Source: an uncultured Opitutia bacterium (GTDB lineage: Bacteria; Verrucomicrobiota; Verrucomicrobiia; Opitutales; UBA953). Taken from it: a DNA stretch of 64,000 bases. The stretch spans positions 124,001-188,000 of the forward strand of contig CAIWNE010000094.1 of assembly GCA_903913915.1 (NCBI GenBank), in the 5' to 3' direction. The translations under genes were made by a program, and so were the position numbers. Of this stretch, positions 1 through 64,000 are shown in pieces (position 1 is the first letter of the stretch; each line of letters opens with the position of its first letter). The notes beneath the pieces are model-generated. The model did no database searches. It saw only the letters and a program-made list of their open reading frames with translations, and was not told the origin of the DNA.

Positions 1-1
1 C

Positions 2-913
2 TGCCTGCTTGCCGTCAGCCTGCTCGACGCCGAACCCAAGAAGCCTGACTACGACTCACAGTACGTCCTCGGCCCGGACTCCCAGGAGAAAGAAGGCGTC
101 CCCAAGGGCACGGTCACGGAATACGAGATGGCCGACTCGAAGGCCTTCCCTGGCTTCGGACGAAAGTGGGCGCTCTACGTGCCGAAGCAGTACGACCCGA
201 GCAAGGAAGCCTGCCTGATGGTCTTCCAGGACGGTCTCGGCTACGCCGCCGCCAAGGGCCAGTGGCGCGTGCCGACGGTTTTCGATAACCTCATTGCCCA
301 AGGCAAGATGCCGGTGACGGTCGCCCTCTTCATCAACCCTGGCTTCATCCCGGATCCCAAGAGGCCGAACGCCAAGGACGCCAAGGGCAAGCCTCTCGGC
401 AAATCCAACCGCTCGTTCGAATACGACAGCGTGACCGACCTCTACCCGAAGTTCCTCGTCGAAGAGATGATCCCGCTCGCAGAATCCAAGGGCGTGAAGA
501 TCTCCAAGGACCCCCTTCGCCGTGGCATCGCCGGCTCATCCTCGGGAGGCATCTGCGCCTTCAACGCCGCCTGGCAGCGTCCGGAGTCCTTCAGCAAGGT
601 CTTCACGACCATCGGCAGTTTCACCAACATCCGCGGCGTGCTCAGCAAGGGCGCCGAAAAAGGCGGCAACCTCTACCCTCAGATGATCATGGACTCCCCG
701 AAGAAGAATATCCGCATCTTCTCGCAGGACGGCTCACATGACCTGACCAACGAGTTCGGCGTCTGGCCGGAAGCCAACAAAGCGATGGCCGAAGCCTGGA
801 AGGCCAAGGGCTACGACTATCAGTTCATCCTCGGAGAAGGCACGCACAACGGACGCCACGGCGCCCAGCTCCTCCCCGAAGCGATGACCTGGCTCTGGCG
901 CGACGTCCGCTAA
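2..913 (+). CDS. Secreted putative esterase, alpha/beta hydrolase (5' end outside window)
   Basis: The reading frame is open from base 2 to the stop at 911-913, so the start codon lies left of the window. The first visible residues (CLLAVSLLDA) look like the tail of a signal peptide, which suggests export. The protein resembles the enterochelin-esterase (PF00756) branch of alpha/beta hydrolases. A nucleophile elbow G-S-S-S-G is encoded at 533-547 with the probable catalytic Ser at 539-541. A late SQDGSHD segment and a GTHNGRHG segment are good candidates for the acid and the catalytic His. Members cleave ester groups on sugars or siderophores; the substrate here cannot be told. An internal ATG at 128 would remove about 42 residues that read as normal coding sequence, so I do not use it. 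It is the first visible gene of an operon with DUF1080, DUF6428 and sugar ABC-transporter genes, 4 bases before the next gene. Confidence 0.8.
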   Translation, partial: CLLAVSLLDAEPKKPDYDSQYVLGPDSQEKEGVPKGTVTEYEMADSKAFPGFGRKWALYVPKQYDPSKEACLMVFQDGLGYAAAKGQWRVPTVFDNLIAQGKMPVTVALFINPGFIPDPKRPNAKDAKGKPLGKSNRSFEYDSVTDLYPKFLVEEMIPLAESKGVKISKDPLRRGIAGSSSGGICAFNAAWQRPESFSKVFTTIGSFTNIRGVLSKGAEKGGNLYPQMIMDSPKKNIRIFSQDGSHDLTNEFGVWPEANKAMAEAWKAKGYDYQFILGEGTHNGRHGAQLLPEAMTWLWRDVR

Positions 914-917
914 GCCG

Positions 918-1775
918 ATGCGCCTGCCGCTGCTCGTCCTCGGCTGCTTCGGCGCCCTCGCCGGGGCGGCGGAGCCGTCTTTCCAGCCCTTGCTGGACCC
1001 TCAGCTGACCCAGTGGGAGAAGTGGCTCGGCCCGGTCCATCGTGCCTACGACGTTCCCGGCTACGTCCGCGGAGCCAAGCCTAAGGACGACCCGGTGCTC
1101 GGCCTGAACAACGATCCGCTCAAGGTCTTCACGACCCGCCAGCTAGACGGAGAGACGGTGCTGCACATCACGGGTCAGGTCTTCGGCGCGCTCACGACGC
1201 TCAAGTCCTACGACAACTTCCACCTCCGCACCGAACAGCGCTGGGGCGACCGACGCTGGGAACCGCGCACGCAGACGGTCCGGGACAACGGCATCCTGAT
1301 CTTCTGCGTCGGTGAACACGGCGCCCAGGCTAAGTTCTGGAAACGCAGCCAGGAACTCCAGGTGCAGGAGGGCGACATCGGGGACTATTGGCCGCTCGCC
1401 GGGGCGATGGCCGACATCCCCTACCGCACCGGCGACCCGGTCAGGAAGCGCGCCTACGATCCCGCGGCCAAGCCGATCGCGGCCGACAACCGCGTCTGGC
1501 ATGGCACCGATTATCACGAGAAGCCGTTCGGCGAATGGAACACCATCGAATGCTTCGCCCTCAACGGCGACGCGGTCTTCCGGCTCAACGGTAAGACGGT
1601 CAACGTGATCCTCAACTCCCGCTATCGCGAGAAAGGCTCGACGGTGGACGTTCCGCTCAAGTCCGGCCAGATCCAGGTCCAATCCGAGGCGGCCGAGTGC
1701 GAATACCGTCGCCTTGAGATCCGTCCGCTGACGGCCTGGCCCGCCGTCGTGGCCAAGGACCTTCCTTCCCGATGA
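918..1775 (+). CDS. Secreted DUF1080 (3-keto-disaccharide hydrolase family) protein
   Basis: This 285-residue protein has a cleavable signal peptide (MRLPLLVLGCFGALAGAAE). The rest fits the DUF1080 jelly-roll family: a late FGEWNTIECFALNGDAVFRL segment (residues about 206-226) followed by 'LNGKTVN' is the usual family pattern of a Trp-Asn-Thr turn and a Leu-Asn-Gly-Lys hairpin. DUF1080 is also named 3-keto-disaccharide hydrolase, because characterised members cleave glycosidic bonds of 3-keto sugars; many others are uncharacterised. It starts 4 bases after the esterase gene and its stop overlaps the next start (ATGA at 1772-1775), so translation is probably coupled. Location beside a sugar importer suggests it makes monosaccharides for uptake (inference). 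Confidence 0.75.
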   Translation: MRLPLLVLGCFGALAGAAEPSFQPLLDPQLTQWEKWLGPVHRAYDVPGYVRGAKPKDDPVLGLNNDPLKVFTTRQLDGETVLHITGQVFGALTTLKSYDNFHLRTEQRWGDRRWEPRTQTVRDNGILIFCVGEHGAQAKFWKRSQELQVQEGDIGDYWPLAGAMADIPYRTGDPVRKRAYDPAAKPIAADNRVWHGTDYHEKPFGEWNTIECFALNGDAVFRLNGKTVNVILNSRYREKGSTVDVPLKSGQIQVQSEAAECEYRRLEIRPLTAWPAVVAKDLPSR

Positions 1776-2254
1776 AACCATCCCCCATCCCCCTCTCGCT
1801 TCAGCTGCTCGTGGAAGCCCTGAACAAGGCGGACGGGAAGAACGTTCGCTTCGAGCTTCCTACCGCGACGCTCCTCAGCCCGCATGTCCACGTGACGGAG
1901 GTAGCCCGCATCGACAAGAAGTTCGTCGATTGCGGAGGGACGTTGCGCACGGACTCGAGCTGTCGCCTCCAAGTCCATCAGGCCGACGATACGGAGCACC
2001 GTATCACGGCGGCCAAGTTCGCCCAGATCCTCGCCAAGGGAGCGGGCGTGCTGGGTTCGCTGGGCTTGCCGGTCGAAGTCGAAACCGAAGCCCCCTATCT
2101 TTCGGTCTTTCCGGTCATCGCCACCCGGCTCGAAGATAAGCAGATCGTGCTTTCGCTTGGAATTCGCCACACAGCCTGCCTAGCCGAAGACGTCTGCTTC
2201 CCGGCCAACCTCCAGAACAAGTCCGCTTGCACGCCCGGTTCGGGCTGCTGCTGA
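1772..2254 (+). CDS. DUF6428 family Cys-rich cytoplasmic protein
   Basis: This 160-residue protein has no signal peptide. It matches what I know of the DUF6428 family: an N-terminal 'HVHVTEVARIDKKFVDCGGT' block (about residues 38-57), a central DTEHRI segment, a TACLAEDVC segment, and a C-terminal CTPGSGCC tail. Cysteines occur at the DCGGT, SSC, ACLAEDVC and terminal CC positions, which suggests metal or metalloid binding; family members are often seen near arsenic-resistance genes (recollection, not a search). The biochemical role is unknown. It overlaps the DUF1080 gene by 4 bases and lies 8 bases before the ABC ATPase gene, so it is co-transcribed with sugar transport genes, an unexpected setting for this family. 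Confidence 0.75.
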   Translation: MKPSPIPLSLQLLVEALNKADGKNVRFELPTATLLSPHVHVTEVARIDKKFVDCGGTLRTDSSCRLQVHQADDTEHRITAAKFAQILAKGAGVLGSLGLPVEVETEAPYLSVFPVIATRLEDKQIVLSLGIRHTACLAEDVCFPANLQNKSACTPGSGCC

Positions 2255-2262
2255 TTCCCTCG

Positions 2263-3738
2263 ATGCTCCGAGCCCACGAACTACGCAAGGATTTCGGAGG
2301 GCTCACCGTCCTGCACCCGACCTCGGTCGAGTTCCGGCCAGGCGAAGTGCATGCGCTCATGGGGGAGAACGGCGCCGGCAAGTCGACCCTGATGAAGATC
2401 CTCGCCGGGCTTTATCCCCCGGACGGCGGCCACATCGAGTGGCGCGGAGCCAGGACGGACTTCGCCTCTCCGCATGACGCCCTGATGGCGGGCATCGCGA
2501 TGATCCACCAGGAGCTGATGCCCATCCCCGACCTCACGGTCGCGGAGAATATCACGCTGGGGTCCGAACCCTGCGGCCGCTTCGGCCGGATTGACCGACG
2601 CGCCCAACTTGCCCGAGCGAGGAAGCTGCTCGACGAACTCGAAGCCGATATCGCCCCTCCGCGCCTCATGCGCACGCTGACGGTGGCTCAGACGCAGGTG
2701 GTCGAGATCGCCAAGGCGCTCGGACGCCAAGCGGACGTGATCCTGATGGATGAGCCGACCGCGGCCCTCTCCGACCATGAGGTCGGAGCTCTCTTCCGGG
2801 CCATCGCCCGGCTCAAGGCCCGCGGCGTCGCCATCGTCTATACGACCCATAAGATGGACGAGGTCTTTAAACTCGCCGACCGCATCTCCGTCCTGCGCGA
2901 CGGACGCCTCGTCAGCACGGCCGCAGCCAACGAACTCGATCCTTCCAAGCTCATCAAGCTGATGGTCGGCCGAGAACTTGCCGACGTCTTTCCGGCACGG
3001 CTGGCGGCTTCCGACGAAGTCCTCCTCGCAGTCGAAGGGCTGACCCGTGAGCCGGCCTATCGAGATGTCAGTTTCCGGATCCGGCGGGGAGAAGTCCTGG
3101 CCCTGGCAGGCCTCATGGGTGCCGGCCGCACGGAGGTGGTCAGCGCGATCTACGGCTTGCAGCCCGCCTCAGGCGGACAGATTCGCCTCAAGGGACGCCA
3201 GATCTCCATCCGCAACCCGCAGGATGCCTTGGCCGCCGGTATCGGCATGGTCACCGAAGATCGCAAAGGCCTCGGACTGATCCCCGCCCTTGGTGTCGGC
3301 CAGAACATCACGCTCACAGCTTTGCGGGATTTCTGTCACGGCCAGATCTTGGATCACACGGCAGAGTCCGCTGCCATCGCAGCGCAGCTATCGGAGTTCG
3401 CCGTCAAGGCCAGCGATCCGGCTCAGCCGATCGCCCAGCTCAGCGGCGGCAACCAACAGAAGGCCTTGCTCGCCCGTTGCCTGCTGGGAGCGCCTGACCT
3501 CATCATCCTCGATGAGCCGACCCGCGGCATCGACATCGGCGCCAAGGCGGAGATCTACGCGCTCATCCAGAAGCTGGCTCGATCGGGCAAGGCCATCCTC
3601 CTGGTCTCGTCAGAGCTCCCCGAAGTCCTTTCCTTAGCCCACCGTATCGTCGTCCTGCGCCGCGGCTCAGTCGCGGCCACCCTGGATGCCATGACCACCG
3701 ACCAGGAAACCGTGCTGCGGCACGCCATGCCCTTATAA
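2263..3738 (+). CDS. Sugar ABC importer ATP-binding protein (RbsA/MglA type)
   Basis: This 491-residue protein carries two fused ABC domains, as in ribose/galactose/xylose importers. The first has an intact Walker A (GENGAGKST, residues 34-42) and Walker B (LMDEPTAAL, about 160). The second has the family's degenerate Walker A (GLMGAGRTE), a strong signature LSGGNQQK (about 393) and LDEPTRGIDIGAKAE (about 415). An upstream in-frame ATG at 2227 would overlap DUF6428 by 28 bases and add a non-family extension; ATG 2263 begins at the conserved 'LRAHELRKDFGG' and is preferred. It should energise uptake of a monosaccharide together with the next two genes, 4 and 9 bases apart, in the same ATPase-permease-binding protein order as E. 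coli rbsACB. Confidence 0.93.
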   Translation: MLRAHELRKDFGGLTVLHPTSVEFRPGEVHALMGENGAGKSTLMKILAGLYPPDGGHIEWRGARTDFASPHDALMAGIAMIHQELMPIPDLTVAENITLGSEPCGRFGRIDRRAQLARARKLLDELEADIAPPRLMRTLTVAQTQVVEIAKALGRQADVILMDEPTAALSDHEVGALFRAIARLKARGVAIVYTTHKMDEVFKLADRISVLRDGRLVSTAAANELDPSKLIKLMVGRELADVFPARLAASDEVLLAVEGLTREPAYRDVSFRIRRGEVLALAGLMGAGRTEVVSAIYGLQPASGGQIRLKGRQISIRNPQDALAAGIGMVTEDRKGLGLIPALGVGQNITLTALRDFCHGQILDHTAESAAIAAQLSEFAVKASDPAQPIAQLSGGNQQKALLARCLLGAPDLIILDEPTRGIDIGAKAEIYALIQKLARSGKAILLVSSELPEVLSLAHRIVVLRRGSVAATLDAMTTDQETVLRHAMPL

Positions 3739-3742
3739 CGCC

Positions 3743-4678
3743 ATGCTCTCCCTTGATCGCAACCTGCTCCACCGTTTCGGCCTCCTGCTGGTCATCCTCC
3801 TCGTCGGCACGGCCCTCTCTTTGTCCACCGACACCTTCCTGGGCATCGCCAACTTTACCAACGTCGCCCGCCAAGTATCCATCAATGGCATCCTGGCCGT
3901 CGGCGTGACGTTCGTCCTGCTCACCGGGGGCGTCGACCTTTCCTTGGGCTCGGTTGTCGCCTTGAGCGGCGTCGCCTGCGCGACCTTCGCCCATCCCGGC
4001 GACCACAGCGTACTCGTCCCGATCGCCGTGGGATTGCTCACCGGTGTCGCCTGCGGGCTGCTGAACGGCGTACTCGTCACGCGCGGCGGGGTCGCTCCGT
4101 TCATCGTGACGCTGGGCATGATGACCATCGCTCGCGGCTTGGCGCTGATCTTCAGCGGCGGACGGCCGGTCGCGAACATGTCGAACGAGCTGACCTCGCT
4201 GGCGGGCGATCTCTTCGGCATCCCGATCCCGGTCCTTTGCTTCACCGGGGTCGCGCTCGCGGCCTGGTTCTTCCTCCGCAACTTCCGCCTCGGGCGTCAT
4301 ATCTACGCCATCGGCGGCAACGAGCACGCCGCCCGCGCGGCCGGCGTGCCGGTGGAACGGGTGAAGCTTTTCGCCTACGGTCTGTGCGGACTTCTCACGG
4401 GCCTGGCGGGCGTGGTGCTCGCCGCCCGCATCACCACCGGCCAGCCCAACGCCGGCCAGGCCTACGAACTCGATGCCATCGCGGCCGTGGTCATCGGCGG
4501 CACGAGTCTCGCGGGCGGCGTGGGCACGATCACCGGAACCCTGCTAGGCGTACTGCTGATCGGCGTCATCAACAACGGCTTGGATTTAATGGGGGTTTCT
4601 TCGTATTACCAGGCCGTCATCAAGGGCGTGATCATCGTGGGTGCGGTTTGGCTCGACCGACGTCAGGCCCGTTCCTAA
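3743..4678 (+). CDS. Sugar ABC importer permease (RbsC type)
   Basis: This 311-residue, very hydrophobic protein belongs to the BPD_transp_2 family of branched-chain amino acid/ribose permeases. Typical family segments are visible: LTGGVDLSLGSVVALSG (about residues 54-70), a cytoplasmic loop containing GRHIYAIGGNEHAARAAGV (about 189-207, the ATPase-contact region of RbsC-like proteins), and the C-terminal IGGTSLAGGVGTITGTLLGV region (about 251-270). About eight to ten membrane segments are expected. It presumably forms a homodimeric inner-membrane channel with the ATPase encoded 4 bases upstream. The transported sugar cannot be inferred from sequence alone; neighbouring esterase and DUF1080 genes suggest a product of plant or algal polysaccharide breakdown. 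Confidence 0.92.
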   Translation: MLSLDRNLLHRFGLLLVILLVGTALSLSTDTFLGIANFTNVARQVSINGILAVGVTFVLLTGGVDLSLGSVVALSGVACATFAHPGDHSVLVPIAVGLLTGVACGLLNGVLVTRGGVAPFIVTLGMMTIARGLALIFSGGRPVANMSNELTSLAGDLFGIPIPVLCFTGVALAAWFFLRNFRLGRHIYAIGGNEHAARAAGVPVERVKLFAYGLCGLLTGLAGVVLAARITTGQPNAGQAYELDAIAAVVIGGTSLAGGVGTITGTLLGVLLIGVINNGLDLMGVSSYYQAVIKGVIIVGAVWLDRRQARS

Positions 4679-4687
4679 AAGTCGGGC

Positions 4688-5644
4688 ATGCGCCTTACCC
4701 CTCGCACTGCCGCGGCGGCCATCCTGGCCGTCGGTACCCTCATCGTTTCCGGTTCGCTGCTCTCGGGCTGCAAGAAAGCCGAAGCCCGCAAGGAAGGCGA
4801 GATCCTCATCGGCTTCTCCTCCCGTGACCTTTCCGCGGAATATACCGCCAAGCTTTCGGAAGCCGTCGTCGATTACGCGAAGACGAAACCAGGCGTGAAG
4901 CTGGTCATGGTCGACGCGCAATCCGACGTTCAGAAACAGTTCAGTCAGGTCGAGAACTTCATCGCCCAGAAGGTCGACGCGATCATCCTCAATCCCTGCG
5001 AGCTCGAGGCCAGCACCCCCGCGGTCGATCGCATCAAGGCCGCCGGCATCCCGCTCGTGCTCGTCAATCAGGTCACGAAGTCCGTCGGCGACTCCTACAT
5101 CGGCTCCAACGATTTCGAGGCCGGCCGCATCGCCATGGAAGCGATCGCGAAGAAGCTGAACGGCCAAGGCGGCGTCCTGATGCTGCATGGCATCATGGGG
5201 ACCTCGGCCCAGCTCCAGCGCGAGGCCGGCGCCCGCGAGGTCTTCGCCAAATACCCCGGCCTGAAGCTGGTCGACCATCAGACGGCCTCCTGGGACCGCG
5301 CCAAGGCCATGGCCCTGACCGAGAACTGGATCCAGGCCCACAAGGGCAAGTTCTCGGCGATCTTCGCCCACAACGACGAGATGGCCATGGGCGCCCTGCT
5401 CGCCCTCGAACGCGCCGGCCTGAAGAAGGATGTCTACGTCATCGGGATCGACGCCATCGCCCAGGCTCTCGCCGCCGTGAAGGAAGGTCGCCTCGACGCG
5501 ACGGTCTTCCAGGACGCCGTCGGCCAAGGCAAGGGTTCGGTCGACGCCGCCATCTTGCTCGCCAAGAAGCAGCCTTGCCCCAAGGAAACCATGATTCCCT
5601 TCAAACTCGTCACCCGCGACAACCTTTCCGAATTCCTCAAATAA
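4688..5644 (+). CDS. Sugar ABC importer substrate-binding lipoprotein (RbsB type)
   Basis: This 318-residue protein is a periplasmic-binding protein of the RbsB/Peripla_BP_4 family. It begins with a lipoprotein signal; the lipobox LSGC places the lipidated Cys at residue 28. The mature part follows the ribose-binding fold: an early ILIGFSSRDLSAEYTAKLSE strand-helix, DAQSDVQKQ, a 'VDAIILNPCE' strand, VNQVTKS, and HNDEMAMGALLAL with VIGIDAIAQAL in the second lobe, which closely follow family consensus. It should deliver a sugar to the permease encoded just upstream. Stop and next start are one base apart (5644/5646), so the operon continues into the NIPSNAP gene. Confidence 0.92.
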   Translation: MRLTPRTAAAAILAVGTLIVSGSLLSGCKKAEARKEGEILIGFSSRDLSAEYTAKLSEAVVDYAKTKPGVKLVMVDAQSDVQKQFSQVENFIAQKVDAIILNPCELEASTPAVDRIKAAGIPLVLVNQVTKSVGDSYIGSNDFEAGRIAMEAIAKKLNGQGGVLMLHGIMGTSAQLQREAGAREVFAKYPGLKLVDHQTASWDRAKAMALTENWIQAHKGKFSAIFAHNDEMAMGALLALERAGLKKDVYVIGIDAIAQALAAVKEGRLDATVFQDAVGQGKGSVDAAILLAKKQPCPKETMIPFKLVTRDNLSEFLK

Positions 5645-5645
5645 C

Positions 5646-6431
5646 ATGAAGTCCCTGCTCTCCCTCCTCACCTTTGGCCTCCTCGCCGTGACCGCCGTCG
5701 CCGCCGATAAGCCCGATACGCGTCTCTTCGAGATGCGCGTCTACTACGCCAAGCCCGGCAAGCTCGACGCCCTGAACGCCCGCTTCCGCGACCACACGCT
5801 CGCCCTCTTCGCCAAACACGGCATGACGAGCCTCGGCTATTTCGTTCCGGTCGACAACAAGGAGAACAAGCTGGTCTACTTCCTCGCGTTCCCCGACCGC
5901 GCCGCCCACGACGCTTCCTGGAAGGCTTTCCAAGCCGACCCGGACTGGAAGGCCGCCGCCAAGGCTTCCGAAAAGGACGGCAAGTTGATCGACCACATCG
6001 AGAACGCCTTCCTGACCGCCACCGAATACTCCGCGCTCGCGCAGGCCAAGAACTACGGCGTCGGCGTCTTCGAACTACGCACCTACACCACCGAAGCCGG
6101 CCGCCTGCCCGACCTCAACGCCCGCTTCCGCGACCACACCCTCAAGCTCTTCGAGAAGCATGGCATGACCAACGTCTGCTACTGGAACCTCGCCGACGCC
6201 GAAAAGGGCGCCAAGAATTCCTATGTCGCCGGCAACACGCTGATCTACCTCCTCACCCACAAGTCCGTCGATGCCGCGAAGGCCAGCTTCGACGCTTTCC
6301 GCGCCGACCCGGTCTGGGTAGCCGCCAAGGAAGCCTCCGAGAAGAAGGCCGGCGGATCGCTGACCATCGCCCAGCCCAACGGCGTGAAGTCTGAGTTCCT
6401 CGTCCCGACAGACTACTCCCCGGTCAAATAA
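5646..6431 (+). CDS. Secreted tandem NIPSNAP-domain protein
   Basis: This 261-residue protein has a signal peptide (LLTFGLLAVTAVAA) and two copies of the NIPSNAP ferredoxin-like alpha+beta domain. Copy one spans about residues 26-120 (LFEMRVYYAKPGKLDAL, then FRDHTLALFAKHGM) and copy two about 137-240 (VFELRTYTTEAGRLPDL, then FRDHTLKLFEKHGM). The parallel FRDHTL-LF-KHGM blocks show an internal duplication giving a built-in dimer of Dabb-like halves. The biochemical role of bacterial NIPSNAP proteins is unknown. It is the last gene of the sugar transporter operon, followed by a rho-independent terminator. Being exported and co-transcribed with an importer, it may act on or bind a sugar-derived compound, but that is a guess. 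Confidence 0.85.
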   Translation: MKSLLSLLTFGLLAVTAVAADKPDTRLFEMRVYYAKPGKLDALNARFRDHTLALFAKHGMTSLGYFVPVDNKENKLVYFLAFPDRAAHDASWKAFQADPDWKAAAKASEKDGKLIDHIENAFLTATEYSALAQAKNYGVGVFELRTYTTEAGRLPDLNARFRDHTLKLFEKHGMTNVCYWNLADAEKGAKNSYVAGNTLIYLLTHKSVDAAKASFDAFRADPVWVAAKEASEKKAGGSLTIAQPNGVKSEFLVPTDYSPVK

Positions 6432-6455
6432 GCCGAGCCTTTCCAAAGGTGACGA

Positions 6456-6481
6456 AGCCCCTCGCTTGAGGGGCTTTTTGT
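6456..6481 (+). terminator. Rho-independent terminator after the sugar ABC operon
   Basis: An 8-bp perfect stem (AGCCCCTC at 6456-6463 with GAGGGGCT at 6468-6475), GCTT loop, followed by a run of T (TTTTTGTT). It lies 24 bases after the NIPSNAP stop, and closes the operon before the ClC gene. Confidence 0.9.
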
Positions 6482-6515
6482 TGGCAGGCCTTCTCATATT
6501 CGCACGCTCGCACCG

Positions 6516-7685
6516 ATGACCCCTTTCGGCGGACGTAATCTCAAGCTCTGGTTCATGCTTTTCGTCGCCGTTCCATTGGTCGTCGGGGCTGCCGGGGCGG
6601 GCTTTCTCCATGCGCTCACCTGGGTGACCCGCTGCTTCCATGACCACCCTTGGCTACTGTACCTGCTGCCCGTCCTAGGCCTTCTGATGGTCTGGGTGTA
6701 TGCCAACCCTGCCCGGGCTGCCAGCGGGGGCGTGAAGGCCCTTATCGCGCAGATTCGGACCCCCTCGGCCACCCTGCCCGCGACGATGGCGCCTGCCATC
6801 GTTGGCACGACCCTGATGTCCCACCTAGGAGGCGCCTCCGTCGGCCGAGAAGGCACGGCCCTCCAGATGGGCGGCGCCCTGGCCGACCAGTTCTCCCGCT
6901 GGGTGACGCTCGATGAAGACGAACACCGGACGCTGCTCCTCTGCGGGGTCTCGGCCGGCTTCGCCGCGGTCTTCGGCACGCCCATCGCCGCCGCCGTCTT
7001 CGCTCTCGAGTTCGTGCGGCTGCGCACCTGGCAGATCCTGCCATGCTTTTGCTCCGCCTTCCTCGCGGATCTGGTCGGGCGGAAGCTCTTCCATGCCACG
7101 CATGCGGACTACCGACTACCCGTCCCGGCGGAACTCTCCTTCAGCGGCCTGGGTTCGTCCCTGGCGCTCGGACTAGCGTGCGGACTGGTCGCGCGGCTCT
7201 ATCTTTTCCTGCATCGTCGTAATAGCGCCGCAAAATCGATCCCGAACGCTTACGGTCGTATCCTCTTTGGAGGCGTGCTCTTCGTCTTACTGGTGCACTT
7301 CGGCAATCTCAGGGATTTCACGGGACTAGGATTGGACGTCATCGAATCATCCTTCATCGAACCCGTCTGGCCGACGGCTTTCGCCCTCAAATTCCTGCTT
7401 ACCTTCCTCTGCGTCAGCTATGGCTTCCGCGGCGGCGAAGTGACCCCGCTCTTCTTCGTCGGCGTCACCCTTGGCAGCGCCGCGGCCGCATTGCTCAGCC
7501 TGCCTCTCAGCATCTGCGCAGCCCTTGGGTTCGTCGGCGTCTTCGCCGGCGTCGGCGCCGTCCCGCTCGCCTGCGCCGTGATGGCCAGCGAGCTCTTCGG
7601 GCTTTCGATCGGCGGCTACGCCCTGCTCACCTGCTCCATCAGCTGGGTGGTCGCCGGCCGCAAGGGACTGTATGACACGGACTAA
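6516..7685 (+). CDS. ClC-family chloride/fluoride channel or antiporter
   Basis: This 389-residue polytopic membrane protein fits the ClC family. The anion-site motif GREGT is at about residues 110-114 within GGASVGREGTALQMGG, and the later pore motif is in GFRGGEVTPLFFVGVTLG (about 304-321), followed by a helix with VGVFAGVGAVPLACAVMASELFG. The glutamate of GREGT is the gating/proton glutamate. The N-terminal GSGIP motif of classical chloride transporters is not present; an ASGGVKAL segment (about 69-76) occupies that region, which is closer to what I recall for the fluoride-exporting ClC-F branch. No cytoplasmic CBS domains follow. It stands alone between a terminator and a convergent gene, so context does not settle the ion. 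Confidence 0.87.
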   Translation: MTPFGGRNLKLWFMLFVAVPLVVGAAGAGFLHALTWVTRCFHDHPWLLYLLPVLGLLMVWVYANPARAASGGVKALIAQIRTPSATLPATMAPAIVGTTLMSHLGGASVGREGTALQMGGALADQFSRWVTLDEDEHRTLLLCGVSAGFAAVFGTPIAAAVFALEFVRLRTWQILPCFCSAFLADLVGRKLFHATHADYRLPVPAELSFSGLGSSLALGLACGLVARLYLFLHRRNSAAKSIPNAYGRILFGGVLFVLLVHFGNLRDFTGLGLDVIESSFIEPVWPTAFALKFLLTFLCVSYGFRGGEVTPLFFVGVTLGSAAAALLSLPLSICAALGFVGVFAGVGAVPLACAVMASELFGLSIGGYALLTCSISWVVAGRKGLYDTD

Positions 7686-7707
7686 GCCATGGCGACTGAC
7701 ACCCTTC

Positions 7708-8298
7708 TTATTGTTCGAACTTGGGCCAGCCCTCTGGCTTTGCTTTCGGCGTTTGCGCCTGGCTTCCTGACGGCTTCCCGGCACCGGGGGCAGTCGACCG
7801 TTTCAGATAGACGGTCGTGGTAGGCTTGCTGGGCCACACCTGAAAGAGGCTGACGTGGGGACCGATATTCAAGGCCCCCTCCTTGTATGTGATGCTCAAG
7901 GTGAGATGATCCGCGTCCGCCGCCTCGAGTCGCAACCGGACGTAAGGAGCAGGCTGAGCCGAGATGGAGTTTGCCGACTCGCTTGCATCGACCTTGGAAA
8001 GATCCATCGGACGAAGAACCGAGAGCGAATCGTTCGCGATCATGGACTTGCCCAACTTGTCCTTGATGATCGCGATGCGTTCATTCTCGAACTTCAACGC
8101 CTCGTAGCCGCCGACTCCGCTTGGGAAATGGAAATCCTTAAAGTAGGTGATTTCGATTTCACCAACCTGATCCTTACGTCCGTCGGCATGCACTAAGGTG
8201 AAATCAAACCTCCCTGCAAGTTTGGGGAGATCCAGCGCAGCCAGTACTGCCGGGAATAATGAGATTCCGACGAAGATGAGGACAAGTAACGTTCTCAT
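7708..8298 (-). CDS. Secreted protein of unknown function
   Basis: I do not recognise this protein. The start at 8298 (MRTLLVLIFVG) gives 196 residues and a normal signal peptide ending near VLAALD; the next ATG upstream (8313) adds only five residues. The mature part is predicted mostly beta-strand by eye, with alternating hydrophobic/polar runs (FDFTLVHADGRK, GEIEITYFKDFHF, VRLRLEAADADHLTLSITYK) and no cysteine. The tail is rich in Pro, Gly and Lys (TAPGAGKPSGSQAQ) and probably disordered. It lies 37 bases after the Dabb gene on the same strand and may be the last gene of the operon that begins with the 1703-residue heme protein. It converges on the ClC gene with 22 bases between stops. Confidence 0.6.
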   Translation of the reverse strand: MRTLLVLIFVGISLFPAVLAALDLPKLAGRFDFTLVHADGRKDQVGEIEITYFKDFHFPSGVGGYEALKFENERIAIIKDKLGKSMIANDSLSVLRPMDLSKVDASESANSISAQPAPYVRLRLEAADADHLTLSITYKEGALNIGPHVSLFQVWPSKPTTTVYLKRSTAPGAGKPSGSQAQTPKAKPEGWPKFEQ

Positions 8299-8335
8299 CG
8301 GGGCAAGGAACATGGCAGGCGTGCCGTAGCTAACC

Positions 8336-8632
8336 TCAGACGGTGAAATCGAAGACCATCACGCGCTCGAGGTTCGGTACCACGACCTCCTTCACCCGCT
8401 CATGCTCGGGGTGCGGGAGGTAACGGTCACGGCTCTGCGGCGTGTCGAACGTCATCACGAAACCATGGGTGAAGCCGTCGTTCAGGCCCTCGTCGCTCTG
8501 GTAGACGCCATGCTGCATCGAAAGCAGCCCGGGGATCTTTCCGACCATGCCGCGCATCTCGGCGAAGCATCGATCTATCTGGGCCGGGGTGACGCCCTGC
8601 TTGAAGACGAAAGTTCCGTAGTGGTAGACCAT
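8336..8632 (-). CDS. Dabb (stress-responsive alpha/beta barrel) domain protein
   Basis: From ATG 8632 this is a 98-residue protein matching the Dabb family: an opening beta strand MVYHYGTFVFKQGVTPAQI, a helix RCFAEMRGMVGKIPGLLSMQHG, an FTHGFVMTFDTPQSRDRYLPHPEHERVKEVVVPNLERVMVFDF second half. The pattern 'F-T-H-G-F-V-M-x-F' then 'Y-x-x-H-P-x-H' is the family hallmark. Dabb proteins form dimeric beta barrels; most are of unknown function, and some act on small organic substrates. An upstream ATG (8671) adds 13 Pro/Ser-rich residues that do not look like family sequence. It follows the large heme protein gene by 57 bases on the same strand. Confidence 0.85.
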   Translation of the reverse strand: MVYHYGTFVFKQGVTPAQIDRCFAEMRGMVGKIPGLLSMQHGVYQSDEGLNDGFTHGFVMTFDTPQSRDRYLPHPEHERVKEVVVPNLERVMVFDFTV

Positions 8633-8689
8633 TGAATCAGGGGGCAAGGAGACAGGGGGACGAGGTGACAAGAGCGCGAGACATGCCGG

Positions 8690-11600
8690 TCACTTCTGAG
8701 CAACCCAAGTGAGGGAGTTGAGGAGGAGCTGCCTGTAGGCCGGGTGGCCGTGCGATTTCTCGTCGTGACCGAGTGCGATGCAGACGACCTTGGTCCCGGG
8801 ATACTTCACGGTCCAGACAGAGGGCAGGATCTTGGACTGACCGTCCTTGGGATTCTGACGAGGGATGGTGCCGAGGACCTCCGCGCCTTCGGGGCGGGTG
8901 AACTCGACGTTATAGCTCTCATCGTTGATCACGAAGGTCGCGGGGACGCCCTTCATGACGGGATGGTCGGGCTTGGTGACCGTGAAAGGGAAGTCGCTGT
9001 GGCCATGGCCACGGGCGCCGCCACAGACGAACTCGTCGTTATACTTGGTCTCCAGCGGCCAGTTATACCAGGTGGCCGCATGAAGGAGTACGATGCCCTT
9101 CCCCGCCGCCGCGAAGTCTCGAATGGCCTTCTGGAACTCCGGCGTGCCGAACTGGGCGTGGTTGCCGCTGAAGACGAACAGGTCGGCCTCCGGCAGCAGC
9201 GTCAGTGCTTCCTTCAGGTTCGGCGTCGAGGCGACGTCGTAACCGGCAGCCTTGGCCGTCTGGGCGTCGGTCCCGAGGAAGAACGCGGGGAAGTTATGCG
9301 AGCTGCCGGCGCCGGCGAACAATACGCGGAGCTGGCCTGCCTTGCGCGGACCGAACAGTTGGTCATACGCATGGGTGGTCTTCGGATTATCTGTGGGCAG
9401 CAGGTCGCTCGGCCCATCGTTGGGCTTCTTGCCGCCCTTGGGCGCAGGTGCGTTCTTGTCGGCCGGCGGGTTGGCCGGACCGCCGACTTCGACGGTGATG
9501 GCGGCGGTCGTCGGGGCGATTTCCTTGCCCGGACTCGTCAGGATGAGCTTGTCGATGATTTCGTCGCCTTCGACGGGAATCACCAAAGTTCGCACATGAT
9601 GTCGCTTGAGGAGGCCGCGGGCGGTCTTCGAGCCAGGAATGTCCGCATCGTCGCCGAAGTAGTCAGCGAAGTGCTGTCCGCCTTGGAGGCTGACGGTCTG
9701 TTTGCGGCCGCTGAGGAAGACGATGTCGACGGTCATGGCGAGCCCGGGGTGGCCGCCCCAGCCACCAACGGCGCCGAGCATGTGGATGCGAGAAGCGGCC
9801 AAGCCGACGGGGATCTCAGCGCGGTCGACGAACGACTGGGAGTAGACCTTTCCGGGGCCGCCCTTGAGCACGAGGATGTTGTTGCCGCCCTTCATCGCGG
9901 TGGGATCGAGCACGACGAACGGCACGCCGTTGGCGTTGACCTGGCCGAAGCTCACGAAGGGAAGATTGTCCCCCTTGGCGGCCTTCGAGGCGTAGAGACC
10001 GCCACGGGAATCGGCATTGGCTACGGCGGAGAGATCGAGCAGGTGGAATCGTCCGACGACGGTGGCGACGCCCGAGGCCGCGGTGGAGCGGATGTAGGCG
10101 ATCAGGTTGCGCAGGCCTTCGGGGCCGAGCGCCTCGAAGCCCTCGGGCATGAGCGAGGTCGCCACGCGCTGACGCGAGGCGATGTCGGCCACCTTGACCT
10201 CGATGACGATGCCCGCGGGCTGCTTGAGTTTCAGGACCGCGGTGTTCTCGCTCGCGATGAGCGCGGAATACAGGGTGCCGTCCTTGAGCTTGATGTTCCA
10301 GGTGCGGTGCTCGTCGTCGACCATGCGGCTCGGGTCGACGATGTGGACGAGCAGCTCGGCGGCAGGATGCGAACCGATGCCGGCGAGATTGGGTCCGAAG
10401 TCGTAGCCGACGTCGCCGAGGCGGTGGCAGGTGCTGCATACGCCGGCGAAGAGTTCCTTGCCCTTGGCGATGTCGCCTGGCTTCTCGACCTCAGGCCGGA
10501 GCTTGTTGATCAGGTCGTCCTTGGCCGGGCTCGTGCCGACGTTGAGCTTGGCGAAGACCGCGGCGGAACGCTTGGCGATCGCCTCGTCCGGGTGGCGGAG
10601 GAGCTGGGAAGACTGGAGCGTGGACAGCTGCATCGGCGAGAAGGCCTTCTCCTCCAAAGCGCCGAGCACGAGGCTGGCCCAATCCGGACGGGTCATCAGC
10701 CCGGCATAAGCCGCCTTGCGGACCGAACCTTCGCTGCGGATGAATCCGGCGAGCAAGGCCTTGCCCGCGGCATTCTCCCCGGTGGCGGCCAAAGCTTCGA
10801 CGGCCGCAAGGGCGGCGGAATCATCGGCGCCCTTGGCGATCAGCGCGCCGACGGCAGGGACGATGGCTGCGTCATAGCGGCGGAGGCCGACAAGAGACTG
10901 CGCAGACTGAGCACGCACGGAGGCCGGCAACTTGGCGTCGGCCAGCTGAGGCAGCAGCGAGGACGCGACTGCGGCGAGCTCGGCGCGAAGTTCGTCGCCC
11001 TTGACCCAGTTGGCGGCGAGCGGCGCCGCCGAAGCGGCCAGTTCCCTGACGCTGAGGACGGCGGCCAGAGCCGACAGGCCTGCGGCATGGTCGGCCGGAG
11101 CAGGAGACTTGCTCAGCGCGAGTTCGCGTAGGACAACCTTGGCGACCTCGAGATTCTTCGCGCCAGCGGCGGACTTCAAGACCGCGAGTCGGGCGACTTC
11201 GTCCGAAGATGCGGCCAGACTGGCGGCCAACCCTCGGGCGAACTGAGAGGAAGCAGAACCTTCGGTGGCCATCATGGCTTGCAGGATGGTGCCGGGGTTG
11301 GCGGCGGCGGCGGCCGAGGCGGCGGCCTTCGACCATTCGTCGCTGAAGCCTGACTGGGCGCCAAGAAGGAGAATGCCTGAGGCGGCGTCAAGCGGAACGG
11401 CCCCCATCGCACGCAGGGCGGCAAGACGCACGCGGGCGTCAGGGTCGACAAGCGCCTTGCCATAGACCTCGGCTGGTAGCTTGGCATGCGACGATTCGGC
11501 GGCGAGGAAGGCGTTCTTGCGCACGGACACGTCGGCGTCCGCGCAAAGCTGACGGAGCAGTCCGTCCTCCAGTCGATCCAGACGCTGCAAAGCCCAGAGA

Positions 11601-13801
11601 GCGAGGATACGCGCCTCCGGACGGGCGTCGCTGCGGACCAATGTCGCCAAAGGGCCGACGGCCGAAGCCTGCAGGCCGGCATCGCGCTCCATCAGCACGC
11701 GCAGGGCGTTGAAACGGACGGTCTTGCTCGGATGCGAGAATGCGGCGAGCAGGCCGGCGACGTCGGCCTTGGACAGGTCAGGAATGGCGAACTTGGGAGC
11801 GGAGTCGTGCTGGATGCGGTAGACGCGACCGAAATAGTGCTCCCGGTCGGGACGGACGGAGGCGCCGGACTTGCTGTGCAGCGGGCCGCGGGTGTCATTG
11901 TGCGCGACGACGGGCGTATAGAAATCAAGGACGTACATCGCGCCGTCGGGGCCGACGCTCATGTCGACCGGGCAGAACCAATGATCCATCGAGCGAAGCC
12001 ACTCCTTGTCTTCGAGGAGTAGGCTGCCTTCGTAGGCCGGACCATTGAGGGTCATCTTCTCATGGTGGATGATGTCGAGGATCGGCTCGGACATGAAGAC
12101 CGTGCCGTCATACTCCTTCGGCCAGGCGCCACCCTCGTAGACCATCGCCCCGCAGGCGGAGGAATAATGGCCGACCTGGTCGATCTGCATCAAGGGGGCA
12201 CGATCAGGCATGTCCTTGCGTACGACCGGGCGGCCGGGATTCACAGAAGCGAAGGCCTTGGCGGTCGTGCCGGGAGCCTTGGCCAGGATGGCTTCAGGCA
12301 GCACCACGTGCTGGATCGGATTACCGTTGGTCGCCTTGCCATGGAAAAGCTCCATGGTGCTGGTGACTTCGTTGCCGAAGCTGTTGCCACCCTGCGAGGC
12401 CACCTGCTCGATGGCGGAACCGTCGGGCTTGAACCGGAAGGTGCCGGAGGTGATGCGGGCCATGACCTCGTCGGTGGTGCCGCGCGTGGCGACGGCGCCG
12501 CCGCCGTTGGAGGCGTAGATCCAGCCGTCGGGGGCGACGATGAAATGGTTGGCGACGAAGTGCGTGTCGCCGGGGCGGAAGCCGCCGAATAGGACGACTT
12601 CCTTGTCGGCCTTGCCGTCTCCATCGGTGTCGCGGAGCCAGACGATCTTGTCCTGGGCGACGACGATGACGCCGTCGCGATAGAAGCAGAAGCCGGTGAT
12701 CAGTTCCAGTCCTTCGTGGAAGATGACCTTCTTGTCGACGACGCCGTCGCCCTTGCTGTCGATGAGGATGCTGATCTTGTCCTGGGCCGGACGATCGTAG
12801 CTGCCTGGGACGAGCACGCCGCCTTCGCGCCAAGCCTCGGCGCTCAGCGGACGACGTCCGTTAGGATACTCCGGGGTCTCGGCGACCCACATGCGGCCTC
12901 GTTCGTCCCACTGGACCGCGATCGGCTTGTGGATGAGGGGCTCGTGGGCGACGACGCTGGCCTTGAAGCCGGGTTGCATCTGGAAGGCGGCGATGGCTTT
13001 CTCCGGTCGGCTCGGGCCGCCGGCGGGATAACGGAGGTCGGCCAGGTCCTTGGACCCGCAGAGTTCGTCGACGTTCTCACGACGGGCGGCCCAGGCGATG
13101 CCACGCTTGATGAAGGTGCGATAGCTGGCGTGGGCGAGCGTGGCGGCGTCACGCTGCAGGAAGACCGCCGAACGCACATGGTCGTTCGCGAAGACCCAGG
13201 CCTGCGGCTGGATGTCGAAGACGGAAGCCTTGTCGGCGACTTCGGAGATCTTCTTGCGCGTGCTGGTGACCTTCGAGGTGAACGAGGATGCCATCACGTC
13301 GATCTTCTCGTTGAGATCCAGCTCGAAGACGGTGTCGTCGGTGACGTCGAAAGTGGAAGCGTCCTTGGAGAGCGGGTGCGCATCCGTGCGGAGATTGAGC
13401 ATCATCAGCGAGCGGAAGCGCCGGCTGTCCGGCGTCCAACCCGCGCCGAAAGTATCCTTGCCCCAGGAGGCGGACGGCCCGGCGATGGCGCCGCCGACCG
13501 ACACGAAGCCGATTCCGCGATGGGAAAGGTCGGCGAGCGCGGCGCGATCGATCACTTCGTAAGGCAGGTAGTCCTTGCGGTACAGCAGGACGACTTCGTC
13601 CTTCTCGTGCGTCTTGGCGACGAGGTCACGCGGCTGGGCGGCCTCAGTGACGACGGCGCCGGAAGCAGCCAGCTCCGCCGAGAGCGACTTGAGCGCGGCG
13701 GGGTCATCCGAGACGAGGGTCACCTTGATCGGGGCGGCGCCAAGGGCGACCGTCGCGAAGACCAGGCATGCACGAAGGAGGGGGGCGATGCGGGGAAGCA
13801 T
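8690..13801 (-). CDS. Giant PVC-type heme protein: ThuA-like, propeller, HEAT, cytochrome c, ThuA
   Basis: This 1703-residue exported protein (signal peptide to about residue 22) has, in order: a ThuA-like alpha/beta domain (about 24-250, ending GIAWAARRENVDELCG); a beta-propeller of the 'membrane-bound dehydrogenase' type (TIGR02604; about 270-680, with QPGFKASVVA, WVAETPEYPNG and DTDGDGKADKEVVL); a long alpha-solenoid of HEAT repeats (about 690-1100); a mono-heme c domain with CSTCH at about residues 1122-1126 and LMPEGFEALG supplying the likely Met ligand region (TIGR02603); a beta-rich domain resembling NPCBM carbohydrate-binding modules (about 1215-1430); and a C-terminal canonical ThuA domain (about 1487-1703, VFSGNHAQF, VLLHAATWYNWP). 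ThuA proteins act in 3-keto-sugar metabolism in rhizobia. The combination suggests periplasmic sugar binding, oxidation and electron transfer (inference). Confidence 0.88.
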   Translation of the reverse strand: MLPRIAPLLRACLVFATVALGAAPIKVTLVSDDPAALKSLSAELAASGAVVTEAAQPRDLVAKTHEKDEVVLLYRKDYLPYEVIDRAALADLSHRGIGFVSVGGAIAGPSASWGKDTFGAGWTPDSRRFRSLMMLNLRTDAHPLSKDASTFDVTDDTVFELDLNEKIDVMASSFTSKVTSTRKKISEVADKASVFDIQPQAWVFANDHVRSAVFLQRDAATLAHASYRTFIKRGIAWAARRENVDELCGSKDLADLRYPAGGPSRPEKAIAAFQMQPGFKASVVAHEPLIHKPIAVQWDERGRMWVAETPEYPNGRRPLSAEAWREGGVLVPGSYDRPAQDKISILIDSKGDGVVDKKVIFHEGLELITGFCFYRDGVIVVAQDKIVWLRDTDGDGKADKEVVLFGGFRPGDTHFVANHFIVAPDGWIYASNGGGAVATRGTTDEVMARITSGTFRFKPDGSAIEQVASQGGNSFGNEVTSTMELFHGKATNGNPIQHVVLPEAILAKAPGTTAKAFASVNPGRPVVRKDMPDRAPLMQIDQVGHYSSACGAMVYEGGAWPKEYDGTVFMSEPILDIIHHEKMTLNGPAYEGSLLLEDKEWLRSMDHWFCPVDMSVGPDGAMYVLDFYTPVVAHNDTRGPLHSKSGASVRPDREHYFGRVYRIQHDSAPKFAIPDLSKADVAGLLAAFSHPSKTVRFNALRVLMERDAGLQASAVGPLATLVRSDARPEARILALWALQRLDRLEDGLLRQLCADADVSVRKNAFLAAESSHAKLPAEVYGKALVDPDARVRLAALRAMGAVPLDAASGILLLGAQSGFSDEWSKAAASAAAAANPGTILQAMMATEGSASSQFARGLAASLAASSDEVARLAVLKSAAGAKNLEVAKVVLRELALSKSPAPADHAAGLSALAAVLSVRELAASAAPLAANWVKGDELRAELAAVASSLLPQLADAKLPASVRAQSAQSLVGLRRYDAAIVPAVGALIAKGADDSAALAAVEALAATGENAAGKALLAGFIRSEGSVRKAAYAGLMTRPDWASLVLGALEEKAFSPMQLSTLQSSQLLRHPDEAIAKRSAAVFAKLNVGTSPAKDDLINKLRPEVEKPGDIAKGKELFAGVCSTCHRLGDVGYDFGPNLAGIGSHPAAELLVHIVDPSRMVDDEHRTWNIKLKDGTLYSALIASENTAVLKLKQPAGIVIEVKVADIASRQRVATSLMPEGFEALGPEGLRNLIAYIRSTAASGVATVVGRFHLLDLSAVANADSRGGLYASKAAKGDNLPFVSFGQVNANGVPFVVLDPTAMKGGNNILVLKGGPGKVYSQSFVDRAEIPVGLAASRIHMLGAVGGWGGHPGLAMTVDIVFLSGRKQTVSLQGGQHFADYFGDDADIPGSKTARGLLKRHHVRTLVIPVEGDEIIDKLILTSPGKEIAPTTAAITVEVGGPANPPADKNAPAPKGGKKPNDGPSDLLPTDNPKTTHAYDQLFGPRKAGQLRVLFAGAGSSHNFPAFFLGTDAQTAKAAGYDVASTPNLKEALTLLPEADLFVFSGNHAQFGTPEFQKAIRDFAAAGKGIVLLHAATWYNWPLETKYNDEFVCGGARGHGHSDFPFTVTKPDHPVMKGVPATFVINDESYNVEFTRPEGAEVLGTIPRQNPKDGQSKILPSVWTVKYPGTKVVCIALGHDEKSHGHPAYRQLLLNSLTWVAQK

Positions 13802-13895
13802 GGCCCTATCAAAGTAAGGCTCCGGACACCTACAAGACTTAGCGGCACCTTGAGTCGCAACCCGACCCCTCTCAGATGCACATAAAGGGAGGATT

Positions 13896-14873
13896 TCAGC
13901 CCTCAGCCCGGAAATGCGACGGAGCGTGGCCGGTCGACTTCTTGAAGGCCGACGAAAAGCTGTTCCCGTTCGCGAAGCCGACCCTGCGGGCGATGACCGC
14001 CAGTTTGTCGTCCGACTCGCTGATGAGCCTGATCGCCTGCTGGATGCGCAGATGGGTCAGATGGTTCATCGGAGTGCGGCCGATCTCCTTCAGGCATAGC
14101 CTCCGGAGGTGTTCGAAGCTGAGTCCGGACGCCTTCGACAGCGACTTGGTGTCCCAACCGTGATCAAGGCGCCCATGGACCTCATCCCAAAGACGCTGCA
14201 CGCGCGGGTCGCCCCTGAAGCTGCCGGCGAAGCTCCGGACATAATCATAGGCCAGTTCGATCCACTGGTGATTCCGGCGCGAAACTCCTGCGCCCTTCAG
14301 TTCGGCGATCAGGCCGGCGATGGCCGCCCGCAGCGGCTCGGCGTCGAAATCGGCCAGCACGGGCGAACTGGACCGGAAGATGGTATTGGAGCGGACGCCT
14401 CCGCCGAATCGGATCCAGCAAAAATCCCAACGCTTGCTTCGGCCGATGCGGAAAGAATTACGGATACCGGCGGGTTGCAGGCAGGCTTGGCCGGCCGAGA
14501 TGGTCCGCCAGCGGCCGTCGACCCAGACCTGACCCTGGCCGGCAAGGCAGGCCATGAAGAAGGCTCCGCTCTGATTGGCGCGGACGACCTCATACGGTGC
14601 GAGCATCTCGGCCACGCCGAGGTGGGCGATCTCGAATAACCCCAACTCCTTGCAACGCACGCCGGAGAGGACCCACGGACGCTCATCCTTATAGTCGGCC
14701 GCGGCGACGATCTGGCGGCGGGAGTGCGGATTCTCGATGTCCGTCTCGGAATGACGGAGTTGCGTCTCGCTGTAATGTTTTAAATCGCTCTTGCGGGCCA
14801 CGTCCTTTGCATAAGACCTATCCCGCAAGGAGCAACCCCCGACCACCCCTTCCCTTCTCAATATCATGCCCAA
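13896..14873 (-). CDS. AraC-family transcriptional regulator
   Basis: The C-terminal about 100 residues hold the AraC double helix-turn-helix: LWDEVHGRLDHGWDTKSLSKASGLSFEHLRRLC, then IRLISESDDKLAVIARRVGFANGNSFSSAFKKSTGHAPSHFR, with the hallmark second-HTH 'A-x-x-x-G-F-x-x-x-x-S-F-x-x-A-F-K'. The N-terminal half is a cupin-like AraC sensor domain (VWVDGRWRTISAGQACLQPAG). It is divergent from the PEP-hydrolase/Tm-1/PL9 operon and probably controls it and itself. The start is uncertain: ATG 14873 overlaps the divergent start at 14866 by 8 bases and includes a dyad (14790-14829) that looks like an operator. In-frame GTG codons at 14801 and 14660 are alternatives. The first about 50 residues carry no family similarity. 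Confidence 0.88.
   Translation of the reverse strand: MGMILRREGVVGGCSLRDRSYAKDVARKSDLKHYSETQLRHSETDIENPHSRRQIVAAADYKDERPWVLSGVRCKELGLFEIAHLGVAEMLAPYEVVRANQSGAFFMACLAGQGQVWVDGRWRTISAGQACLQPAGIRNSFRIGRSKRWDFCWIRFGGGVRSNTIFRSSSPVLADFDAEPLRAAIAGLIAELKGAGVSRRNHQWIELAYDYVRSFAGSFRGDPRVQRLWDEVHGRLDHGWDTKSLSKASGLSFEHLRRLCLKEIGRTPMNHLTHLRIQQAIRLISESDDKLAVIARRVGFANGNSFSSAFKKSTGHAPSHFRAEG
14790..14829. promoter_or_regulatory. 8-bp perfect dyad between divergent AraC and PEP-hydrolase-like genes
   Basis: CTTGCGGG at 14790-14797 and its exact complement CCCGCAAG at 14822-14829, centres 32 bp apart (about three helical turns). It lies 37 bases before the start at 14866 and within the longest possible reading of the divergent AraC gene. 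A candidate operator for that regulator; binding is inferred only. Confidence 0.4.
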
Positions 14874-15738
14874 CCCCTGGACCGGAAAAGGAAACCCTTA
14901 CACCCGCACCGAAGTCATCGCCCGCCTCCGCGACACGATGTCCAAGGGCAAGCCGATCATCGCCGCCGGCGCCGGCACGGGCATCAGCGCAAAATTCATC
15001 GAACGCGGCGGCGCCGACCTCGTCATCGTCTACAACTCCGGCCGCTTCCGCATGGCCGGCCACGGCTCGACGGCCGGCATGATGGCCTACGGCGACGCCA
15101 ACGCGGTCGCGATGGAGATCGGCGAATACGAGGTCCTGCCCGTCGTCGAGGAAATCCCCGTCATCTGCGGCGTGCACGCCACCGACCCGCGTCGCCGCAT
15201 GTGGCATTGGCTCGGCAAGGTGAAGGACATGGGCTTCTCGGGCATCAACAACTTCCCGACCCACACGATCATCGACGGCAAGTTCCGGCAGATCCTCGAG
15301 GAAACCGGCATGAGCGTGAAGAAGGAATTCGAGACCGTCGCCCTCGCCCGCAAGATGGACCTGTTCACCATCGTCTACGTCGGTTCCCCCGAAGAATCCA
15401 AAGCCATGGCCGAAGCCGGGGCCGACGTCATCATCGCCCACGTAGGACCGACGGTCGGCGGCTCCATCGGCGTGACCAACGCCACGATGAGCCTGCCCGA
15501 AGCCGCCAAGATCACCCAAGGCATCATCGACGCCGCCAAGTCCGTCCGCAAGGACCTCATCTTCCTGAGCCACGGCGGCCCGATCAATACGCCCGAGGAC
15601 GCCGCCTTCATCAACGAGCACACGGACACGGACGGATTCGTCGGCGCCTCCAGCCTCGAACGCATGGCGGTCGAGCAGTCCCTCACCGAGCTCACCCAGC
15701 GCTTCAAGCAGATCCCGGTGAAGCGGAAGTTCTTCTGA
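14866..15738 (+). CDS. Phosphoenolpyruvate-hydrolase-like TIM-barrel protein
   Basis: This 290-residue soluble protein matches the PEP_hydrolase family (PF09370), relatives of isocitrate lyase/PEP mutase TIM barrels. Recognisable are IIAAGAGTGISAKFIERGGADLVIVYNSGRFRM (about residues 30-62), 'PVICGVHATDPRR' (about 102-114), GFSGINNFPTHTIIDG (about 124-139), and a late ADVIIAHVGPTVGGSIGV block (about 186-203). Such proteins nearly always occur beside or fused with Tm-1-like (UPF0261) proteins, as here, where the next gene starts 4 bases after its stop. The substrate is unknown; a C-C or P-C bond-cleaving reaction is plausible from the fold. It diverges from an AraC regulator that is its likely controller. 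Confidence 0.88.
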   Translation: MPNPWTGKGNPYTRTEVIARLRDTMSKGKPIIAAGAGTGISAKFIERGGADLVIVYNSGRFRMAGHGSTAGMMAYGDANAVAMEIGEYEVLPVVEEIPVICGVHATDPRRRMWHWLGKVKDMGFSGINNFPTHTIIDGKFRQILEETGMSVKKEFETVALARKMDLFTIVYVGSPEESKAMAEAGADVIIAHVGPTVGGSIGVTNATMSLPEAAKITQGIIDAAKSVRKDLIFLSHGGPINTPEDAAFINEHTDTDGFVGASSLERMAVEQSLTELTQRFKQIPVKRKFF

Positions 15739-15742
15739 GCCC

Positions 15743-16948
15743 ATGGCTACGATCGCAGTTCTCGGCACGCTTGATTCCAAGGGCGAAGAACATGCCTTCG
15801 TGGCCGCGCTCATCGCCCGGCAGGGCCACAAGCCGCTGCTGATCGACGTCGGTACCGGCGGCCCGGCCACGGTGCAGCCAGACATCACGCGTGAACAGGT
15901 GGCGGCCGCCATCGGCCTGGACCTAGCCGCGCTGATGGCCAGGAAGGACCGCGGGGCCTGCGTCGTCGCGATGACCCATGCGGCTCCCGCCCTGGTCTCA
16001 AAGCTGGCCTCCGACGGCCGCATCCACGGCATCATCTCCCTCGGCGGCGGCGGCGGCACCGCCATCGGGACGGCCGCGATGCGCGCCCTGCCCCTCGGCT
16101 TCCCGAAACTGATGGTCTCGACGCTGGCGGCCGGGAATGTCGCCCCTTATCTCGGCACCAAGGACATCACGATGATGCCGAGCATCGCCGACGTCGCGGG
16201 ACTCAATCGCCTATCCCGGGCCATCTTCACCCGCGCCGCCGGCGCGATCTGCGGCATGGTCTCGGCCGAACCGGAAGTCGGCGCCGCCAAGCCCCTCATC
16301 GTCGCCAGCCAGTTCGGCAACACCACGACCTGCGTCACGGAAGCCAAGAAGGTGCTGGAGGGGGCGGGCTACGAAGTCCTCGTCTTCGCGGCCACGGGCA
16401 CCGGCGGACGCATCATGGAATCGGTCATCGAGAGCGGCATCGTCTCGGGCGTCCTCGACATCACCACGACCGAATGGGCCGACGAACTTGTCGGCGGCAA
16501 CCTGAACGCCGGACCGGAACGCATGGACGCCGCCGCCAAGGCCGACGTGCCGGTCGTCGTCGCCCCGGGATGCCTCGACATGGTGAACTTCGGCGAACGC
16601 GCCTCGGTCCCCGCGAAATTCGCGGGTCGTAATTTCTATATCCACAACCCGCAGATCACGCTGATGCGCACGACGGCCGAGGAGTGCCGCCGTCTCGGCG
16701 AGATCGTCGCGCGGAAGGCCAACGCCTACGCCGCAGGCACGGCCATCATGATCCCGCGCAAGGCGATCTCGGTCATCAGCGCCGCCGGCCAACCCTTCCA
16801 TGACGCCGAAGCCGACGAAGCCCTTTTCTCGGCGCTCAAGACGAACGCGAAGGTGCCGGTGCAGGAATTCGACCTTGCGATCAACGACCAGGGGTTCGCC
16901 CAAGCCTGCGCCTATAAGCTGATCGAGCTCATCGGCTGTCGTTCGTGA
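15743..16948 (+). CDS. Tm-1-like ATP-binding protein (UPF0261)
   Basis: This 401-residue cytoplasmic protein matches the UPF0261/Tm-1 family. It opens with the typical 'IAVLGTLDSKGEEHAFV', has SLGGGGGTAIGTAAMRALPLGFPKLMVSTLA (about residues 98-128), GTKDITMMPSIADVAGLN (about 138-155) and a C-terminal half with GTGGRIMESVIESG and LDITTTEWADELVGG (the second Tm-1 domain). The plant relative Tm-1 binds ATP and inhibits tobamovirus replication; the bacterial role is not known, but the family is usually coupled to PEP-hydrolase-like TIM barrels. It starts 4 bases after that gene and overlaps the pectate-lyase gene by 4 bases (GTGA at 16945-16948), so the three are probably one translationally coupled operon. 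Confidence 0.9.
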   Translation: MATIAVLGTLDSKGEEHAFVAALIARQGHKPLLIDVGTGGPATVQPDITREQVAAAIGLDLAALMARKDRGACVVAMTHAAPALVSKLASDGRIHGIISLGGGGGTAIGTAAMRALPLGFPKLMVSTLAAGNVAPYLGTKDITMMPSIADVAGLNRLSRAIFTRAAGAICGMVSAEPEVGAAKPLIVASQFGNTTTCVTEAKKVLEGAGYEVLVFAATGTGGRIMESVIESGIVSGVLDITTTEWADELVGGNLNAGPERMDAAAKADVPVVVAPGCLDMVNFGERASVPAKFAGRNFYIHNPQITLMRTTAEECRRLGEIVARKANAYAAGTAIMIPRKAISVISAAGQPFHDAEADEALFSALKTNAKVPVQEFDLAINDQGFAQACAYKLIELIGCRS

Positions 16949-18192
16949 GACTGCTGTTCCTCCTCATGGCGACCTTGCGTCTGGGCGCCGCCGAGCTGTT
17001 CGTCGCCCCCGATGGCGACGACGCCAACCAAGGCACGCTTGCCCGGCCGCTGGCCGGACTGATGAAGGCCCAGGCGCTGGCCAGGCCGGGGGACACGGTC
17101 TGGCTCCGCGGCGGCACCTACAAGTCGTCTGAGCGGCGAATCGCGCGACTTTACCGTATCTGGGCCTACGTGAATCTTTTCGACAAGAGCGGCGCGGACT
17201 CCGCTCCCATCACTTATGCCGCTTACAAGGACGAGAAGCCTGTCTTCGATTTCGCGGACGTCCGTCCGGCCGACGTCAGGATCAACGCCTTCCAGGTCAC
17301 GGGCTCATGGTTGCGTTTCCGCGGCATCGAGATCGTCGGCACGCAGGTAAACTTCCTGGGCCATGGCCAATCCTGCAACGTCGAGAACCATGGCAGCCAC
17401 AACATCTTCGAGCGGCTCTCGCTTCACGACAGCCAGGCCATCGGCATCTACGCCCTCGGCGGCTCGCATAACCTGTTCCTGAACTGCGACGCCTATCGCA
17501 ACCACGACTACACCTCGGAGGACGGCAAGGGTGGCAACGTCGACGGCTTTGGCTGCCACCCCCGCGAAGGCGATATCGACAACGTCTTCCGAGGATGCCG
17601 CGCGTGGTTCAACAGCGACGACGGCTACGACTGCATCTCCTCCCGGGAAAGCGTGGTCTTCGATGACTGCTGGGCCATGTACAACGGATACTCGCCGGCC
17701 TTCAAATCCCTGGGCGACGGCAATGGCTTCAAGGCCGGGGGCTACGGCGCGGCCACCGGCGGGCAGCTGCCTGAAAAGGCGCCTCGCCATACCGTACGCG
17801 GATGCCTGGCCGTCCGCAACAAGGCCAATGGCTTCTACGCGAATCATCACCTCATCGGGGGGGACTGGTTTCGCAACAGTTCCTATCGGAATGCCTCTGA
17901 TTTCAACTTCAGGATGCGCACCGCGGACAACACCTCCGAGATTCCAGGTTTCGGCCATGCCTTCTCCGGCAACCTGGGATTTGGTTCCAAGCATGGGATC
18001 TCCGAATTGGACACGAAGAAAAACCCTCCGGCTGCCGACGCCTTCTTCTTCGCCCATTCCGCAACGGAGTTCCTTTCGCTCGACGAAGCCCAGCTGACCG
18101 CCCCCAGGAAAGCTGACGGTTCCCTGCCGGACCTGACTTTCCTCGTCCCGAAGAATCCGGATATCCGTCAGCGCTTCGGCGCCACGAAGTAG
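16945..18192 (+). CDS. Secreted family 9 pectate lyase-like parallel beta-helix protein
   Basis: This 415-residue exported protein starts at GTG 16945, overlapping the upstream stop; the first residues form a signal peptide ending near GAAEL. It then shows 'FVAPDGDDANQGT' typical of right-handed beta-helix enzymes. The active-site pattern of PL9 pectate lyases is present: Asp200 in NVDGFGC, Asp225, Asp226 and Asp229 in NSDDGYD for calcium, and the catalytic-type Lys263 in GNGFKAGG. Spacing of these residues is close to that of Dickeya Pel9A as I recall it. It should cleave polygalacturonate by beta-elimination with calcium. Co-transcription with a PEP-hydrolase-like/Tm-1-like pair is unusual and suggests the pair serves uronate or related sugar metabolism (inference). 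Confidence 0.82.
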   Translation: MRLLFLLMATLRLGAAELFVAPDGDDANQGTLARPLAGLMKAQALARPGDTVWLRGGTYKSSERRIARLYRIWAYVNLFDKSGADSAPITYAAYKDEKPVFDFADVRPADVRINAFQVTGSWLRFRGIEIVGTQVNFLGHGQSCNVENHGSHNIFERLSLHDSQAIGIYALGGSHNLFLNCDAYRNHDYTSEDGKGGNVDGFGCHPREGDIDNVFRGCRAWFNSDDGYDCISSRESVVFDDCWAMYNGYSPAFKSLGDGNGFKAGGYGAATGGQLPEKAPRHTVRGCLAVRNKANGFYANHHLIGGDWFRNSSYRNASDFNFRMRTADNTSEIPGFGHAFSGNLGFGSKHGISELDTKKNPPAADAFFFAHSATEFLSLDEAQLTAPRKADGSLPDLTFLVPKNPDIRQRFGATK

Positions 18193-18273
18193 GCCATCGA
18201 AGACCTGACGAGAGGCGGCATCGCATCCTTCATCCTTTATCTGCGGTCGAACATCTGTTGACCTCCCACCACG

Positions 18274-19161
18274 ATGACAGTTCCTCAAGCCACGCGCCGG
18301 TGGGCCTATGCCGCGATGCTCTTCAACGTCGTCGCCTGGGGCATGTCTTGGGTCAACGTCCGTGCCGTGCTGCCCGAGGTCGGCTCCGGACAGCTCGGAG
18401 CCCTTCGCTACCTGATCGCCTCCTCGGTGATGCTCCCGGTCTGGCTGCTTCGCGGCCGTCCCCTGCCCGACCGGGCCGACTGGCCCAAGGTCGCCTCCCT
18501 TGGCCTCTTCGGCTTCTGTCTTTATAACCTCGGCATCAACTACGGTGAACGGACCGTGAACGCCGGCACGGGCTCGATGCTGATCTCCTGCATACCCGTT
18601 CTCGTCATCCTGATCGGCGTGCTGAGTGGACGCGAAAAAGTCGGCCTGCGCGCATGGCTCGGCATCGGCCTCTCCATGGCCGGCGTCATCTTCACGGCCG
18701 CCGGCTCCGAGACTGGCCTGACCTTCAACCTGGGTTCGCTGCTGATCCTCGCCGCAGCCCTCTGCGCGGCCATCCAGACTCTTATCAGCAAATCCCTCAC
18801 CCGTCGCTACGCAGCGGTCGACGTGACCACCTGGGCCATCTGGCTAGGCACATTGGGGCTCCTGCCTTTCTCCCATGACCTTCCCGGAGCGATTTCGCGC
18901 CTGTCAGCGATGGGCTGGGTCCACCTGCTCTTCCTCGGAGTCGTCCCCGCAGCCCTTTGCTACACGATCTGGTCATGGGTGCTGGTCACCCTGCCGATCA
19001 CGACGGTGATGAGCGCAGTCTATGCCATCCCCCTCTTCTCGGTCCTCTTCGGCTGGCTGCTCCTCGGCGAACATCCTTCCCTTATGACCATGTTCGGCGG
19101 CGCCATCACGCTCGCCGGGGTGGCCTGGGTTCAGTCGCTGACGCGCAAGGAGCAATCCTGA
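18274..19161 (+). CDS. DMT-superfamily (EamA) transporter
   Basis: This 295-residue membrane protein has ten predicted membrane segments in two homologous EamA halves. The first half includes LFNVVAWGMSWVNVRAVLPEV and RYLIASSVMLPVWLL; the second includes NLGSLLILAAALCAAIQTLISKSLTRRY and ends VFGWLLLGEHPSL-like sequence (FGWLLLGEHPSLMTMFGGAITLAGV). These are hallmarks of the drug/metabolite exporter family. Substrate is unknown. It begins 81 bases after the pectate-lyase stop on the same strand with no terminator between, so it may belong to the same transcript; that 81-base gap shows nothing else notable. Confidence 0.88.
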   Translation: MTVPQATRRWAYAAMLFNVVAWGMSWVNVRAVLPEVGSGQLGALRYLIASSVMLPVWLLRGRPLPDRADWPKVASLGLFGFCLYNLGINYGERTVNAGTGSMLISCIPVLVILIGVLSGREKVGLRAWLGIGLSMAGVIFTAAGSETGLTFNLGSLLILAAALCAAIQTLISKSLTRRYAAVDVTTWAIWLGTLGLLPFSHDLPGAISRLSAMGWVHLLFLGVVPAALCYTIWSWVLVTLPITTVMSAVYAIPLFSVLFGWLLLGEHPSLMTMFGGAITLAGVAWVQSLTRKEQS

Positions 19162-19199
19162 GGCAGGGACGTCGCGTGATGCCGCTCCTCCGCCCAGGA

Positions 19200-22100
19200 T
19201 TACTTTCCTAACTCAGCCGCCGACCAAGGCGCCGTCCGACCTTCGGTCGCTGCGCGCACGGCCTTGACTTGGTCAGGCGTCACCGCCGGCGCCTTGTTGC
19301 CGAAAGCATTGCGAACGTAGGTCAGGACATCGGCGAGCTGCTGATCGTCCAAGCCCATGGGAGGCATGGGCACGAGGCCGTAATCCTTGGCTTGGACCTT
19401 GGTCGGACCGGCCAGACCATGCATGGTGATACGAATCAGGGTCTGGGCGTCGCCAGCGACCCACTCGCTCTTCGCCAAAGGCGGATAGACACCGGTCAGA
19501 CCCTGGGCCGAGGCTTGATGGCAATTCAGGCAGAGGGCTTCGTAGATGGCCTGGCCCGGTGAGATGACGGCCGGGCCGCTGCTGGAGACCTTCTTGAGAT
19601 AAGCGGCCTGAGTCGCAGGCAGTTCGGCCGAGAGTTTTCCGGCGGTCGGCAAAAGATGACGCACGGTCTGACGTAAGGCGTAATCAAGGAACTTGTCCGT
19701 CGGTTGGTCCACCGCCGCCAAGGCGGTGCGCAGGGAAGCCTGTCCGCCGACATGGCTGAGGGCGACGATGGCCTCGAGACGAACACGCGGTTGCGCATCG
19801 GCGACAGCCTTGGCCAAGCGCATCTGAGCGTCGGGCAACCGGGCCGACCATTCGCCGACGACACGGGCGGCATAGGCGCGGATCCGGAAATCGGCCGAGG
19901 ACTGCAGTCGGTCGAGCAAGGCCGGACGAATGGCTCCATGCGACTGGAGCACGCCCATGGCTTCGAGGAACTGAGCTTCGGGACGATCCTTGGCAAGGAA
20001 CGCATCGGCCGCGGCGACCACCTTGTCCGTCGGACGATAGAATAAAAGACGACGCGCCTGATAACGCGTCCAGCGCTCGGGAGAACCAAGCTGCGCGAAC
20101 AGTTCGCCTTCGGTCATGGAGATCAGGTCCGGCTGCTTAACGGTCGGCAACCCCTTGGCGGCGATACGCCAGATACGTCCATGCGAACGATCGCGACGGG
20201 GGTCGGCGTAGCTGGCCTGGTAATGCCCGATCACGGCATTGAACCAGTCGCAGGCATAGAGGGCGCCATCCGGGCCGACCGAGACGTCGACGGGGCGGAA
20301 GGCCTTGCTGCTCGAGACGACGGGACTGACGATCCGCTCGGTCTTGAAGCCGGAACCATCGTCGACGAAGCGATGCAGGTCCAGGGTGTTGCCGTAATAT
20401 CCGCCGATCAGGGCGGCTCCTTGGAGCTCGACGGGCATCGCCTTGGTGCCGATGATTTCGACCGAATTGGACTTCAGCGGGGAATCGAAGAGCGAGTGCG
20501 TGCCGGCGTATTCGTCGGGGGTCTCGATCGCGCCCAGGCCAGGCAGGCTGTAGTAACCGGCCACGCGGTCGCCGCTCTTATGGAACGGCTGGAAATAATC
20601 GTCGAAGGCGACGCCCCAGCAGTTGTGGCCGGCCTTGCCGTACTGGAAGAACGACTGGAGCCGCTGGTTCTTGAGGTCGTAACGCATCAGGCCCGACTTA
20701 GGCAGGCGGACGATGCCGCGAGGTGTCTCGACCCGGGTGATCGCATGTAGACCTTGGCTCATCCAGAGCGTGCCGTCGGGGCCATGGCAGATCGAATTGA
20801 CCAGCTGGTGCGTATCACCGACCCCGAAACCGGACATGAGGACCTCGGTCTTATCTGCTTTGCCGTCGCCGTCGGTGTCGGTCAGCTTGATGAGGCGATC
20901 GAAATCGCAGACGAGGATGGAAGTGTTGCCGGCTTCGTCGGTCAGAGGTTCGACGCCTTGCACCATCGTCAGGCCTTCGGCGAAACGCACGGCCTTGTCG
21001 GCCTTGCCGTCGCCGTCGGTATCTTCAAGGCGGAGGATGTAGTCGCGCGGCTTCACGCCCGGAACCGCCTGGGGATAGGTCGGGGAGCAGCAGACGTATA
21101 GGCGCCCCTTCGCATCCCAAGCCATCTGGGTGGGCTTGGCCAATCCGAGCAGTTCGTCGGCGAACAGATTGACCTCGAAGCCTTCGGCCACCTTGAAGGT
21201 AGCCTGCTCTTCGGCGGCGGTCATCACCTTCTCCGTGCTGACGACCGGCCCGGCCTGAGGCGCCGGCGGGACTGACTTCTCACCGCGGGCCAAAGACTGG
21301 ATATGCCTGTCCCAGGATGACACCAGCGGCTTATACGCCTCGAAGTTCTCCTTCAACGACGGCGCCGGGCCGAAGCCCTTGCCGTAGTTCTGCGAGATAC
21401 GGTCACCATAAACGAAGGACCAGTTGGCCGGACGCCAGCAATCCGCCCAGAGACGGTTCTTCTCCACGATGGCCGGTCGCAGCTTCGCCGACAATTCGAG
21501 GTTATCAGGCAAACCGAGAGCAAAGGCCGTCTCCTGCCCGACCGTCTCGAGTCCTTTGGGGGAAAGATGCAGGCCGTCGGTCGACGGCTCCCCTTGGGTG
21601 ACCTCGGTCAGATTGACGTAGGGCAATCCACGAAGCTTGGCGATCTCGGCGACCGCGGCGGCATAGTCGGCCAGATCCTTGCGACGGGCCGCGGTCGTCA
21701 GGTCAGGCGGACGACGGGAAGGCATGAAGCCGGCCGGCGAAAGCAGGACGATGCGAGGAGTGTGGCGGGAGAGATCATCGAGCAGGCGATGATAGTCGGC
21801 CTTGAACCGGGCCAAGCCTGCCTGCCCTTCGAGGGCCTCCGCCTGGCCGAACTGCAGGATGAGCGTCGTCGCGCCGGCTGACTCGAGCTGACCCTTCCAA
21901 GGGCCGAAGTTCAGGTCACGCCACTGTTCGTGCACGGTGTCGGCCTCCCATGCCATGGAACGGAAGACGGGGTTTTTCTCGGCGAACGCCGCGGCGATAC
22001 GCGATTCGATCTCCCCGGATTTCGCCTCTCGCACGAAGTTTTCCTGACCGATGAAAACGACGACCTCGTCCTGGTTCAGGTCGAACTTCCCCTCCTGGAA

Positions 22101-22826
22101 AGGTGCGGGAGGAACCCAGCTCGACTTCACTTCGCCGAAACGGCTGAGCACCGCCTCCTTGGTCGTGACCGGCAGGTCGTTGAGCGGGTCGAGGACGATG
22201 TTGCGGAAGTAGACCTGCGCCTTGTTCTTGCCGTGGATCTGCAGGCCGATGAGCCCGTAGGCGTCATCGATCGACGGGTCGGTCTCGGTGTAATCGAGCG
22301 TCGCCTTGCCGTTCAGGAAGATCGTGATGCGCGGACCTTCGGCGCGAACTTCGTAGGTGTTCCAATCGCCGGTCTTCTCCAGCGTCTTGATCTCGGCCTC
22401 GTCCTTGACGCCATAGGCGCCCACGCCGAAGCCGGCCCGGGCCAGGAAGCGCTTGCGGCGGGATTCGTCATAAAGGCAACCCGTGTGTCCGGCGCCGATG
22501 TCGGCCTGATAGCCGGACATCTCGTTGGGCGGATTGGTCATGCGTTGGCTGCGAAACTGGACGCCGCTGTTCACGAATCCTTCCGTACCGACGAGCTTGT
22601 ACTCGAGCTTGAGGCGGAAGTTGTAGTAACTGCGCTTGGTGGTCAGGAACTCGTTGCGCGGATTGCCCTGCAGCGAGCCGCCGACGATCTCGCCGTTCTC
22701 GACGCGCCAGACCTTGGGGTCGCCTTCCCAGCCGGCGAGCGTCTTGCCGTCGAACAGCGTCGTCGGCGCGGCGACAAGGTGGCAGAGGGCGAGGAACAGC
22801 CAAAGCGAAGAGGTCAGTCGAGACAT
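19200..22826 (-). CDS. PVC-type fusion: DUF1080, SGNH-like, propeller, HEAT, cytochrome c
   Basis: From ATG 22826 this is a 1208-residue exported protein (signal peptide SSLWLFLALCHLVAA). Domains in order: DUF1080/3-keto-disaccharide hydrolase (about 20-215, TLFDGKTLAGWEGD, TGDWNTYEVRAEG, FLNGKATLDY); an SGNH/GDSL-hydrolase-like domain (about 245-450) whose first block is FIGQENF instead of GDS but which keeps a DGLHLSPKG block; a TIGR02604 propeller (about 545-920, with two DTDGDGKADK motifs); HEAT-like helices (about 930-1085); and a mono-heme domain with CLNCH at residues 1099-1103. An upstream in-frame ATG at 22892 adds 22 residues lacking signal character. A promoter-like element ends 10 bases before the chosen start. 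Probably periplasmic; likely binds, deglycosylates and oxidises a carbohydrate (inference). Confidence 0.87.
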   Translation of the reverse strand: MSRLTSSLWLFLALCHLVAAPTTLFDGKTLAGWEGDPKVWRVENGEIVGGSLQGNPRNEFLTTKRSYYNFRLKLEYKLVGTEGFVNSGVQFRSQRMTNPPNEMSGYQADIGAGHTGCLYDESRRKRFLARAGFGVGAYGVKDEAEIKTLEKTGDWNTYEVRAEGPRITIFLNGKATLDYTETDPSIDDAYGLIGLQIHGKNKAQVYFRNIVLDPLNDLPVTTKEAVLSRFGEVKSSWVPPAPFQEGKFDLNQDEVVVFIGQENFVREAKSGEIESRIAAAFAEKNPVFRSMAWEADTVHEQWRDLNFGPWKGQLESAGATTLILQFGQAEALEGQAGLARFKADYHRLLDDLSRHTPRIVLLSPAGFMPSRRPPDLTTAARRKDLADYAAAVAEIAKLRGLPYVNLTEVTQGEPSTDGLHLSPKGLETVGQETAFALGLPDNLELSAKLRPAIVEKNRLWADCWRPANWSFVYGDRISQNYGKGFGPAPSLKENFEAYKPLVSSWDRHIQSLARGEKSVPPAPQAGPVVSTEKVMTAAEEQATFKVAEGFEVNLFADELLGLAKPTQMAWDAKGRLYVCCSPTYPQAVPGVKPRDYILRLEDTDGDGKADKAVRFAEGLTMVQGVEPLTDEAGNTSILVCDFDRLIKLTDTDGDGKADKTEVLMSGFGVGDTHQLVNSICHGPDGTLWMSQGLHAITRVETPRGIVRLPKSGLMRYDLKNQRLQSFFQYGKAGHNCWGVAFDDYFQPFHKSGDRVAGYYSLPGLGAIETPDEYAGTHSLFDSPLKSNSVEIIGTKAMPVELQGAALIGGYYGNTLDLHRFVDDGSGFKTERIVSPVVSSSKAFRPVDVSVGPDGALYACDWFNAVIGHYQASYADPRRDRSHGRIWRIAAKGLPTVKQPDLISMTEGELFAQLGSPERWTRYQARRLLFYRPTDKVVAAADAFLAKDRPEAQFLEAMGVLQSHGAIRPALLDRLQSSADFRIRAYAARVVGEWSARLPDAQMRLAKAVADAQPRVRLEAIVALSHVGGQASLRTALAAVDQPTDKFLDYALRQTVRHLLPTAGKLSAELPATQAAYLKKVSSSGPAVISPGQAIYEALCLNCHQASAQGLTGVYPPLAKSEWVAGDAQTLIRITMHGLAGPTKVQAKDYGLVPMPPMGLDDQQLADVLTYVRNAFGNKAPAVTPDQVKAVRAATEGRTAPWSAAELGK

Positions 22827-22836
22827 GGGTTTACGT

Positions 22837-22867
22837 GTTAGGCAATCCGCCCGAGGGTTTGTTCCAA
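22837..22867 (-). promoter_or_regulatory. Promoter-like element before the DUF1080-cytochrome fusion gene
   Basis: On the minus strand, TTGGAA (complement of 22862-22867), a 19-base spacer and CCTAAC (complement of 22837-22842) end 10 bases before the ATG at 22826. The TTTGGGGTTG that leads into the -35 box is identical to the one before the gene at 39342. If used, the message would have almost no leader. Confidence 0.4.
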
Positions 22868-22914
22868 CCCCAAATGAAAACGTTCGCCGCATGATGAACG
22901 TCAGCCAGGGTCGG

Positions 22915-22945
22915 GACTACGTAACGCCCAGTTCACGACGTAGTC
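22915..22945. repeat. 8-bp perfect inverted repeat in intergenic region
   Basis: GACTACGT at 22915-22922 and ACGTAGTC at 22938-22945, with a 15-base loop. It lies about 90 bases upstream of the minus-strand gene at 22826 and 70 bases beyond the terminator of the minus-strand operon ending at 23041. It could be an operator or a fold in an upstream transcript. There is no T-run, so it is not a terminator. Confidence 0.35.
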
Positions 22946-22983
22946 GTGCCCCTGCCCGCAGGCCACCATTCGGCGGGCTGTAG

Positions 22984-23017
22984 ACACAAAAGGCCGGAGG
23001 TATTTCGACCTCCGGCC
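22984..23017 (-). terminator. Rho-independent terminator of the GMC oxidoreductase operon
   Basis: A perfect 10-bp stem, GGCCGGAGGT (22992-23001) with ACCTCCGGCC (23008-23017), 6-base loop. On the minus strand it is followed by TTTTGTGT. It lies 24 bases beyond the minus-strand stop at 23041. Confidence 0.88.
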
Positions 23018-23040
23018 CTCATGACCTCATATCCTCGTGC

Positions 23041-23715
23041 TCAGGCCAGACCCAGATGCTTCAACGCCTCGGGGGTCGGGCCGGCGAAATCGACCGACGG
23101 GACGTTGCCCACGTAGCCGACGTCCTTCATCCCCTGCGGGGTGGTGTAATACCCGCCTGCGGCGAGCGAGCGGAAACGGCCGAAGAACTGCTGCTGCGCC
23201 TTGAATTCTTTCTTCACCGGGGTCTTGCCGCAGATGTCGTCGGCGATCCGGCACTTCTGGGCTTCGTCGAGCTCCGTGAACTTCTTCTGGAAACGACGGC
23301 CGGCTTCGGCGTCGATCCAATCGAGGCCGGAGACGATCACGGGCTTGTCGGCGGCGCAGTTCTCATACGGGGCGCTGATCCATTCGTCGATGAAGTCCTG
23401 GACGCCCAGCTGGGAGGCCAGCTTGTCGGTCGCAGGATTGTCCGGAGGAAGGATGAGGTCGATCAGGGCGATGGCGGCGACGCGCTGGGCAGGCGTCAGG
23501 GTGAGCGGCCAGAGCTCCCCGGCGACATAGGTCTTGTTCAGCACCGGGTCGGTGCCGATGATCTTGCCCGCGCCTTCGATCGCCTTGGCGCCCGGTTCCT
23601 TGGGGGCGCCGAGGAGCTTGTCGGTGACGGCGGCTGCCGCGACGACGGCGCCCATCCACTTGAGGGCGGCGCGACGGTCGATGCGGTTGGCGGGTTCGGC
23701 AGGAGTATGTTCCAT
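23041..23715 (-). CDS. Gluconate 2-dehydrogenase subunit 3-like protein (Tat-exported)
   Basis: This 224-residue protein has a twin-arginine signal (DRRAALKWMG, residues about 13-22, followed by AVVAAAAV). The mature part fits the gluconate 2-dehydrogenase subunit 3 family (PF13618): LTPAQRVAAIALIDLILPPDNPATDKL (about 77-103), then a helical domain with VQDFIDEWI, and a late region rich in aromatic residues (FFGRFRSLAAGGYYTTPQGMKDVGYVG), which is the family's best conserved part. This small subunit accompanies FAD-containing GMC catalytic subunits, aiding export and folding, as in gluconate 2-dehydrogenases and glucoside 3-dehydrogenases. The GMC gene lies immediately upstream (10 bases apart), as expected. 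A strong terminator follows. Confidence 0.9.
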   Translation of the reverse strand: MEHTPAEPANRIDRRAALKWMGAVVAAAAVTDKLLGAPKEPGAKAIEGAGKIIGTDPVLNKTYVAGELWPLTLTPAQRVAAIALIDLILPPDNPATDKLASQLGVQDFIDEWISAPYENCAADKPVIVSGLDWIDAEAGRRFQKKFTELDEAQKCRIADDICGKTPVKKEFKAQQQFFGRFRSLAAGGYYTTPQGMKDVGYVGNVPSVDFAGPTPEALKHLGLA

Positions 23716-23725
23716 GTTCGTAAGT

Positions 23726-25501
23726 TCAGAGGTTACCCTTACGCATCTCTTCGATGAGATGGTCGCTGGCGCGCCAGGCGAGGGCCATGATGGTGAGGGT
23801 CGGGTTCTTGTCCGCGTTGCTGCAGAAAGCGGAGCCGTCGTTCAGCAGCAGGTTGGGAACTTCCCAGCACTGGTTCCAGCGGTTGGTGACGGACTTGGCC
23901 TTGTCTTCGCCCATGAGCGCGCCGCCGACTTCGTGGATGATCGAGCCGGGGGCTTCGATGGCCTCCTCCTTGGTCTTGCTCAGCTTGCTCGGCTTGCCGC
24001 CGATGGTCTCGATGATCATGTGGAAGGTCTGCTCCATATGCTGGGCCTGCTTGAGCTCGTGGTCCGACCACTTCCAGTGGAAGCGCAGGACGGGGATGCC
24101 CCACTTGTCCTTGGTCGTCGGGTCGATCTCGCAGAAGGAATCCTTGTTCGGGATCATCTCGCCACGGCCGGAGAAGCCGATGCCAGCGCCATACTTCTGA
24201 CGCACCTCCTCCTTGTAGCTCTTGCCGTAGCCGGGGCTCGCGCCGCCGGTACCCATGCCGGGCATGCGCCGGCCGGTGCCGAACTCGATGTGGTAGCCAC
24301 GGGCGAAGCCGAGCTTGCTGGCGTCCTTGTACAGCCACCAGGGGATGTAGACGTGATTGCCGGCGCCTTCTTCGTTGTGGACGGGAAGATTCTCGAAAGC
24401 CGGTACGCTGCCGCTGAGTCGGCCGCCGACGGTGTCCATGATGTACTTGCCGACGAGGCCGGAGCCGTTGGCGATGCCGTTCGGGAAGCGGTTGGACTTC
24501 GAGTTCAGCATGATGCGGGCGGTCTCGCCCGAACTTGCGGCGAGGATGACCGCGCGGGCCTTCACGGCACGTTCCTGTCCGCTGGCCTTGTCGATGTAGA
24601 TCACGCCGTTGGCCTTGCCGTCGGCTCCGAGCGTGACCTCGCGGGCATGGGCGTTGCAAAGGATGTCAAGATTCCCGGTCGCGAGCGCCGGAGGCAGGTG
24701 GACGGTGGTCGACTGGTAGTTGGCCTTGATCGCGCAGCCGCGACCGCAGTCCGTGGCCCAGAAGCAGGCCGCTCGCTCCTGCATGGCCTTGGCGAGGATC
24801 TTCTGCGCCTTGGGATTGCCCGGATGGAGGCGCGGCGGGAAGTTGACATGGTCCTGGCGCGTCGAAAGCACGGCGCGATGGATCGGGATCACGGGCAGTC
24901 CGTGCTTGGCGATGTGCTTCTTGACGAAGAGTTCGCCGGCGCGGGCCTTCGGCGGAGGAAGCAACGTGCCGTTCGGCGAGTCAGGCGTGTTCTCGAGGCC
25001 TTCGTTGGAACCGTAGACGCCGACGAGCATCTCGACCTTGTCGTAATAAGGGGCGACATCGTCGTAGCTGATCGGCCAGTCGAAGCCGAGACCGTCCCGG
25101 GAGTAAGGCTTGAAGTCGTAAGGTCCGTTGCGGAGCGAGATACGACCCCAGTGGTTGGTACGACCGCCCAGCATGCGCGGGCGCCACCACTTGAAATGCG
25201 TCTTCGGATCCTCGGAGGCCTGGGTGTAAGGCTCGTTCGGGACTTCCCACCCGCCGTCGACCGTAGCGTCGGCGAAGCCGAAAGGCTTCTGCCGCGTGCT
25301 CATGCCGCGCAAGGGCATCTGGCTCGGGATCTGGAACATCGGGGTCTCGGTGACGGGGTCGTAATTACGTCCGGCCTCGAGCATGAGGACCTTCACGCCG
25401 TTCATGGTGAGCGTGTAGGCGGACTGACCGCCGCCTGCGCCGGAACCGACGACGATGACGTCGTAGATGGGCTGCAGGTCTTTTTCGGAGATGATGGCCA
25501 T
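23726..25501 (-). CDS. GMC-family FAD-dependent oxidoreductase (sugar dehydrogenase-like)
   Basis: This 591-residue protein has an N-terminal dinucleotide-binding motif GSGAGGG (residues 19-25), and the C-terminal GMC_oxred_C domain with the catalytic pair His523 (HEVGGALMG) and Asn566 (NPTLTIM). It is closest in build to gluconate 2-dehydrogenase / glucoside 3-dehydrogenase large subunits, which oxidise sugars with a small subunit 3 and pass electrons to a c-type cytochrome. It has no signal peptide, as in that family, where the Tat-carrying small subunit (next gene) co-exports it. It lies 19 bases after the alpha/beta hydrolase gene. No dedicated cytochrome is in this operon; the heme proteins elsewhere in the window are candidates for electron acceptors (inference). 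Substrate unknown. Confidence 0.92.
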   Translation of the reverse strand: MAIISEKDLQPIYDVIVVGSGAGGGQSAYTLTMNGVKVLMLEAGRNYDPVTETPMFQIPSQMPLRGMSTRQKPFGFADATVDGGWEVPNEPYTQASEDPKTHFKWWRPRMLGGRTNHWGRISLRNGPYDFKPYSRDGLGFDWPISYDDVAPYYDKVEMLVGVYGSNEGLENTPDSPNGTLLPPPKARAGELFVKKHIAKHGLPVIPIHRAVLSTRQDHVNFPPRLHPGNPKAQKILAKAMQERAACFWATDCGRGCAIKANYQSTTVHLPPALATGNLDILCNAHAREVTLGADGKANGVIYIDKASGQERAVKARAVILAASSGETARIMLNSKSNRFPNGIANGSGLVGKYIMDTVGGRLSGSVPAFENLPVHNEEGAGNHVYIPWWLYKDASKLGFARGYHIEFGTGRRMPGMGTGGASPGYGKSYKEEVRQKYGAGIGFSGRGEMIPNKDSFCEIDPTTKDKWGIPVLRFHWKWSDHELKQAQHMEQTFHMIIETIGGKPSKLSKTKEEAIEAPGSIIHEVGGALMGEDKAKSVTNRWNQCWEVPNLLLNDGSAFCSNADKNPTLTIMALAWRASDHLIEEMRKGNL

Positions 25502-25520
25502 GGAGTGGGTGGAGTGAGAA

Positions 25521-27533
25521 TTACTTGATAGCGCGGAATTGCCAGGCTTCGTCGAAGAAGCCGGCCTCCTCGACCTTGCCCGGATTCTGGGTGTCGGGCG
25601 CGGTGTTCAGGTCGACGACGGCCCAATCCGGCAGCTTCGCGATCTGGCGGGCGTTGTTGAGATAGTCGTACTCGCGATAGGTGAAGCCGCTGTTGATCAC
25701 GACGTACTTCTGCGGGTTGAGCGGGTTAGGATAGACGAGGATCGGCGCATGGTCGCCGGCGGCGTAGGTCCTGCCGTTCACGATCAGCTTTTCGGCCGTC
25801 CAGGTGATGGGGAGCTTGGCGACGATCTTGGCGAGCACGGCGTTGCTGGAGGGGTCGCCCCAGAGGATCAGGTTGCCCTTGGCGATATCCTCGTCCTTGA
25901 CCTGCGCATCGGTCTTCATCGGAGCGACGCCGCGGAACTGGCGACGCCATTCGAAGACGGCGCGGTCCATCTCGGACTTCACCCAGCCGCCGACCTTGGC
26001 GTTGAGCGGCTGGCCGGTGGGCGCGACGAAGGTGAAGGCGTCCATGAAGGCGTCGTCGACGGGGCCGGAGAGTCCGTGCTTCTTGGCCAGGATGGCCTCA
26101 TCCGGACCGGCCGAAAGGGACCACTTGCCGTTCACGCGGGCGAACTTGGCGGTCCAGGAACGCTCGGAGGTAGCCCGGACGGCTTCGACGTCCTGACCGT
26201 CGATCTTCACCAAGGTCTTCTCGCGCACGGACTGCGGCGCGAAGCCGGCAGGCATGTCGAGGGTCAAGGCCGTGACGTTCTTCGTCGTGACCACGACATT
26301 GCGGTCATCGACGACCTTGGCGTCGACCCGGGCGGCCTGCCAATGGTTCTCGAGGCGGTCGACCTGAACCCAATGCATGCGATTGTAGCGGAGGAAGTAG
26401 GTCACGAAGCTGACTTCCTTCGGCATGCGGTTGCGGCCGGCGGCCGCGATGATGTCGAGGCGGCGCTCGACTTCGGCGAAGGCCTCAGGATGGAACTTGT
26501 GGGCGGTCTTCGGGCCGATGATGTGCGTCAGCTCGATATACTCCTTGGCGAGGAAGCGCGCCATGATGTCGGCCGCCTGCTTCTGCCCGTCGATCTCGCC
26601 GCTGTAGGCGATGGTCGGGGCATTGGTGAAATTGGCGGCGACGTCGGTCGCGTTATACCAAGACCAGAGCGTCTTCTGCCAGGAAGGGATACGGTTCACT
26701 TCCTCGGACTGGAAGACCTTCAGGAACTCCGGAGTCTCGGAGAAACCGGCGCCCGGGCTGATCGCGCACCAGCGGTCGGTGTAATGCGCGCCGAACTGCC
26801 AGACCGCGGCGCCGCCCATCGAGAACCCGCGGATGAAAAGACGATCGTCATCGATGTTGTAGCTCTTGCGGGCGTGGGCGTAGGCCTCCCAGAGGTCGAC
26901 CTCGCCGGCGAACTTGTTGGCGCAGCAGTAGCGGCCGTAGAGATGGAGCACCAGGCGGTTGGTCGCGGGGATCTGGCCGACGTTGGCGCGGCGATCCTTG
27001 AGGAAGGCGAGTTCGCTGAGCGTCTCGCCGCGACCGTGGCACCAGAAATCGAGGCGGGACGGCGAGCCGGAGTAGTTGTCTGGGATGACCATGCCATAAG
27101 GCTGGACGGAGCCGTCGATCTTCGAACGGTAGCCGCGTACGACGAGTCCGGTCTGGCGCGCCCACGGAGTCTCGCCCTTAAGGAAAGAAGCCGCGCGGGA
27201 CTTGCCTTCGGCGATGAGGTCATGTGCGACCTTGAATTCGCCCTTGTTGAAATACTCGTTGTACTTGCCGGCCCAATCGACCGCCTTGTGGTAGATTTCC
27301 AGGTCCGGCAGGAATTCCTCGAGACGAGGGTTCTTCGCCTGCGCCTTGGCCGCGACGTCGATCGCGGAGCGCAACTCCGTAAGTTCCTTGGTCAGCGCGA
27401 CCTTCTCGGCCTCAGGCAGGGCCACGGCCTTGTCGGTCGGAGGGATGGGGCGGACAGCCGTCGGGATATTGTCCTTCGGACCGTCGGCCAAAGCCGTGAC
27501 GGCAAGAAGAGAAAGCAACAGAAGGGAGCGCAT
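25521..27533 (-). CDS. Secreted alpha/beta hydrolase (prolyl-oligopeptidase-like esterase)
   Basis: This 670-residue protein has a signal peptide (LLLLSLLAVTALADG) and an N-terminal helical region (about 35-115). The hydrolase domain covers about 120-370: oxyanion region FWCHGRGETLSELAFL, and a nucleophile elbow GFSMGG with Ser238, which is the probable catalytic Ser. The acid and His are likely in YSGEIDGQK (about 310) and TAHKFHPEAF (about 345-355). The C-terminal 300 residues form a beta-rich module of unknown function (VTALTLDMPAGFAPQ, LILWGDPSSNAVLAKI, YVVINSGFTYREYDY) that occurs with this hydrolase type in PVC bacteria. It is the first gene of the operon with the GMC dehydrogenase, suggesting removal of ester groups from a sugar before oxidation (inference). 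Confidence 0.85.
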   Translation of the reverse strand: MRSLLLLSLLAVTALADGPKDNIPTAVRPIPPTDKAVALPEAEKVALTKELTELRSAIDVAAKAQAKNPRLEEFLPDLEIYHKAVDWAGKYNEYFNKGEFKVAHDLIAEGKSRAASFLKGETPWARQTGLVVRGYRSKIDGSVQPYGMVIPDNYSGSPSRLDFWCHGRGETLSELAFLKDRRANVGQIPATNRLVLHLYGRYCCANKFAGEVDLWEAYAHARKSYNIDDDRLFIRGFSMGGAAVWQFGAHYTDRWCAISPGAGFSETPEFLKVFQSEEVNRIPSWQKTLWSWYNATDVAANFTNAPTIAYSGEIDGQKQAADIMARFLAKEYIELTHIIGPKTAHKFHPEAFAEVERRLDIIAAAGRNRMPKEVSFVTYFLRYNRMHWVQVDRLENHWQAARVDAKVVDDRNVVVTTKNVTALTLDMPAGFAPQSVREKTLVKIDGQDVEAVRATSERSWTAKFARVNGKWSLSAGPDEAILAKKHGLSGPVDDAFMDAFTFVAPTGQPLNAKVGGWVKSEMDRAVFEWRRQFRGVAPMKTDAQVKDEDIAKGNLILWGDPSSNAVLAKIVAKLPITWTAEKLIVNGRTYAAGDHAPILVYPNPLNPQKYVVINSGFTYREYDYLNNARQIAKLPDWAVVDLNTAPDTQNPGKVEEAGFFDEAWQFRAIK

Positions 27534-27553
27534 GGGAGTAATAAAGTAAGAAG

Positions 27554-27588
27554 GACCTAGGGCAGGCCTTTGCGGGGTGCCCTAGGTC
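27554..27588. promoter_or_regulatory. 11-bp perfect dyad upstream of the hydrolase/GMC operon
   Basis: GACCTAGGGCA at 27554-27564 pairs exactly with TGCCCTAGGTC at 27578-27588 across 13 bases. It ends 20 bases upstream of the minus-strand start at 27533; on that strand a TTTATT box lies between it and the ATG. Likely an operator or 5' leader hairpin controlling the operon. The rest of 27534-27703 shows nothing else recognisable. Confidence 0.45.
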
Positions 27589-27703
27589 TAGACTACGACC
27601 CTCCCGACCGACAAGTGTTCCTTCTAGCCAGATAACGACACGAATAGGTCCAGGAGGCCATTTTACTCGCCTCCGCCCTTCCCCTTCCTCACATCTCCGG
27701 GCA

Positions 27704-29515
<1,812 letters not shown>

Positions 29516-29625
29516 AGTCAGCGCGAGCCCAGAAGTGGCATCCCTCGTGACGATAGTGCCGATATTCGGATAATAGATGCAGTTATCGGCGATTGCCTAG
29601 CGCCGATGAGGGCGCAGCATCATTC

Positions 29626-29654
29626 ATATTAACCCTATAAACACGGGTTGATAT
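29626..29654. promoter_or_regulatory. Near-perfect 10-bp dyad upstream of XylR-like regulator
   Basis: ATATTAACCC (29626-29635) and GGGTTGATAT (29645-29654), one mismatch, 9-base spacer. It sits in a locally AT-rich patch 45 bases before the regulator gene at 29700, unlike the GC-rich surroundings. A good candidate for the regulator's own operator and promoter region. Confidence 0.45.
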
Positions 29655-29699
29655 AACTAAAGGCGCCTTGAACATCACCCCTTCAGACCGAGGGCAACC

Positions 29700-30911
29700 T
29701 TGTGCCGATTCATCTCGGCAGACCTTCCTCAGGCCGTCGTGCGCCCATCTCAGACAACCGTGAAACGGCCTCGTAACGTCCTGCTGGCACTAGGCTGGTA
29801 CGATCACCGCCTACTTCAAGGTATCGCTACGTATGCCTCCGAACACCGCTGGCACCTTTCCTCCCAAAGCATCATCCACGAGAAGGTGATACCCTGGGGA
29901 TGGGAAGGCGATGGCATCCTGGCCTGGCTGGGTGCAGGCGACGATTTGGCCGACTTCGTCCGCAAGGCCGACAAGCCGACCGTCGATTTCTCCCTCCGGC
30001 GACGCGACACGCCGTTCGCCCACGTGGTCCAGGATCACGCGAAGACCGGTGAAATCGTCGCGGAACACTTCATCGAACGCGGGATGACGCGTTTCGCCTT
30101 CTTCAGCGACACGGAGAACTGGTCGCAGGTCGAACGCGGCGAAGCCTTCGCGGAAGCCCTGCGTCGCCGCGGTCTCGGCTGCGAGAAGCTCCGCTGGCAG
30201 GCGATCGGCAGGCGAGGCTCGGACCAAGACGAATGGCAGCGTCGACGCAGCTGGCTGATGACCCGCCTGAAGGAGTCTCCGAAGCCTCTGGCCGTCTTCG
30301 CCGCGAACGGCACCCTGGCGGTCGAACTGCGCGAACTCTGCGAAGAAGCCGGCCTGCATGTCCCCACCCAGGTCGCGATCGTCGGCATCGACGATTACCT
30401 GCTTTCGGTCGGCGCCATCAAGAAATACGTCTCCGGCGTGGACACCAATCTCGAGGAACAAGGCTACCGCGGCGCCGAACTGCTCGACCGCCTGATGCGG
30501 GGCGAAGCTCGCCCGCCCGAACCGGTGCGCATCCAGCCCGCCGGCGTCATCACCCGCATGAGCAGCGACATCCTTGCGACGGGTCATGACGGCGTGATCC
30601 GCGCCTTGCACCACATCGCGGACGCCTTCGCCGGGCCGCTCGGAGTCAAGGAGCTGGCCGCGATCGCGCACATGTCCGAACGCGGCCTGCGCCAGGCCTT
30701 CGTGAAGCACGTCGGGTGCACCCCCGGCGACCGCCTGCGGACGGTCCGCATCGATTCGGCGAAGCGCCTGCTCGCCGGTTCGTCCGAGAAGATCGAAGCG
30801 ATCGCCCATCGCTGCGGATACCCCAACCTCAACTCCTTCTTCGCGGCCTTCCGTCGCACGGAAAACATGACCCCCGCGGAATACCGGCGCATCATGCGTT
30901 TCCGGAGCTGA
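29700..30911 (+). CDS. XylR-like regulator: sugar-binding-protein sensor plus AraC HTH
   Basis: The protein (403 residues from TTG 29700; in-frame GTG at 29739 and 29760 are alternatives, and 29760 begins right at the conserved VKRPRNVLLALGW) has a periplasmic-binding-protein/LacI-like sensor (about 25-280; LLQGIATYASEHRWHL, PLAVFAANGTLAVELRELCEEAGLHVPTQVAIVGIDDYLL) and a C-terminal AraC double HTH (about 295-400; LAAIAHMSERGLRQAFVKHVGCTPGDRLR, IEAIAHRCGYPNLNSFFAAFRRTENMTPAEYRR). This is the architecture of E. coli XylR, which binds D-xylose and activates xylose genes. The GH28 polygalacturonase gene starts only 17 bases downstream, so it probably senses a pectin-derived sugar and controls that gene and itself (inference). 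A dyad lies upstream. Confidence 0.9.
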   Translation: MCRFISADLPQAVVRPSQTTVKRPRNVLLALGWYDHRLLQGIATYASEHRWHLSSQSIIHEKVIPWGWEGDGILAWLGAGDDLADFVRKADKPTVDFSLRRRDTPFAHVVQDHAKTGEIVAEHFIERGMTRFAFFSDTENWSQVERGEAFAEALRRRGLGCEKLRWQAIGRRGSDQDEWQRRRSWLMTRLKESPKPLAVFAANGTLAVELRELCEEAGLHVPTQVAIVGIDDYLLSVGAIKKYVSGVDTNLEEQGYRGAELLDRLMRGEARPPEPVRIQPAGVITRMSSDILATGHDGVIRALHHIADAFAGPLGVKELAAIAHMSERGLRQAFVKHVGCTPGDRLRTVRIDSAKRLLAGSSEKIEAIAHRCGYPNLNSFFAAFRRTENMTPAEYRRIMRFRS

Positions 30912-30928
30912 TCCTTCACCCCACGAAC

Positions 30929-32215
30929 ATGACGATGCACCGACTCCTCCTCACGCTCGCCCTCCTCGGAAGTCTGCCGCTCGGCCAGGCCAAAGACGTC
31001 CAGCCGGAAACACCGCGCATCCCGTCCGCCATCTTCGACGTCAAGGACTTCGGTCTCGTCGGCGACGGCGCGACGGACGACACCAAGGCCGTCCAGAAGG
31101 CCATCGACAAGGCCGCGACCCAGGGCGGAGGGACCGTCAAGTTCTCCAAGGGCAACGTCCTGTGCGGTCCGTTGAAGCTCTGCAGCCACCTGCGCCTGCA
31201 GATCGAGGCAGGCGTGACGCTGACCATGCTCCCGCTCGCGCGCTATCCGGGCGGCAACCGTGAGCCCGCCGACTTCATCGGAGCCAAGGGACTCACCGAC
31301 CTGGCCGTGACCGGCGCCGGCACCATCGAAGGCCAAGGGTCCGACTGGTGGCCGTCGGCGAAGGACAAGACGAAGAAGCGGCCTCGCATGATCGGGCTCC
31401 ATGACTGCGAACGCATCCTGATCGAAGGCGTGACGCTGCGTAACTCGCCGATGTTCCACATCGCCATCCGCGGCAAGGAAGTGACGGTCTCGAAAGTCAC
31501 CGTCCGGGCGCCTTCCTCCAAGGACCCTGTCAACCCCAGCCACAACACCGACGCCTGCGACGTCAGCGGCCATAACATCCTGGTGGCCGATTGCGACATC
31601 AGCGTCGGCGACGACAATTACACCTGCGGCAAGGACACGTCGAACGTCCTGATCCGCAACTGCCGTTACAGCATGGGCCACGGGGTCTCCATCGGCAGCT
31701 ACACCGAAGGCGGGGTCTCCAATTTCACCGTCCGCGACTGCGTGTTCGAGGGGACCGAATGTGGCATCCGCATCAAGTCTGACCGTGACCGAGGCGGCCA
31801 CCTGAGCCACATCACCTACGAGAACCTGAAGATGACCGACGTCGGGATGCCCATCCTGATCTACGGAACGTACGGCGAGAAGGACAAGCGCTACCGCGAC
31901 CTCACCAAGCTGACGGCTGAGGCCGCCGCCACCTACCCCGCCGTGCCCTTGACCAAGACCACCCCGGTCTATGAGGACATCACCTTCCGCAACATCTCCG
32001 CGACCACGGCCAAAGGCGGTCGCGCCGGCCTGGTCTGGGGCCTGCCAGAAGCTCCCGTAGGCCACCTCGTCATGGAAAACGTGACGATCAAGTCGGACCT
32101 CCCTTTCGGCCTTTTCAACGTCAAGCAGGCCGATCTCAAGAACGTGAAGATCGTCACCCCTGGCGGCGAGAACAAGCTGGCGACCACCGGGACCAAAGTC
32201 TCGCTGAACAAGTAA
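30929..32215 (+). CDS. Secreted GH28 polygalacturonase-like glycoside hydrolase
   Basis: ATG 30929 (a second ATG at 30935) gives 428 residues with a signal peptide (LLLTLALLGSLPLGQA). The right-handed beta-helix opens with the GH28 hallmark 'FDVKDFGLVGDGATDDTKAVQ'. The four catalytic-site blocks are intact: NTDACD (Asp208), GDDN (Asp228 and Asp229), GHGVSIGS (His251) and RIKS (Arg281-Lys283). GH28 enzymes hydrolyse galacturonan, xylogalacturonan or rhamnogalacturonan by inversion. The frame stays open upstream into the regulator gene, but that part has no family similarity. It lies 17 bases after the XylR-like regulator. An imperfect hairpin (32222-32244) follows the stop. Confidence 0.92.
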   Translation: MTMHRLLLTLALLGSLPLGQAKDVQPETPRIPSAIFDVKDFGLVGDGATDDTKAVQKAIDKAATQGGGTVKFSKGNVLCGPLKLCSHLRLQIEAGVTLTMLPLARYPGGNREPADFIGAKGLTDLAVTGAGTIEGQGSDWWPSAKDKTKKRPRMIGLHDCERILIEGVTLRNSPMFHIAIRGKEVTVSKVTVRAPSSKDPVNPSHNTDACDVSGHNILVADCDISVGDDNYTCGKDTSNVLIRNCRYSMGHGVSIGSYTEGGVSNFTVRDCVFEGTECGIRIKSDRDRGGHLSHITYENLKMTDVGMPILIYGTYGEKDKRYRDLTKLTAEAAATYPAVPLTKTTPVYEDITFRNISATTAKGGRAGLVWGLPEAPVGHLVMENVTIKSDLPFGLFNVKQADLKNVKIVTPGGENKLATTGTKVSLNK

Positions 32216-32221
32216 AATTCC

Positions 32222-32244
32222 GACAGGCCGCCAAACGGCTTGTC
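32222..32244 (+). terminator. Possible weak terminator hairpin after GH28
   Basis: GACAGGCCG (32222-32230) with CGGCTTGTC (32236-32244), 9 bp with one G-U wobble in RNA and a CCAAA loop, 7 bases after the GH28 stop. No T-run follows, so termination, if any, would need Rho or be partial; it may instead be a 3'-end stabilising hairpin. Confidence 0.35.
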
Positions 32245-32273
32245 AAAACAGCCAAGCCTTGGACGATGAGTCC

Positions 32274-32669
32274 GTGAAAAGGAAACTGCAGCATGCATTG
32301 GCCTGGGCGGCCTTGGTCGCCTGGCTGTCTGCTTCGGGACTCTCCTGGGACCTCCTTCAGCTCACCGCCTACGTCAACATGTCGGCCACCAACGCCAGGA
32401 CGATGGATGGCGCCGCCGCCTTGGCCAAGACCCTGGAGGACGCGCCCTGCCCGCTCTGCATGGCTGCCCGCGAAGGCCGCGAAAATTCCGACCGATCTCC
32501 GGCCCAGAAGGATGAACTGTCCAAGGTGAAAACCAAGGCGGAGACGACGGCCGAACTTACGCTCGTCGGCTCGTCCGAATTTTCCGGCGACCTCCGCTTC
32601 TCGCGTCCCTCCGGGGAAGTGGCGGTGAAACTTAGCCAGGAAGTCCCGGTCCCGCCCCCGCGAGCCTGA
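32274..32669 (+). CDS. Small membrane-anchored or exported protein with CPLC motif, unknown function
   Basis: From GTG 32274 (TTG 32259 is the alternative) the protein has 131 residues. It begins with a basic stretch and a hydrophobic segment (HALAWAALVAWLSASGLSW) that could be a signal anchor. A single CPLC motif (CPLCMAAREG) follows in the exported part, then a Lys/Asp-rich linker and a Pro-rich C-terminus (EVPVPPPRA). This arrangement of leader, one C-P-x-C motif and Pro-rich end resembles small proteins linked to metal (copper) handling such as DUF2946, but I cannot assign it. The next gene also opens with Cys pairs (CSTCGC) just after its signal peptide, which supports a metal-related pair (inference). 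The two genes are 129 bases apart; the gap holds a short GCGGAC-AAG-GTCCGC hairpin (32682-32696). Confidence 0.5.
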   Translation: MKRKLQHALAWAALVAWLSASGLSWDLLQLTAYVNMSATNARTMDGAAALAKTLEDAPCPLCMAAREGRENSDRSPAQKDELSKVKTKAETTAELTLVGSSEFSGDLRFSRPSGEVAVKLSQEVPVPPPRA

Positions 32670-32798
32670 GCCTGCGTCGGTGCGGACAAGGTCCGCCTCG
32701 TGGCTCTCCTTCCATCAAGTCGCGCCCATCGGCGCGCCTCTTCCGGTCGTCGTGGACTTGCCACACCGACGTCGACCGGAAACCAAACACCCAACACC

Positions 32799-33749
32799 AT
32801 GAATCTTCAGAAAACCTTCCTCTTCGCGGCTTTCGTCGCGCTCTCCGGAGCCTCGGCTTCGGCCTGCTCCACCTGCGGGTGCTCGTTCAACTCCGACTGG
32901 GAGACCCAAGGCCTAGCCTCAGGATCCGGGTTCCGTTACGACCTGCGCTACGACACGTTCACCCAGAACCAGGTCCGCAACGGCACCGAGGTCGCGAATC
33001 CTTGGCCCGCCGCCGGCCATGAACAGGAACTGTTCACCCGGAACCGCATCCTGACCGCCGGCATCGATTACAGCCCGTCCGCCAACTGGGGTCTCAACCT
33101 GCAGGTGCCGTTCATCGAACGCGCCCACGCGACCAACGGCGTCACCGGCCCTGGCACCGACGACGGCACCTCCAGCGCCCGAGGCCTGGGCGACATCCGT
33201 CTCATCGCCCGCTATCAAGGCTTCACCTCGGCCCATGACGTCGGCCTGCAGGTCGGACTGAAGCTGCCGACGGGCGGATTCCACCAGACGTTCGACGGCG
33301 GGACGATCGCAGGAGACCCTCTCGATCGCGGACTGCAACTCGGCACGGGTACCATCGACCTGCTCGCGGGGGCCTTCCGCTTCGGGCAGCTAGGGACGCA
33401 GTGGGATTACTTCGCCCAGGTCATGGCGCAAGTCCCGCTGGATAGTCGCGAAGATTACCGGCCCGGGAAGTCCCTCAACCTCAACCTAGGTTTCCGCTAC
33501 CTGGGCATGGGGAACGTCATCCCGCAGGTCCAGTTCAACGGCAAGGTCTCCGGGCGGGATTCCGGTGACGCCGCTTCGCCCGATGACAGCGGAGGCCGTA
33601 CGCTCTACGTCAGTCCTGGCGTCACCTTCCCGGTCATCGCAGGGATGCGGGGCTACGTGTTCTGGCAAGTGCCTGTCTATCAGGACCTCAACGGATACCA
33701 GCTGGCCCCGAAGTCCATCCTTACGCTGGGGGCGCGTTACGAGTACTGA
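32799..33749 (+). CDS. Outer-membrane beta-barrel 'transporter'-type protein with CxxCxC motif
   Basis: ATG 32799 gives 316 residues with a signal peptide (FLFAAFVALSGASASA) followed directly by CSTCGC, a potential metal site. The remainder is a string of amphipathic beta strands ending in an aromatic residue (LTLGARYEY), the pattern recognised by the BAM machinery. Strands such as WGLNLQVPFIERAH, IRLIARYQGF, VGLQVGLKLPTGG and LNLNLGFRYLGMGN match the MetA-pathway phenol-degradation/'transporter' barrel family (PF13557). The frame remains open 99 bases upstream, but that sequence is not signal-like. Role unknown; the Cys motif and the preceding CPLC protein suggest metal or redox function. 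A strong terminator follows. Confidence 0.75.
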   Translation: MNLQKTFLFAAFVALSGASASACSTCGCSFNSDWETQGLASGSGFRYDLRYDTFTQNQVRNGTEVANPWPAAGHEQELFTRNRILTAGIDYSPSANWGLNLQVPFIERAHATNGVTGPGTDDGTSSARGLGDIRLIARYQGFTSAHDVGLQVGLKLPTGGFHQTFDGGTIAGDPLDRGLQLGTGTIDLLAGAFRFGQLGTQWDYFAQVMAQVPLDSREDYRPGKSLNLNLGFRYLGMGNVIPQVQFNGKVSGRDSGDAASPDDSGGRTLYVSPGVTFPVIAGMRGYVFWQVPVYQDLNGYQLAPKSILTLGARYEY

Positions 33750-33772
33750 AATCGCCCGGACAAAGCACCCTC

Positions 33773-33798
33773 AAGGCCGCCCATCCGGGCGGCCTTTT
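33773..33798 (+). terminator. Rho-independent terminator after the barrel protein gene
   Basis: A perfect 10-bp stem, AAGGCCGCCC (33773-33782) with GGGCGGCCTT (33787-33796), ATCC loop, then TTTTCTTT. It lies 24 bases after the stop at 33749, just before the convergent minus-strand gene ends at 33813. Confidence 0.9.
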
Positions 33799-33812
33799 CT
33801 TTGCCCCCTGCC

Positions 33813-36080
33813 TTATTCCGGCAAGGCGTGGATCGTGTTGGTAACCTGTCCGCGCAGTTCGGCGCCATCGGCGGACTTCACCTCGTACTTGAGCTGCATC
33901 TGCATGGCGGGACGGAGGTCGGGGATCTCCAGGAACACGGAACGACGGTCGGCGGAAAGCGTGGCGGCCTTCACCACCAGCGGGTCGTGCTTGCGCTCGG
34001 ACATCTGAGCCTTGCTGAACTGCAGCTTACCGTCGTTGCCGAGTTCGGTGGCGGCGACCTTGGCGGCCAAGGTGGAGACGTCCGGCGAACCGTAGGCCGA
34101 GGACCAGACGTAGTTCCAGAGCTCGACGTTCCAGTTACCCGCATCGGCCGCGGCCTTGGCTTCGAGTTCGCAGGTGAAATCTATCTTGATGCCCTTCTTC
34201 GAGGCGGCGAGGCCGATGGGCATGCGCGTCGCCGCGCCGGTGTAACGCACGCGCTGGAAGCAGCCGTTCTGGGTGGCCGTCGTCTGCCAGCCACGCAGGC
34301 CGGTGACGTAAAGCTGGCCGTCCTTGGGATTGAAACGGGCGCGCATGGCGCCGCTGGCGAAGTCGACGTTGAAGCGCGCCACGCCGCCCTGCATCTGCGG
34401 CTGACCGCGGAAGGCGACCTCCTGGGGCAGGACGCCGAAGAGCGAGCAGGTGCCGTAGCTGAGGTGCAGGAGACGGTCCTTCCAAGGGCCGAACTTGTCG
34501 GAAGTCACCCAGACCTGGCCGCCGCTGGAGTTGTCGACCTCCTTCGGGAACCAGCAGAGCGGACGGTCGTAGTCGGTCGGCTCGGTCGCGCGATGGGCGA
34601 GCGGCGGCACGCCGTAGAAGCCGCCCTGCTTGACCCAGTTCAGTCGGCACATCGGAGTCCAGGTGCCTTCGTTGTCGCCGGTGGTGATCTGGCCGGTCGG
34701 ACTGATGGCGATGCCGTTCGGAGCACGGAAACCCGTGGCGACGACCTCGAACTTCCTGCCATCCGGAGAGACCTTGAAAAGAGAGCCATGGTGGTCGCAG
34801 ATCTCGTCGAAACCGCGGCCGCCCTTGCGGACCGGACCAGCCTTGATGAAATAGAAATTGCCGGCGGGGTCGGTCTGCAGGTCGAAGACGAACTCGTGGA
34901 AGTTCTTCGTGACCATCACGTCGAAATTGAAGGCTTCATAGGTGTCGCACTCGCCATCACCGTCGGTGTCGCGCAGCTTCCAGATGCCGTCTCGGCACGT
35001 GACATAGATCTCCCCGTTCACGACCTTGAGGCCGAGGGGATGGTACAGGCCGACAGCGAATCGACGCCAGGTCACCTTCGCCAGTTTGTCGTCGATGCCG
35101 GAGGCGATGAAGACGTCGCCATGGAAGGTGCAGATGACGGCGCGTCCGTCGGGCAGGAAATCGAAGCCAGACGTGAACATCTGGGCCTTCCAGGGGTTGG
35201 TCACGGGCAGTTTGACGTCATCGACGACATAAGCTTCGCCAGCCTTGTCGGAAAGCTTGCCGGCGGTCTCGACGGTCTCAGGCCAGAGAGTCTTGGCGGC
35301 CTTCAGCAAACGGGAAGGTTCGACGCTCTCGACGGACTTGGGCGGAAGAAGCACGCCGACCGCAAGATAGGCGACTCGGACCACGACAGGCTCCTTCGCG
35401 CCAGCGACGCGGGCGACGACATGCCCGTCGAGAGTCTCCACCTTCGTCGCGCCGAACGCGACGATGCGGGAAGCGTCGGAAGCCTTGCCCAGCATGACGG
35501 TGAGCCCCTTGGACGACGGCGCGACCTCCAGCGTACGGATGACGCAGGGAGACTCGCCGACCCCGACCGAGGCGGTCTCGTCGACGGAGACGCCGGCAAC
35601 TTCCCAACGGACGACGACTTGGCGCCCGTCGTTATGGAATCCCTTGAAACGCGCAAGTCCGGCAGGCAGGGGGCCGAAGCCCTTGCGCGGAGCAAGCGAG
35701 GCGGCATCAGCGCCGGGCATGAAACCGGCGAAATCATCGGTGACGAAAAGCACCTCTCCGAGCGCGGTCGGATAATCGCCGCGCGACATGAGGTTCATCT
35801 CGGTGGTGAACCGTCCGGACCAGGCGCCGATCGGACGACACAGGTCGAGGTCGTAGGCGATGGCCTTCGTCCCGTCCGCGCCGAGGCGGATAGCCATCCC
35901 TTTCAGGCCCGTCGAATCGATGGAACCATCCTTCTGCTTGCCGACGCCGACGGTACCGAGGATCCAAGGCCCCTGCGCTTCCGCGACCGGGGCGGCGACG
36001 GCGGCTTTCTTTGCCGCCTTATTCGACTGGGCGAAGACCAGACCGACGGAGAGAAACAGGGCGACGAAGGACGAGCGCAT
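33813..36080 (-). CDS. Secreted PVC propeller protein without heme motif (DUF6797-like N-terminus)
   Basis: This 755-residue protein has a signal peptide (FVALFLSVGLVFA). An N-terminal beta-rich region (about 35-290; GPWILGTVGVG, GRFTTEMNLMSRGDYPTALGEVLFV) resembles what is called DUF6797 in PVC proteins. From about 300 to 640 it forms a beta-propeller of the glucose/sorbosone-dehydrogenase kind (FTSGFDFLPDGRAVICTFHGDVFI, RDTDGDGECDTYE, APNGIAISPTGQITTGDNEG). The final 100 residues are beta-rich (AAKVAATELGNDGKLQFSKAQ). No CxxCH motif occurs, in contrast to its relatives; the cytochrome domain appears absent rather than truncated, since the frame ends with a normal stop. It faces the gene at 36190 in the same direction; a terminator separates them, so it is probably transcribed on its own. 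Confidence 0.8.
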   Translation of the reverse strand: MRSSFVALFLSVGLVFAQSNKAAKKAAVAAPVAEAQGPWILGTVGVGKQKDGSIDSTGLKGMAIRLGADGTKAIAYDLDLCRPIGAWSGRFTTEMNLMSRGDYPTALGEVLFVTDDFAGFMPGADAASLAPRKGFGPLPAGLARFKGFHNDGRQVVVRWEVAGVSVDETASVGVGESPCVIRTLEVAPSSKGLTVMLGKASDASRIVAFGATKVETLDGHVVARVAGAKEPVVVRVAYLAVGVLLPPKSVESVEPSRLLKAAKTLWPETVETAGKLSDKAGEAYVVDDVKLPVTNPWKAQMFTSGFDFLPDGRAVICTFHGDVFIASGIDDKLAKVTWRRFAVGLYHPLGLKVVNGEIYVTCRDGIWKLRDTDGDGECDTYEAFNFDVMVTKNFHEFVFDLQTDPAGNFYFIKAGPVRKGGRGFDEICDHHGSLFKVSPDGRKFEVVATGFRAPNGIAISPTGQITTGDNEGTWTPMCRLNWVKQGGFYGVPPLAHRATEPTDYDRPLCWFPKEVDNSSGGQVWVTSDKFGPWKDRLLHLSYGTCSLFGVLPQEVAFRGQPQMQGGVARFNVDFASGAMRARFNPKDGQLYVTGLRGWQTTATQNGCFQRVRYTGAATRMPIGLAASKKGIKIDFTCELEAKAAADAGNWNVELWNYVWSSAYGSPDVSTLAAKVAATELGNDGKLQFSKAQMSERKHDPLVVKAATLSADRRSVFLEIPDLRPAMQMQLKYEVKSADGAELRGQVTNTIHALPE

Positions 36081-36133
36081 GGGAAAGGAATATGAATAGG
36101 GCCAGGGCTAGGTCCTGGGCTACATATTTTAAT

Positions 36134-36167
36134 AACAAAAAGGCCGGAGTCCGCAGACCCCGGCCTT
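36134..36167 (-). terminator. Rho-independent terminator of the 1050-residue heme protein gene
   Basis: An 11-bp stem with one mismatch, AAGGCCGGAGT (36140-36150) with ACCCCGGCCTT (36157-36167). On the minus strand it is followed by TTTTGTT. It lies 23 bases beyond the minus-strand stop at 36190. Between it and the next gene's start at 36080 is a CCAGG-N7-CCTGG dyad around 36100-36116. Confidence 0.85.
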
Positions 36168-36189
36168 CATCGACCACCTTGGCCTCTGC

Positions 36190-39100
36190 TCAGAGGCTTC
36201 GCAGGTAGGCGGCGATGTCGGCCACACCCTGCTCCGTCAGGCCCATCTGGGCCGGGGTGAACATCAGCGAACGGTCTAGATGCTTCTCTTCCTTGATGCG
36301 TGCGCGGGGAATGGACTGCACGAGGCCGCCCATGGACTTCATCATCAGAGGGTCTCCGGAGGAAAGCACCATGCCGGTGATGACCATGCCGTCGTCGAGG
36401 ACCACGCGCGTGCCTTCGAAGCCGTGCGAGATGCTCGCGGAAGGCTGCGAGATGTTAAGAACGAGCGTCTCGAGCGACTGCTGCTTGGCGTAGCTCGTGA
36501 GGTCCGGGCCGAAGTCGATGCCCTTGCCGTCGAACTTATGACATGCCTGGCAGACGGCCGCGGCTGCCCTGCCCTTGACGGCGTCGCCTTTCAGGGCGGC
36601 GATGACCTCAGGGGCAGCCAGAGGCTTGGAGCCGGCCGGCTCAGGCGGCAGGTCGGAGCCGACGAGCTTGGCGGCCGAAGCATCGCCGCCATGGGCCTTC
36701 ACGATCGCATCCACGTCGAAGGCCTTCCAGATGCCGGCTTTGCGATTACCGACCCACCACTTGGCCAGGTCGGCCTGGGCGAAGGTCTTGTTCAACGAAA
36801 GCTCGACCATCGTGCCGGCGGCCTCGGCGCTGCGCGTGAAGGCGAGCGTGGTGAGGTCGCGCTTGAGCTCGACCTCGTTTAGCTTGCCGGAGAGCAGACG
36901 GGCACGGACGTCGCGCACGGCGGCGGCGGGGTGCAGGCGCCACGTAAGCCAGGCATAGGCCGGAGACCATTCGAGAGCCGGCTTGGCCATGACCTTGGCG
37001 ATGGCGGCATGGACTTCGGCTTCTCGGTCCGTCGAACCCAGGCCGACGGCCTCGAGGTAGGAACGGTCCTGTCCGTCGAACTGCTGGGCGATCGTCACGA
37101 GCAGGCCCACCGCGGCGTCGGTCTTGAAGTCACGCAGGGCGATGGCGACCTCGCGACGGACGGCGGGCGACTTGTCTTTGGCCATGGATTCGCACAGGGC
37201 GAAGACGTCACGCTCGGCCGCACGCAGGGCGCGGAAAGCCACCAGACGACGGGTATCGTCGGCGGAGGCAAGTTCCTTGCGGGCGAGCGCCACGCCCTTG
37301 TCGCCGAGCTGGGCGAGCAACCAGACGGCACGGGAAGCGACGTAAGGATTGGCATCGGCCAGCAGCGCGGCGACATCGTCGACGACCTTGTCACCGGCGG
37401 CCTTGAGGCGATTGAAGCCTCCGGCGCGGACGTTCGGCGAAGGACTGCGCAGCGACGCGATCTGGCCGGCGACCGTGGAGAGGTCGATCTTCGGGATGAC
37501 CGACTTGAAACCCTTGGGAGCGATGCGGTAGATGGTGCCGGTGAACCGATTGTCGCGGGTCGCATGGCCGCCCACGCCCGGATCGAACCAATCGGCGACA
37601 TAGATGGCCCCATCGGGACCGATGCAGACATCGGACGGACGGAACATCGTCTTCAGCGCTCCGGTGGCCTTGCCGCCGAGGAAGTCCGAACCTGCCCACT
37701 CCTTCTCCTTGTTGGAGGTCATGAAGTCGAAGCGTTCGAGCTTCATCCCGGCACCGTCGGGCTTAGGGAAATAACCGAAGACGACGTTCTTGCCCGCCTC
37801 GCAGGCGAGGAGCAGCCCGTTCCACTTCGGGTCGAGGGCGCCGTTCTCATAGAACGCCACGCCGGTGGGAGAGCCGCCGCCGTAGACGTCGCCGGCCGGC
37901 ATGGTGCCGGGGTCTTCCTGACGCCATTCGGCGACGGGGGTCTCCTGACCGGGGCGACGATCGGCACCCCAGGAGCGCTGTCCGTCGGCGGAAGCGAAGC
38001 CGGCGTTGCCGCCTTCCATGACCAGGGTCACGCGGCAGGCGGGCGGATCGTCGTTGTCGCTCTGGTACATGTCGCCGAACGAGTTGATCGACTGCTCGAA
38101 GCTGTTGCGGTAGTTATGACCGACGATGCGGGCGTTGGTGCCGTCGCCGTTCATGCGCACGGAGAAACCACCGACCCAGACGTTCCCGTCGTCGCTGCGA
38201 AGTCCGGCGACCTGCTGGCTGTCGACGGCCTGCTTCGTCCACTCTCCATGGTTATACGGGCTGCCGATGCGGAAGGTCTTGCCCGACCTGTCGGTGAACT
38301 GTGCACAGGTATTGCCCTGGTTGAAGTTCCACTTGCCGTCCGGACCGAAGGTCGCGCTGTGCAGGGAGTGGTCATGGTTGCGGCCGTTGAAACCGGTCAG
38401 GAGCACCTCGCGCTTATCGACCTTGGGGTCGAAGACGCCGTCGCCGTTGACGTCGGTATAGACGATCAGGTCCGGGGGCTGCGAGACCACGATCTTGCCG
38501 TCGATATGGGCAACGCCGAGCGGCGAGATGAGATTGGTATCCTGGACGAAGACCGTGGACTTGTCAGCCTTGCCGGCGCCGGTCGTGTCTTCCAGGACGA
38601 CGATGCGGTCTCCTTCCGGACGGCGACCCTTCTTGCCGCGGTAGTTGACGCCTTCGGCGACGTACATGCGGCCACGCTCGTCGAAGTCGATGTTGGTCGG
38701 ATTGAAGAGCTGCGGCGAAGTGGCCCAGACGGTGACCTCGAAACCTTCCGGCACGGTGAAGAGCTCGGCCGGGACCAGCGTGGGACCCGCCTCGAAGTCG
38801 ACGGGCTTGTATTTCTCCGGACGGGTCGTGAAGACCGCGAACTTGACGTCGGCCGCGCTGGGCTTGCCGCCGCGGATGGCGCCGCCGTCGTCGATGGCAA
38901 CCTTGGCGCGGAAGGCCTTGGCAGGACCGGGCAGCTGATAGGCGATGAATGAGTTGGCGTGCGTGCCGATGCCACGGGCGTACTCCTTGCCGGCCACCTT
39001 GAGCGGCTTTCCTTCGTAGTTCTTGCCGACGCGGGTCGTGCCGGTCGATTCGGCCTCCTTCCACTTCAGCTTAGTCAGGTCGACCACCGTGCCGTCCTCC

Positions 39101-39342
39101 AAGACGACCTCGGGCTCGATCCAGTCGGACCAATCGCAGGCATTGGCTCCAAGGTCGGAAACGAGGAGATACAGCTCCTTGGCTCCCTTCAGTTCGGCCG
39201 TGAAATCGACAAGACGCTGCTTGTCCTTGGCCAGCATGACGGGCGATTCAGCGACGGGCTTGATGTCGGCGGCTCGGGCGGCTTGGGCGAGAGCCAGCAA
39301 CGACAGCAGGGTGACATAGGACTTTAGGAATGCAGGACGCAT
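36190..39342 (-). CDS. PVC-type heme protein: NPCBM-like, propeller, HEAT, cytochrome c
   Basis: ATG 39342 (MRPAF) gives 1050 residues with a signal peptide (LLSLLALAQAARA); ATGs 12 and 27 bases upstream add nonsignal sequence. An N-terminal domain resembling NPCBM modules (about 20-165; DFTAELKGAKELYLLVSDLG, YARGIGTHANSFIAYQLPG) suggests carbohydrate binding. A TIGR02604 propeller (about 185-600; PEGFEVTVWATSPQLFNPTNI, YTDVNGDGVFDPKVDKREVL) follows, then HEAT repeats (about 610-880) and a mono-heme c domain with CQACH at residues 931-935 and FGPDLTSYAKQQ (TIGR02603). Probably a periplasmic or surface sugar oxidoreductase passing electrons to its heme (inference). A promoter-like element ends 13 bases before the start. 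Confidence 0.88.
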   Translation of the reverse strand: MRPAFLKSYVTLLSLLALAQAARAADIKPVAESPVMLAKDKQRLVDFTAELKGAKELYLLVSDLGANACDWSDWIEPEVVLEDGTVVDLTKLKWKEAESTGTTRVGKNYEGKPLKVAGKEYARGIGTHANSFIAYQLPGPAKAFRAKVAIDDGGAIRGGKPSAADVKFAVFTTRPEKYKPVDFEAGPTLVPAELFTVPEGFEVTVWATSPQLFNPTNIDFDERGRMYVAEGVNYRGKKGRRPEGDRIVVLEDTTGAGKADKSTVFVQDTNLISPLGVAHIDGKIVVSQPPDLIVYTDVNGDGVFDPKVDKREVLLTGFNGRNHDHSLHSATFGPDGKWNFNQGNTCAQFTDRSGKTFRIGSPYNHGEWTKQAVDSQQVAGLRSDDGNVWVGGFSVRMNGDGTNARIVGHNYRNSFEQSINSFGDMYQSDNDDPPACRVTLVMEGGNAGFASADGQRSWGADRRPGQETPVAEWRQEDPGTMPAGDVYGGGSPTGVAFYENGALDPKWNGLLLACEAGKNVVFGYFPKPDGAGMKLERFDFMTSNKEKEWAGSDFLGGKATGALKTMFRPSDVCIGPDGAIYVADWFDPGVGGHATRDNRFTGTIYRIAPKGFKSVIPKIDLSTVAGQIASLRSPSPNVRAGGFNRLKAAGDKVVDDVAALLADANPYVASRAVWLLAQLGDKGVALARKELASADDTRRLVAFRALRAAERDVFALCESMAKDKSPAVRREVAIALRDFKTDAAVGLLVTIAQQFDGQDRSYLEAVGLGSTDREAEVHAAIAKVMAKPALEWSPAYAWLTWRLHPAAAVRDVRARLLSGKLNEVELKRDLTTLAFTRSAEAAGTMVELSLNKTFAQADLAKWWVGNRKAGIWKAFDVDAIVKAHGGDASAAKLVGSDLPPEPAGSKPLAAPEVIAALKGDAVKGRAAAAVCQACHKFDGKGIDFGPDLTSYAKQQSLETLVLNISQPSASISHGFEGTRVVLDDGMVITGMVLSSGDPLMMKSMGGLVQSIPRARIKEEKHLDRSLMFTPAQMGLTEQGVADIAAYLRSL

Positions 39343-39355
39343 GGGGGTATCCATA

Positions 39356-39385
39356 GATAGACAATGCATCAGGCCGCTGGTTCAA
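39356..39385 (-). promoter_or_regulatory. Promoter-like element before the 1050-residue heme protein gene
   Basis: On the minus strand TTGAAC (complement of 39380-39385), an 18-base spacer and TCTATC (complement of 39356-39361) end 13 bases before ATG 39342. It is preceded by TTTGGGG as at 22867, and the spacer ends in ATTG as there. No Shine-Dalgarno sequence fits in the short leader. Confidence 0.4.
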
Positions 39386-39439
39386 CCCCAAAGCCGTCGT
39401 TTAGGTTTGCGAAAGGGTGAGCCTCGCAATCATCAGGGC

Positions 39440-40300
39440 ATGTCCGACCCCGACATCCATGCCGGTACCCCGGGGAAGCTCGCTTGGAAGTTCCTGCGGA
39501 CGGCCTTGCTCGCCTATGCGCTCGCCTGCCTCCTGGCCGCCTGCGCCTCCACGAAGCTGATCTATCACCCCGTGGTCCGGACGACGGAGGAAGTCGCCAT
39601 GAACGGCCAGGCTGAGGGCATGGTTCGCTGGACCGACGGCTCCGGCCGTCAAATCGGCATGAAGCGACTGGCCGACGGGGGGGATGCGGACGGCATCGTA
39701 CTGATCCTGCATGGCAACGGCGGCAACGCCACGGCCTGCGCCTGGTATGCGACCCTCATCCAGCGTCATGCGAAGTTCGATTGCTACGCGCTGGAATACC
39801 CGGGCTATGAAGACCGACCAGGAGAACCAAGCCGCACCTCGCTCCTGAACGCCGCACAGGAGGCGTTGGCCTCCATCGACGAGAAGAAGCCGATCTATAT
39901 CGTGGGCGAATCGCTGGGCAGCGGCGTAGCCACGTTCCTCGCCGGAGAGAGACCCGGACGCGTCGCCGGCCTCATGCTCCTTTCGCCCTTCCAATCCCTC
40001 GGCGACGTCGCGCAGGCGCACTTTCCTTGGTTACCCGCCCGCTGGCTGATCCGTGACAACGATTTCACCTCGGCGGAATACCTGCGGCTTTACCGCGGGC
40101 CGGTGGGCGTCCTCATCGACGGGCAAGACGAGGTCGTACCGCCCGGCTGCGGCCGCGCGCTCTACGACGGTTACGCCGGGCCGAAGAGACTCTGGGAGAA
40201 CCCGCAAGGACATCATCTTCAGCCCGACCGATCGCACGATGAATTCTGGGGAAGCGTGGTCGAATTCTGGCAGACCGAACTCAAATCGCCGAAGAAGTGA
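39440..40300 (+). CDS. Lipoprotein alpha/beta hydrolase
   Basis: ATG 39440 gives 286 residues. A hydrophobic signal ends in the lipobox LLAAC, so Cys35 is probably lipidated. The hydrolase fold follows: LILHGNGGNATACAWY (oxyanion region, about 95-110), nucleophile elbow GESLGSG with Ser158, acid Asp in LIDGQDEVVPP, and a candidate His in ENPQGHHLQPDRSHDEF near the C-terminus. This pattern matches the YfhR/BEM46-like serine hydrolase group, of unknown substrate. Frame continues upstream to 39341 but without features. It is divergent from the heme protein gene and 97 bases before the next gene, which has its own likely promoter, so it may be monocistronic. Confidence 0.85.
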   Translation: MSDPDIHAGTPGKLAWKFLRTALLAYALACLLAACASTKLIYHPVVRTTEEVAMNGQAEGMVRWTDGSGRQIGMKRLADGGDADGIVLILHGNGGNATACAWYATLIQRHAKFDCYALEYPGYEDRPGEPSRTSLLNAAQEALASIDEKKPIYIVGESLGSGVATFLAGERPGRVAGLMLLSPFQSLGDVAQAHFPWLPARWLIRDNDFTSAEYLRLYRGPVGVLIDGQDEVVPPGCGRALYDGYAGPKRLWENPQGHHLQPDRSHDEFWGSVVEFWQTELKSPKK

Positions 40301-40397
40301 CCGTTGGGCATAAATCGGGACTGACGGCTTTACATCCCGGTGACTGCCAACACGTTTCAGGAACCTCGGGCACCCCGCCCTGTCCTACCCCTTTCCG

Positions 40398-43300
40398 ATG
40401 TCTTTCCGGTATCTCTTTGGCCCGCTTTTCCTCGCCCTCTCGGCCTCCGCCGCAGAGATGGCCGCCCCCCCTACGGCCGCCCAAATCGAATTCTTCGAAA
40501 AAGAGGTCCGACCGGTCCTCGCCGACAACTGCTACAAGTGCCACGGACCGAAGAAGCAGAAATCCGGACTTCGTCTCGATTCTCGCGAACTGATCCTCAA
40601 AGGCGGGGAGGTCGGTCAGGTGGCCGTCCCCGGCAAACCGGAAAAGAGCCGGCTCATCCTGTCCATCAACCATGTGAAGGCGAAGGACGTCGAACCGATG
40701 CCCAACGCCGATGACAAGATCCCCGATAAGGCCATCGCCGCGCTGACCGAATGGGTTCGCCAAGGCCTTCCCTGGCCTGCCGAGGCTTCGCCGCTCGCCC
40801 ACGACCCGGTCAACCACTGGGCCTTCAAGACCGTCGCCGCCCCGGCGCCGCCCGTGCTCGCTCCTTCGGATGAGGCCAAGGTCCGGCAGCCCCTCGATCG
40901 CTTCGTCGCCGCCAAGCTCAGGTCGGCCGGACTGGATTTCAACCCCGAGGCCCCGCGCGAAGTCATCATCCGTCGTCTCACGCTCGCCCTCTGGGGCTTC
41001 AACCCTTCGGCCGAGGAGATCTCCGCCTACGTCGCCGACAAGGATCCGCAGGCCACGGAGAAACTCGTCGACCGCCTGCTCGCCGCTCCGGCCTTCGGCG
41101 AGCGCTGGGCCCGCCATTGGCTCGACGTCGCCCGTTACTCCGACACGAAAGGCTACGTCTTCCAGGAGGAACGTCGCTACCCTTACGCCTACACCTACCG
41201 CGACTGGGTGGTGAACGCGTTCAACCAGGACCTGCCTTACGACCAGTTCCTGCGGCTGCAGATCGCGGCCGACCAGATCGCCAAGGACCCGGAGAACAAC
41301 CGCGACCTCGCCGCCCTCGGTTTCCTGACCCTGGGACGCCGCTTCCTGAACAGCGTGCCGGACATCATCGACGACCGCATCGATGTCGTGATGCGCGGCA
41401 CGCAGGGCCTCACGATGGCCTGCGCCCGCTGCCACGACCACAAGTTCGACCCCCTGCCAACGGCGGAATATTATTCGCTCTACGCGATCTTCAACTCGAG
41501 CCAGGAGCCGAAGGAGCTTCCCGCGTTGAAGCCCTTCGCCCGCACGAAAGACACCGAAGAATTCGAGGCGGAGCTCGCCGGTCGGCAGAAGAAGCTCGAT
41601 GAGTTCATCGAGAGCCGCCGCGAACTGTCGTTCACGCCGGCCAAGACCGCCGACTACCTCGCGCTGATGCTCCGGGCCGCGAAGGAACCCAACTTCAACT
41701 ACACGCAGGAAGCCAAGCGCACCAACCTCTATCCGACGGTCCTCAACGGCTGGCAACACGTGCTGGCCAAGAAGCTCAACGACAAGGACGCGGTCTGGGG
41801 CGGATGGTACCAGCTCAAGGACGTGCCCAACGAACAGTTCGCCGCCAAGCTCGGCGCCCTCCTGGCCCAGCCGGAACAGTTCAAGGATCCGGTCCTCCGC
41901 ACCTACATCCAGAAGAAGGCTCCCAAGACCTTCGTCGAACTGACCGCGGTCTACGGCGCCCTGCTTTCCGAAGCTCGCACGCCGGACAAGGACGGCGTGC
42001 CGGTGTGGAAACCCTGGCGAGACCTCGCCAAGGCCACGAACGGCCCCGAAGCCGTCACCGCGGAATCCCTCATCCCCACCTACAACGTCGCCGACCGCAA
42101 CACGCGCAACAACCTCGAGATCCAGGTCGTCGGCTTCAAGGCGACGAGTCCCAAGAGCCCTCCTCACGCGATGGCGCTGCTGGACAAGCCCAAGGCCGTC
42201 CAAGGCGTGGTCTTCATCCGCGGCAGCGCTTCCCGTCCCGGCAAGATCGTGCCACGCCAGTTCCCGGCCGTGCTCACCGGCGGCAAGGCCAAGGAGTTCA
42301 CCGAAGGCAGTGGCCGGCTCGACATGGCCAACGCCATCGCCAGCAAGTCGAATCCGCTCACGGCCCGCGTCATGGCCAACCGTATCTGGACCGAGCTCAT
42401 CGGCCGCAGTCTCGTCGAGACCCCCAGCGACTACGGCGTCCGTACGGCGCCGCCCAAGAATCCGGAACTCCTCGAGCACCTTGCCTCGACGTTCATGAAA
42501 GACGGATGGTCGATGAAGAAGCTGATCCGCTCGATCGTCCTCTCGCGTACCTTCCTCCAGACCGCCGACGTCACCAAGGACGGCCTGGCCAAGGATCCCG
42601 ACGACGACCTCTGCTGGCGCGCCCAACGCCGGCGCCTCGACTTCGAGGCCATGCGCGACAGCATGCTGCGCGTCGCCGGCCGGCTCGACGCCTCCAAGGT
42701 CGGCGGACAGCCCTTCGACCTGGTGACGAACTTCTCGGAACCGCGCCGCACGATCTACGGACACATCGACCGACAGAATCTTCCGGCATTCTTCCGTACG
42801 TTCGACTTCGCCAACCCAGACTACCATGTCCCGAAGCGCAACCAGACCACCACGCCGCAGCAGGCGCTCTGGATGCTCAATAACCCCTTCGGCCGCAATC
42901 AGGCCGACACGCTGGCCGCCAAGGCGGCCGCACTGCCGACCGGCGAAGCCAAGGTGACCTCGCTCTACCTCGCCATTCTGGGTCGCGCTCCGAGCAGGCA
43001 GGAGCTCACCCTCGGCATCGAGTATCTGAGCGAAGCCGAACAGGCCCCCGCCCCTGCCCGCTGGACGAATGGCTACGGCGGCTGGAACGCCACCACTAAA
43101 GCCGTGTCCTTCACGGAGATGAAGGTCCAGACCAAGGAACGCATCGCCCCGACCGCCGACCCGGCCGACAAGCAGTTCGCCCACACCTTCCTGACCGCCA
43201 AGGGCGGCCATCCCGGCGACAAGACCGACGGCACCGCCGTCATCCGGCGCTGGACCGCTGGCAGCGCCGGCAAGTATCGCATCGAGGGAACGCTCGCCGT

Positions 43301-43634
43301 CGCCAGCAAGGCCAGCGACGGCGTCCGCGCCCGCATCGTCACCGCCCGCAAGGGCATCCTCGCCGAAGTGGTGACCAAGGGAGGCGCGTCCGCTTCCGTC
43401 GACCTCGCCGAAGTCGACCTGGCCGCCGGCGAGAGCATCGACTTCATCGCCGACAACTACATCGGCTCCAACAGCGACAGCTTCGCCTGGTCCCCGGTCA
43501 TCAAGGACGCGAAGACCGGCGAAGTCCTGACGTCCGCCGCGGGCGAATTCGGCAAGAAGCCCGAACGCCAGTCCGCCCTCTCCTCGTTCGCCCAGGTCCT
43601 CCTCACCAGCAACGAATTCATCTTCGCCGACTAA
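40398..43634 (+). CDS. DUF1549/DUF1553 planctomycete-type cytochrome protein, copy 1
   Basis: This 1078-residue exported protein has a signal peptide (LFGPLFLALSASAA), an N-terminal planctomycete cytochrome c domain with CYKCH at residues 45-49, then DUF1549 (about 140-350, ending with a second heme-type motif CARCH at 342-346 in CARCHDHKFDPL), a middle region, and DUF1553 (about 640-900; ARVMANRIWTELIGRSLVETPSDYG, NQTTTPQQALWMLNNP). Between the last DUF1553 helices and the terminal LSSFAQVLLTSNEFIFAD (about 890-1060) lies an inserted beta-rich domain (IRRWTAGSAGKYRIEGTLA, SDGVRARIVTARKGI), probably carbohydrate binding. The function of these proteins is not established. The DUF1501 gene overlaps by one base (TAATG). 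Confidence 0.9.
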   Translation: MSFRYLFGPLFLALSASAAEMAAPPTAAQIEFFEKEVRPVLADNCYKCHGPKKQKSGLRLDSRELILKGGEVGQVAVPGKPEKSRLILSINHVKAKDVEPMPNADDKIPDKAIAALTEWVRQGLPWPAEASPLAHDPVNHWAFKTVAAPAPPVLAPSDEAKVRQPLDRFVAAKLRSAGLDFNPEAPREVIIRRLTLALWGFNPSAEEISAYVADKDPQATEKLVDRLLAAPAFGERWARHWLDVARYSDTKGYVFQEERRYPYAYTYRDWVVNAFNQDLPYDQFLRLQIAADQIAKDPENNRDLAALGFLTLGRRFLNSVPDIIDDRIDVVMRGTQGLTMACARCHDHKFDPLPTAEYYSLYAIFNSSQEPKELPALKPFARTKDTEEFEAELAGRQKKLDEFIESRRELSFTPAKTADYLALMLRAAKEPNFNYTQEAKRTNLYPTVLNGWQHVLAKKLNDKDAVWGGWYQLKDVPNEQFAAKLGALLAQPEQFKDPVLRTYIQKKAPKTFVELTAVYGALLSEARTPDKDGVPVWKPWRDLAKATNGPEAVTAESLIPTYNVADRNTRNNLEIQVVGFKATSPKSPPHAMALLDKPKAVQGVVFIRGSASRPGKIVPRQFPAVLTGGKAKEFTEGSGRLDMANAIASKSNPLTARVMANRIWTELIGRSLVETPSDYGVRTAPPKNPELLEHLASTFMKDGWSMKKLIRSIVLSRTFLQTADVTKDGLAKDPDDDLCWRAQRRRLDFEAMRDSMLRVAGRLDASKVGGQPFDLVTNFSEPRRTIYGHIDRQNLPAFFRTFDFANPDYHVPKRNQTTTPQQALWMLNNPFGRNQADTLAAKAAALPTGEAKVTSLYLAILGRAPSRQELTLGIEYLSEAEQAPAPARWTNGYGGWNATTKAVSFTEMKVQTKERIAPTADPADKQFAHTFLTAKGGHPGDKTDGTAVIRRWTAGSAGKYRIEGTLAVASKASDGVRARIVTARKGILAEVVTKGGASASVDLAEVDLAAGESIDFIADNYIGSNSDSFAWSPVIKDAKTGEVLTSAAGEFGKKPERQSALSSFAQVLLTSNEFIFAD

Positions 43635-45073
43635 TGCACCATCTCGACCCGCTCTCCCTCGGCTCCCGCCGCGAATTCCTCCGCCGTGTCGGCATGGGGC
43701 TCGGCGGCGTGGCCATGGCCTCGCTGCTCCAGCAGGAACTCCGCGGCGGCGAGATCAAGATCGACCCGCTCCACCCGCTCGCCGCCCGCAAGCCTCCGCT
43801 CCCGGCGAAGGCCAAGCGCGTGATCCATATCTTCGCCAACGGCGGCGCCTCGCAGGTCGACACCTTCGACCGCAAGGTGGCGCTGGACAAGTATCACGGC
43901 CAGAAGCTTCCCGGCGACTACATCGCGACCGAACGCAAGACCGGCGCCGCGTTCCGCTCGCCCTTCACCTGGAAGCGTTATGGCAAGAGCGGCCTCGAGG
44001 TGAGCGAGCTCTTCGAGAAGACCGCGCAGCACGCCGACGACCTCTGCGTGATCCGATCGATGAAGGCCGACGTGCCCAACCATGAGCCCTCACTGCTGCT
44101 GATGAACTGCGGCGAATCCCGTCAGGTGCGACCCTCGATGGGCTCCTGGGTCACCTACGGGCTCGGTACCGAGAACGAGAACCTGCCGGGCTTCATGACG
44201 CTCTGCCCCGGCGGCTTCCCCATCCAGGAGACCCAGAACTGGCAGTGCGGCTTCCTGCCCGGCGTCTACCAGGGCAACTACGTCGACACCTCCAAGCGCA
44301 GCGTGGAAGAGCTCATCGAGAACATCCGCAACTTCGGCCTCTCTCGTCCCGCGCAGCGCAAGCAGCTCGACCTGCTGGCGAAGCTCAACGCCGCCCACCA
44401 ATCGACGCGCCCCCAGGACGCCGCCCTCGAGGCCCGTGCGCAGTCCTTCGAGATGGCCTATCGCATGCAGCTCGAGGCGACCGACGCCTTCGACATCGGC
44501 CGCGAATCCGAGAAGACCCGCGAGATGTACGGCGACACGACCCTCGGCCGCCAGTTCCTCATCGCCCGCCGCCTCGCCGAGCGCGGCGTCCGCTTCATCC
44601 AGCTGTGGCATGGCGCCGGCCAGCCGTGGGACAGCCACGATGACCTGGAAAAGAACCATAAGCGCCTCGCGATGGAAGCCGACCAGCCCATCGCCGCGCT
44701 CCTGACCGACCTCAAGCGCCTTGGCATGCTCGACGAGACCCTCGTCATCTGGGGCGGCGAATTCGGACGCACCCCGACCGTCGAACTGCCCACCCCGGGC
44801 TCCAACGCCGGCAAGATCAACGGACGCGACCACAACAACCACGGCTTCACCATGTGGATGGCCGGCGGCGGCGTGAAGGCCGGCACGGTCTACGGCGAGA
44901 CCGACGAGTTCGGCTTCAAGTCGGTGAAGGACGTCGTGCACGTCCATGACCTCCATGCGACGATCCTCCGGCTCCTCGGCTTCAACCACGAGGAGTTCAC
45001 CTTCCGCAGCTCCGGCCGCGACTATCGCCTGACCGACCTCTACGGCAACGTCGTCCAACCGCTGATCGCCTGA
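43634..45073 (+). CDS. Tat-exported DUF1501 protein, copy 1
   Basis: This 479-residue protein begins with a twin-arginine motif (SRREFLRRVG, residues about 11-20) and a short hydrophobic stretch. The rest is DUF1501, a relative of the alkaline phosphatase/sulfatase superfamily: FANGGASQVDTFDRK (about 70-84), MGSWVTYGLGTENENLPGF (about 170-188), IQLWHGAGQPWDSHDD (about 325-340), LVIWGGEFGRTP (about 370-381) and DHNNHGF with late DLHATILRLLG. His and Asp residues in those segments parallel metal-site residues of the superfamily. Function unknown, but it is a near-obligate partner of DUF1549/1553 proteins. Overlaps both neighbours by one base (TAATG and TGATG), so three-gene coupling is likely. 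Confidence 0.92.
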   Translation: MHHLDPLSLGSRREFLRRVGMGLGGVAMASLLQQELRGGEIKIDPLHPLAARKPPLPAKAKRVIHIFANGGASQVDTFDRKVALDKYHGQKLPGDYIATERKTGAAFRSPFTWKRYGKSGLEVSELFEKTAQHADDLCVIRSMKADVPNHEPSLLLMNCGESRQVRPSMGSWVTYGLGTENENLPGFMTLCPGGFPIQETQNWQCGFLPGVYQGNYVDTSKRSVEELIENIRNFGLSRPAQRKQLDLLAKLNAAHQSTRPQDAALEARAQSFEMAYRMQLEATDAFDIGRESEKTREMYGDTTLGRQFLIARRLAERGVRFIQLWHGAGQPWDSHDDLEKNHKRLAMEADQPIAALLTDLKRLGMLDETLVIWGGEFGRTPTVELPTPGSNAGKINGRDHNNHGFTMWMAGGGVKAGTVYGETDEFGFKSVKDVVHVHDLHATILRLLGFNHEEFTFRSSGRDYRLTDLYGNVVQPLIA

Positions 45074-45918
45074 TGCGACGCCTCGCCTTCCTGCTGTGCC
45101 TCGCCGTCATCTCGGCCGGGGCGACCGAGACCAAGGTCATCAAAGACGTCCCTTACAAGGATGACGTCGTCTCGCTGACTCCCTATGAACAGGAGCGCTG
45201 CAAACTCGACCTGACCGTACCCGTCGGCGCGAAGGGTTTCGCGACCTACGTCTGGTTCTACGGCGGCGGGATGAAGAACGGAGGCAAGGACCTGCGCTCG
45301 GAATATTGCGCCGAGATCCGCGAAAGCCTGGCCCAGGGAGGCGTCGCGGTCGTCACGCCTGACTACCGCCTCAGCCCGAAGGCGAAATACCCGGCCTACG
45401 TCGACGACGCCGCCGCCGCCTTCGCCTGGACGGTGAAGCATATCGCCGAACAGGGCGGCGATCCGCATAAGGTCTTCATCGGCGGTCATTCCGCCGGGGC
45501 CACGCTCGCCCTGCTCGTCGGCATGGATCCGGATCGCCTGAAGCCCCATGGCCTGAGCCTCGGCTCCGTCGCCGGCATCGCCCAGGTCAGCGCCCAGGTG
45601 CTCACCCACTACACGATCCGCGAAGAACGCGGCCAGCCTCGCTACGCGATCACCTGCGACGAAGCCGCCCCGGCCTTCTACATCCGCAAGGCCCTGCCTC
45701 CCATCCTCACGATCTACGCCCAGAACGACATGCTGAGCCGGGCCGAGGAAAACCAGTTCTTCGTCACCACCCTCAAGGCCGCGGGACATGCCGAGAACTA
45801 CTCCCTTCGCGTCGACGACCGCGACCATGCCTCCGTCGGCCATCGCATTCGCGACCTCGACGACCCTGCCCGCCTCGCGATCCTGAACTTCATCGCGAAG
45901 CAGTCCGCGAACCGCTGA
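45073..45918 (+). CDS. Secreted alpha/beta hydrolase, carboxylesterase-like
   Basis: This 281-residue protein has a signal peptide (LAFLLCLAVISAGA). It has the esterase/lipase fold of the hormone-sensitive-lipase or feruloyl/acetyl-esterase kind: oxyanion motif region WFYGGGMKNGGKD (about 59-71, YGGG in place of HGGG), 'VVTPDYRLSPKAKYPAYVDDAAAAF' (about 94-118), and GGHSAGA with catalytic Ser140. A late DDRDHASVGH (about 258-267) probably supplies the His. Such enzymes remove acetyl or other acyl groups from polysaccharides. It overlaps the DUF1501 stop by one base, making it the third gene of that operon and tying the DUF1549/1501 pair to esterified carbohydrate substrates (inference). Confidence 0.88.
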   Translation: MRRLAFLLCLAVISAGATETKVIKDVPYKDDVVSLTPYEQERCKLDLTVPVGAKGFATYVWFYGGGMKNGGKDLRSEYCAEIRESLAQGGVAVVTPDYRLSPKAKYPAYVDDAAAAFAWTVKHIAEQGGDPHKVFIGGHSAGATLALLVGMDPDRLKPHGLSLGSVAGIAQVSAQVLTHYTIREERGQPRYAITCDEAAPAFYIRKALPPILTIYAQNDMLSRAEENQFFVTTLKAAGHAENYSLRVDDRDHASVGHRIRDLDDPARLAILNFIAKQSANR

Positions 45919-46008
45919 ACGCAGACGCCTCCTGCCGACCCCTTGTCCGACCGAGACGGACATGGCACACCCCGCCCCACTGACGCCCATTGGCCTGTGC
46001 TATCGCCT

Positions 46009-46039
46009 AACCGCTAACCGCGAGCCACAAACCGCTAAC
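46009..46039. repeat. 10-bp direct repeat upstream of FAD oxidoreductase gene
   Basis: AACCGCTAAC occurs at 46009-46018 and again at 46030-46039, 21 bp apart (two helical turns), ending 14 bases before the ATG at 46054. The preceding CGCCTAACCGC is a partial third copy. Direct repeats with this spacing are typical of AraC-type operators; the rest of 45919-46008 shows nothing recognisable. Confidence 0.4.
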
Positions 46040-46053
46040 ACCTCCTTCGTCCC

Positions 46054-48138
46054 ATGCTTCTCCGCCTCTTCCTGCTCTGCTTGCTCGCGTTGCGCCTTCC
46101 GGCGGCGGAGAACTACGATGTCGTCGTCTATGGCGGCACCGCCGCCGGCGTCATCGCGGCCGTCCAAGCCAAGAAGATGGGGAAGTCTGTGGTCATCGTC
46201 GGACCAGACAAGCACCTCGGCGGCCTCAGCAGCGGCGGCCTCGGCTTCACCGACTCGGGCGACAAGTCGGTGATCGGCGGCCTGTCGCGCAACTTCTACC
46301 ACCGGGTCTGGCAATACTACCAGAAGCCCGAGACCTGGGTGCACCAGAAGCGCGAGGCGTTCGGCAACAAAGGCCAGGGCACCGTGGCGATGGACCAAGC
46401 CGACCGGACGATGTGGATTTTTGAGCCCAGCGTCGCCGAGAAGGTCTTCGAGGATTACGTGAAGGAATTCTCGATTCCCGTCCTGCGCGACCAGTGGCTC
46501 GACCGCGCCAACGGCGTCCGTCTGGCCGACGGACGCATCGCCGAGATCACGATGCTCTCAGGAAGGTCGTTTGCGGGGAAGATGTTCATCGATGCGACCT
46601 ACGAAGGCGACCTGATGGCCGCCGCGGGGGTCAGCTACCACGTCGGCCGCGAGGCGAACGCGACCTACGGCGAAAAGCACAACGGGTCCCAGGTAGGCGT
46701 CCTCCATCATCGCCACCACTTCGGCGTGCTGAAGACGCCGATCGACCCTTACGTCATCCCCGGCGACCCTAAGAGCGGCATCATCGCCCGCGTCTCCCCG
46801 GAGAAGCCGGCGCCGAAGGGCGAAGCCGACCACCGTGTGCAGGCTTATTGCTTCCGCATGTGCCTCACGGACGTCCCCGAGAACCGCGTCCCCTTCACGG
46901 CGCCGGAAGGCTACGACCCGAAGCAGTACGAAGTCCTTGCCCGAGCCTATGCCGCCGGCTGGAAGGAGACCTTCGGCAAGTTCGACCTGATCCCGAACGG
47001 CAAGACCGACACCAACAACCACGGCGGCTTCTCCTTCGACAACATCGGCTACAACTACGACTACCCCGAGGCGAGCTATGCGCGCCGCAAGGAGATCATC
47101 AAGGAACACGAGACCTACCAGAAGGGACTGCTCTACTTCATCTGCACCGACCCGCGCGTACCGGCCGACGTCCGCGAGAAGATGAACACCTGGGGCCTGC
47201 CCAAGGACGAATTCAAGGACAACGGCAACTGGTCTCACCAGATCTACGTCCGCGAAGCCCGCCGGATGGTCGGCGCCTTCGTGATGACCGAGAACGAACT
47301 CACCAAGGTACGGCCGACCCCGGACTCCGTCGGCATGGGTTCCTACATGATCGATTCGCACAACACCCAGCGTTACGTCACGCCGGAAGGATACGTGCAG
47401 AACGAAGGTGATATCGGCGTATCTCCCCGCGGGCCCTATCAGATCGCGTACGGTGCGCTGGTCCCGAAGAAAGGCCAGGCCGCCAACCTGCTCGTGCCGG
47501 TGGCCTGCAGCGCCTCCCATATCGCCTACGGCTCCATCCGCATGGAGCCCGTCTTCATGATTCTCGGCCAGTCGGCCGCCACCGCCGCCTCCCTTGCGAT
47601 CGACGGCCACCTCGCGGTCCAGGACGTCCCCTACGCCGAACTGAAGGCTCGCCTCGTGGCGGACGGGCAGGTGCTCAGCAAACATGTCGACCTTTCCAAA
47701 TACCCCGCCGAGGAAGACGACCATGCCGCCGTCAAGCGTCCTCCCGGCATCACCGTCGACGACGCCGACGCCAAGCTGACCGGCGACTGGATCGAAAGCC
47801 AGGCCGGCAAGGGCTTCTTCGGCGAAGGCTACCGCCACGACGGCAAGGGCGCCAAGGGCCCGATGTCGGCGACCTTCTCGACCAAGCTGCCGAAGGCCGG
47901 CAAGTACGAAGTCTTCCTCTCGATCATCCCCAACGCCAACCGGGCGACCAACGCCAAGGTTGTCGTCCATCATGCGCATGGTATCGCGGAGATCCGGGTG
48001 AACCTTGCCTTACCCTCCCCGAACGGCCTTCGCTCGCTCGGAACGTTCGAATTCGAAGACACCGCCGGCGTCGTCATCAGCAACGAGGGCGCGGACGGGT
48101 ATGTCGTCATCGATGCGGTCAATTGGCAGGCACGTTAA
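46054..48138 (+). CDS. FAD-dependent oxidoreductase with golvesin-like C-terminal domain
   Basis: This 694-residue protein has a signal peptide (LRLFLLCLLALRLPAA). The FAD_oxidored domain (PF12831) starts at once: YDVVVYGGTAAGVIAAVQA (residues about 24-42) is the dinucleotide-binding fold, followed by HLGGLSSGGLGFTDSG, typical of 'xanthan lyase-type' FAD proteins. A second flavin-contact region is SHIAYGSIRMEPVFMILGQSAATAAS (about 488-513). The C-terminal about 130 residues (TGDWIESQAGKGFFGEGYRHD, ATFSTKLPKAGKYEVFLS) form a golvesin/xanthan-lyase-like binding domain (PF14488-like). Presumably oxidises a sugar or organic substrate in the periplasm with the tail binding glycan. It stands alone between two DUF1549/1501 sets. 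Confidence 0.88.
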   Translation: MLLRLFLLCLLALRLPAAENYDVVVYGGTAAGVIAAVQAKKMGKSVVIVGPDKHLGGLSSGGLGFTDSGDKSVIGGLSRNFYHRVWQYYQKPETWVHQKREAFGNKGQGTVAMDQADRTMWIFEPSVAEKVFEDYVKEFSIPVLRDQWLDRANGVRLADGRIAEITMLSGRSFAGKMFIDATYEGDLMAAAGVSYHVGREANATYGEKHNGSQVGVLHHRHHFGVLKTPIDPYVIPGDPKSGIIARVSPEKPAPKGEADHRVQAYCFRMCLTDVPENRVPFTAPEGYDPKQYEVLARAYAAGWKETFGKFDLIPNGKTDTNNHGGFSFDNIGYNYDYPEASYARRKEIIKEHETYQKGLLYFICTDPRVPADVREKMNTWGLPKDEFKDNGNWSHQIYVREARRMVGAFVMTENELTKVRPTPDSVGMGSYMIDSHNTQRYVTPEGYVQNEGDIGVSPRGPYQIAYGALVPKKGQAANLLVPVACSASHIAYGSIRMEPVFMILGQSAATAASLAIDGHLAVQDVPYAELKARLVADGQVLSKHVDLSKYPAEEDDHAAVKRPPGITVDDADAKLTGDWIESQAGKGFFGEGYRHDGKGAKGPMSATFSTKLPKAGKYEVFLSIIPNANRATNAKVVVHHAHGIAEIRVNLALPSPNGLRSLGTFEFEDTAGVVISNEGADGYVVIDAVNWQAR

Positions 48139-48157
48139 GACCACCTTCAGAAATCCG

Positions 48158-48188
48158 TTGAAACTCAGGCCCCGGGGGGTTGTCTAAA
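48158..48188 (+). promoter_or_regulatory. Promoter-like element before DUF1549/1553 copy 2
   Basis: TTGAAA (48158-48163), 19-base spacer, TCTAAA (48183-48188), ending 10 bases before ATG 48199. The spacer ends in GTTG before the -10 box, like the elements before 22826 and 39342. No Shine-Dalgarno sequence is present. Supports an essentially leaderless transcript for the operon to 54817. Confidence 0.45.
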
Positions 48189-48198
48189 CCCCATCACC

Positions 48199-51100
48199 AT
48201 GCGTGCCCTGCCGCTCGTCGCCCCTCTGCTTGCCGCCGGCCTCCTCGGCGCCGCCGATTCCGCCGATACCGTCCGCTTCAACCGCGACATCCGTCCGATC
48301 ATGTCGGACACATGCTTCCACTGCCACGGCTTCGACCCCAAGTCGCGCAAAGGCGGGCTGCGCCTCGACCTCCGCGAAGAGGCCTTGAAAGCCGGCAAGA
48401 GCGGCGCGCTCGCCATCGTCCCCGGCAAGCCCGACGAAAGCGAAGTGATCAAACGTCTTTTCACCAAGGAGGAAGACGACCTCATGCCGAGCAAGGAGTC
48501 GCACAAGACGCTCACCTCGGCGCAGAAGGAATTGTTCCGCCGCTGGATCGCCCAAGGCGCGGTCTACGAACCTCATTGGGCTTACAAGCCGCTCGAGGCG
48601 CCGCCCCTGCCGGCGATGTCCGAGGCCGACAAGAATCCGATCGACGCCTTCATCGGCGCGAAACTCGCCGAGAAGAAGATCGCGCCCTCCCCGGAAGCGA
48701 CCAAGGAGCGCCTTCTCCGGCGGGTCTCGCTGGACCTGACCGGCCTGCCGCCCACGCCCGAAGAGATGGCCGCCTTCCTGGCCGACCGCTCGCCGGCCGC
48801 TTACGAGAAACAGGTCGACCGTCTCCTGAACTCCGTCCGCTTCGGCGAACGCATGGCCGTATGGTGGCTGGACGTGGCCCGTTTCGCCGACACGGTCGGT
48901 TACCACGGCGACCAGAATCAGCGCATCTTCCCTTACCGGGATTACGTGATCAAGGCCTTCAACGACAACAAGCCCTTCGACGTCTTCACCCGGGAGCAGC
49001 TCGCCGGCGACCTGCTCCCGAATCCGACCGAAGAACAGCTCGTCGCGAGCGGCTATAATCGCCTGAACATGATGACCCGCGAAGGCGGCGCCCAGGCGAA
49101 GGAATACCTGGCGAAATACGGCGCCGAACGCGTCCGCGCGGTCTCCAACGCCTGGCTGGGCAGCACCTTCGGCTGCGCCGAATGCCATGACCATAAGTTC
49201 GACCCCATCAAGTCGGCCGACTTCTACTCGCTGCAGGCCTTCTTCGCCGACGTGAAGCAGTGGGGCGTCTACGCCGATTATGCCTACACGCCCGAACCGG
49301 AACTCAAGGGCGTAGGCAACGACCACCCCTTCTACCCCGAAGTCCGCACCAAGAACGCCTACCTCACGAAGAAAGACGCCCAGTTTCGCGCCGAGCTTGC
49401 TACGTTCTACCAAAGCGTGGCGACCGAGACGAAAGACGCCGCCGATTTCGCCGCCTGGCAGCAGGAAGTCTCAGCCTTTCTCGCGGAACACCCGAATGGC
49501 CTGATCTCCCCGGGCGGCAAGTTCCTCTTCAAGCCCGCGGCCGCCGCCGCACCGGCCAAGATGGCCGCCAAGACGCAGGAGAAGAACACCGACGCCAAGG
49601 TCGCCGCGAAGACAGCCGCCGTCCCCACGCCGGTCGCTTTCGCCGCGGACACGGCCTTCAAGATGCCGAAAGGGGTAGCCAAGGGCGATGACTTCGCGCT
49701 CACCCTCGACGCCGTCAGCTCGCCGGTGGCCTCGGTCCGCGTCGACCTGCCGAAAGGCTCCCTGCCCGCCGGGGCTTCCGCCAACATCAACGCACGCTTC
49801 GGGATCGTCGACGCCAAGGGCAAGGAGCGGGGCGTCGCCTTCCATCTCGCCGACGCCTCCCACCGGGAGCCTCGCTACAACAGCACCGTAGAATACACCG
49901 ACATCAACGCCGGCTGGTCCCTGAAGATGCCGGACGCCGACGTCCATGCGGTCTGGCTGCTCGACATGCCTGTGCGCCTCAAGCCGGACGAAAAGTTCGT
50001 GATCCACTTCGAGAGCAACGCCGCGCTCACGCTGAAGGCTTCGGTCTCGCCGCTCTCCCATCATGACCCGCTCAAGGTGACCGCCCCGGAAAGCCTGGCC
50101 GCGGCCAAGGAGACCCGACCGACGGCCGCGAACATCGGCGCCTACCTTGCCTCCCGTGGCGTCGACCGTCCCCGCCTCGAGAAGATCCGCGCGCTCAACA
50201 GCTCCATCCGCAGGCAACATGACGGCTACGCCTGGTCGATGGTCACCCAGTCCGCCAAGCCCCTCACGGTGCGCGTCCTCCCGCGCGGCAACTTCCTCGA
50301 CGAGACCGGACCGGTCGTCCTCCCCGCCACCCCCTCCTTCCTGCCTGGCCTGCGCACCAGTACCGAACAGAAACGCCTGACCCGGCTCGACCTGGCCAAT
50401 TGGATCACCTCCAAGGACAACCCGATCACCGCCCGCACGGTGATGAATCGCCTCTGGCAGATCTTCCACGGCACCGGGCTCAGCGCCGGGCTCGACGACC
50501 TCGGCTCGCAAGGCGAACTCCCGTCCCATCCCGAGCTGCTGGAATGGCTCTCCCTCGAATTTCGCGACAAGGGCTGGAACATGAAGAGGATGATCCGCCT
50601 GATGGTCACGAGCCGAACCTACCGACAGAGCAGCAGCCTCCGGCCGGAGCTCAAGGAGATCGACCCCAACAACCGCCTGCTTGCTTCCCAGAATCCTCGT
50701 CGTCTCGACGCCGAATTCGTCCGCGACAACGCCCTCTTCGTCTCCGGACTGCTCAATATCGAGGATGTCGGCGGCCCGAGCGTGAAGCCCTACCAGCCTG
50801 CCGGCTACTACGAGCCGATCCAGTTCCCGAACCGCACCTACGTCGCGAGCCCGGACTCCGACCAGTGGCGCCGCGGGCTCTACATGCACTGGCAGCGCAT
50901 GTACCTGCACCCGATGCTGATCAACTTCGACGCGCCCGCCCGCGACGAATGCACCGCCCTCCGCAGCTACAGCAACACGCCGCAGCAGGCCCTGACGCTC
51001 CTCAACGACCCCACCTTCGTCGAAGCCGCCCGCGCGATGGCCGCGCGGCTGCTCCGCCTGCCTGCGGGCGCCGATCGCCTCAGCCAGGGCTTCCGGCTCG

Positions 51101-51315
51101 CCATGGGGCGCGACATCCGCGCCGCCGAGCGTCCGTCGCTCGAGAAACTGATCTCGGAGCAGACGGCCTATTACAGATCCAACCCCGCCGAAGCCGCCAA
51201 GCTGCTGAAGGTCGGTTTCAGTCCGCCGCCCGAAGGCGACCCGGCGGAGCTGTCGGCCTGGACCCAGGCCTGCCGCGTCATCCTGAATTCCCACGAAGCG
51301 ATCACCCGCTACTAA
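48199..51315 (+). CDS. DUF1549/DUF1553 planctomycete-type cytochrome protein, copy 2
   Basis: This 1038-residue exported protein has a signal peptide (LVAPLLAAGLLGAA), cytochrome motif CFHCH at residues 39-43 within FNRDIRPIMSDTCFHCHGF, DUF1549 (about 140-345) ending with a second motif CAECH at 326-330 (CAECHDHKFDP), and DUF1553 (about 730-990; ITARTVMNRLWQIFHGTGLSAGLDDLG, SNTPQQALTLLNDPTF). The middle (about 485-630) contains a beta-rich domain not shared with copy 1 (VASVRVDLPKGSLPAG, FHLADASHREPRYNSTVEY), preceded by an Ala/Lys-rich linker. It leads an operon with DUF1501 (4 bases on) and two DUF1080 genes, closed by a terminator at 54838. Likely periplasmic heme protein; function unproven. 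Confidence 0.9.
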   Translation: MRALPLVAPLLAAGLLGAADSADTVRFNRDIRPIMSDTCFHCHGFDPKSRKGGLRLDLREEALKAGKSGALAIVPGKPDESEVIKRLFTKEEDDLMPSKESHKTLTSAQKELFRRWIAQGAVYEPHWAYKPLEAPPLPAMSEADKNPIDAFIGAKLAEKKIAPSPEATKERLLRRVSLDLTGLPPTPEEMAAFLADRSPAAYEKQVDRLLNSVRFGERMAVWWLDVARFADTVGYHGDQNQRIFPYRDYVIKAFNDNKPFDVFTREQLAGDLLPNPTEEQLVASGYNRLNMMTREGGAQAKEYLAKYGAERVRAVSNAWLGSTFGCAECHDHKFDPIKSADFYSLQAFFADVKQWGVYADYAYTPEPELKGVGNDHPFYPEVRTKNAYLTKKDAQFRAELATFYQSVATETKDAADFAAWQQEVSAFLAEHPNGLISPGGKFLFKPAAAAAPAKMAAKTQEKNTDAKVAAKTAAVPTPVAFAADTAFKMPKGVAKGDDFALTLDAVSSPVASVRVDLPKGSLPAGASANINARFGIVDAKGKERGVAFHLADASHREPRYNSTVEYTDINAGWSLKMPDADVHAVWLLDMPVRLKPDEKFVIHFESNAALTLKASVSPLSHHDPLKVTAPESLAAAKETRPTAANIGAYLASRGVDRPRLEKIRALNSSIRRQHDGYAWSMVTQSAKPLTVRVLPRGNFLDETGPVVLPATPSFLPGLRTSTEQKRLTRLDLANWITSKDNPITARTVMNRLWQIFHGTGLSAGLDDLGSQGELPSHPELLEWLSLEFRDKGWNMKRMIRLMVTSRTYRQSSSLRPELKEIDPNNRLLASQNPRRLDAEFVRDNALFVSGLLNIEDVGGPSVKPYQPAGYYEPIQFPNRTYVASPDSDQWRRGLYMHWQRMYLHPMLINFDAPARDECTALRSYSNTPQQALTLLNDPTFVEAARAMAARLLRLPAGADRLSQGFRLAMGRDIRAAERPSLEKLISEQTAYYRSNPAEAAKLLKVGFSPPPEGDPAELSAWTQACRVILNSHEAITRY

Positions 51316-51319
51316 GCCC

Positions 51320-52756
51320 ATGCGCCCTTACGACCCCATCGCCCACGCCCTGTCGATCAACCGTCGGAGCTTCCTGACCAAGAGCGCCTACGGGCTGGGC
51401 AGCGCGGCCTTCGCGATGCTCGCCGCCAAGTCCGGCTTCGGCGACCTCCGCGCCGCCGCCTTCTCCAACGGCGTCCTCCGCGAACCCCACCTGCCGGTGA
51501 AGGCCAAGCGCGTCATCTTCCTCTGCATGGCGGGCGGCCCTCCCCACCTCGAGCTCTTCGACAACAAGCCGGTCCTTAAGAGCCTGCACGGCCAGCCTTT
51601 CCCCGAATCCTTCACGAAGGGCAAGCAGATCGCCCAGCTTCAGAACACCGTGCTCAAGGCCCGCGGCGGTTCGTTCGAATTCAAGAAGTGGGGCAAGGCC
51701 GGCACCGAGATCACCGACATCTTCCCGCACATCGGTTCCGTCGCCGACGAACTCTGCGTCGTCCGCTCGCTGAAGACCGAACAGATCAACCACGACACGG
51801 CGCACGCCTTCTTCAACACCGGCTCGATCATCAAGGGCCGCCCGAGCATGGGCTCGTGGCTGCTCTACGGGCTCGGCGCCGAGACGGAGAACCTCCCGGG
51901 CTACATCGTGCTGACTTCCGCCGGTCGCACCGGCCAGCAGCCGATCTCCTCGCGCCAGTGGTCCAGCGGCGTCCTGCCCAGCAAATACCAAGGCATCCAG
52001 TTCCAGTCCAAAGGCGAGGCGGTCCACTACATCGGCAATCCCGAAGGCGTCTGCCAGAGCACCCAGCGCCAGGTGATCGACGAGATCCGCCGCCTCAACG
52101 GTCAGCTCGCCGAAGAGACCGTGGACCCCGAGATCGCCACGCGCGTCGCGCAATACGAGATGGCCTTCAAGATGCAGTCGAGCGTGCCCGAGCTCCTCGA
52201 CTTCAAGAACGAGTCCGCCAAGACCATCGAAGCCTACGGCATCAAGGAGGTCGGCGACGGCTCCTTCGCCTCCAACTGCCTCATGGCCCGCCGCCTGGCC
52301 GAACGCGGCGTCAGCATGATCCAGCTCTACCATCGCGCCTGGGACCTTCACGTCAACCTCGACAACGGGATGAAGATGGGCGCCGAAGACGTCGACAAGG
52401 CCACCGGAGCGCTGATCCGCGACCTGAAGGAACGCGGCATGCTCGATGACACGCTGATCCTCTGGGGCGGAGAATTCGGCCGCACCCCGATGGGCCAAGG
52501 CACGGGCCGCGACCACCAGATCGCCGGCTACTCGGTCTTCCTCGCCGGCGGCGGCGTCAAGGCCGGCACGACCTACGGAGCGACCGATGAGCTCGGCTAC
52601 AACGCCGTGGAAAACGTCGTCGACGTGCATGACCTCCACGCCACCATGCTCGCCCTGATGGGCATCGACCACCATCGCCTGAACGTGAAATACCAAGGCC
52701 TCGACGTGCGCCTGACCGGCATCGCCGGCAACGTGGTCAAGGGCATCATGGCCTGA
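51320..52756 (+). CDS. Tat-exported DUF1501 protein, copy 2
   Basis: This 478-residue protein has a Tat-like signal (INRRSFLTKSAYGLG, residues about 13-27). It follows the DUF1501 pattern: FLCMAGGPPHLELFDNK (about 63-79), MGSWLLYGLGAETENLPGY (about 177-195), SMIQLYHRAWDLHVNL (about 331-346), LILWGGEFGRTPMGQGTGRDH (about 378-398) and DVHDLHATMLALMGIDH near the end. Compared with copy 1 the sequence around the His is AWDLHVN rather than GAGQPWDSHDD. Partner of the DUF1549/1553 protein encoded 4 bases upstream. The next gene starts 79 bases later after two dyads. Confidence 0.92.
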   Translation: MRPYDPIAHALSINRRSFLTKSAYGLGSAAFAMLAAKSGFGDLRAAAFSNGVLREPHLPVKAKRVIFLCMAGGPPHLELFDNKPVLKSLHGQPFPESFTKGKQIAQLQNTVLKARGGSFEFKKWGKAGTEITDIFPHIGSVADELCVVRSLKTEQINHDTAHAFFNTGSIIKGRPSMGSWLLYGLGAETENLPGYIVLTSAGRTGQQPISSRQWSSGVLPSKYQGIQFQSKGEAVHYIGNPEGVCQSTQRQVIDEIRRLNGQLAEETVDPEIATRVAQYEMAFKMQSSVPELLDFKNESAKTIEAYGIKEVGDGSFASNCLMARRLAERGVSMIQLYHRAWDLHVNLDNGMKMGAEDVDKATGALIRDLKERGMLDDTLILWGGEFGRTPMGQGTGRDHQIAGYSVFLAGGGVKAGTTYGATDELGYNAVENVVDVHDLHATMLALMGIDHHRLNVKYQGLDVRLTGIAGNVVKGIMA

Positions 52757-52760
52757 GCGT

Positions 52761-52832
52761 TAAACGACACTTATACGCCGTTTAAATACGGCGTTTAGAC
52801 TTCAATGGGCGTGGTGAAATCATAAGTTCACC
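52761..52832. promoter_or_regulatory. Cluster of dyads between DUF1501 and DUF1080 genes
   Basis: ACGCCGT (52775-52781) and ACGGCGT (52788-52794) form a perfect dyad around TTAAAT, nested within TAAACG (52761-52766) and CGTTTA (52792-52797). A second, perfect dyad GGTGAA (52813-52818) / TTCACC (52827-52832) ends 2 bases before ATG 52835. The region is AT-rich for this genome. It may be an internal promoter with operators or an attenuating fold. Confidence 0.4.
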
Positions 52833-52834
52833 CC

Positions 52835-53491
52835 ATGCCCCTCCATCGCCTCACCCTGACGGCCATCTTCGTGGCCTCCTCCCTCGTCAACGCCTTGGCC
52901 GCCGACGCGATCGCGCCGACCGCGAAGACCGAACTCTTCAACGGCAAGGACACCGCCGGCTGGACCGCCTTCCCGGTCGAGACCTCCAAGGACACCTGGT
53001 CTGTCAAGGACGGCCTGCTCGTCTGCGCCGGCAAGCCCAACGGCTTCCTCCGCACGGAGAAGAGCTACAAGCAGTATCGTTTCACCGTCGAATGGCGCTT
53101 CGTGAAGGCCGGCAACACGGGCGTGATCGTCCACATGACCCCGCCCGACGCGGTCTGGCCGAAGAGCATCGAATGCCAAGGCATGCATGACCGCCAGGGC
53201 GACTTCTACTTCTGGAACGGCGCCACGGTGAAGGACGGCACCGAACTCAAGGACAAGAAGACCGGCAAGGTCCGCGGCTACCGCATCGGCCGACCCGGCG
53301 AAAGCCTCGAGAAGCCGGTCGGCGAATGGAACACGTTCACGACGGTCTGCGACGGCAACACCGTCACGATCCTCGTCAACGGCAAGGAAACCAACAAGGC
53401 GACCGGCGCCAATCTCTCGGAAGGCTTCATCGGCCTCCAGGTCGAAGGCGCCACCTTCGAGGTGAAGCGCTGCACGCTCGAGCCTCTCTGA
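52835..53491 (+). CDS. Secreted single-domain DUF1080 (3-keto-disaccharide hydrolase family) protein
   Basis: This 218-residue protein has a signal peptide (LTAIFVASSLVNALA) and one complete DUF1080 domain: ELFNGKDTAGWTAFP (about 30-44), WSVKDGLLVCAGKPNGFLRTEKSY (about 54-77), EWRFVKAGNTGVIVHM (about 86-101), then PVGEWNTFTTVCDGNTVTILVNGKETNKA and the closing EGFIGLQVEGATFEVKRCTLEPL. The family fold is a concanavalin-like jelly roll. It is expected to act on, or bind, 3-keto glycosides in the periplasm. It belongs to the 48199-54817 operon; the next gene (double DUF1080) starts 30 bases after its stop. Confidence 0.9.
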   Translation: MPLHRLTLTAIFVASSLVNALAADAIAPTAKTELFNGKDTAGWTAFPVETSKDTWSVKDGLLVCAGKPNGFLRTEKSYKQYRFTVEWRFVKAGNTGVIVHMTPPDAVWPKSIECQGMHDRQGDFYFWNGATVKDGTELKDKKTGKVRGYRIGRPGESLEKPVGEWNTFTTVCDGNTVTILVNGKETNKATGANLSEGFIGLQVEGATFEVKRCTLEPL

Positions 53492-53521
53492 CCTGACCCC
53501 GCCCCCTTTCCCTTGAATTTC

Positions 53522-54817
53522 ATGCGTCACCTTACCGCCCTCCTCGCCCTTGCGGCTTCCGCCCTGTTCGCGGATTCCCCGCCCGCCGGCTTCACTCCGC
53601 TGTTCAACGGCAAGGACCTTGCCGGCTGGCATGGGTACAACCCGCACTCCGTCGCCAAGCTGACCGGCGAAAAGAAGGACGCGATGCTCGCCAAGATGCG
53701 CGACGAATTCCCGCAGCACTGGTCCGTCAAGGACGGCGAGCTCTTCAACCCTGGCACCGGCGCCTACGCGACGACCGACAAGGAGTACGGCGACATCGAA
53801 CTGCTGCTGGAATACAACATGGCCCCGCTGGGAGACTCCGGCGTCTACCTCCGCGCCTGCCCGCAGGTGCAGATCTGGGATCCGGCCAACCCCAAGGAGC
53901 TCAAGAACGGAGCGAACCTCGGCTCCGGCGCCCTCTGGAACAACAGCAAGGGCGCCCCAGGCAAGGATCCGCTCGTCCTCGCCGACAAGGCCCCCGGCGA
54001 GTGGAACACGATGCGCATCCTGATGGTCGGTTCCCGCGTCAGCGTCTGGCTCAACGGCAAGCAGACCGTCGACCACGCCATCCTCGAGAACTACTACGAC
54101 CGCAAGTCCGCCATCCCGGCCAAAGGCCCGATCTGCCTGCAGACCCACGGCGCCTCGATCCGCTGGCGCAACCTCTGGATCCGCGAGATCGGCGGCGAAG
54201 AAGCCAACAGGATCCTGGCGTCGCACGGCGACGCCGGCTTCAAGTCCATCTTCAACGGCAAGGACCTCACCGACTGGCGCGGCGCGACCGACCAGTACGA
54301 AGTCGTCGACGGCGCGATCTACTGCAAGCCGAAGAAAGGCGGCAACCTGTACCACAAGGACGACCTGAAGGACTTCGCCGTCCGCTCGGAGATCAAGCTG
54401 CCCCCGGGCGGCAATAACGGCTTCTGCATCCGCTACCCCGGGCAAGGCGACACCGCCTACGTCGGCATGTGCGAGATCCAGGTGCTGGACGACAACTATG
54501 AGAAAGTAAAAGGACCTATCGACCCTCGCCAGGCCCACGGCTCGGCCTACGGGATGGTCGCAGCCCAGCGCGGCTACCAACGACCGCTTGGCGAATGGAA
54601 CTTCGAGGAAGTCACCGTCGTAGGTTCGACCATCAAGGTGGAGCTCAACGGCTACCTGATCCTCGATTGCGACCTCTCCAAGGTCGACCTAGCCACGGTC
54701 ATGGGCAAGAAGGCCCACCCCGGCAAAGACAACACGCACGGCTACTTCGGCTTCGCCGGGCACAACGATCCGGTAGGCTTCCGCAACCTGTCGGTGAAGA
54801 CGATCGAAGCCAAGTAA
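53522..54817 (+). CDS. Secreted tandem DUF1080 (3-keto-disaccharide hydrolase family) protein
   Basis: ATG 53522 gives 431 residues; an in-frame TTG 9 bases upstream is unlikely. After a signal peptide (TALLALAASALFA) come two DUF1080 domains. Domain one (about 20-225): TPLFNGKDLAGWHGYN, QHWSVKDGELFNPG, PGEWNTMRILMVG. Domain two (about 235-430): KSIFNGKDLTDWRGATDQYEVVDGAIYC, IKLPPGGNNGFCIRYPG, LGEWNFEEVTVVGSTIKVELNG. Each has the 'FNGKDL-x-x-W' opening and the 'GEWN' hairpin of the family. Two non-identical domains may bind two sites of one glycan or work as a pseudo-dimer. Last gene of the operon; a terminator begins 21 bases on. Confidence 0.9.
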   Translation: MRHLTALLALAASALFADSPPAGFTPLFNGKDLAGWHGYNPHSVAKLTGEKKDAMLAKMRDEFPQHWSVKDGELFNPGTGAYATTDKEYGDIELLLEYNMAPLGDSGVYLRACPQVQIWDPANPKELKNGANLGSGALWNNSKGAPGKDPLVLADKAPGEWNTMRILMVGSRVSVWLNGKQTVDHAILENYYDRKSAIPAKGPICLQTHGASIRWRNLWIREIGGEEANRILASHGDAGFKSIFNGKDLTDWRGATDQYEVVDGAIYCKPKKGGNLYHKDDLKDFAVRSEIKLPPGGNNGFCIRYPGQGDTAYVGMCEIQVLDDNYEKVKGPIDPRQAHGSAYGMVAAQRGYQRPLGEWNFEEVTVVGSTIKVELNGYLILDCDLSKVDLATVMGKKAHPGKDNTHGYFGFAGHNDPVGFRNLSVKTIEAK

Positions 54818-54837
54818 GCCATCCGACATCGGCCGTC

Positions 54838-54863
54838 AAAACCCCTCGAAAGAGGGGTTTTTT
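54838..54863 (+). terminator. Rho-independent terminator after the double DUF1080 gene
   Basis: A perfect 10-bp stem, AAAACCCCTC (54838-54847) with GAGGGGTTTT (54852-54861), GAAA loop, followed by more T. It separates this operon from the next DUF1549 gene, whose own promoter candidate (TTGCTA-16-TTTAAT, about 54876-54903) lies between. Confidence 0.92.
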
Positions 54864-54921
54864 GTCAACTGCACGTTGCTATGGATGACACGAGCTCTTT
54901 AATGTCCATCTCCGCAACCCC

Positions 54922-57900
54922 ATGCGCGCTTTTAGCCCCTTCTTCGCCGCCGTCCTAGCCATCGCCTCCCTCGATGCCGTCGAGCGCGTCCAGTTCAACC
55001 GCGATATCCGTCCGATCTTTTCCGACACTTGCTTCGCCTGCCACGGCCCCGACGAGAACAAGGTGAAGGGCAAGCTCCGGCTCGACTCCCTCGACGCAGC
55101 TCGCAAGGGCGGCAAATCCGGCGAGCCGGCGATCGTCCCGGGTCACCCCGAGAAGAGCGAGGCGATGAAGCGCCTGCTGACGAGCGACACCGACGAACAC
55201 ATGCCGCCGGCGGAGTTCCATAAGGTCCTTACGAAGGACCAGATCGCCCTCGTCGAACGCTGGATCAAGGAAGGCGCCGAGTACCAAGGCCATTGGGCCT
55301 TCCAGACGCCGGTCAAACCTCCCGTACCGGCCATCCCTGCCGGCGGCAACGCCATCGACGGTTTCCTAGCCCAGGGGCTCGCCGCCAAGGGACTCAAAGC
55401 CAACGGCGAAGCCCCGAAGCCCACCCTGCTCCGTCGCGCCGCCCTCGACCTGACCGGCCTGCCCCCGTCCGAAGCCGACCTCCAGGCCTTCCTCGCCGAC
55501 GATTCTCCGGAAGCCTGGTCCAAGGCGCTCGACCGGCTTCTGGCCTCCCCCCACTACGGCGAGAACATGGCGATGCAGTGGCTCGACTTCGCCCGCTACG
55601 CCGACTCGAACGGCTTCCAGAGCGACACCCAACGCACGATGTGGCCCTACCGCGACTGGGTGATCAAGGCCTTCAACGACAACAAGCCATTCGACGCCTT
55701 CACGGTCGAGCAGCTTGCCGGCGACCTGCTTCCGAACGCCACGCGCGACCAGATCGTGGCCACGGCCTTCCACCGCAACCATCGCCTGAACGGCGAGGGA
55801 GGCCGCATCGTCGAGGAGTGCTTCGCCGAGAACGTCATCGATCGCATCGAGACGACGGGTTCCACCTGGATGGCGCTGACGATGAATTGCTGCCGCTGCC
55901 ACGACCACAAATACGACCCGATCACGCAGAAGGAGTTCTACCAGTTCTTCGCGTACTTCAATTCGATCGAGGAATCCGGCGTGCTCGGCGACTTCGGCGG
56001 CGCCGGCACGACCCGACGCGGCGGCAACACGCCGCCGGTCCTCTCCTTGCCTACCGACGAACAGCAGAAGCAGATCGATGCCACCGCCGCCGCGCTCGCC
56101 GCCGCCGAGGCGGCACTCAAGGCCATCCCGACCTCGCAGCCTGACGTCTTCGCCAAGTGGCTCGAACGCCAGCGTACGACCTATTCGAAAGAAGGTTCGG
56201 CCTGGAACCCGCTCGCCGACGAGAAGATCTCCGCCAAGGAAAAAGCCGTCTTCAAGCGGCTCGACGACGGTTCCTGGCTCGTCTCCGGGGGCGTCGCCGC
56301 TAAGGAGACCTACGTGATCGAAGCGACTCCGGCCGCCGGCCTGCTCACGGCCCTTCGCCTCGAGGCCCTGCCCGACGAATCGCTCCCCTCCAAGAGCCTC
56401 GGACGCGCCCCGAACGGCAATTTCGTGCTCAGCGCCTTCGAGGTCGGCCTGCGCACGCCGGACGGCCAGACGGCGAACCTGCCGCTGGTCAAGGCCGAGG
56501 CCGACTATGACCAGCCCGGATGGAGCATCGCCAAGCTCGCCCCGGCCCCGATGGCGAAAGGCAAGCCGAAGCGTACCGACAACACCAAGGCCGGCTGGGC
56601 CATCGGCGGCAACATGCCCGAAAACCGGGTACCCCGTCAGGCGATTTTCACGGTCGCCCCGACGACCATCCCTGCCGGCGCCAAGCTCGTCCTCACGCTC
56701 CGGCATGACGCCGTCTCGGGCCACAGCATCGGCCGTTTCCGCCTGAACATCTCCGGTCAGGACGCGAAGATGCTTTCCCTGAAGTCCGATCCCGCGACGG
56801 AAAACGCCCGCCGACTGCTGGCCAAGCCGGCCGACCAGCTGACCAAGGCCGACCTCAAGACGCTTGAGAAACTCTTCGCCAACAGCCCCGAACACCCTCG
56901 TGCCCAGGCTGCCGCCAAGGTCGCCGCGGCGAAGATGGCGCATGACGCCGCCGTCGCCGCACCGATCAACGTCATGGTGATGAAGGAGAAGGAAGCGCCC
57001 CGCGACGCGTTCGTGCTGCTGCGCGGCGAATACGACAAGATCGGCCCGAAGGTGGAGCGCAAGCTGCCCGCCGTCCTGCCGCCGATGCCCGCCGGCGAAC
57101 CGAACAACCGCCTCGGCTTCGCCCGCTGGCTCGTCAGCGGCCAGCACCCGCTCACCGGCCGCGTCTGGGTCAACCGGGCCTGGGAACGTTTCTTCGGCAT
57201 CGGCCTCGTGAAGACTTCGGAGAACTTCGGCTCCCAGGCGGAATGGCCGAGCAACCCTGCCCTGCTCGACTGGCTCGCCGTCGAATTCGTCGATCGCAAG
57301 TGGGACATGAAGGCGATGCACAAGCTGATCATGAGCAGCGCCGCTTACCGCCGCAGCGCCGCGGTCACGTCCGAGATGCTGGAGAAAGACCCCGATAACC
57401 GCCTGCTGGCCCGTGGCCCCCGTTTCCGTCTCCCCGCCGAAGTCATCCGCGACCAAGCTCTCTGGACTGCCGGCCTGCTCGTCGACAAGCAAGGCGGTCC
57501 GAGCGTGAAGCCCTACATGCCCGAAGCGGTCTGGGACGAGACCAGCGTCTACGGCGACATGCGCAATTATAAGTCCGATACCGGCGAGGGCCTCTGGCGC
57601 CGCTCCCTCTACACGATCTGGAAACGCACCGCGGCGCCGCCCACGATGCTGCTGTTCGATTCAGCCGGCCGCGAGGTCTGCACGGTGAAGCGCTCCCGTT
57701 CCAATACGCCGATGCAGGCGCTCTCGCTGCTCAACGAAGTCACGTTCGTCGAGGCCGCCCGCAAGCTCGCCGAACAGTCGCTGCGTCAGCCCGGCGACAA
57801 TGACGCCAAGCTCGCCTGGACCTTCCGCAAGGTGGTCCGTCGCGACGCCACTCCGGCGGAACTCTCGGTCCTGCGCAAGGGCCTCGACAAGCGTCTCGCG

Positions 57901-58050
57901 ACCTACGCGGCCGACGCCACCCTCGCGCCGAAGCTGCTCGCGCAAGGCTTGAGCCCGGCCGCGACTGACCTCGATCGCAACCAATTGGCCGCCTGGACGG
58001 CGACCGCCAACATCCTCCTCAATCTCGACGAAACCGTCACCCGCGAATGA
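54922..58050 (+). CDS. DUF1549/DUF1553 planctomycete-type cytochrome protein, copy 3
   Basis: This 1042-residue exported protein begins with a signal-like stretch (FSPFFAAVLAIASLDA) and cytochrome motif CFACH at residues 37-41. DUF1549 (about 130-345) ends with CCRCH at 323-327 (CCRCHDHKYDP). The middle (about 400-610) holds a galactose-binding-like beta domain different from copies 1 and 2 (VIEATPAAGLLTALRLEALPDE, FVLSAFEVGLRTPDGQ, LVLTLRHDAVSGHSIGRFRLNIS), and DUF1553 (about 720-1000; LTGRVWVNRAWERFFGIGLVKTSENFG, SNTPMQALSLLNEVTF) follows. The galactose-binding-like insert suggests recognition of a glycan. The DUF1501 gene overlaps its stop by 4 bases (ATGA at 58047-58050). Confidence 0.9.
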   Translation: MRAFSPFFAAVLAIASLDAVERVQFNRDIRPIFSDTCFACHGPDENKVKGKLRLDSLDAARKGGKSGEPAIVPGHPEKSEAMKRLLTSDTDEHMPPAEFHKVLTKDQIALVERWIKEGAEYQGHWAFQTPVKPPVPAIPAGGNAIDGFLAQGLAAKGLKANGEAPKPTLLRRAALDLTGLPPSEADLQAFLADDSPEAWSKALDRLLASPHYGENMAMQWLDFARYADSNGFQSDTQRTMWPYRDWVIKAFNDNKPFDAFTVEQLAGDLLPNATRDQIVATAFHRNHRLNGEGGRIVEECFAENVIDRIETTGSTWMALTMNCCRCHDHKYDPITQKEFYQFFAYFNSIEESGVLGDFGGAGTTRRGGNTPPVLSLPTDEQQKQIDATAAALAAAEAALKAIPTSQPDVFAKWLERQRTTYSKEGSAWNPLADEKISAKEKAVFKRLDDGSWLVSGGVAAKETYVIEATPAAGLLTALRLEALPDESLPSKSLGRAPNGNFVLSAFEVGLRTPDGQTANLPLVKAEADYDQPGWSIAKLAPAPMAKGKPKRTDNTKAGWAIGGNMPENRVPRQAIFTVAPTTIPAGAKLVLTLRHDAVSGHSIGRFRLNISGQDAKMLSLKSDPATENARRLLAKPADQLTKADLKTLEKLFANSPEHPRAQAAAKVAAAKMAHDAAVAAPINVMVMKEKEAPRDAFVLLRGEYDKIGPKVERKLPAVLPPMPAGEPNNRLGFARWLVSGQHPLTGRVWVNRAWERFFGIGLVKTSENFGSQAEWPSNPALLDWLAVEFVDRKWDMKAMHKLIMSSAAYRRSAAVTSEMLEKDPDNRLLARGPRFRLPAEVIRDQALWTAGLLVDKQGGPSVKPYMPEAVWDETSVYGDMRNYKSDTGEGLWRRSLYTIWKRTAAPPTMLLFDSAGREVCTVKRSRSNTPMQALSLLNEVTFVEAARKLAEQSLRQPGDNDAKLAWTFRKVVRRDATPAELSVLRKGLDKRLATYAADATLAPKLLAQGLSPAATDLDRNQLAAWTATANILLNLDETVTRE

Positions 58051-59510
58051 GCTGCAACGACCGCCAATTCCTCGGACTCGACCAGGCCACGCAGATGGCC
58101 TTGTCCCGTCGCACTTTCATCAAGGGTTCCGCCGGCGGCATCGGCCTCGCCGCGCTGGGCTCGCTCATCGGGACGCCGGCCTTCGCCGCCAATCCGGGCC
58201 TGGGTTTCCCGAACTTCAAACCGAAGGCGAAACGCATCATCTACCTGTTCCAGTCGGGCGCGCCGTCTCAGATGGACCTCTTCGACCCGAAGCCGCAGCT
58301 GGAAGCGATGCGGGGCAAGGATCTCCCGGAATCGATCCGCAAGGGCCAGCGCCTGACGACGATGACCTCCGGTCAGAAGTCCTTCCCGGTCGCCCCGACG
58401 ATCTTCAAGTTCAAGCAGCACGGCCAGTCGGGCAACTGGTTCAGCGAACTGATCCCCAACATCGCCTCGAAGTCCGACGAATGGTGCGTCGTCCGCGCGA
58501 TGCACACGGAAGCCATCAACCACGACCCGGCCATCACGTTCATGCAGACGGGGAGTCAGCTGGCCGGCCGTCCGAGCATCGGCGCCTGGTCCGCCTACGG
58601 ACTAGGCAGCGAGAACGCCGACCTGCCTGCCTACGTGGTGATGACGTCCTTCGGCAGCGGCCGTCCCGACGATCAGCCGCTCTATGACCGACTCTGGGGC
58701 GCCGGTTTCCTCCCGTCGAAACTCCAAGGCGTGAAGCTCCGCAACAAGGGCGAACGCGTGCTCTACCTCAAGGACCCCGAAGGCATCCCTCGCGAAGTCC
58801 GCCGCGAGCAGCTCGACGAGATCGCGGCGCTCAACAACCAGCGCCACGGCGTGCTGGGCGACCCCGAGATCCAGACCCGCATCTCGCAATACGAGATGGC
58901 CTTCCGCATGCAGACGAGCGTGCCCGACCTGCTCGATCTTTCCAAGGAACCGCAGCACGTCCTCGACCTCTACGGCCCCGACGTGAAACGCCCGGGCTCC
59001 TACGCCTCGAACTGCCTCCTGGCCCGCCGCCTCTGCGAACGTGACGTCCGCTTCGTGCAGCTCTTCCACATGGGCTGGGATCACCACGGCGGCCTGCCCA
59101 AGGCCATCAAAGGCCAGTGCAATGACACCGACCAGGCCACGGCCGGCCTGCTCACCGACCTCAAGCAGCGCGGCCTGCTCGACGACACCCTCGTCGTCTG
59201 GGGCGGCGAATTCGGCCGCACGACCTACTCGCAAGGCACGCTCAGCGAGACCAATTACGGCCGCGACCACCACCCTCGGTGTTTTACGGTCCTGATGGCC
59301 GGCGCCGGCGTCAACAAGGGCACCACCTTCGGCGAGACCGACGACTTCAGCGACAACATCGTCAAGGACGGCGTCCACGTGCACGACCGCAACGCGACCA
59401 TCCTGCACTGGAGGGGCGTCGACCACACCCGCCGGACCTCCCGCTACCAAGGCCGCGACTTCCGCCTCACCGACATCCACGGCGAAGTCGTGAAGAAGCT
59501 GCTTGCTTAG
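58047..59510 (+). CDS. Tat-exported DUF1501 protein, copy 3
   Basis: This 487-residue protein has a clear Tat motif (SRRTFIKGSAGG, residues about 18-29) after a hydrophilic N-terminus, then DUF1501: YLFQSGAPSQMDLFDPK (about 64-80), IGAWSAYGLGSENADLPAYV (about 177-196), FVQLFHMGWDHHGGLPK (about 336-352), LVVWGGEFGRTTYSQGTL (about 380-397), YGRDHHPRCF (about 404-413). The double His in GWDHHGG and RDHHPRCF are stronger metal-ligand candidates than the corresponding positions of copies 1 and 2. It overlaps the DUF1549/1553 gene by 4 bases. Convergent with the sulfatase gene, 26 bases between stops. Confidence 0.92.
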   Translation: MSCNDRQFLGLDQATQMALSRRTFIKGSAGGIGLAALGSLIGTPAFAANPGLGFPNFKPKAKRIIYLFQSGAPSQMDLFDPKPQLEAMRGKDLPESIRKGQRLTTMTSGQKSFPVAPTIFKFKQHGQSGNWFSELIPNIASKSDEWCVVRAMHTEAINHDPAITFMQTGSQLAGRPSIGAWSAYGLGSENADLPAYVVMTSFGSGRPDDQPLYDRLWGAGFLPSKLQGVKLRNKGERVLYLKDPEGIPREVRREQLDEIAALNNQRHGVLGDPEIQTRISQYEMAFRMQTSVPDLLDLSKEPQHVLDLYGPDVKRPGSYASNCLLARRLCERDVRFVQLFHMGWDHHGGLPKAIKGQCNDTDQATAGLLTDLKQRGLLDDTLVVWGGEFGRTTYSQGTLSETNYGRDHHPRCFTVLMAGAGVNKGTTFGETDDFSDNIVKDGVHVHDRNATILHWRGVDHTRRTSRYQGRDFRLTDIHGEVVKKLLA

Positions 59511-59536
59511 CTATCGGTCTCGCGGCCTGAGGCTGT

Positions 59537-61063
59537 TCACTTCCCCACCTGCTCCCGATAGAGCACCTTGAAGGGATTCTCGGCCGGGCCCGGCGCGTTC
59601 TCGTTCACCATCAGCGGCCGGCATTCCTTCCACCAGGCGTCATGCTTGGCGATGAGTTCGGCGACTACTTCAGGGTGCTGCGCGGCGACATCGGTGGTCT
59701 CGCCATAGTCAACGCTAAGGTCGAAAAGCTGCCAATGCGGCGGCGTCTGCCTGAAGTCCGCCGGCGATAGCGGCGCCTTCTTGCCGGGTGCCTTGGCATT
59801 GGAGCCCTTGGCGGCGGCCTTGGTGACCGGGTTCAGCGGAATGACCGATGAGACAAGGTGCCAGCGGGCGGTCCGCACGCTGGTCTCGGCATACTTTCCG
59901 ACCTCGGGATCGACGCCTTTCACCATGTTTCCCCAGCGGCCGACATGCGTGAAAAGAGTCCGGTCCGGCCAGGCGACATCCTGCCCGGGCTTGGCGGTCA
60001 GCAACGGCACGAGGCTGCGGCCTTCGATCTGCGACTTCATGCGCTCGTCCGCCGGAGTCCCCGTCAGTTCCAGGATCGTGGGCGCGAAATCGATGTGCGC
60101 CGCGAGCGCCTTGACGTCGGCGGGATGGAAACGGCCCGGCCAGCGCCAGAAAGACATCGCCCGGATCCCTCCCATGAAAGGCGTGCCCTTCGGTCCGCGC
60201 ATGCCGGCGTTGAAGACCTTCACGCCGGCGGTGCCGCCGTTGTCGTTCATGAAGATGACCAAGGTGTCCTGCGCGACACCCATGGACTCGATCCTGGCCA
60301 TGAGCTGGCCGACGTTCTGATCGAGGTTATGGATCATGCCGAAGAAATTCTCCACGTCGGACCCGAGGCCCTTTCCTTCGTACAAGGCGGCGTCCTCGGG
60401 ACGCGCGTTGTACGGCGCATGCGGCACGTTGGTCGCGATATACGCGTAGAAAGGATGCTTGGCGGCGACCTCTCCTTCGATCCACCGGATCGCCTGCGCA
60501 AAGAACATGTCGGTGCAGTATCCGGTGGTCTTCTCGAATTTTCCGTTATGCAGGAGGGTCGGTCCGAAATAGGTGTTCCCCGGGACATCGCCGCAGCTGC
60601 CCGGATAGCTCTGGCCGATGCCGCCTGCCCCATGGATGTAGACTTCGTCGAAGCCGCGCTTGTTCGGCTGATACTCGGGCTCGTCGCCGAGGTGCCATTT
60701 CCCGAAGATGCCCGTATGGTAGCCGGCGCGCTGCAACTGCTGGGGCAGCGTCACGGCGTCTAGGGCCATGCGTTCGCGTTCCAGGATGGTATGCGTGACG
60801 CCGTTCTTGAACTCATGACGGCCGGTGAGCAGCGCGCTGCGGGTCGGCGAACAGGTCGGCGAAACCTGGAAATCGGCGAAGCGGACGCTCTGGGAACGAA
60901 GCTGGTCCAGGTTCGGCGTCTTCAACACGGGGTTACCATGGGCGCTCAGGTCTCCGTAGCCTTGGTCGTCGCTGAGGATGAAGAGGATGTTTGGCCGGTC
61001 GACGGCCACGACGGCCATCGAAGCCGAGAGACAGGCGAACAGCATCGAAAGACGCAGGGGCAT
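59537..61063 (-). CDS. Secreted type I sulfatase
   Basis: This 508-residue protein has a signal peptide (LSMLFACLSASMAVVA) and the alkaline-phosphatase fold of type I sulfatases. RPNILFILSDDQGYGD supplies the metal ligands Asp32 and Asp33. The maturation motif C-S-P-T-R (Cys71 to Arg75), followed by SALLTGR, predicts conversion of Cys71 to formylglycine by a sulfatase-modifying enzyme, which is not encoded in this window. Further conserved blocks are GKWHLG (about 119-124) and a late IFMNDNGG (about 273-280, metal site). It would remove sulfate from a polysaccharide such as carrageenan or fucoidan; the substrate family cannot be told. It is monocistronic, divergent from the cytochrome-dehydrogenase gene, 81 bases apart. 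Confidence 0.93.
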   Translation of the reverse strand: MPLRLSMLFACLSASMAVVAVDRPNILFILSDDQGYGDLSAHGNPVLKTPNLDQLRSQSVRFADFQVSPTCSPTRSALLTGRHEFKNGVTHTILERERMALDAVTLPQQLQRAGYHTGIFGKWHLGDEPEYQPNKRGFDEVYIHGAGGIGQSYPGSCGDVPGNTYFGPTLLHNGKFEKTTGYCTDMFFAQAIRWIEGEVAAKHPFYAYIATNVPHAPYNARPEDAALYEGKGLGSDVENFFGMIHNLDQNVGQLMARIESMGVAQDTLVIFMNDNGGTAGVKVFNAGMRGPKGTPFMGGIRAMSFWRWPGRFHPADVKALAAHIDFAPTILELTGTPADERMKSQIEGRSLVPLLTAKPGQDVAWPDRTLFTHVGRWGNMVKGVDPEVGKYAETSVRTARWHLVSSVIPLNPVTKAAAKGSNAKAPGKKAPLSPADFRQTPPHWQLFDLSVDYGETTDVAAQHPEVVAELIAKHDAWWKECRPLMVNENAPGPAENPFKVLYREQVGK

Positions 61064-61144
61064 GCCGATGAAACTGGCGCCCGGCCGACCGCTCGCAACC
61101 CGTCAGATGCTCGACAGGACGAAAATAGGCGGCTCAATCAGGGC

Positions 61145-62722
61145 ATGCGGCGGCCACCCCTCCTCCTTCTCCTGATCGCGCACCTCGGTGCGACCGTGGC
61201 GCTCCAGGGGGCGGGTGCCGACCTCTATCGCATCCAGTGCTCGGCCTGTCACGGACCCGAAGGCAAAGGAATCCCAGGCGTCTTCCCTCCGCTCGCCGGT
61301 TCGGACTTCCTGCGCGACCATCGGACCCAGGCCTTGCGTGCTCCGATGGAAGGCGTCCAGGAACCGCTGACCGTCAACGGCGTGACCTATCACGCCCAGA
61401 TGCCGGGCGTGGCCCTGAAGGACGAACAGATGGTCGAGCTGTTCGATTTCATCTTCACGGCATGGGATAACCGTCTGCCCAAGACCAGCCTCGAAGAAAT
61501 CCGCGTGGCGCGCGCGGGCAGCCATTTCCCGACCTTCGAGCAGCTGGTCGACTCGATGTGCCCCCGCACCCTGCCCGCCGCGCCCGCAGGCTGGAACCTA
61601 CGCGTCGCCCTGCCCTTGGGCTTCAATCCCGTCCGGGCCATCGCCCACCCCGACGGCCGGCATGTCCTGCTCCTGGCTGCCAACGGCGACGTATGGCAAT
61701 GGGACCAGGCCGCCGCCGAACCGGTCAGGCTCTTCGCCGGCTCCGACTACGTCGACGCCAAGCTGGGCGGCCAGGCCTGCCTCGGCCTCGCCGTCGATCG
61801 CGAACGTCGGCTCTACGTCGTCTGCAACCAATGCGACAAGACCCGCGTCCCGGTCTCCAATGAGGTCACGATCTTCCGCGCGCGACCGCAGGCCGACGGC
61901 GCATGGAGCCGGCCGACCCCTTGGTTGCGCACGTCCTACCCATTCGGCGTCGGCCCGTACAACCACGGCGTATCGCACATCGAACAAGGACCCGACGGCC
62001 TGCTCTACGTCAGCAGCGGCGCCCGCACCGACGGCAACGAGCCCGGACAGTCCGACAACTATTACAAAGGCGGCGAGGTGCCGCTCACCGCGACGCTTTG
62101 GCGGCTCGACCCGGCCTCCGACGATCCGAAGGTCGAGATCTACGCCCGCGGCCTGCGCAACACCTTCCATTTCACCTGGGACCGTGAAGGCCGGCTGCTC
62201 GGCGTCGAGAACGGCCCGGACGCCGACGCGCCGGAGGAACTGAACGTCATCCGCCAAGGCGCCCACTACGGCTTCCCGTACCAGTTCTCCGACTGGGACC
62301 GTAAGCCCTATCCGCACACGCCGGACGCGCCTGCCGGCAGCCGCTTCGTCCGTCCCATCCGCAACCTCGGCCCCGACGCGCTCGGCGCCGATGGGGCCAC
62401 GTCGACCTTCACGCCGCACTCCTCGCCGGCGGCGATCGTGGAACTGGGCGACGACTGGCCGGCTCCGCTCGGCGGGCAGCTCATCGTGGCCCGCTTCGGC
62501 AACCTCATCTCGGCCTCGTCCGGCTACGACCTCCTCCGCCTGAAGGTCGACCACCGGACGGGTACGGCCGAGACCCACACGCTAATCGCCCCGCTCGGAC
62601 GGCCCATCGCCCTGCTCAGGCTTCCGGGACATCGGCTGCTCATCGTCGAATACACGCGCGGCACGACGCTCGGGGCCGGCCTCAGTACGCCGGGCAGGCT
62701 GCTGATCCTCGAGCCGAAGTGA
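61145..62722 (+). CDS. Secreted cytochrome c - sugar dehydrogenase (propeller) fusion
   Basis: ATG 61145 gives 525 residues with a signal peptide (LLLLLIAHLGATVALQG). A mono-heme c domain comes first, with CSACH at residues 32-36 and a likely Met ligand in HAQMPGVALKDEQ (about 86-98). From about 150 to the end is a beta-propeller of the PQQ-type glucose/sorbosone dehydrogenase family (PF07995): SHIEQGPDGLLYVSSGARTDGNEPGQ (about 278-303), YARGLRNTFHFTWDREGRLLGVENGPDADAPEELNVIRQGAHYGFPY (about 335-380). The 'ARGLRN-x-x-x' and 'ENGPDADAPEELN' segments match the Ca/PQQ-site blocks of that family. The heme would take electrons from the propeller cofactor. Its stop is directly adjacent to the convergent methyltransferase stop, with no bases between. 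Confidence 0.88.
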   Translation: MRRPPLLLLLIAHLGATVALQGAGADLYRIQCSACHGPEGKGIPGVFPPLAGSDFLRDHRTQALRAPMEGVQEPLTVNGVTYHAQMPGVALKDEQMVELFDFIFTAWDNRLPKTSLEEIRVARAGSHFPTFEQLVDSMCPRTLPAAPAGWNLRVALPLGFNPVRAIAHPDGRHVLLLAANGDVWQWDQAAAEPVRLFAGSDYVDAKLGGQACLGLAVDRERRLYVVCNQCDKTRVPVSNEVTIFRARPQADGAWSRPTPWLRTSYPFGVGPYNHGVSHIEQGPDGLLYVSSGARTDGNEPGQSDNYYKGGEVPLTATLWRLDPASDDPKVEIYARGLRNTFHFTWDREGRLLGVENGPDADAPEELNVIRQGAHYGFPYQFSDWDRKPYPHTPDAPAGSRFVRPIRNLGPDALGADGATSTFTPHSSPAAIVELGDDWPAPLGGQLIVARFGNLISASSGYDLLRLKVDHRTGTAETHTLIAPLGRPIALLRLPGHRLLIVEYTRGTTLGAGLSTPGRLLILEPK

Positions 62723-63526
62723 TCAGGCCGTCTTCGTCAGGCGGAACGAGCGGTAACTCATCTCTCCGCTGACCGCGTCGCGATAAATCCGCGACCCCTT
62801 GACGCCGGCGAAATCCAACGCCAACCCATGCAGGAAGCTTGGCAACGCCTGCTTCACCATGGCGGCATACCGAGGTGTGTTAAGTTCCATCCCACGGATG
62901 ACCTCGGGATTGATCAGACGCATGTCGTCTAGGCGCATCCGGGAATGCTTCGCCAAGGCCGAGACCCATTCTTCCACCCCGTTGCGATAACGAAGGTCGG
63001 CATGGCAGAACCTGCCGCCGGGCTTGAGCACGCGGGCGACCTCATCGACGAAGCCGGGGAAATCGGGATAGCAATGCGAGGCTTCCACATTGATCACGAC
63101 GTCGAAACTGGCGTCAGGGAAAGGCAGCTTCTGGGCATCGCCCTGCTGAAAACGGAGCCCGGCGGCCTGATGACGAGCCTGACAATGTCGGATGGCCTCG
63201 GGATTCAGGTCGAGGCCGACGTATTCCTTCGGCTGATAGATCCGGGCGAAATAGGAAGCGCCACCCCCATGTCCGCAACTGACCTCGAGCACGCGGAGCC
63301 CGCTCAGGTCGACGCCTCCCCGGACGTGCTCATACAGCTGGATGTTAGGTCGGTTAGGTTCGTCGGCCTGCGAAAGCGCGAGTGATCGCGCCTCGGCATC
63401 CTCGAAAGCATAGTTGAGGAAGTCGATGCCCTGCGCCCGGACACGTCGCGTGAAGAACGGATACCACCAGGCCCAAAGCCGCTGACGGAGCTTGGGGCGG
63501 ACGAGGATCTCCTCGATGAGTCCCAT
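62723..63526 (-). CDS. Class I SAM-dependent methyltransferase
   Basis: ATG 63526 (MGLIEEIL) gives 267 residues; the frame extends 51 bases upstream into the glycosylase gene, but this ATG overlaps that gene's stop (TGATG), the usual coupling arrangement. The Rossmann fold shows motif I VLEVSCGHGGGASYFAR (about residues 79-95), the acidic strand end VGLDLNPEAI, motif GDAQKLPFPDASFDVVINVEASHCYPD (about 130-156) and VLKPGGRFCHADLRY (about 168-182). This is the UbiE/phthiotriol-methyltransferase type (Methyltransf_11). Substrate is unknown. It probably forms a two-gene unit with the SMUG1-like glycosylase, though functional ties are not obvious. Confidence 0.9.
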   Translation of the reverse strand: MGLIEEILVRPKLRQRLWAWWYPFFTRRVRAQGIDFLNYAFEDAEARSLALSQADEPNRPNIQLYEHVRGGVDLSGLRVLEVSCGHGGGASYFARIYQPKEYVGLDLNPEAIRHCQARHQAAGLRFQQGDAQKLPFPDASFDVVINVEASHCYPDFPGFVDEVARVLKPGGRFCHADLRYRNGVEEWVSALAKHSRMRLDDMRLINPEVIRGMELNTPRYAAMVKQALPSFLHGLALDFAGVKGSRIYRDAVSGEMSYRSFRLTKTA

Positions 63527-64000
63527 CAGGACCAGACCCCCTGCTCGACCAAGGCCTTGGTCGCCGCGGCGGACCAACCTCGATTGGCCACCGGATTCGC
63601 CGGACTCGGGTGCGGCACCCTGGCGTACTTGACCAACAGTCCGTCCAAGGCTTCACGAGCCCGCGTCTCGGCATAACCGCCGACGCCGACGACGGTGCTG
63701 ACGCCGAGCGCCTCGACCATGACGCGCAGGAGCTTGTCGCATTCCTCGTTCACGGGTGCCATGACCTCGGCGGGCAATTCCTCCGGGATGACGTTACGCC
63801 CCTGCTTGGTGTTCTCGAGGAAGAGCAACGGACAGTAATTGTGGACGAGATGATCGGTGAAGAATACCTCAGCCTTGCCGAAGCGCTCTTGGAACAATCC
63901 CCAGAGACGGCGGCCGCTGACCTCGGAACGGTGGCAGGCGAAGCCGGCGACCTTCTTGCCGGGATGCTCCTTGTCGGGTCGCCCCACCGGCATCTCCAGC
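63526..64000 (-). CDS. SMUG1-type uracil-DNA glycosylase (5' end outside window)
   Basis: The frame is open to the window edge; ATG 63993 is in frame but internal, because sequence before it (LE) continues the family alignment. Visible residues match the C-terminal two-thirds of SMUG1: FACHRSEVSGRRLWGLFQERFG, FFTDHLVHNYCPLLFLENTKQGRN, VVGVGGYAETRARE, and the DNA-intercalation and catalytic-site block HPSPANPVANRGW (about 46-34 codons from the stop). The His of HPSP is a catalytic-type residue. The missing N-terminus should carry the GMNPGP motif. It removes uracil and oxidised pyrimidines from DNA in base-excision repair. Its stop overlaps the start of the methyltransferase gene by one base. 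Confidence 0.9.
   Translation of the reverse strand, partial: LEMPVGRPDKEHPGKKVAGFACHRSEVSGRRLWGLFQERFGKAEVFFTDHLVHNYCPLLFLENTKQGRNVIPEELPAEVMAPVNEECDKLLRVMVEALGVSTVVGVGGYAETRAREALDGLLVKYARVPHPSPANPVANRGWSAAATKALVEQGVWS

Follow-up and report, generated by a model that had tools for sequence, protein, structure and literature searches.

Two candidate periplasmic oxidation modules with multidomain heme proteins in an Opitutia bacterium, one of them co-occurring with a Tm-1-like gene pair

The lactose 3-dehydrogenase LacABC of Caulobacter is composed of three components, and the DUF1080 protein CCNA_01705, for which a role in the periplasm was proposed, is encoded nearby (accessible sections of PMC9007349). 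Fructose and glucose dehydrogenases likewise form three-subunit complexes (7w2j, 8hdd). A core of propeller, HEAT repeats and cytochrome c characterizes the PVC-type heme-binding CxxCH proteins (TIGR02604/TIGR02603), which include Lac161_ORF7. A propeller fold is also found in PQQ sugar dehydrogenases of the soluble type and in the fungal pyranose dehydrogenase of family AA12, and in AA12 enzymes a cytochrome may be fused to this propeller. ThuA/ThuB are familiar from rhizobia. Finally, tomato Tm-1 has split bacterial homologs, UPF0261 and TBST; the available sections of PMC5028733 contain no link of Tm-1 homologs to a ThuA/heme protein and do not state a bacterial role.

Here, a window of 64,000 nucleotides, the whole stretch of DNA analysed, from an uncultured Opitutia bacterium of lake origin was compared with these systems (Table 1). 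As with LacABC and CCNA_01705, genes of a GMC-type dehydrogenase are located near DUF1080; in contrast to LacABC, the operon has no separate cytochrome gene, DUF1080, heme c and propeller are on one chain (P0002), and adjacency of P0002 and subunit 3 was seen in only one genus of the sample. With 7w2j and 8hdd, whose large subunits are nearest to the GMC protein, the locus has in common a subunit 3 with Tat-like signal, whereas no multi-heme cytochrome subunit adjoins the GMC gene here. The giants P0001 and P0002 share the core of the PVC-type heme-binding proteins, but add ThuA, DUF1080, SGNH and beta-sandwich domains. The propeller fold is shared with PQQ sugar dehydrogenases and AA12 pyranose dehydrogenase (3a9g, 3das, 6jt5), while sequence similarity is weak. 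Other than in rhizobial ThuA/ThuB, the ThuA domain of P0001 is fused to propeller and heme. The two families of the split Tm-1 homologs stand side by side at 14866-16948. The giants are a variant of already known PVC heme fusions, and the link between P0001 and Tm-1 is unexpected. Such proteins are not rare in the 2.5 Mb genome itself: DUF7133-like matches were found in 27 ORFs, two of them halves of one interrupted gene, and CxxCH is present in 23 of the 27 (22 when the GSDH protein is excluded).

Table 1. Features in the window, with positions counted from its first nucleotide.
Feature	Position	Strand	Remarks
P0001	8690..13801	-	1703 aa; secreted, signal by reading
AraC-family regulator	13896..14873	-	named from an HTH read at the C terminus; lies upstream of P0001
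PF09370 (PEP_hydrolase-like / TBST) gene	14866..15738	+	E 2e-105; C-terminal half of plant Tm-1-type protein
UPF0261 gene	15743..16948	+	PF06792 2e-62, PF23189 2e-82; N-terminal half of plant Tm-1-type protein
PelN-like right-handed beta-helix protein	16945..18192	+	below NCBIfam PelN cut-off; in some syntenic loci
EamA/DMT-type transporter	18274..19161	+	named from sequence; conserved in many syntenic loci
P0002	19200..22826 (start 22826 or 22892)	-	secreted
Terminator-like hairpin, then T-rich stretch	22980..23030	-	between subunit 3 and P0002
Gluconate_2-dh3, subunit 3 (GMC partner)	23041..23715	-	PF13618 6e-19; Tat-like signal by reading
GMC flavin dehydrogenase	23726..25501	-	nearest solved relatives are fructose and glucose dehydrogenase large subunits
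Esterase-like alpha/beta hydrolase, secreted	25521..27533	-	first gene of esterase-GMC-subunit 3 unit

The preferred reading, with an assigned probability of about 0.48, is that two separable units for oxidation in the periplasm are encoded here: esterase, GMC and subunit 3 make up module A, and module B comprises P0001, its AraC regulator and PF09370/UPF0261 as Tm-1-like pair. Domains, model folds, gene order and co-occurrence are observations, whereas substrate, cofactor, electron path, the sequence of steps and the function and location of the Tm-1 pair are inferred.

Module A would be an esterase-GMC-subunit 3 operon for a flavoenzyme resembling fructose and lactose dehydrogenases, exported via the Tat signal of subunit 3, whose RR motif was recognized by reading (TAT_signal match 0.016, under the cut-off). 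The GMC protein contains the FAD motif, and its active-site His, preceded by Ile and not Asn, aligns with the His of the fructose dehydrogenase (FDH) mutant H1147A. A Cys cluster for [3Fe-4S] is a feature of FDH and glucose dehydrogenase (GDH); in the corresponding stretch of the GMC protein, three of the four FDH/GDH Cys align. No gene for a separate multi-heme cytochrome c subunit is located between 27533 and 19200. In this genus, module A would often have gained P0002 as neighbour, which might supply heme c and a putatively 3-keto-glycoside-cleaving DUF1080 domain and so replace the usual separate cytochrome subunit. The heme domain of P0002 is nearest to that of copper nitrite reductases (7e-22), with a much weaker match to the fructose dehydrogenase cytochrome (7e-8), and P0002 as electron acceptor of the GMC protein is therefore a guess.

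For the gene order within the genus, 20 loci were fetched out of 40 GMC-bearing genomes, and 15 of the 20 have the order esterase-GMC-subunit 3; P0002 adjoins this unit in ten of the 15 and is absent from the locus in five. The gaps between subunit 3 and P0002 are 90-229 bp in the ten syntenic loci, and a strong hairpin with T-rich tail is present in nine of the ten (none good in L180). Spacing between the other genes of the GMC unit is 10-20 bp in the stretch, with about 100 bp between esterase and GMC in L179-L181. In the window the hairpin has a z of -2.3, with 9 of 200 shuffles folding as well; a consensus terminator scan listed 11 sites, where 13.7 are expected by chance, without this hairpin and found no promoter-like site. 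On the basis of gaps and hairpins, the reading of P0002 as simply the fourth gene of the GMC transcription unit was rejected, with the outcome of the consensus scan as the opposing observation.

P0002 consists of DUF1080, a degenerate SGNH domain, a DUF7133 propeller, HEAT repeats and cytochrome c, in this order. The 3keto-disac_hyd/DUF1080 match covers residues 44-233 (Pfam, E 2e-40) and keeps 21/21 of the positions shared by 75% or more of the 14 aligned rows, two of which are P0002 itself, also used as the seed. The GDSL/SGNH match covers 300-447 (E 8e-9). SGNH/GDSL hydrolases are marked by a block-I Ser and a DxxH motif; in P0002, FIGQENF stands where GDS is expected, leaving no recognisable block-I Ser, while DGLH is kept, and an active deacylase was rejected because of the absent Ser. 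The cytochrome c domain (1111-1195) contains the only CxxCH, at 1121, and matches PF00034; TIGR02603 was not reported for P0002. For TIGR02604 (cut-off 122), 193 bits were obtained for P0002 and 235 bits for P0001.

The order in P0001 is a ThuA-like domain, a six-bladed DUF7133 propeller (266-666, E 8e-104), HEAT repeats, a TIGR02603 cytochrome c (111 bits, cut-off 68; Pfam cytochrome c 1111-1147) with the single CxxCH at 1122, a beta-sandwich and a ThuA domain (1517-1700) assigned by Pfam and fold. The C-terminal ThuA retains H1574, H1601, E1628, Y1630 and H1679, and departs from columns constant in four standalone copies with E1641 for H, G1669 for K, K1671 for R and I1675 for T. The N-terminal domain has a ThuA-like fold in the predicted model (Foldseek matches include 4e5v and 4jqs) and is degenerate, with G, T, F and R at the positions of H1574, E1628, Y1630 and H1679 and H142 as the only one kept of five compared motif residues. 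Because long matches recur within the genus (full-length at 59-97% identity for P0001 and 75-92% for P0002) and segments of P0001 in the sister genus (best at 47-54% identity, 5/6 genomes), the domain architecture of both giants is, judged from sequence, not chance. The first-pass annotation had described fusions of ThuA-type domains (8690-13801) and of DUF1080 (19200-22826) with a propeller and cytochrome c, next to a GMC dehydrogenase with its subunit-3 partner; coordinates and domains of P0001 were confirmed, as were the P0002 fusion, in which the SGNH domain had been overlooked, and both enzyme genes adjoining P0002. Its plural for the ThuA-type domains was right, since the N-terminal model of P0001 is also ThuA-like. 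It had made its proposal depend on active-site residues; conserved positions are kept in DUF1080 and, for the five motif residues compared, in the C-terminal ThuA, but mostly absent from the N-terminal copy.

For the DUF7133 propeller, the nearest solved folds found by Foldseek with predicted models were PQQ sugar dehydrogenases, with the hedgehog-interacting protein, which is not an enzyme, at rank 4. In sequence profiles the PQQ enzymes match weakly (2g8s 4e-4; 2ism 0.05), and teneurin-like propellers outscore them in both searches (5e-6 and 3e-4). The profile alignment to 2g8s retains the Asn and not the Arg of the Arg-Asn pair, which binds PQQ in these enzymes; when 39 propellers were combined into a profile, it could not be aligned usefully with PQQ enzymes. 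The heme CxxCH and M1218 are strictly conserved in the alignment. Because its nearest solved folds are PQQ sugar dehydrogenases, oxidation may occur on the giant itself, and the GMC enzyme need therefore not be the oxidase of the giants. In module B, the propeller of P0001 would probably oxidise a periplasmic sugar or sugar acid, with PQQ as the conceivable cofactor, and hand electrons to the heme domain of its own polypeptide; the ThuA at the C terminus would then act on the oxidised product, and after import the Tm-1-like pair would finish the breakdown. For a 'dehydrogenase' encoded on a K. vulgare plasmid, with 26% identity across the propeller, equation with the known sorbosone dehydrogenase was rejected, since the accessible parts of the literature put a gene of this kind on a different plasmid and leave this one unnamed; the protein therefore carries no weight here.

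Co-occurrence was analysed in a class sample of 188 genomes, 27 with a P0001-type protein (best E about 1e-144 or lower; next genome at 1e-91) and 161 without. G195 was not counted as P0002-type, its match beginning at residue 260, and L162 was left out of the analyses of alignment A3. A different organization, in which GMC and subunit 3 oxidise C3 of the sugar, electrons pass to P0001 and P0002, and DUF1080 and ThuA cleave the 3-keto-sugar, all in one periplasmic complex, appears distinctly improbable. It is favoured by the closeness of the genes (P0001, P0002, GMC, subunit 3 and the Tm-1 pair all lie within 20 kb), by the adjacency of P0002 to subunit 3, by P0001 sharing the fetched stretch with GMC in 8/20 genus loci, by the weak match of the P0002 heme domain to the FDH cytochrome, by the published proximity of DUF1080 to LacABC-type dehydrogenases (accessible sections of PMC9007349) and by subunit 3 occurring in 16/27 genomes with P0001 and 13/161 without, more than expected. 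Against it, P0001 is without subunit 3 in 11/27 genomes; outside the genus the two were within 20 kb in none of 14 genomes with both (13 on different contigs), and P0002-type proteins were near subunit 3 in 0/5, all on different contigs. Moreover, P0002 is lacking at five loci and lies behind the terminator-like hairpin, and one subunit 3 match faces the 22 heme-bearing DUF7133 ORFs of the genome. In the sister genus, P0001 is present in 5/6 genomes and GMC in 0/6. With this absence of linkage outside the genus in the class sample, GMC as obligate partner of P0001 was rejected. Of the annotation's one-complex proposal, DUF1080 and ThuA sharing a chain with heme c and the neighbourhood of P0002 and GMC/subunit 3 stand, and the union of GMC, P0001 and P0002 is not supported; the co-occurrence it anticipated was found for P0001 and subunit 3, but not as proximity of either giant to subunit 3 in other genera of the class sample, a comparison limited by the genes lying mostly on different contigs. 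The sequence data suggest that the giants belong to two different pathways, although the modules may cooperate in this genus, because all genes are within 20 kb and P0001 and GMC occur together in the eight loci.

The Tm-1-like pair was present in 27/27 genomes with P0001; PF09370 was found in 8/161 genomes without P0001, and P0001 in 0/153 without PF09370 (the Fisher test on these counts treats related genomes as independent). PF09370 is located at most 1.1 kb upstream of P0001 in five other genera, P0001 standing twice between both Tm-1 genes, and same-strand closeness extends to these five and one record labelled Deltaproteobacteria. That P0001 and the pair co-occur merely via large, polysaccharide-degrading genomes, with occasional adjacency as drift, is quite unlikely: most of the 27 genomes have 4-9 Mb and adjacency is restricted to a minority, but the association is without exception, the 2.3-2.5 Mb genomes of the own genus retain both, and the same-strand closeness recurs. 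Also unlikely is a propeller that cleaves glycosides or binds sugars instead of oxidising them, with heme only sensing or docking and ThuA, DUF1080 and SGNH as further sugar-handling parts. It is in line with the missing Arg and a fold common to non-enzymes, with 18 homologous propellers among putative glycosidases of Paludisphaera (PMC5352709, accessible sections) and with the purified TIGR02604-HEAT-cytochrome c protein Lac161_ORF7, reported to free glucose from lactose; that activity was, however, glucose release as determined through glucose oxidase, with catalytic residues unnamed in the sections available (PMC5342196), and the nearest folds and the strictly kept CxxCH and M1218 count against this reading. 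Somewhat short of even odds, P0001-type proteins and the bacterial Tm-1 pair would form one undescribed pathway: the giant, resembling a quinohemoprotein, would oxidise and process a compound derived from sugar in the periplasm, and the pair would complete catabolism inside the cell; the UPF0261 protein has no signal peptide by reading.

If the propeller is an oxidase, many PVC heme giants would each be able to oxidise sugars on their own, with sugar-handling domains exchanged from one giant to another, and the annotation of carbohydrate breakdown in Verrucomicrobiota would change. The link of P0001 to Tm-1 offers a handle on a family present in bacteria, archaea, fungi and plants, and a shared pathway, if true, would be the first concrete role for the bacterial Tm-1 family, counterpart of a plant antiviral protein. 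Among the titles listed and the accessible sections in open-licence PMC literature, none describes a ThuA/heme or Tm-1/ThuA link.

Neighbours were sought by directed tblastn, which replaced a clustering of the neighbours at 38 loci that long antisense ORFs had distorted. PF09370 was not within 10 kb of P0001 in 20/27 class genomes, four of these having it at a distance of 50-160 kb on the P0001 contig, and a Tm-1 gene was near 6/43 named P0001 loci outside the genus, several flanks being short and some genomes overlapping the class sample. Four genomes have a close PF09370 without P0001. No C-terminal ThuA was seen among the matches listed for G260, one of the 27, or in the DNA examined of L231, which has a contig of equal length. 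The AraC regulator is conserved beside P0001 in the genus, and matches of about 40% adjoin P0001 in L292-L294 and L298. Plasmid neighbourhoods of PF09370 from Azospirillum, Thermomicrobium and Halobaculum (3 of 230 records) contained no annotated ThuA or heme giant; they consist of transporters and mixed catabolic genes.

Both giant heme fusion proteins with sugar-type domains described in the first-pass annotation were confirmed as real, with coordinates and Pfam/NCBIfam domains in agreement. The domains of P0001 were DUF7133 (residues 266-666), HEAT repeats, the TIGR02603 heme domain (1109-1239, CxxCH at 1122) and ThuA (1517-1700), and those of P0002 were DUF1080 (44-233), GDSL/SGNH (300-447), DUF7133, HEAT and a cytochrome domain (1111-1195).

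Coordinates of the two giant heme proteins and of the genes upstream of P0002
Feature	Positions	Strand	Remarks
P0001	8690-13801	-	1703 aa; Sec-type signal by reading
P0002	19200-22826 (other possible start 22892)	-	Pfam domains
Subunit 3 (Gluconate_2-dh3)	23041-23715	-	upstream of P0002, same strand
GMC dehydrogenase (P0004)	23726-25501	-	upstream of P0002, same strand
Esterase-like protein (EST)	25521-27533	-	upstream of P0002, same strand

The active sites expected in the fusions were retained in part. All 21 DUF1080 positions conserved among relatives from the own genome (20 of its 25 matches were used) are kept in P0002, and the C-terminal ThuA domain of P0001 has the five motif residues H1574, H1601, E1628, Y1630 and H1679 and departs at four further columns invariant among four standalone ThuA copies (4 of the 9 ThuA matches of the own genome were usable); the N-terminal ThuA-like domain, with G, H, T, F and R at those five positions, has mostly lost the motif. 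The block-I Ser of SGNH/GDSL proteins was absent from the SGNH domain of P0002. The propeller residues Y312, D412/H414, R456, N473, H634, R653 and R659 are kept in at least 35 of 39 alignment rows, and in the propeller alignment to 2g8s only the Asn of the Arg-Asn pair is kept. In the GMC protein the His of the fructose dehydrogenase active site is kept, and three Cys align to the Cys-rich stretch of that enzyme.

P0001-type proteins were found in 27 of the 188 class genomes, spanning 20 genera and 14 families, and their presence coincided with that of the split bacterial homologs of plant Tm-1. PF09370 (TBST) was detected in 27/27 genomes with P0001 vs 8/161 without (Fisher 7e-26, related genomes being counted as independent) and UPF0261 in 27/27 vs 9/161. 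Four of the eight PF09370 genomes lacking P0001 have only divergent copies (no more than about 53% identical to the window copy) and four have the close subfamily, 27 of whose 31 genomes contain P0001. Co-occurrence of UPF0261 with TBST genes has been described before, along with a presumed interaction between the two (PMC5028733); no published link of ThuA to heme proteins or of Tm-1 to ThuA came up among the titles listed by searches of the open-licence PMC literature.

Outside the genus, PF09370 lies at most 1.1 kb upstream of P0001 on the same strand in five genomes (G149, G178, G228, G240, G247), in two of which (G178, G240) UPF0261 comes after P0001, so that P0001 is enclosed by the Tm-1 pair; in the other 20 of 25 genomes PF09370 is more distant or on a different contig. 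The order PF09370-P0001-UPF0261 was also present at L270, in a MAG labelled Deltaproteobacteria, which may reflect transfer or a mislabelled bin, and PF09370-UPF0261-P0001 at L228 and L230. Among 43 named loci from other genera, with P0001 identity below 58%, six had a Tm-1 gene within the sequence examined around them. The C-terminal ThuA forms a separate gene after the heme protein at L228, L230, L233 and L235, which supports a functional link between the two; at L231, which like L235 has a Luteolibacter homolog of P0001, no C-terminal ThuA occurred in the sequence examined around the locus. Two genomes also have a NIPSNAP gene in the neighbourhood of their P0001/Tm-1 genes (L291, 4932-5258; window, 5646-6431).

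From gene order, domains, folds of models and co-occurrence we infer a route in which the P0001 propeller would oxidise a sugar or sugar acid, the fused heme would accept the electrons, ThuA would process the oxidised product and the Tm-1 pair would act on this product following uptake. PelN-like, GH28 and sugar ABC transporter genes nearby hint at uronate-rich plant sugars. For Kustd1711, whose heme is of a kind likened to that of P0001, PMC11791136 gives a potential of about +350 mV.

A match to P0004 was found in 40 of 79 genomes of the family, all 40 in the own genus, and 20 of these were fetched for locus comparison. EST-GMC-subunit 3 was contiguous at 15 of the 20 loci, the other five having GMC-subunit 3 without EST; P0002 came next at 10 of the 15 (L172-L181) and was missing from that position at L182, L183, L184, L187 and L191. 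The gap between subunit 3 and P0002 contains a strong hairpin with a T-rich tail in the window and in nine of the ten syntenic loci, unlisted by a consensus terminator scan of the window. P0002 may serve the GMC protein in this genus. In Caulobacter, a three-component lactose 3-dehydrogenase is encoded near a DUF1080 protein (PMC9007349).

GMC/subunit 3, P0001 and P0002 had initially been read as a single periplasmic 3-keto-sugar system, which held for the position of P0002 beside subunit 3 within the genus and for the co-occurrence of subunit 3 with P0001 (16/27 genomes vs 13/161 without P0001), but not for linkage outside the genus. Subunit 3 was found in 29 and P0002-type proteins in nine of the 188 class genomes, six of these nine having both; in all five of these six that lie outside the genus the two genes were on different contigs (0/5 near each other), and neither GMC nor subunit 3 was detected in the sequence examined around the 43 P0001 loci (0/43). 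The heme domain of P0002 has its best match in that of copper nitrite reductases and resembles the fructose dehydrogenase cytochrome only weakly. One periplasmic complex of all these proteins is unlikely. The explanation by two modules, EST-GMC-subunit 3 with P0002 and P0001 with the Tm-1 pair, is tentatively preferred at a probability of about 0.48, and the P0001/Tm-1 association represents a new lead that is better founded than the single-system reading. In own-genus members of 1.3-1.5 Mb (e.g. G028, G038, G039, G059, G078) no GMC match and no strong P0001/P0002 match (best E 1e-34 or weaker) was obtained, which suggests that the lifestyle was lost; G048 (also 1.5 Mb, 62% complete) retains matches to GMC, P0001 and P0002.

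In the own genome, with 2.53 Mb at 94% completeness, there are 28 matches to DUF7133, 25 to DUF1080, nine to ThuA and one to subunit 3. Among the 27 ORFs that have a DUF7133-like domain, 23 contain CxxCH (one of the 23 being a GSDH protein), and in 20 such ORFs Pfam identified DUF1080 in four, GDSL/SGNH in five (one under the cut-off), ThuA in one and, as single cases each, NPCBM, CBM4_9 (under the cut-off) and LamG or F5/8C. Because many DUF7133 ORFs thus carry CxxCH together with such modules, heme plus sugar module on a single chain is a recurrent theme of this genome and not peculiar to this locus. A TIGR02604-HEAT-cytochrome protein is reported as cleaving lactose (PMC5342196), and 18 homologs and 20 DUF1080 proteins are counted in Paludisphaera (PMC5352709).

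A third heme giant of the window, NPCBM-DUF7133-HEAT-cytochrome c, is encoded at 36190-39369, and further PVC-specific cytochrome genes nearby encode three PSCyt1-PSCyt2-PSD1 proteins (40398-45073, followed by a DUF1501 protein; 48199-51315; 54922-58050). Additionally, neighbouring genes at 52835-54817 contain three DUF1080 domains in total, a long antisense ORF there matches no family, and at 60791-62722 cytochrome c is N-terminal to a GSDH (PQQ-type) propeller, a quinohemoprotein-like fusion in reversed order. The 'dehydrogenase' WP_013368537.1 of Ketogulonicigenium plasmid NC_017386.1 (L286), directly upstream of which a separate c-type cytochrome gene is located, is a distant relative of the P0001 propeller.
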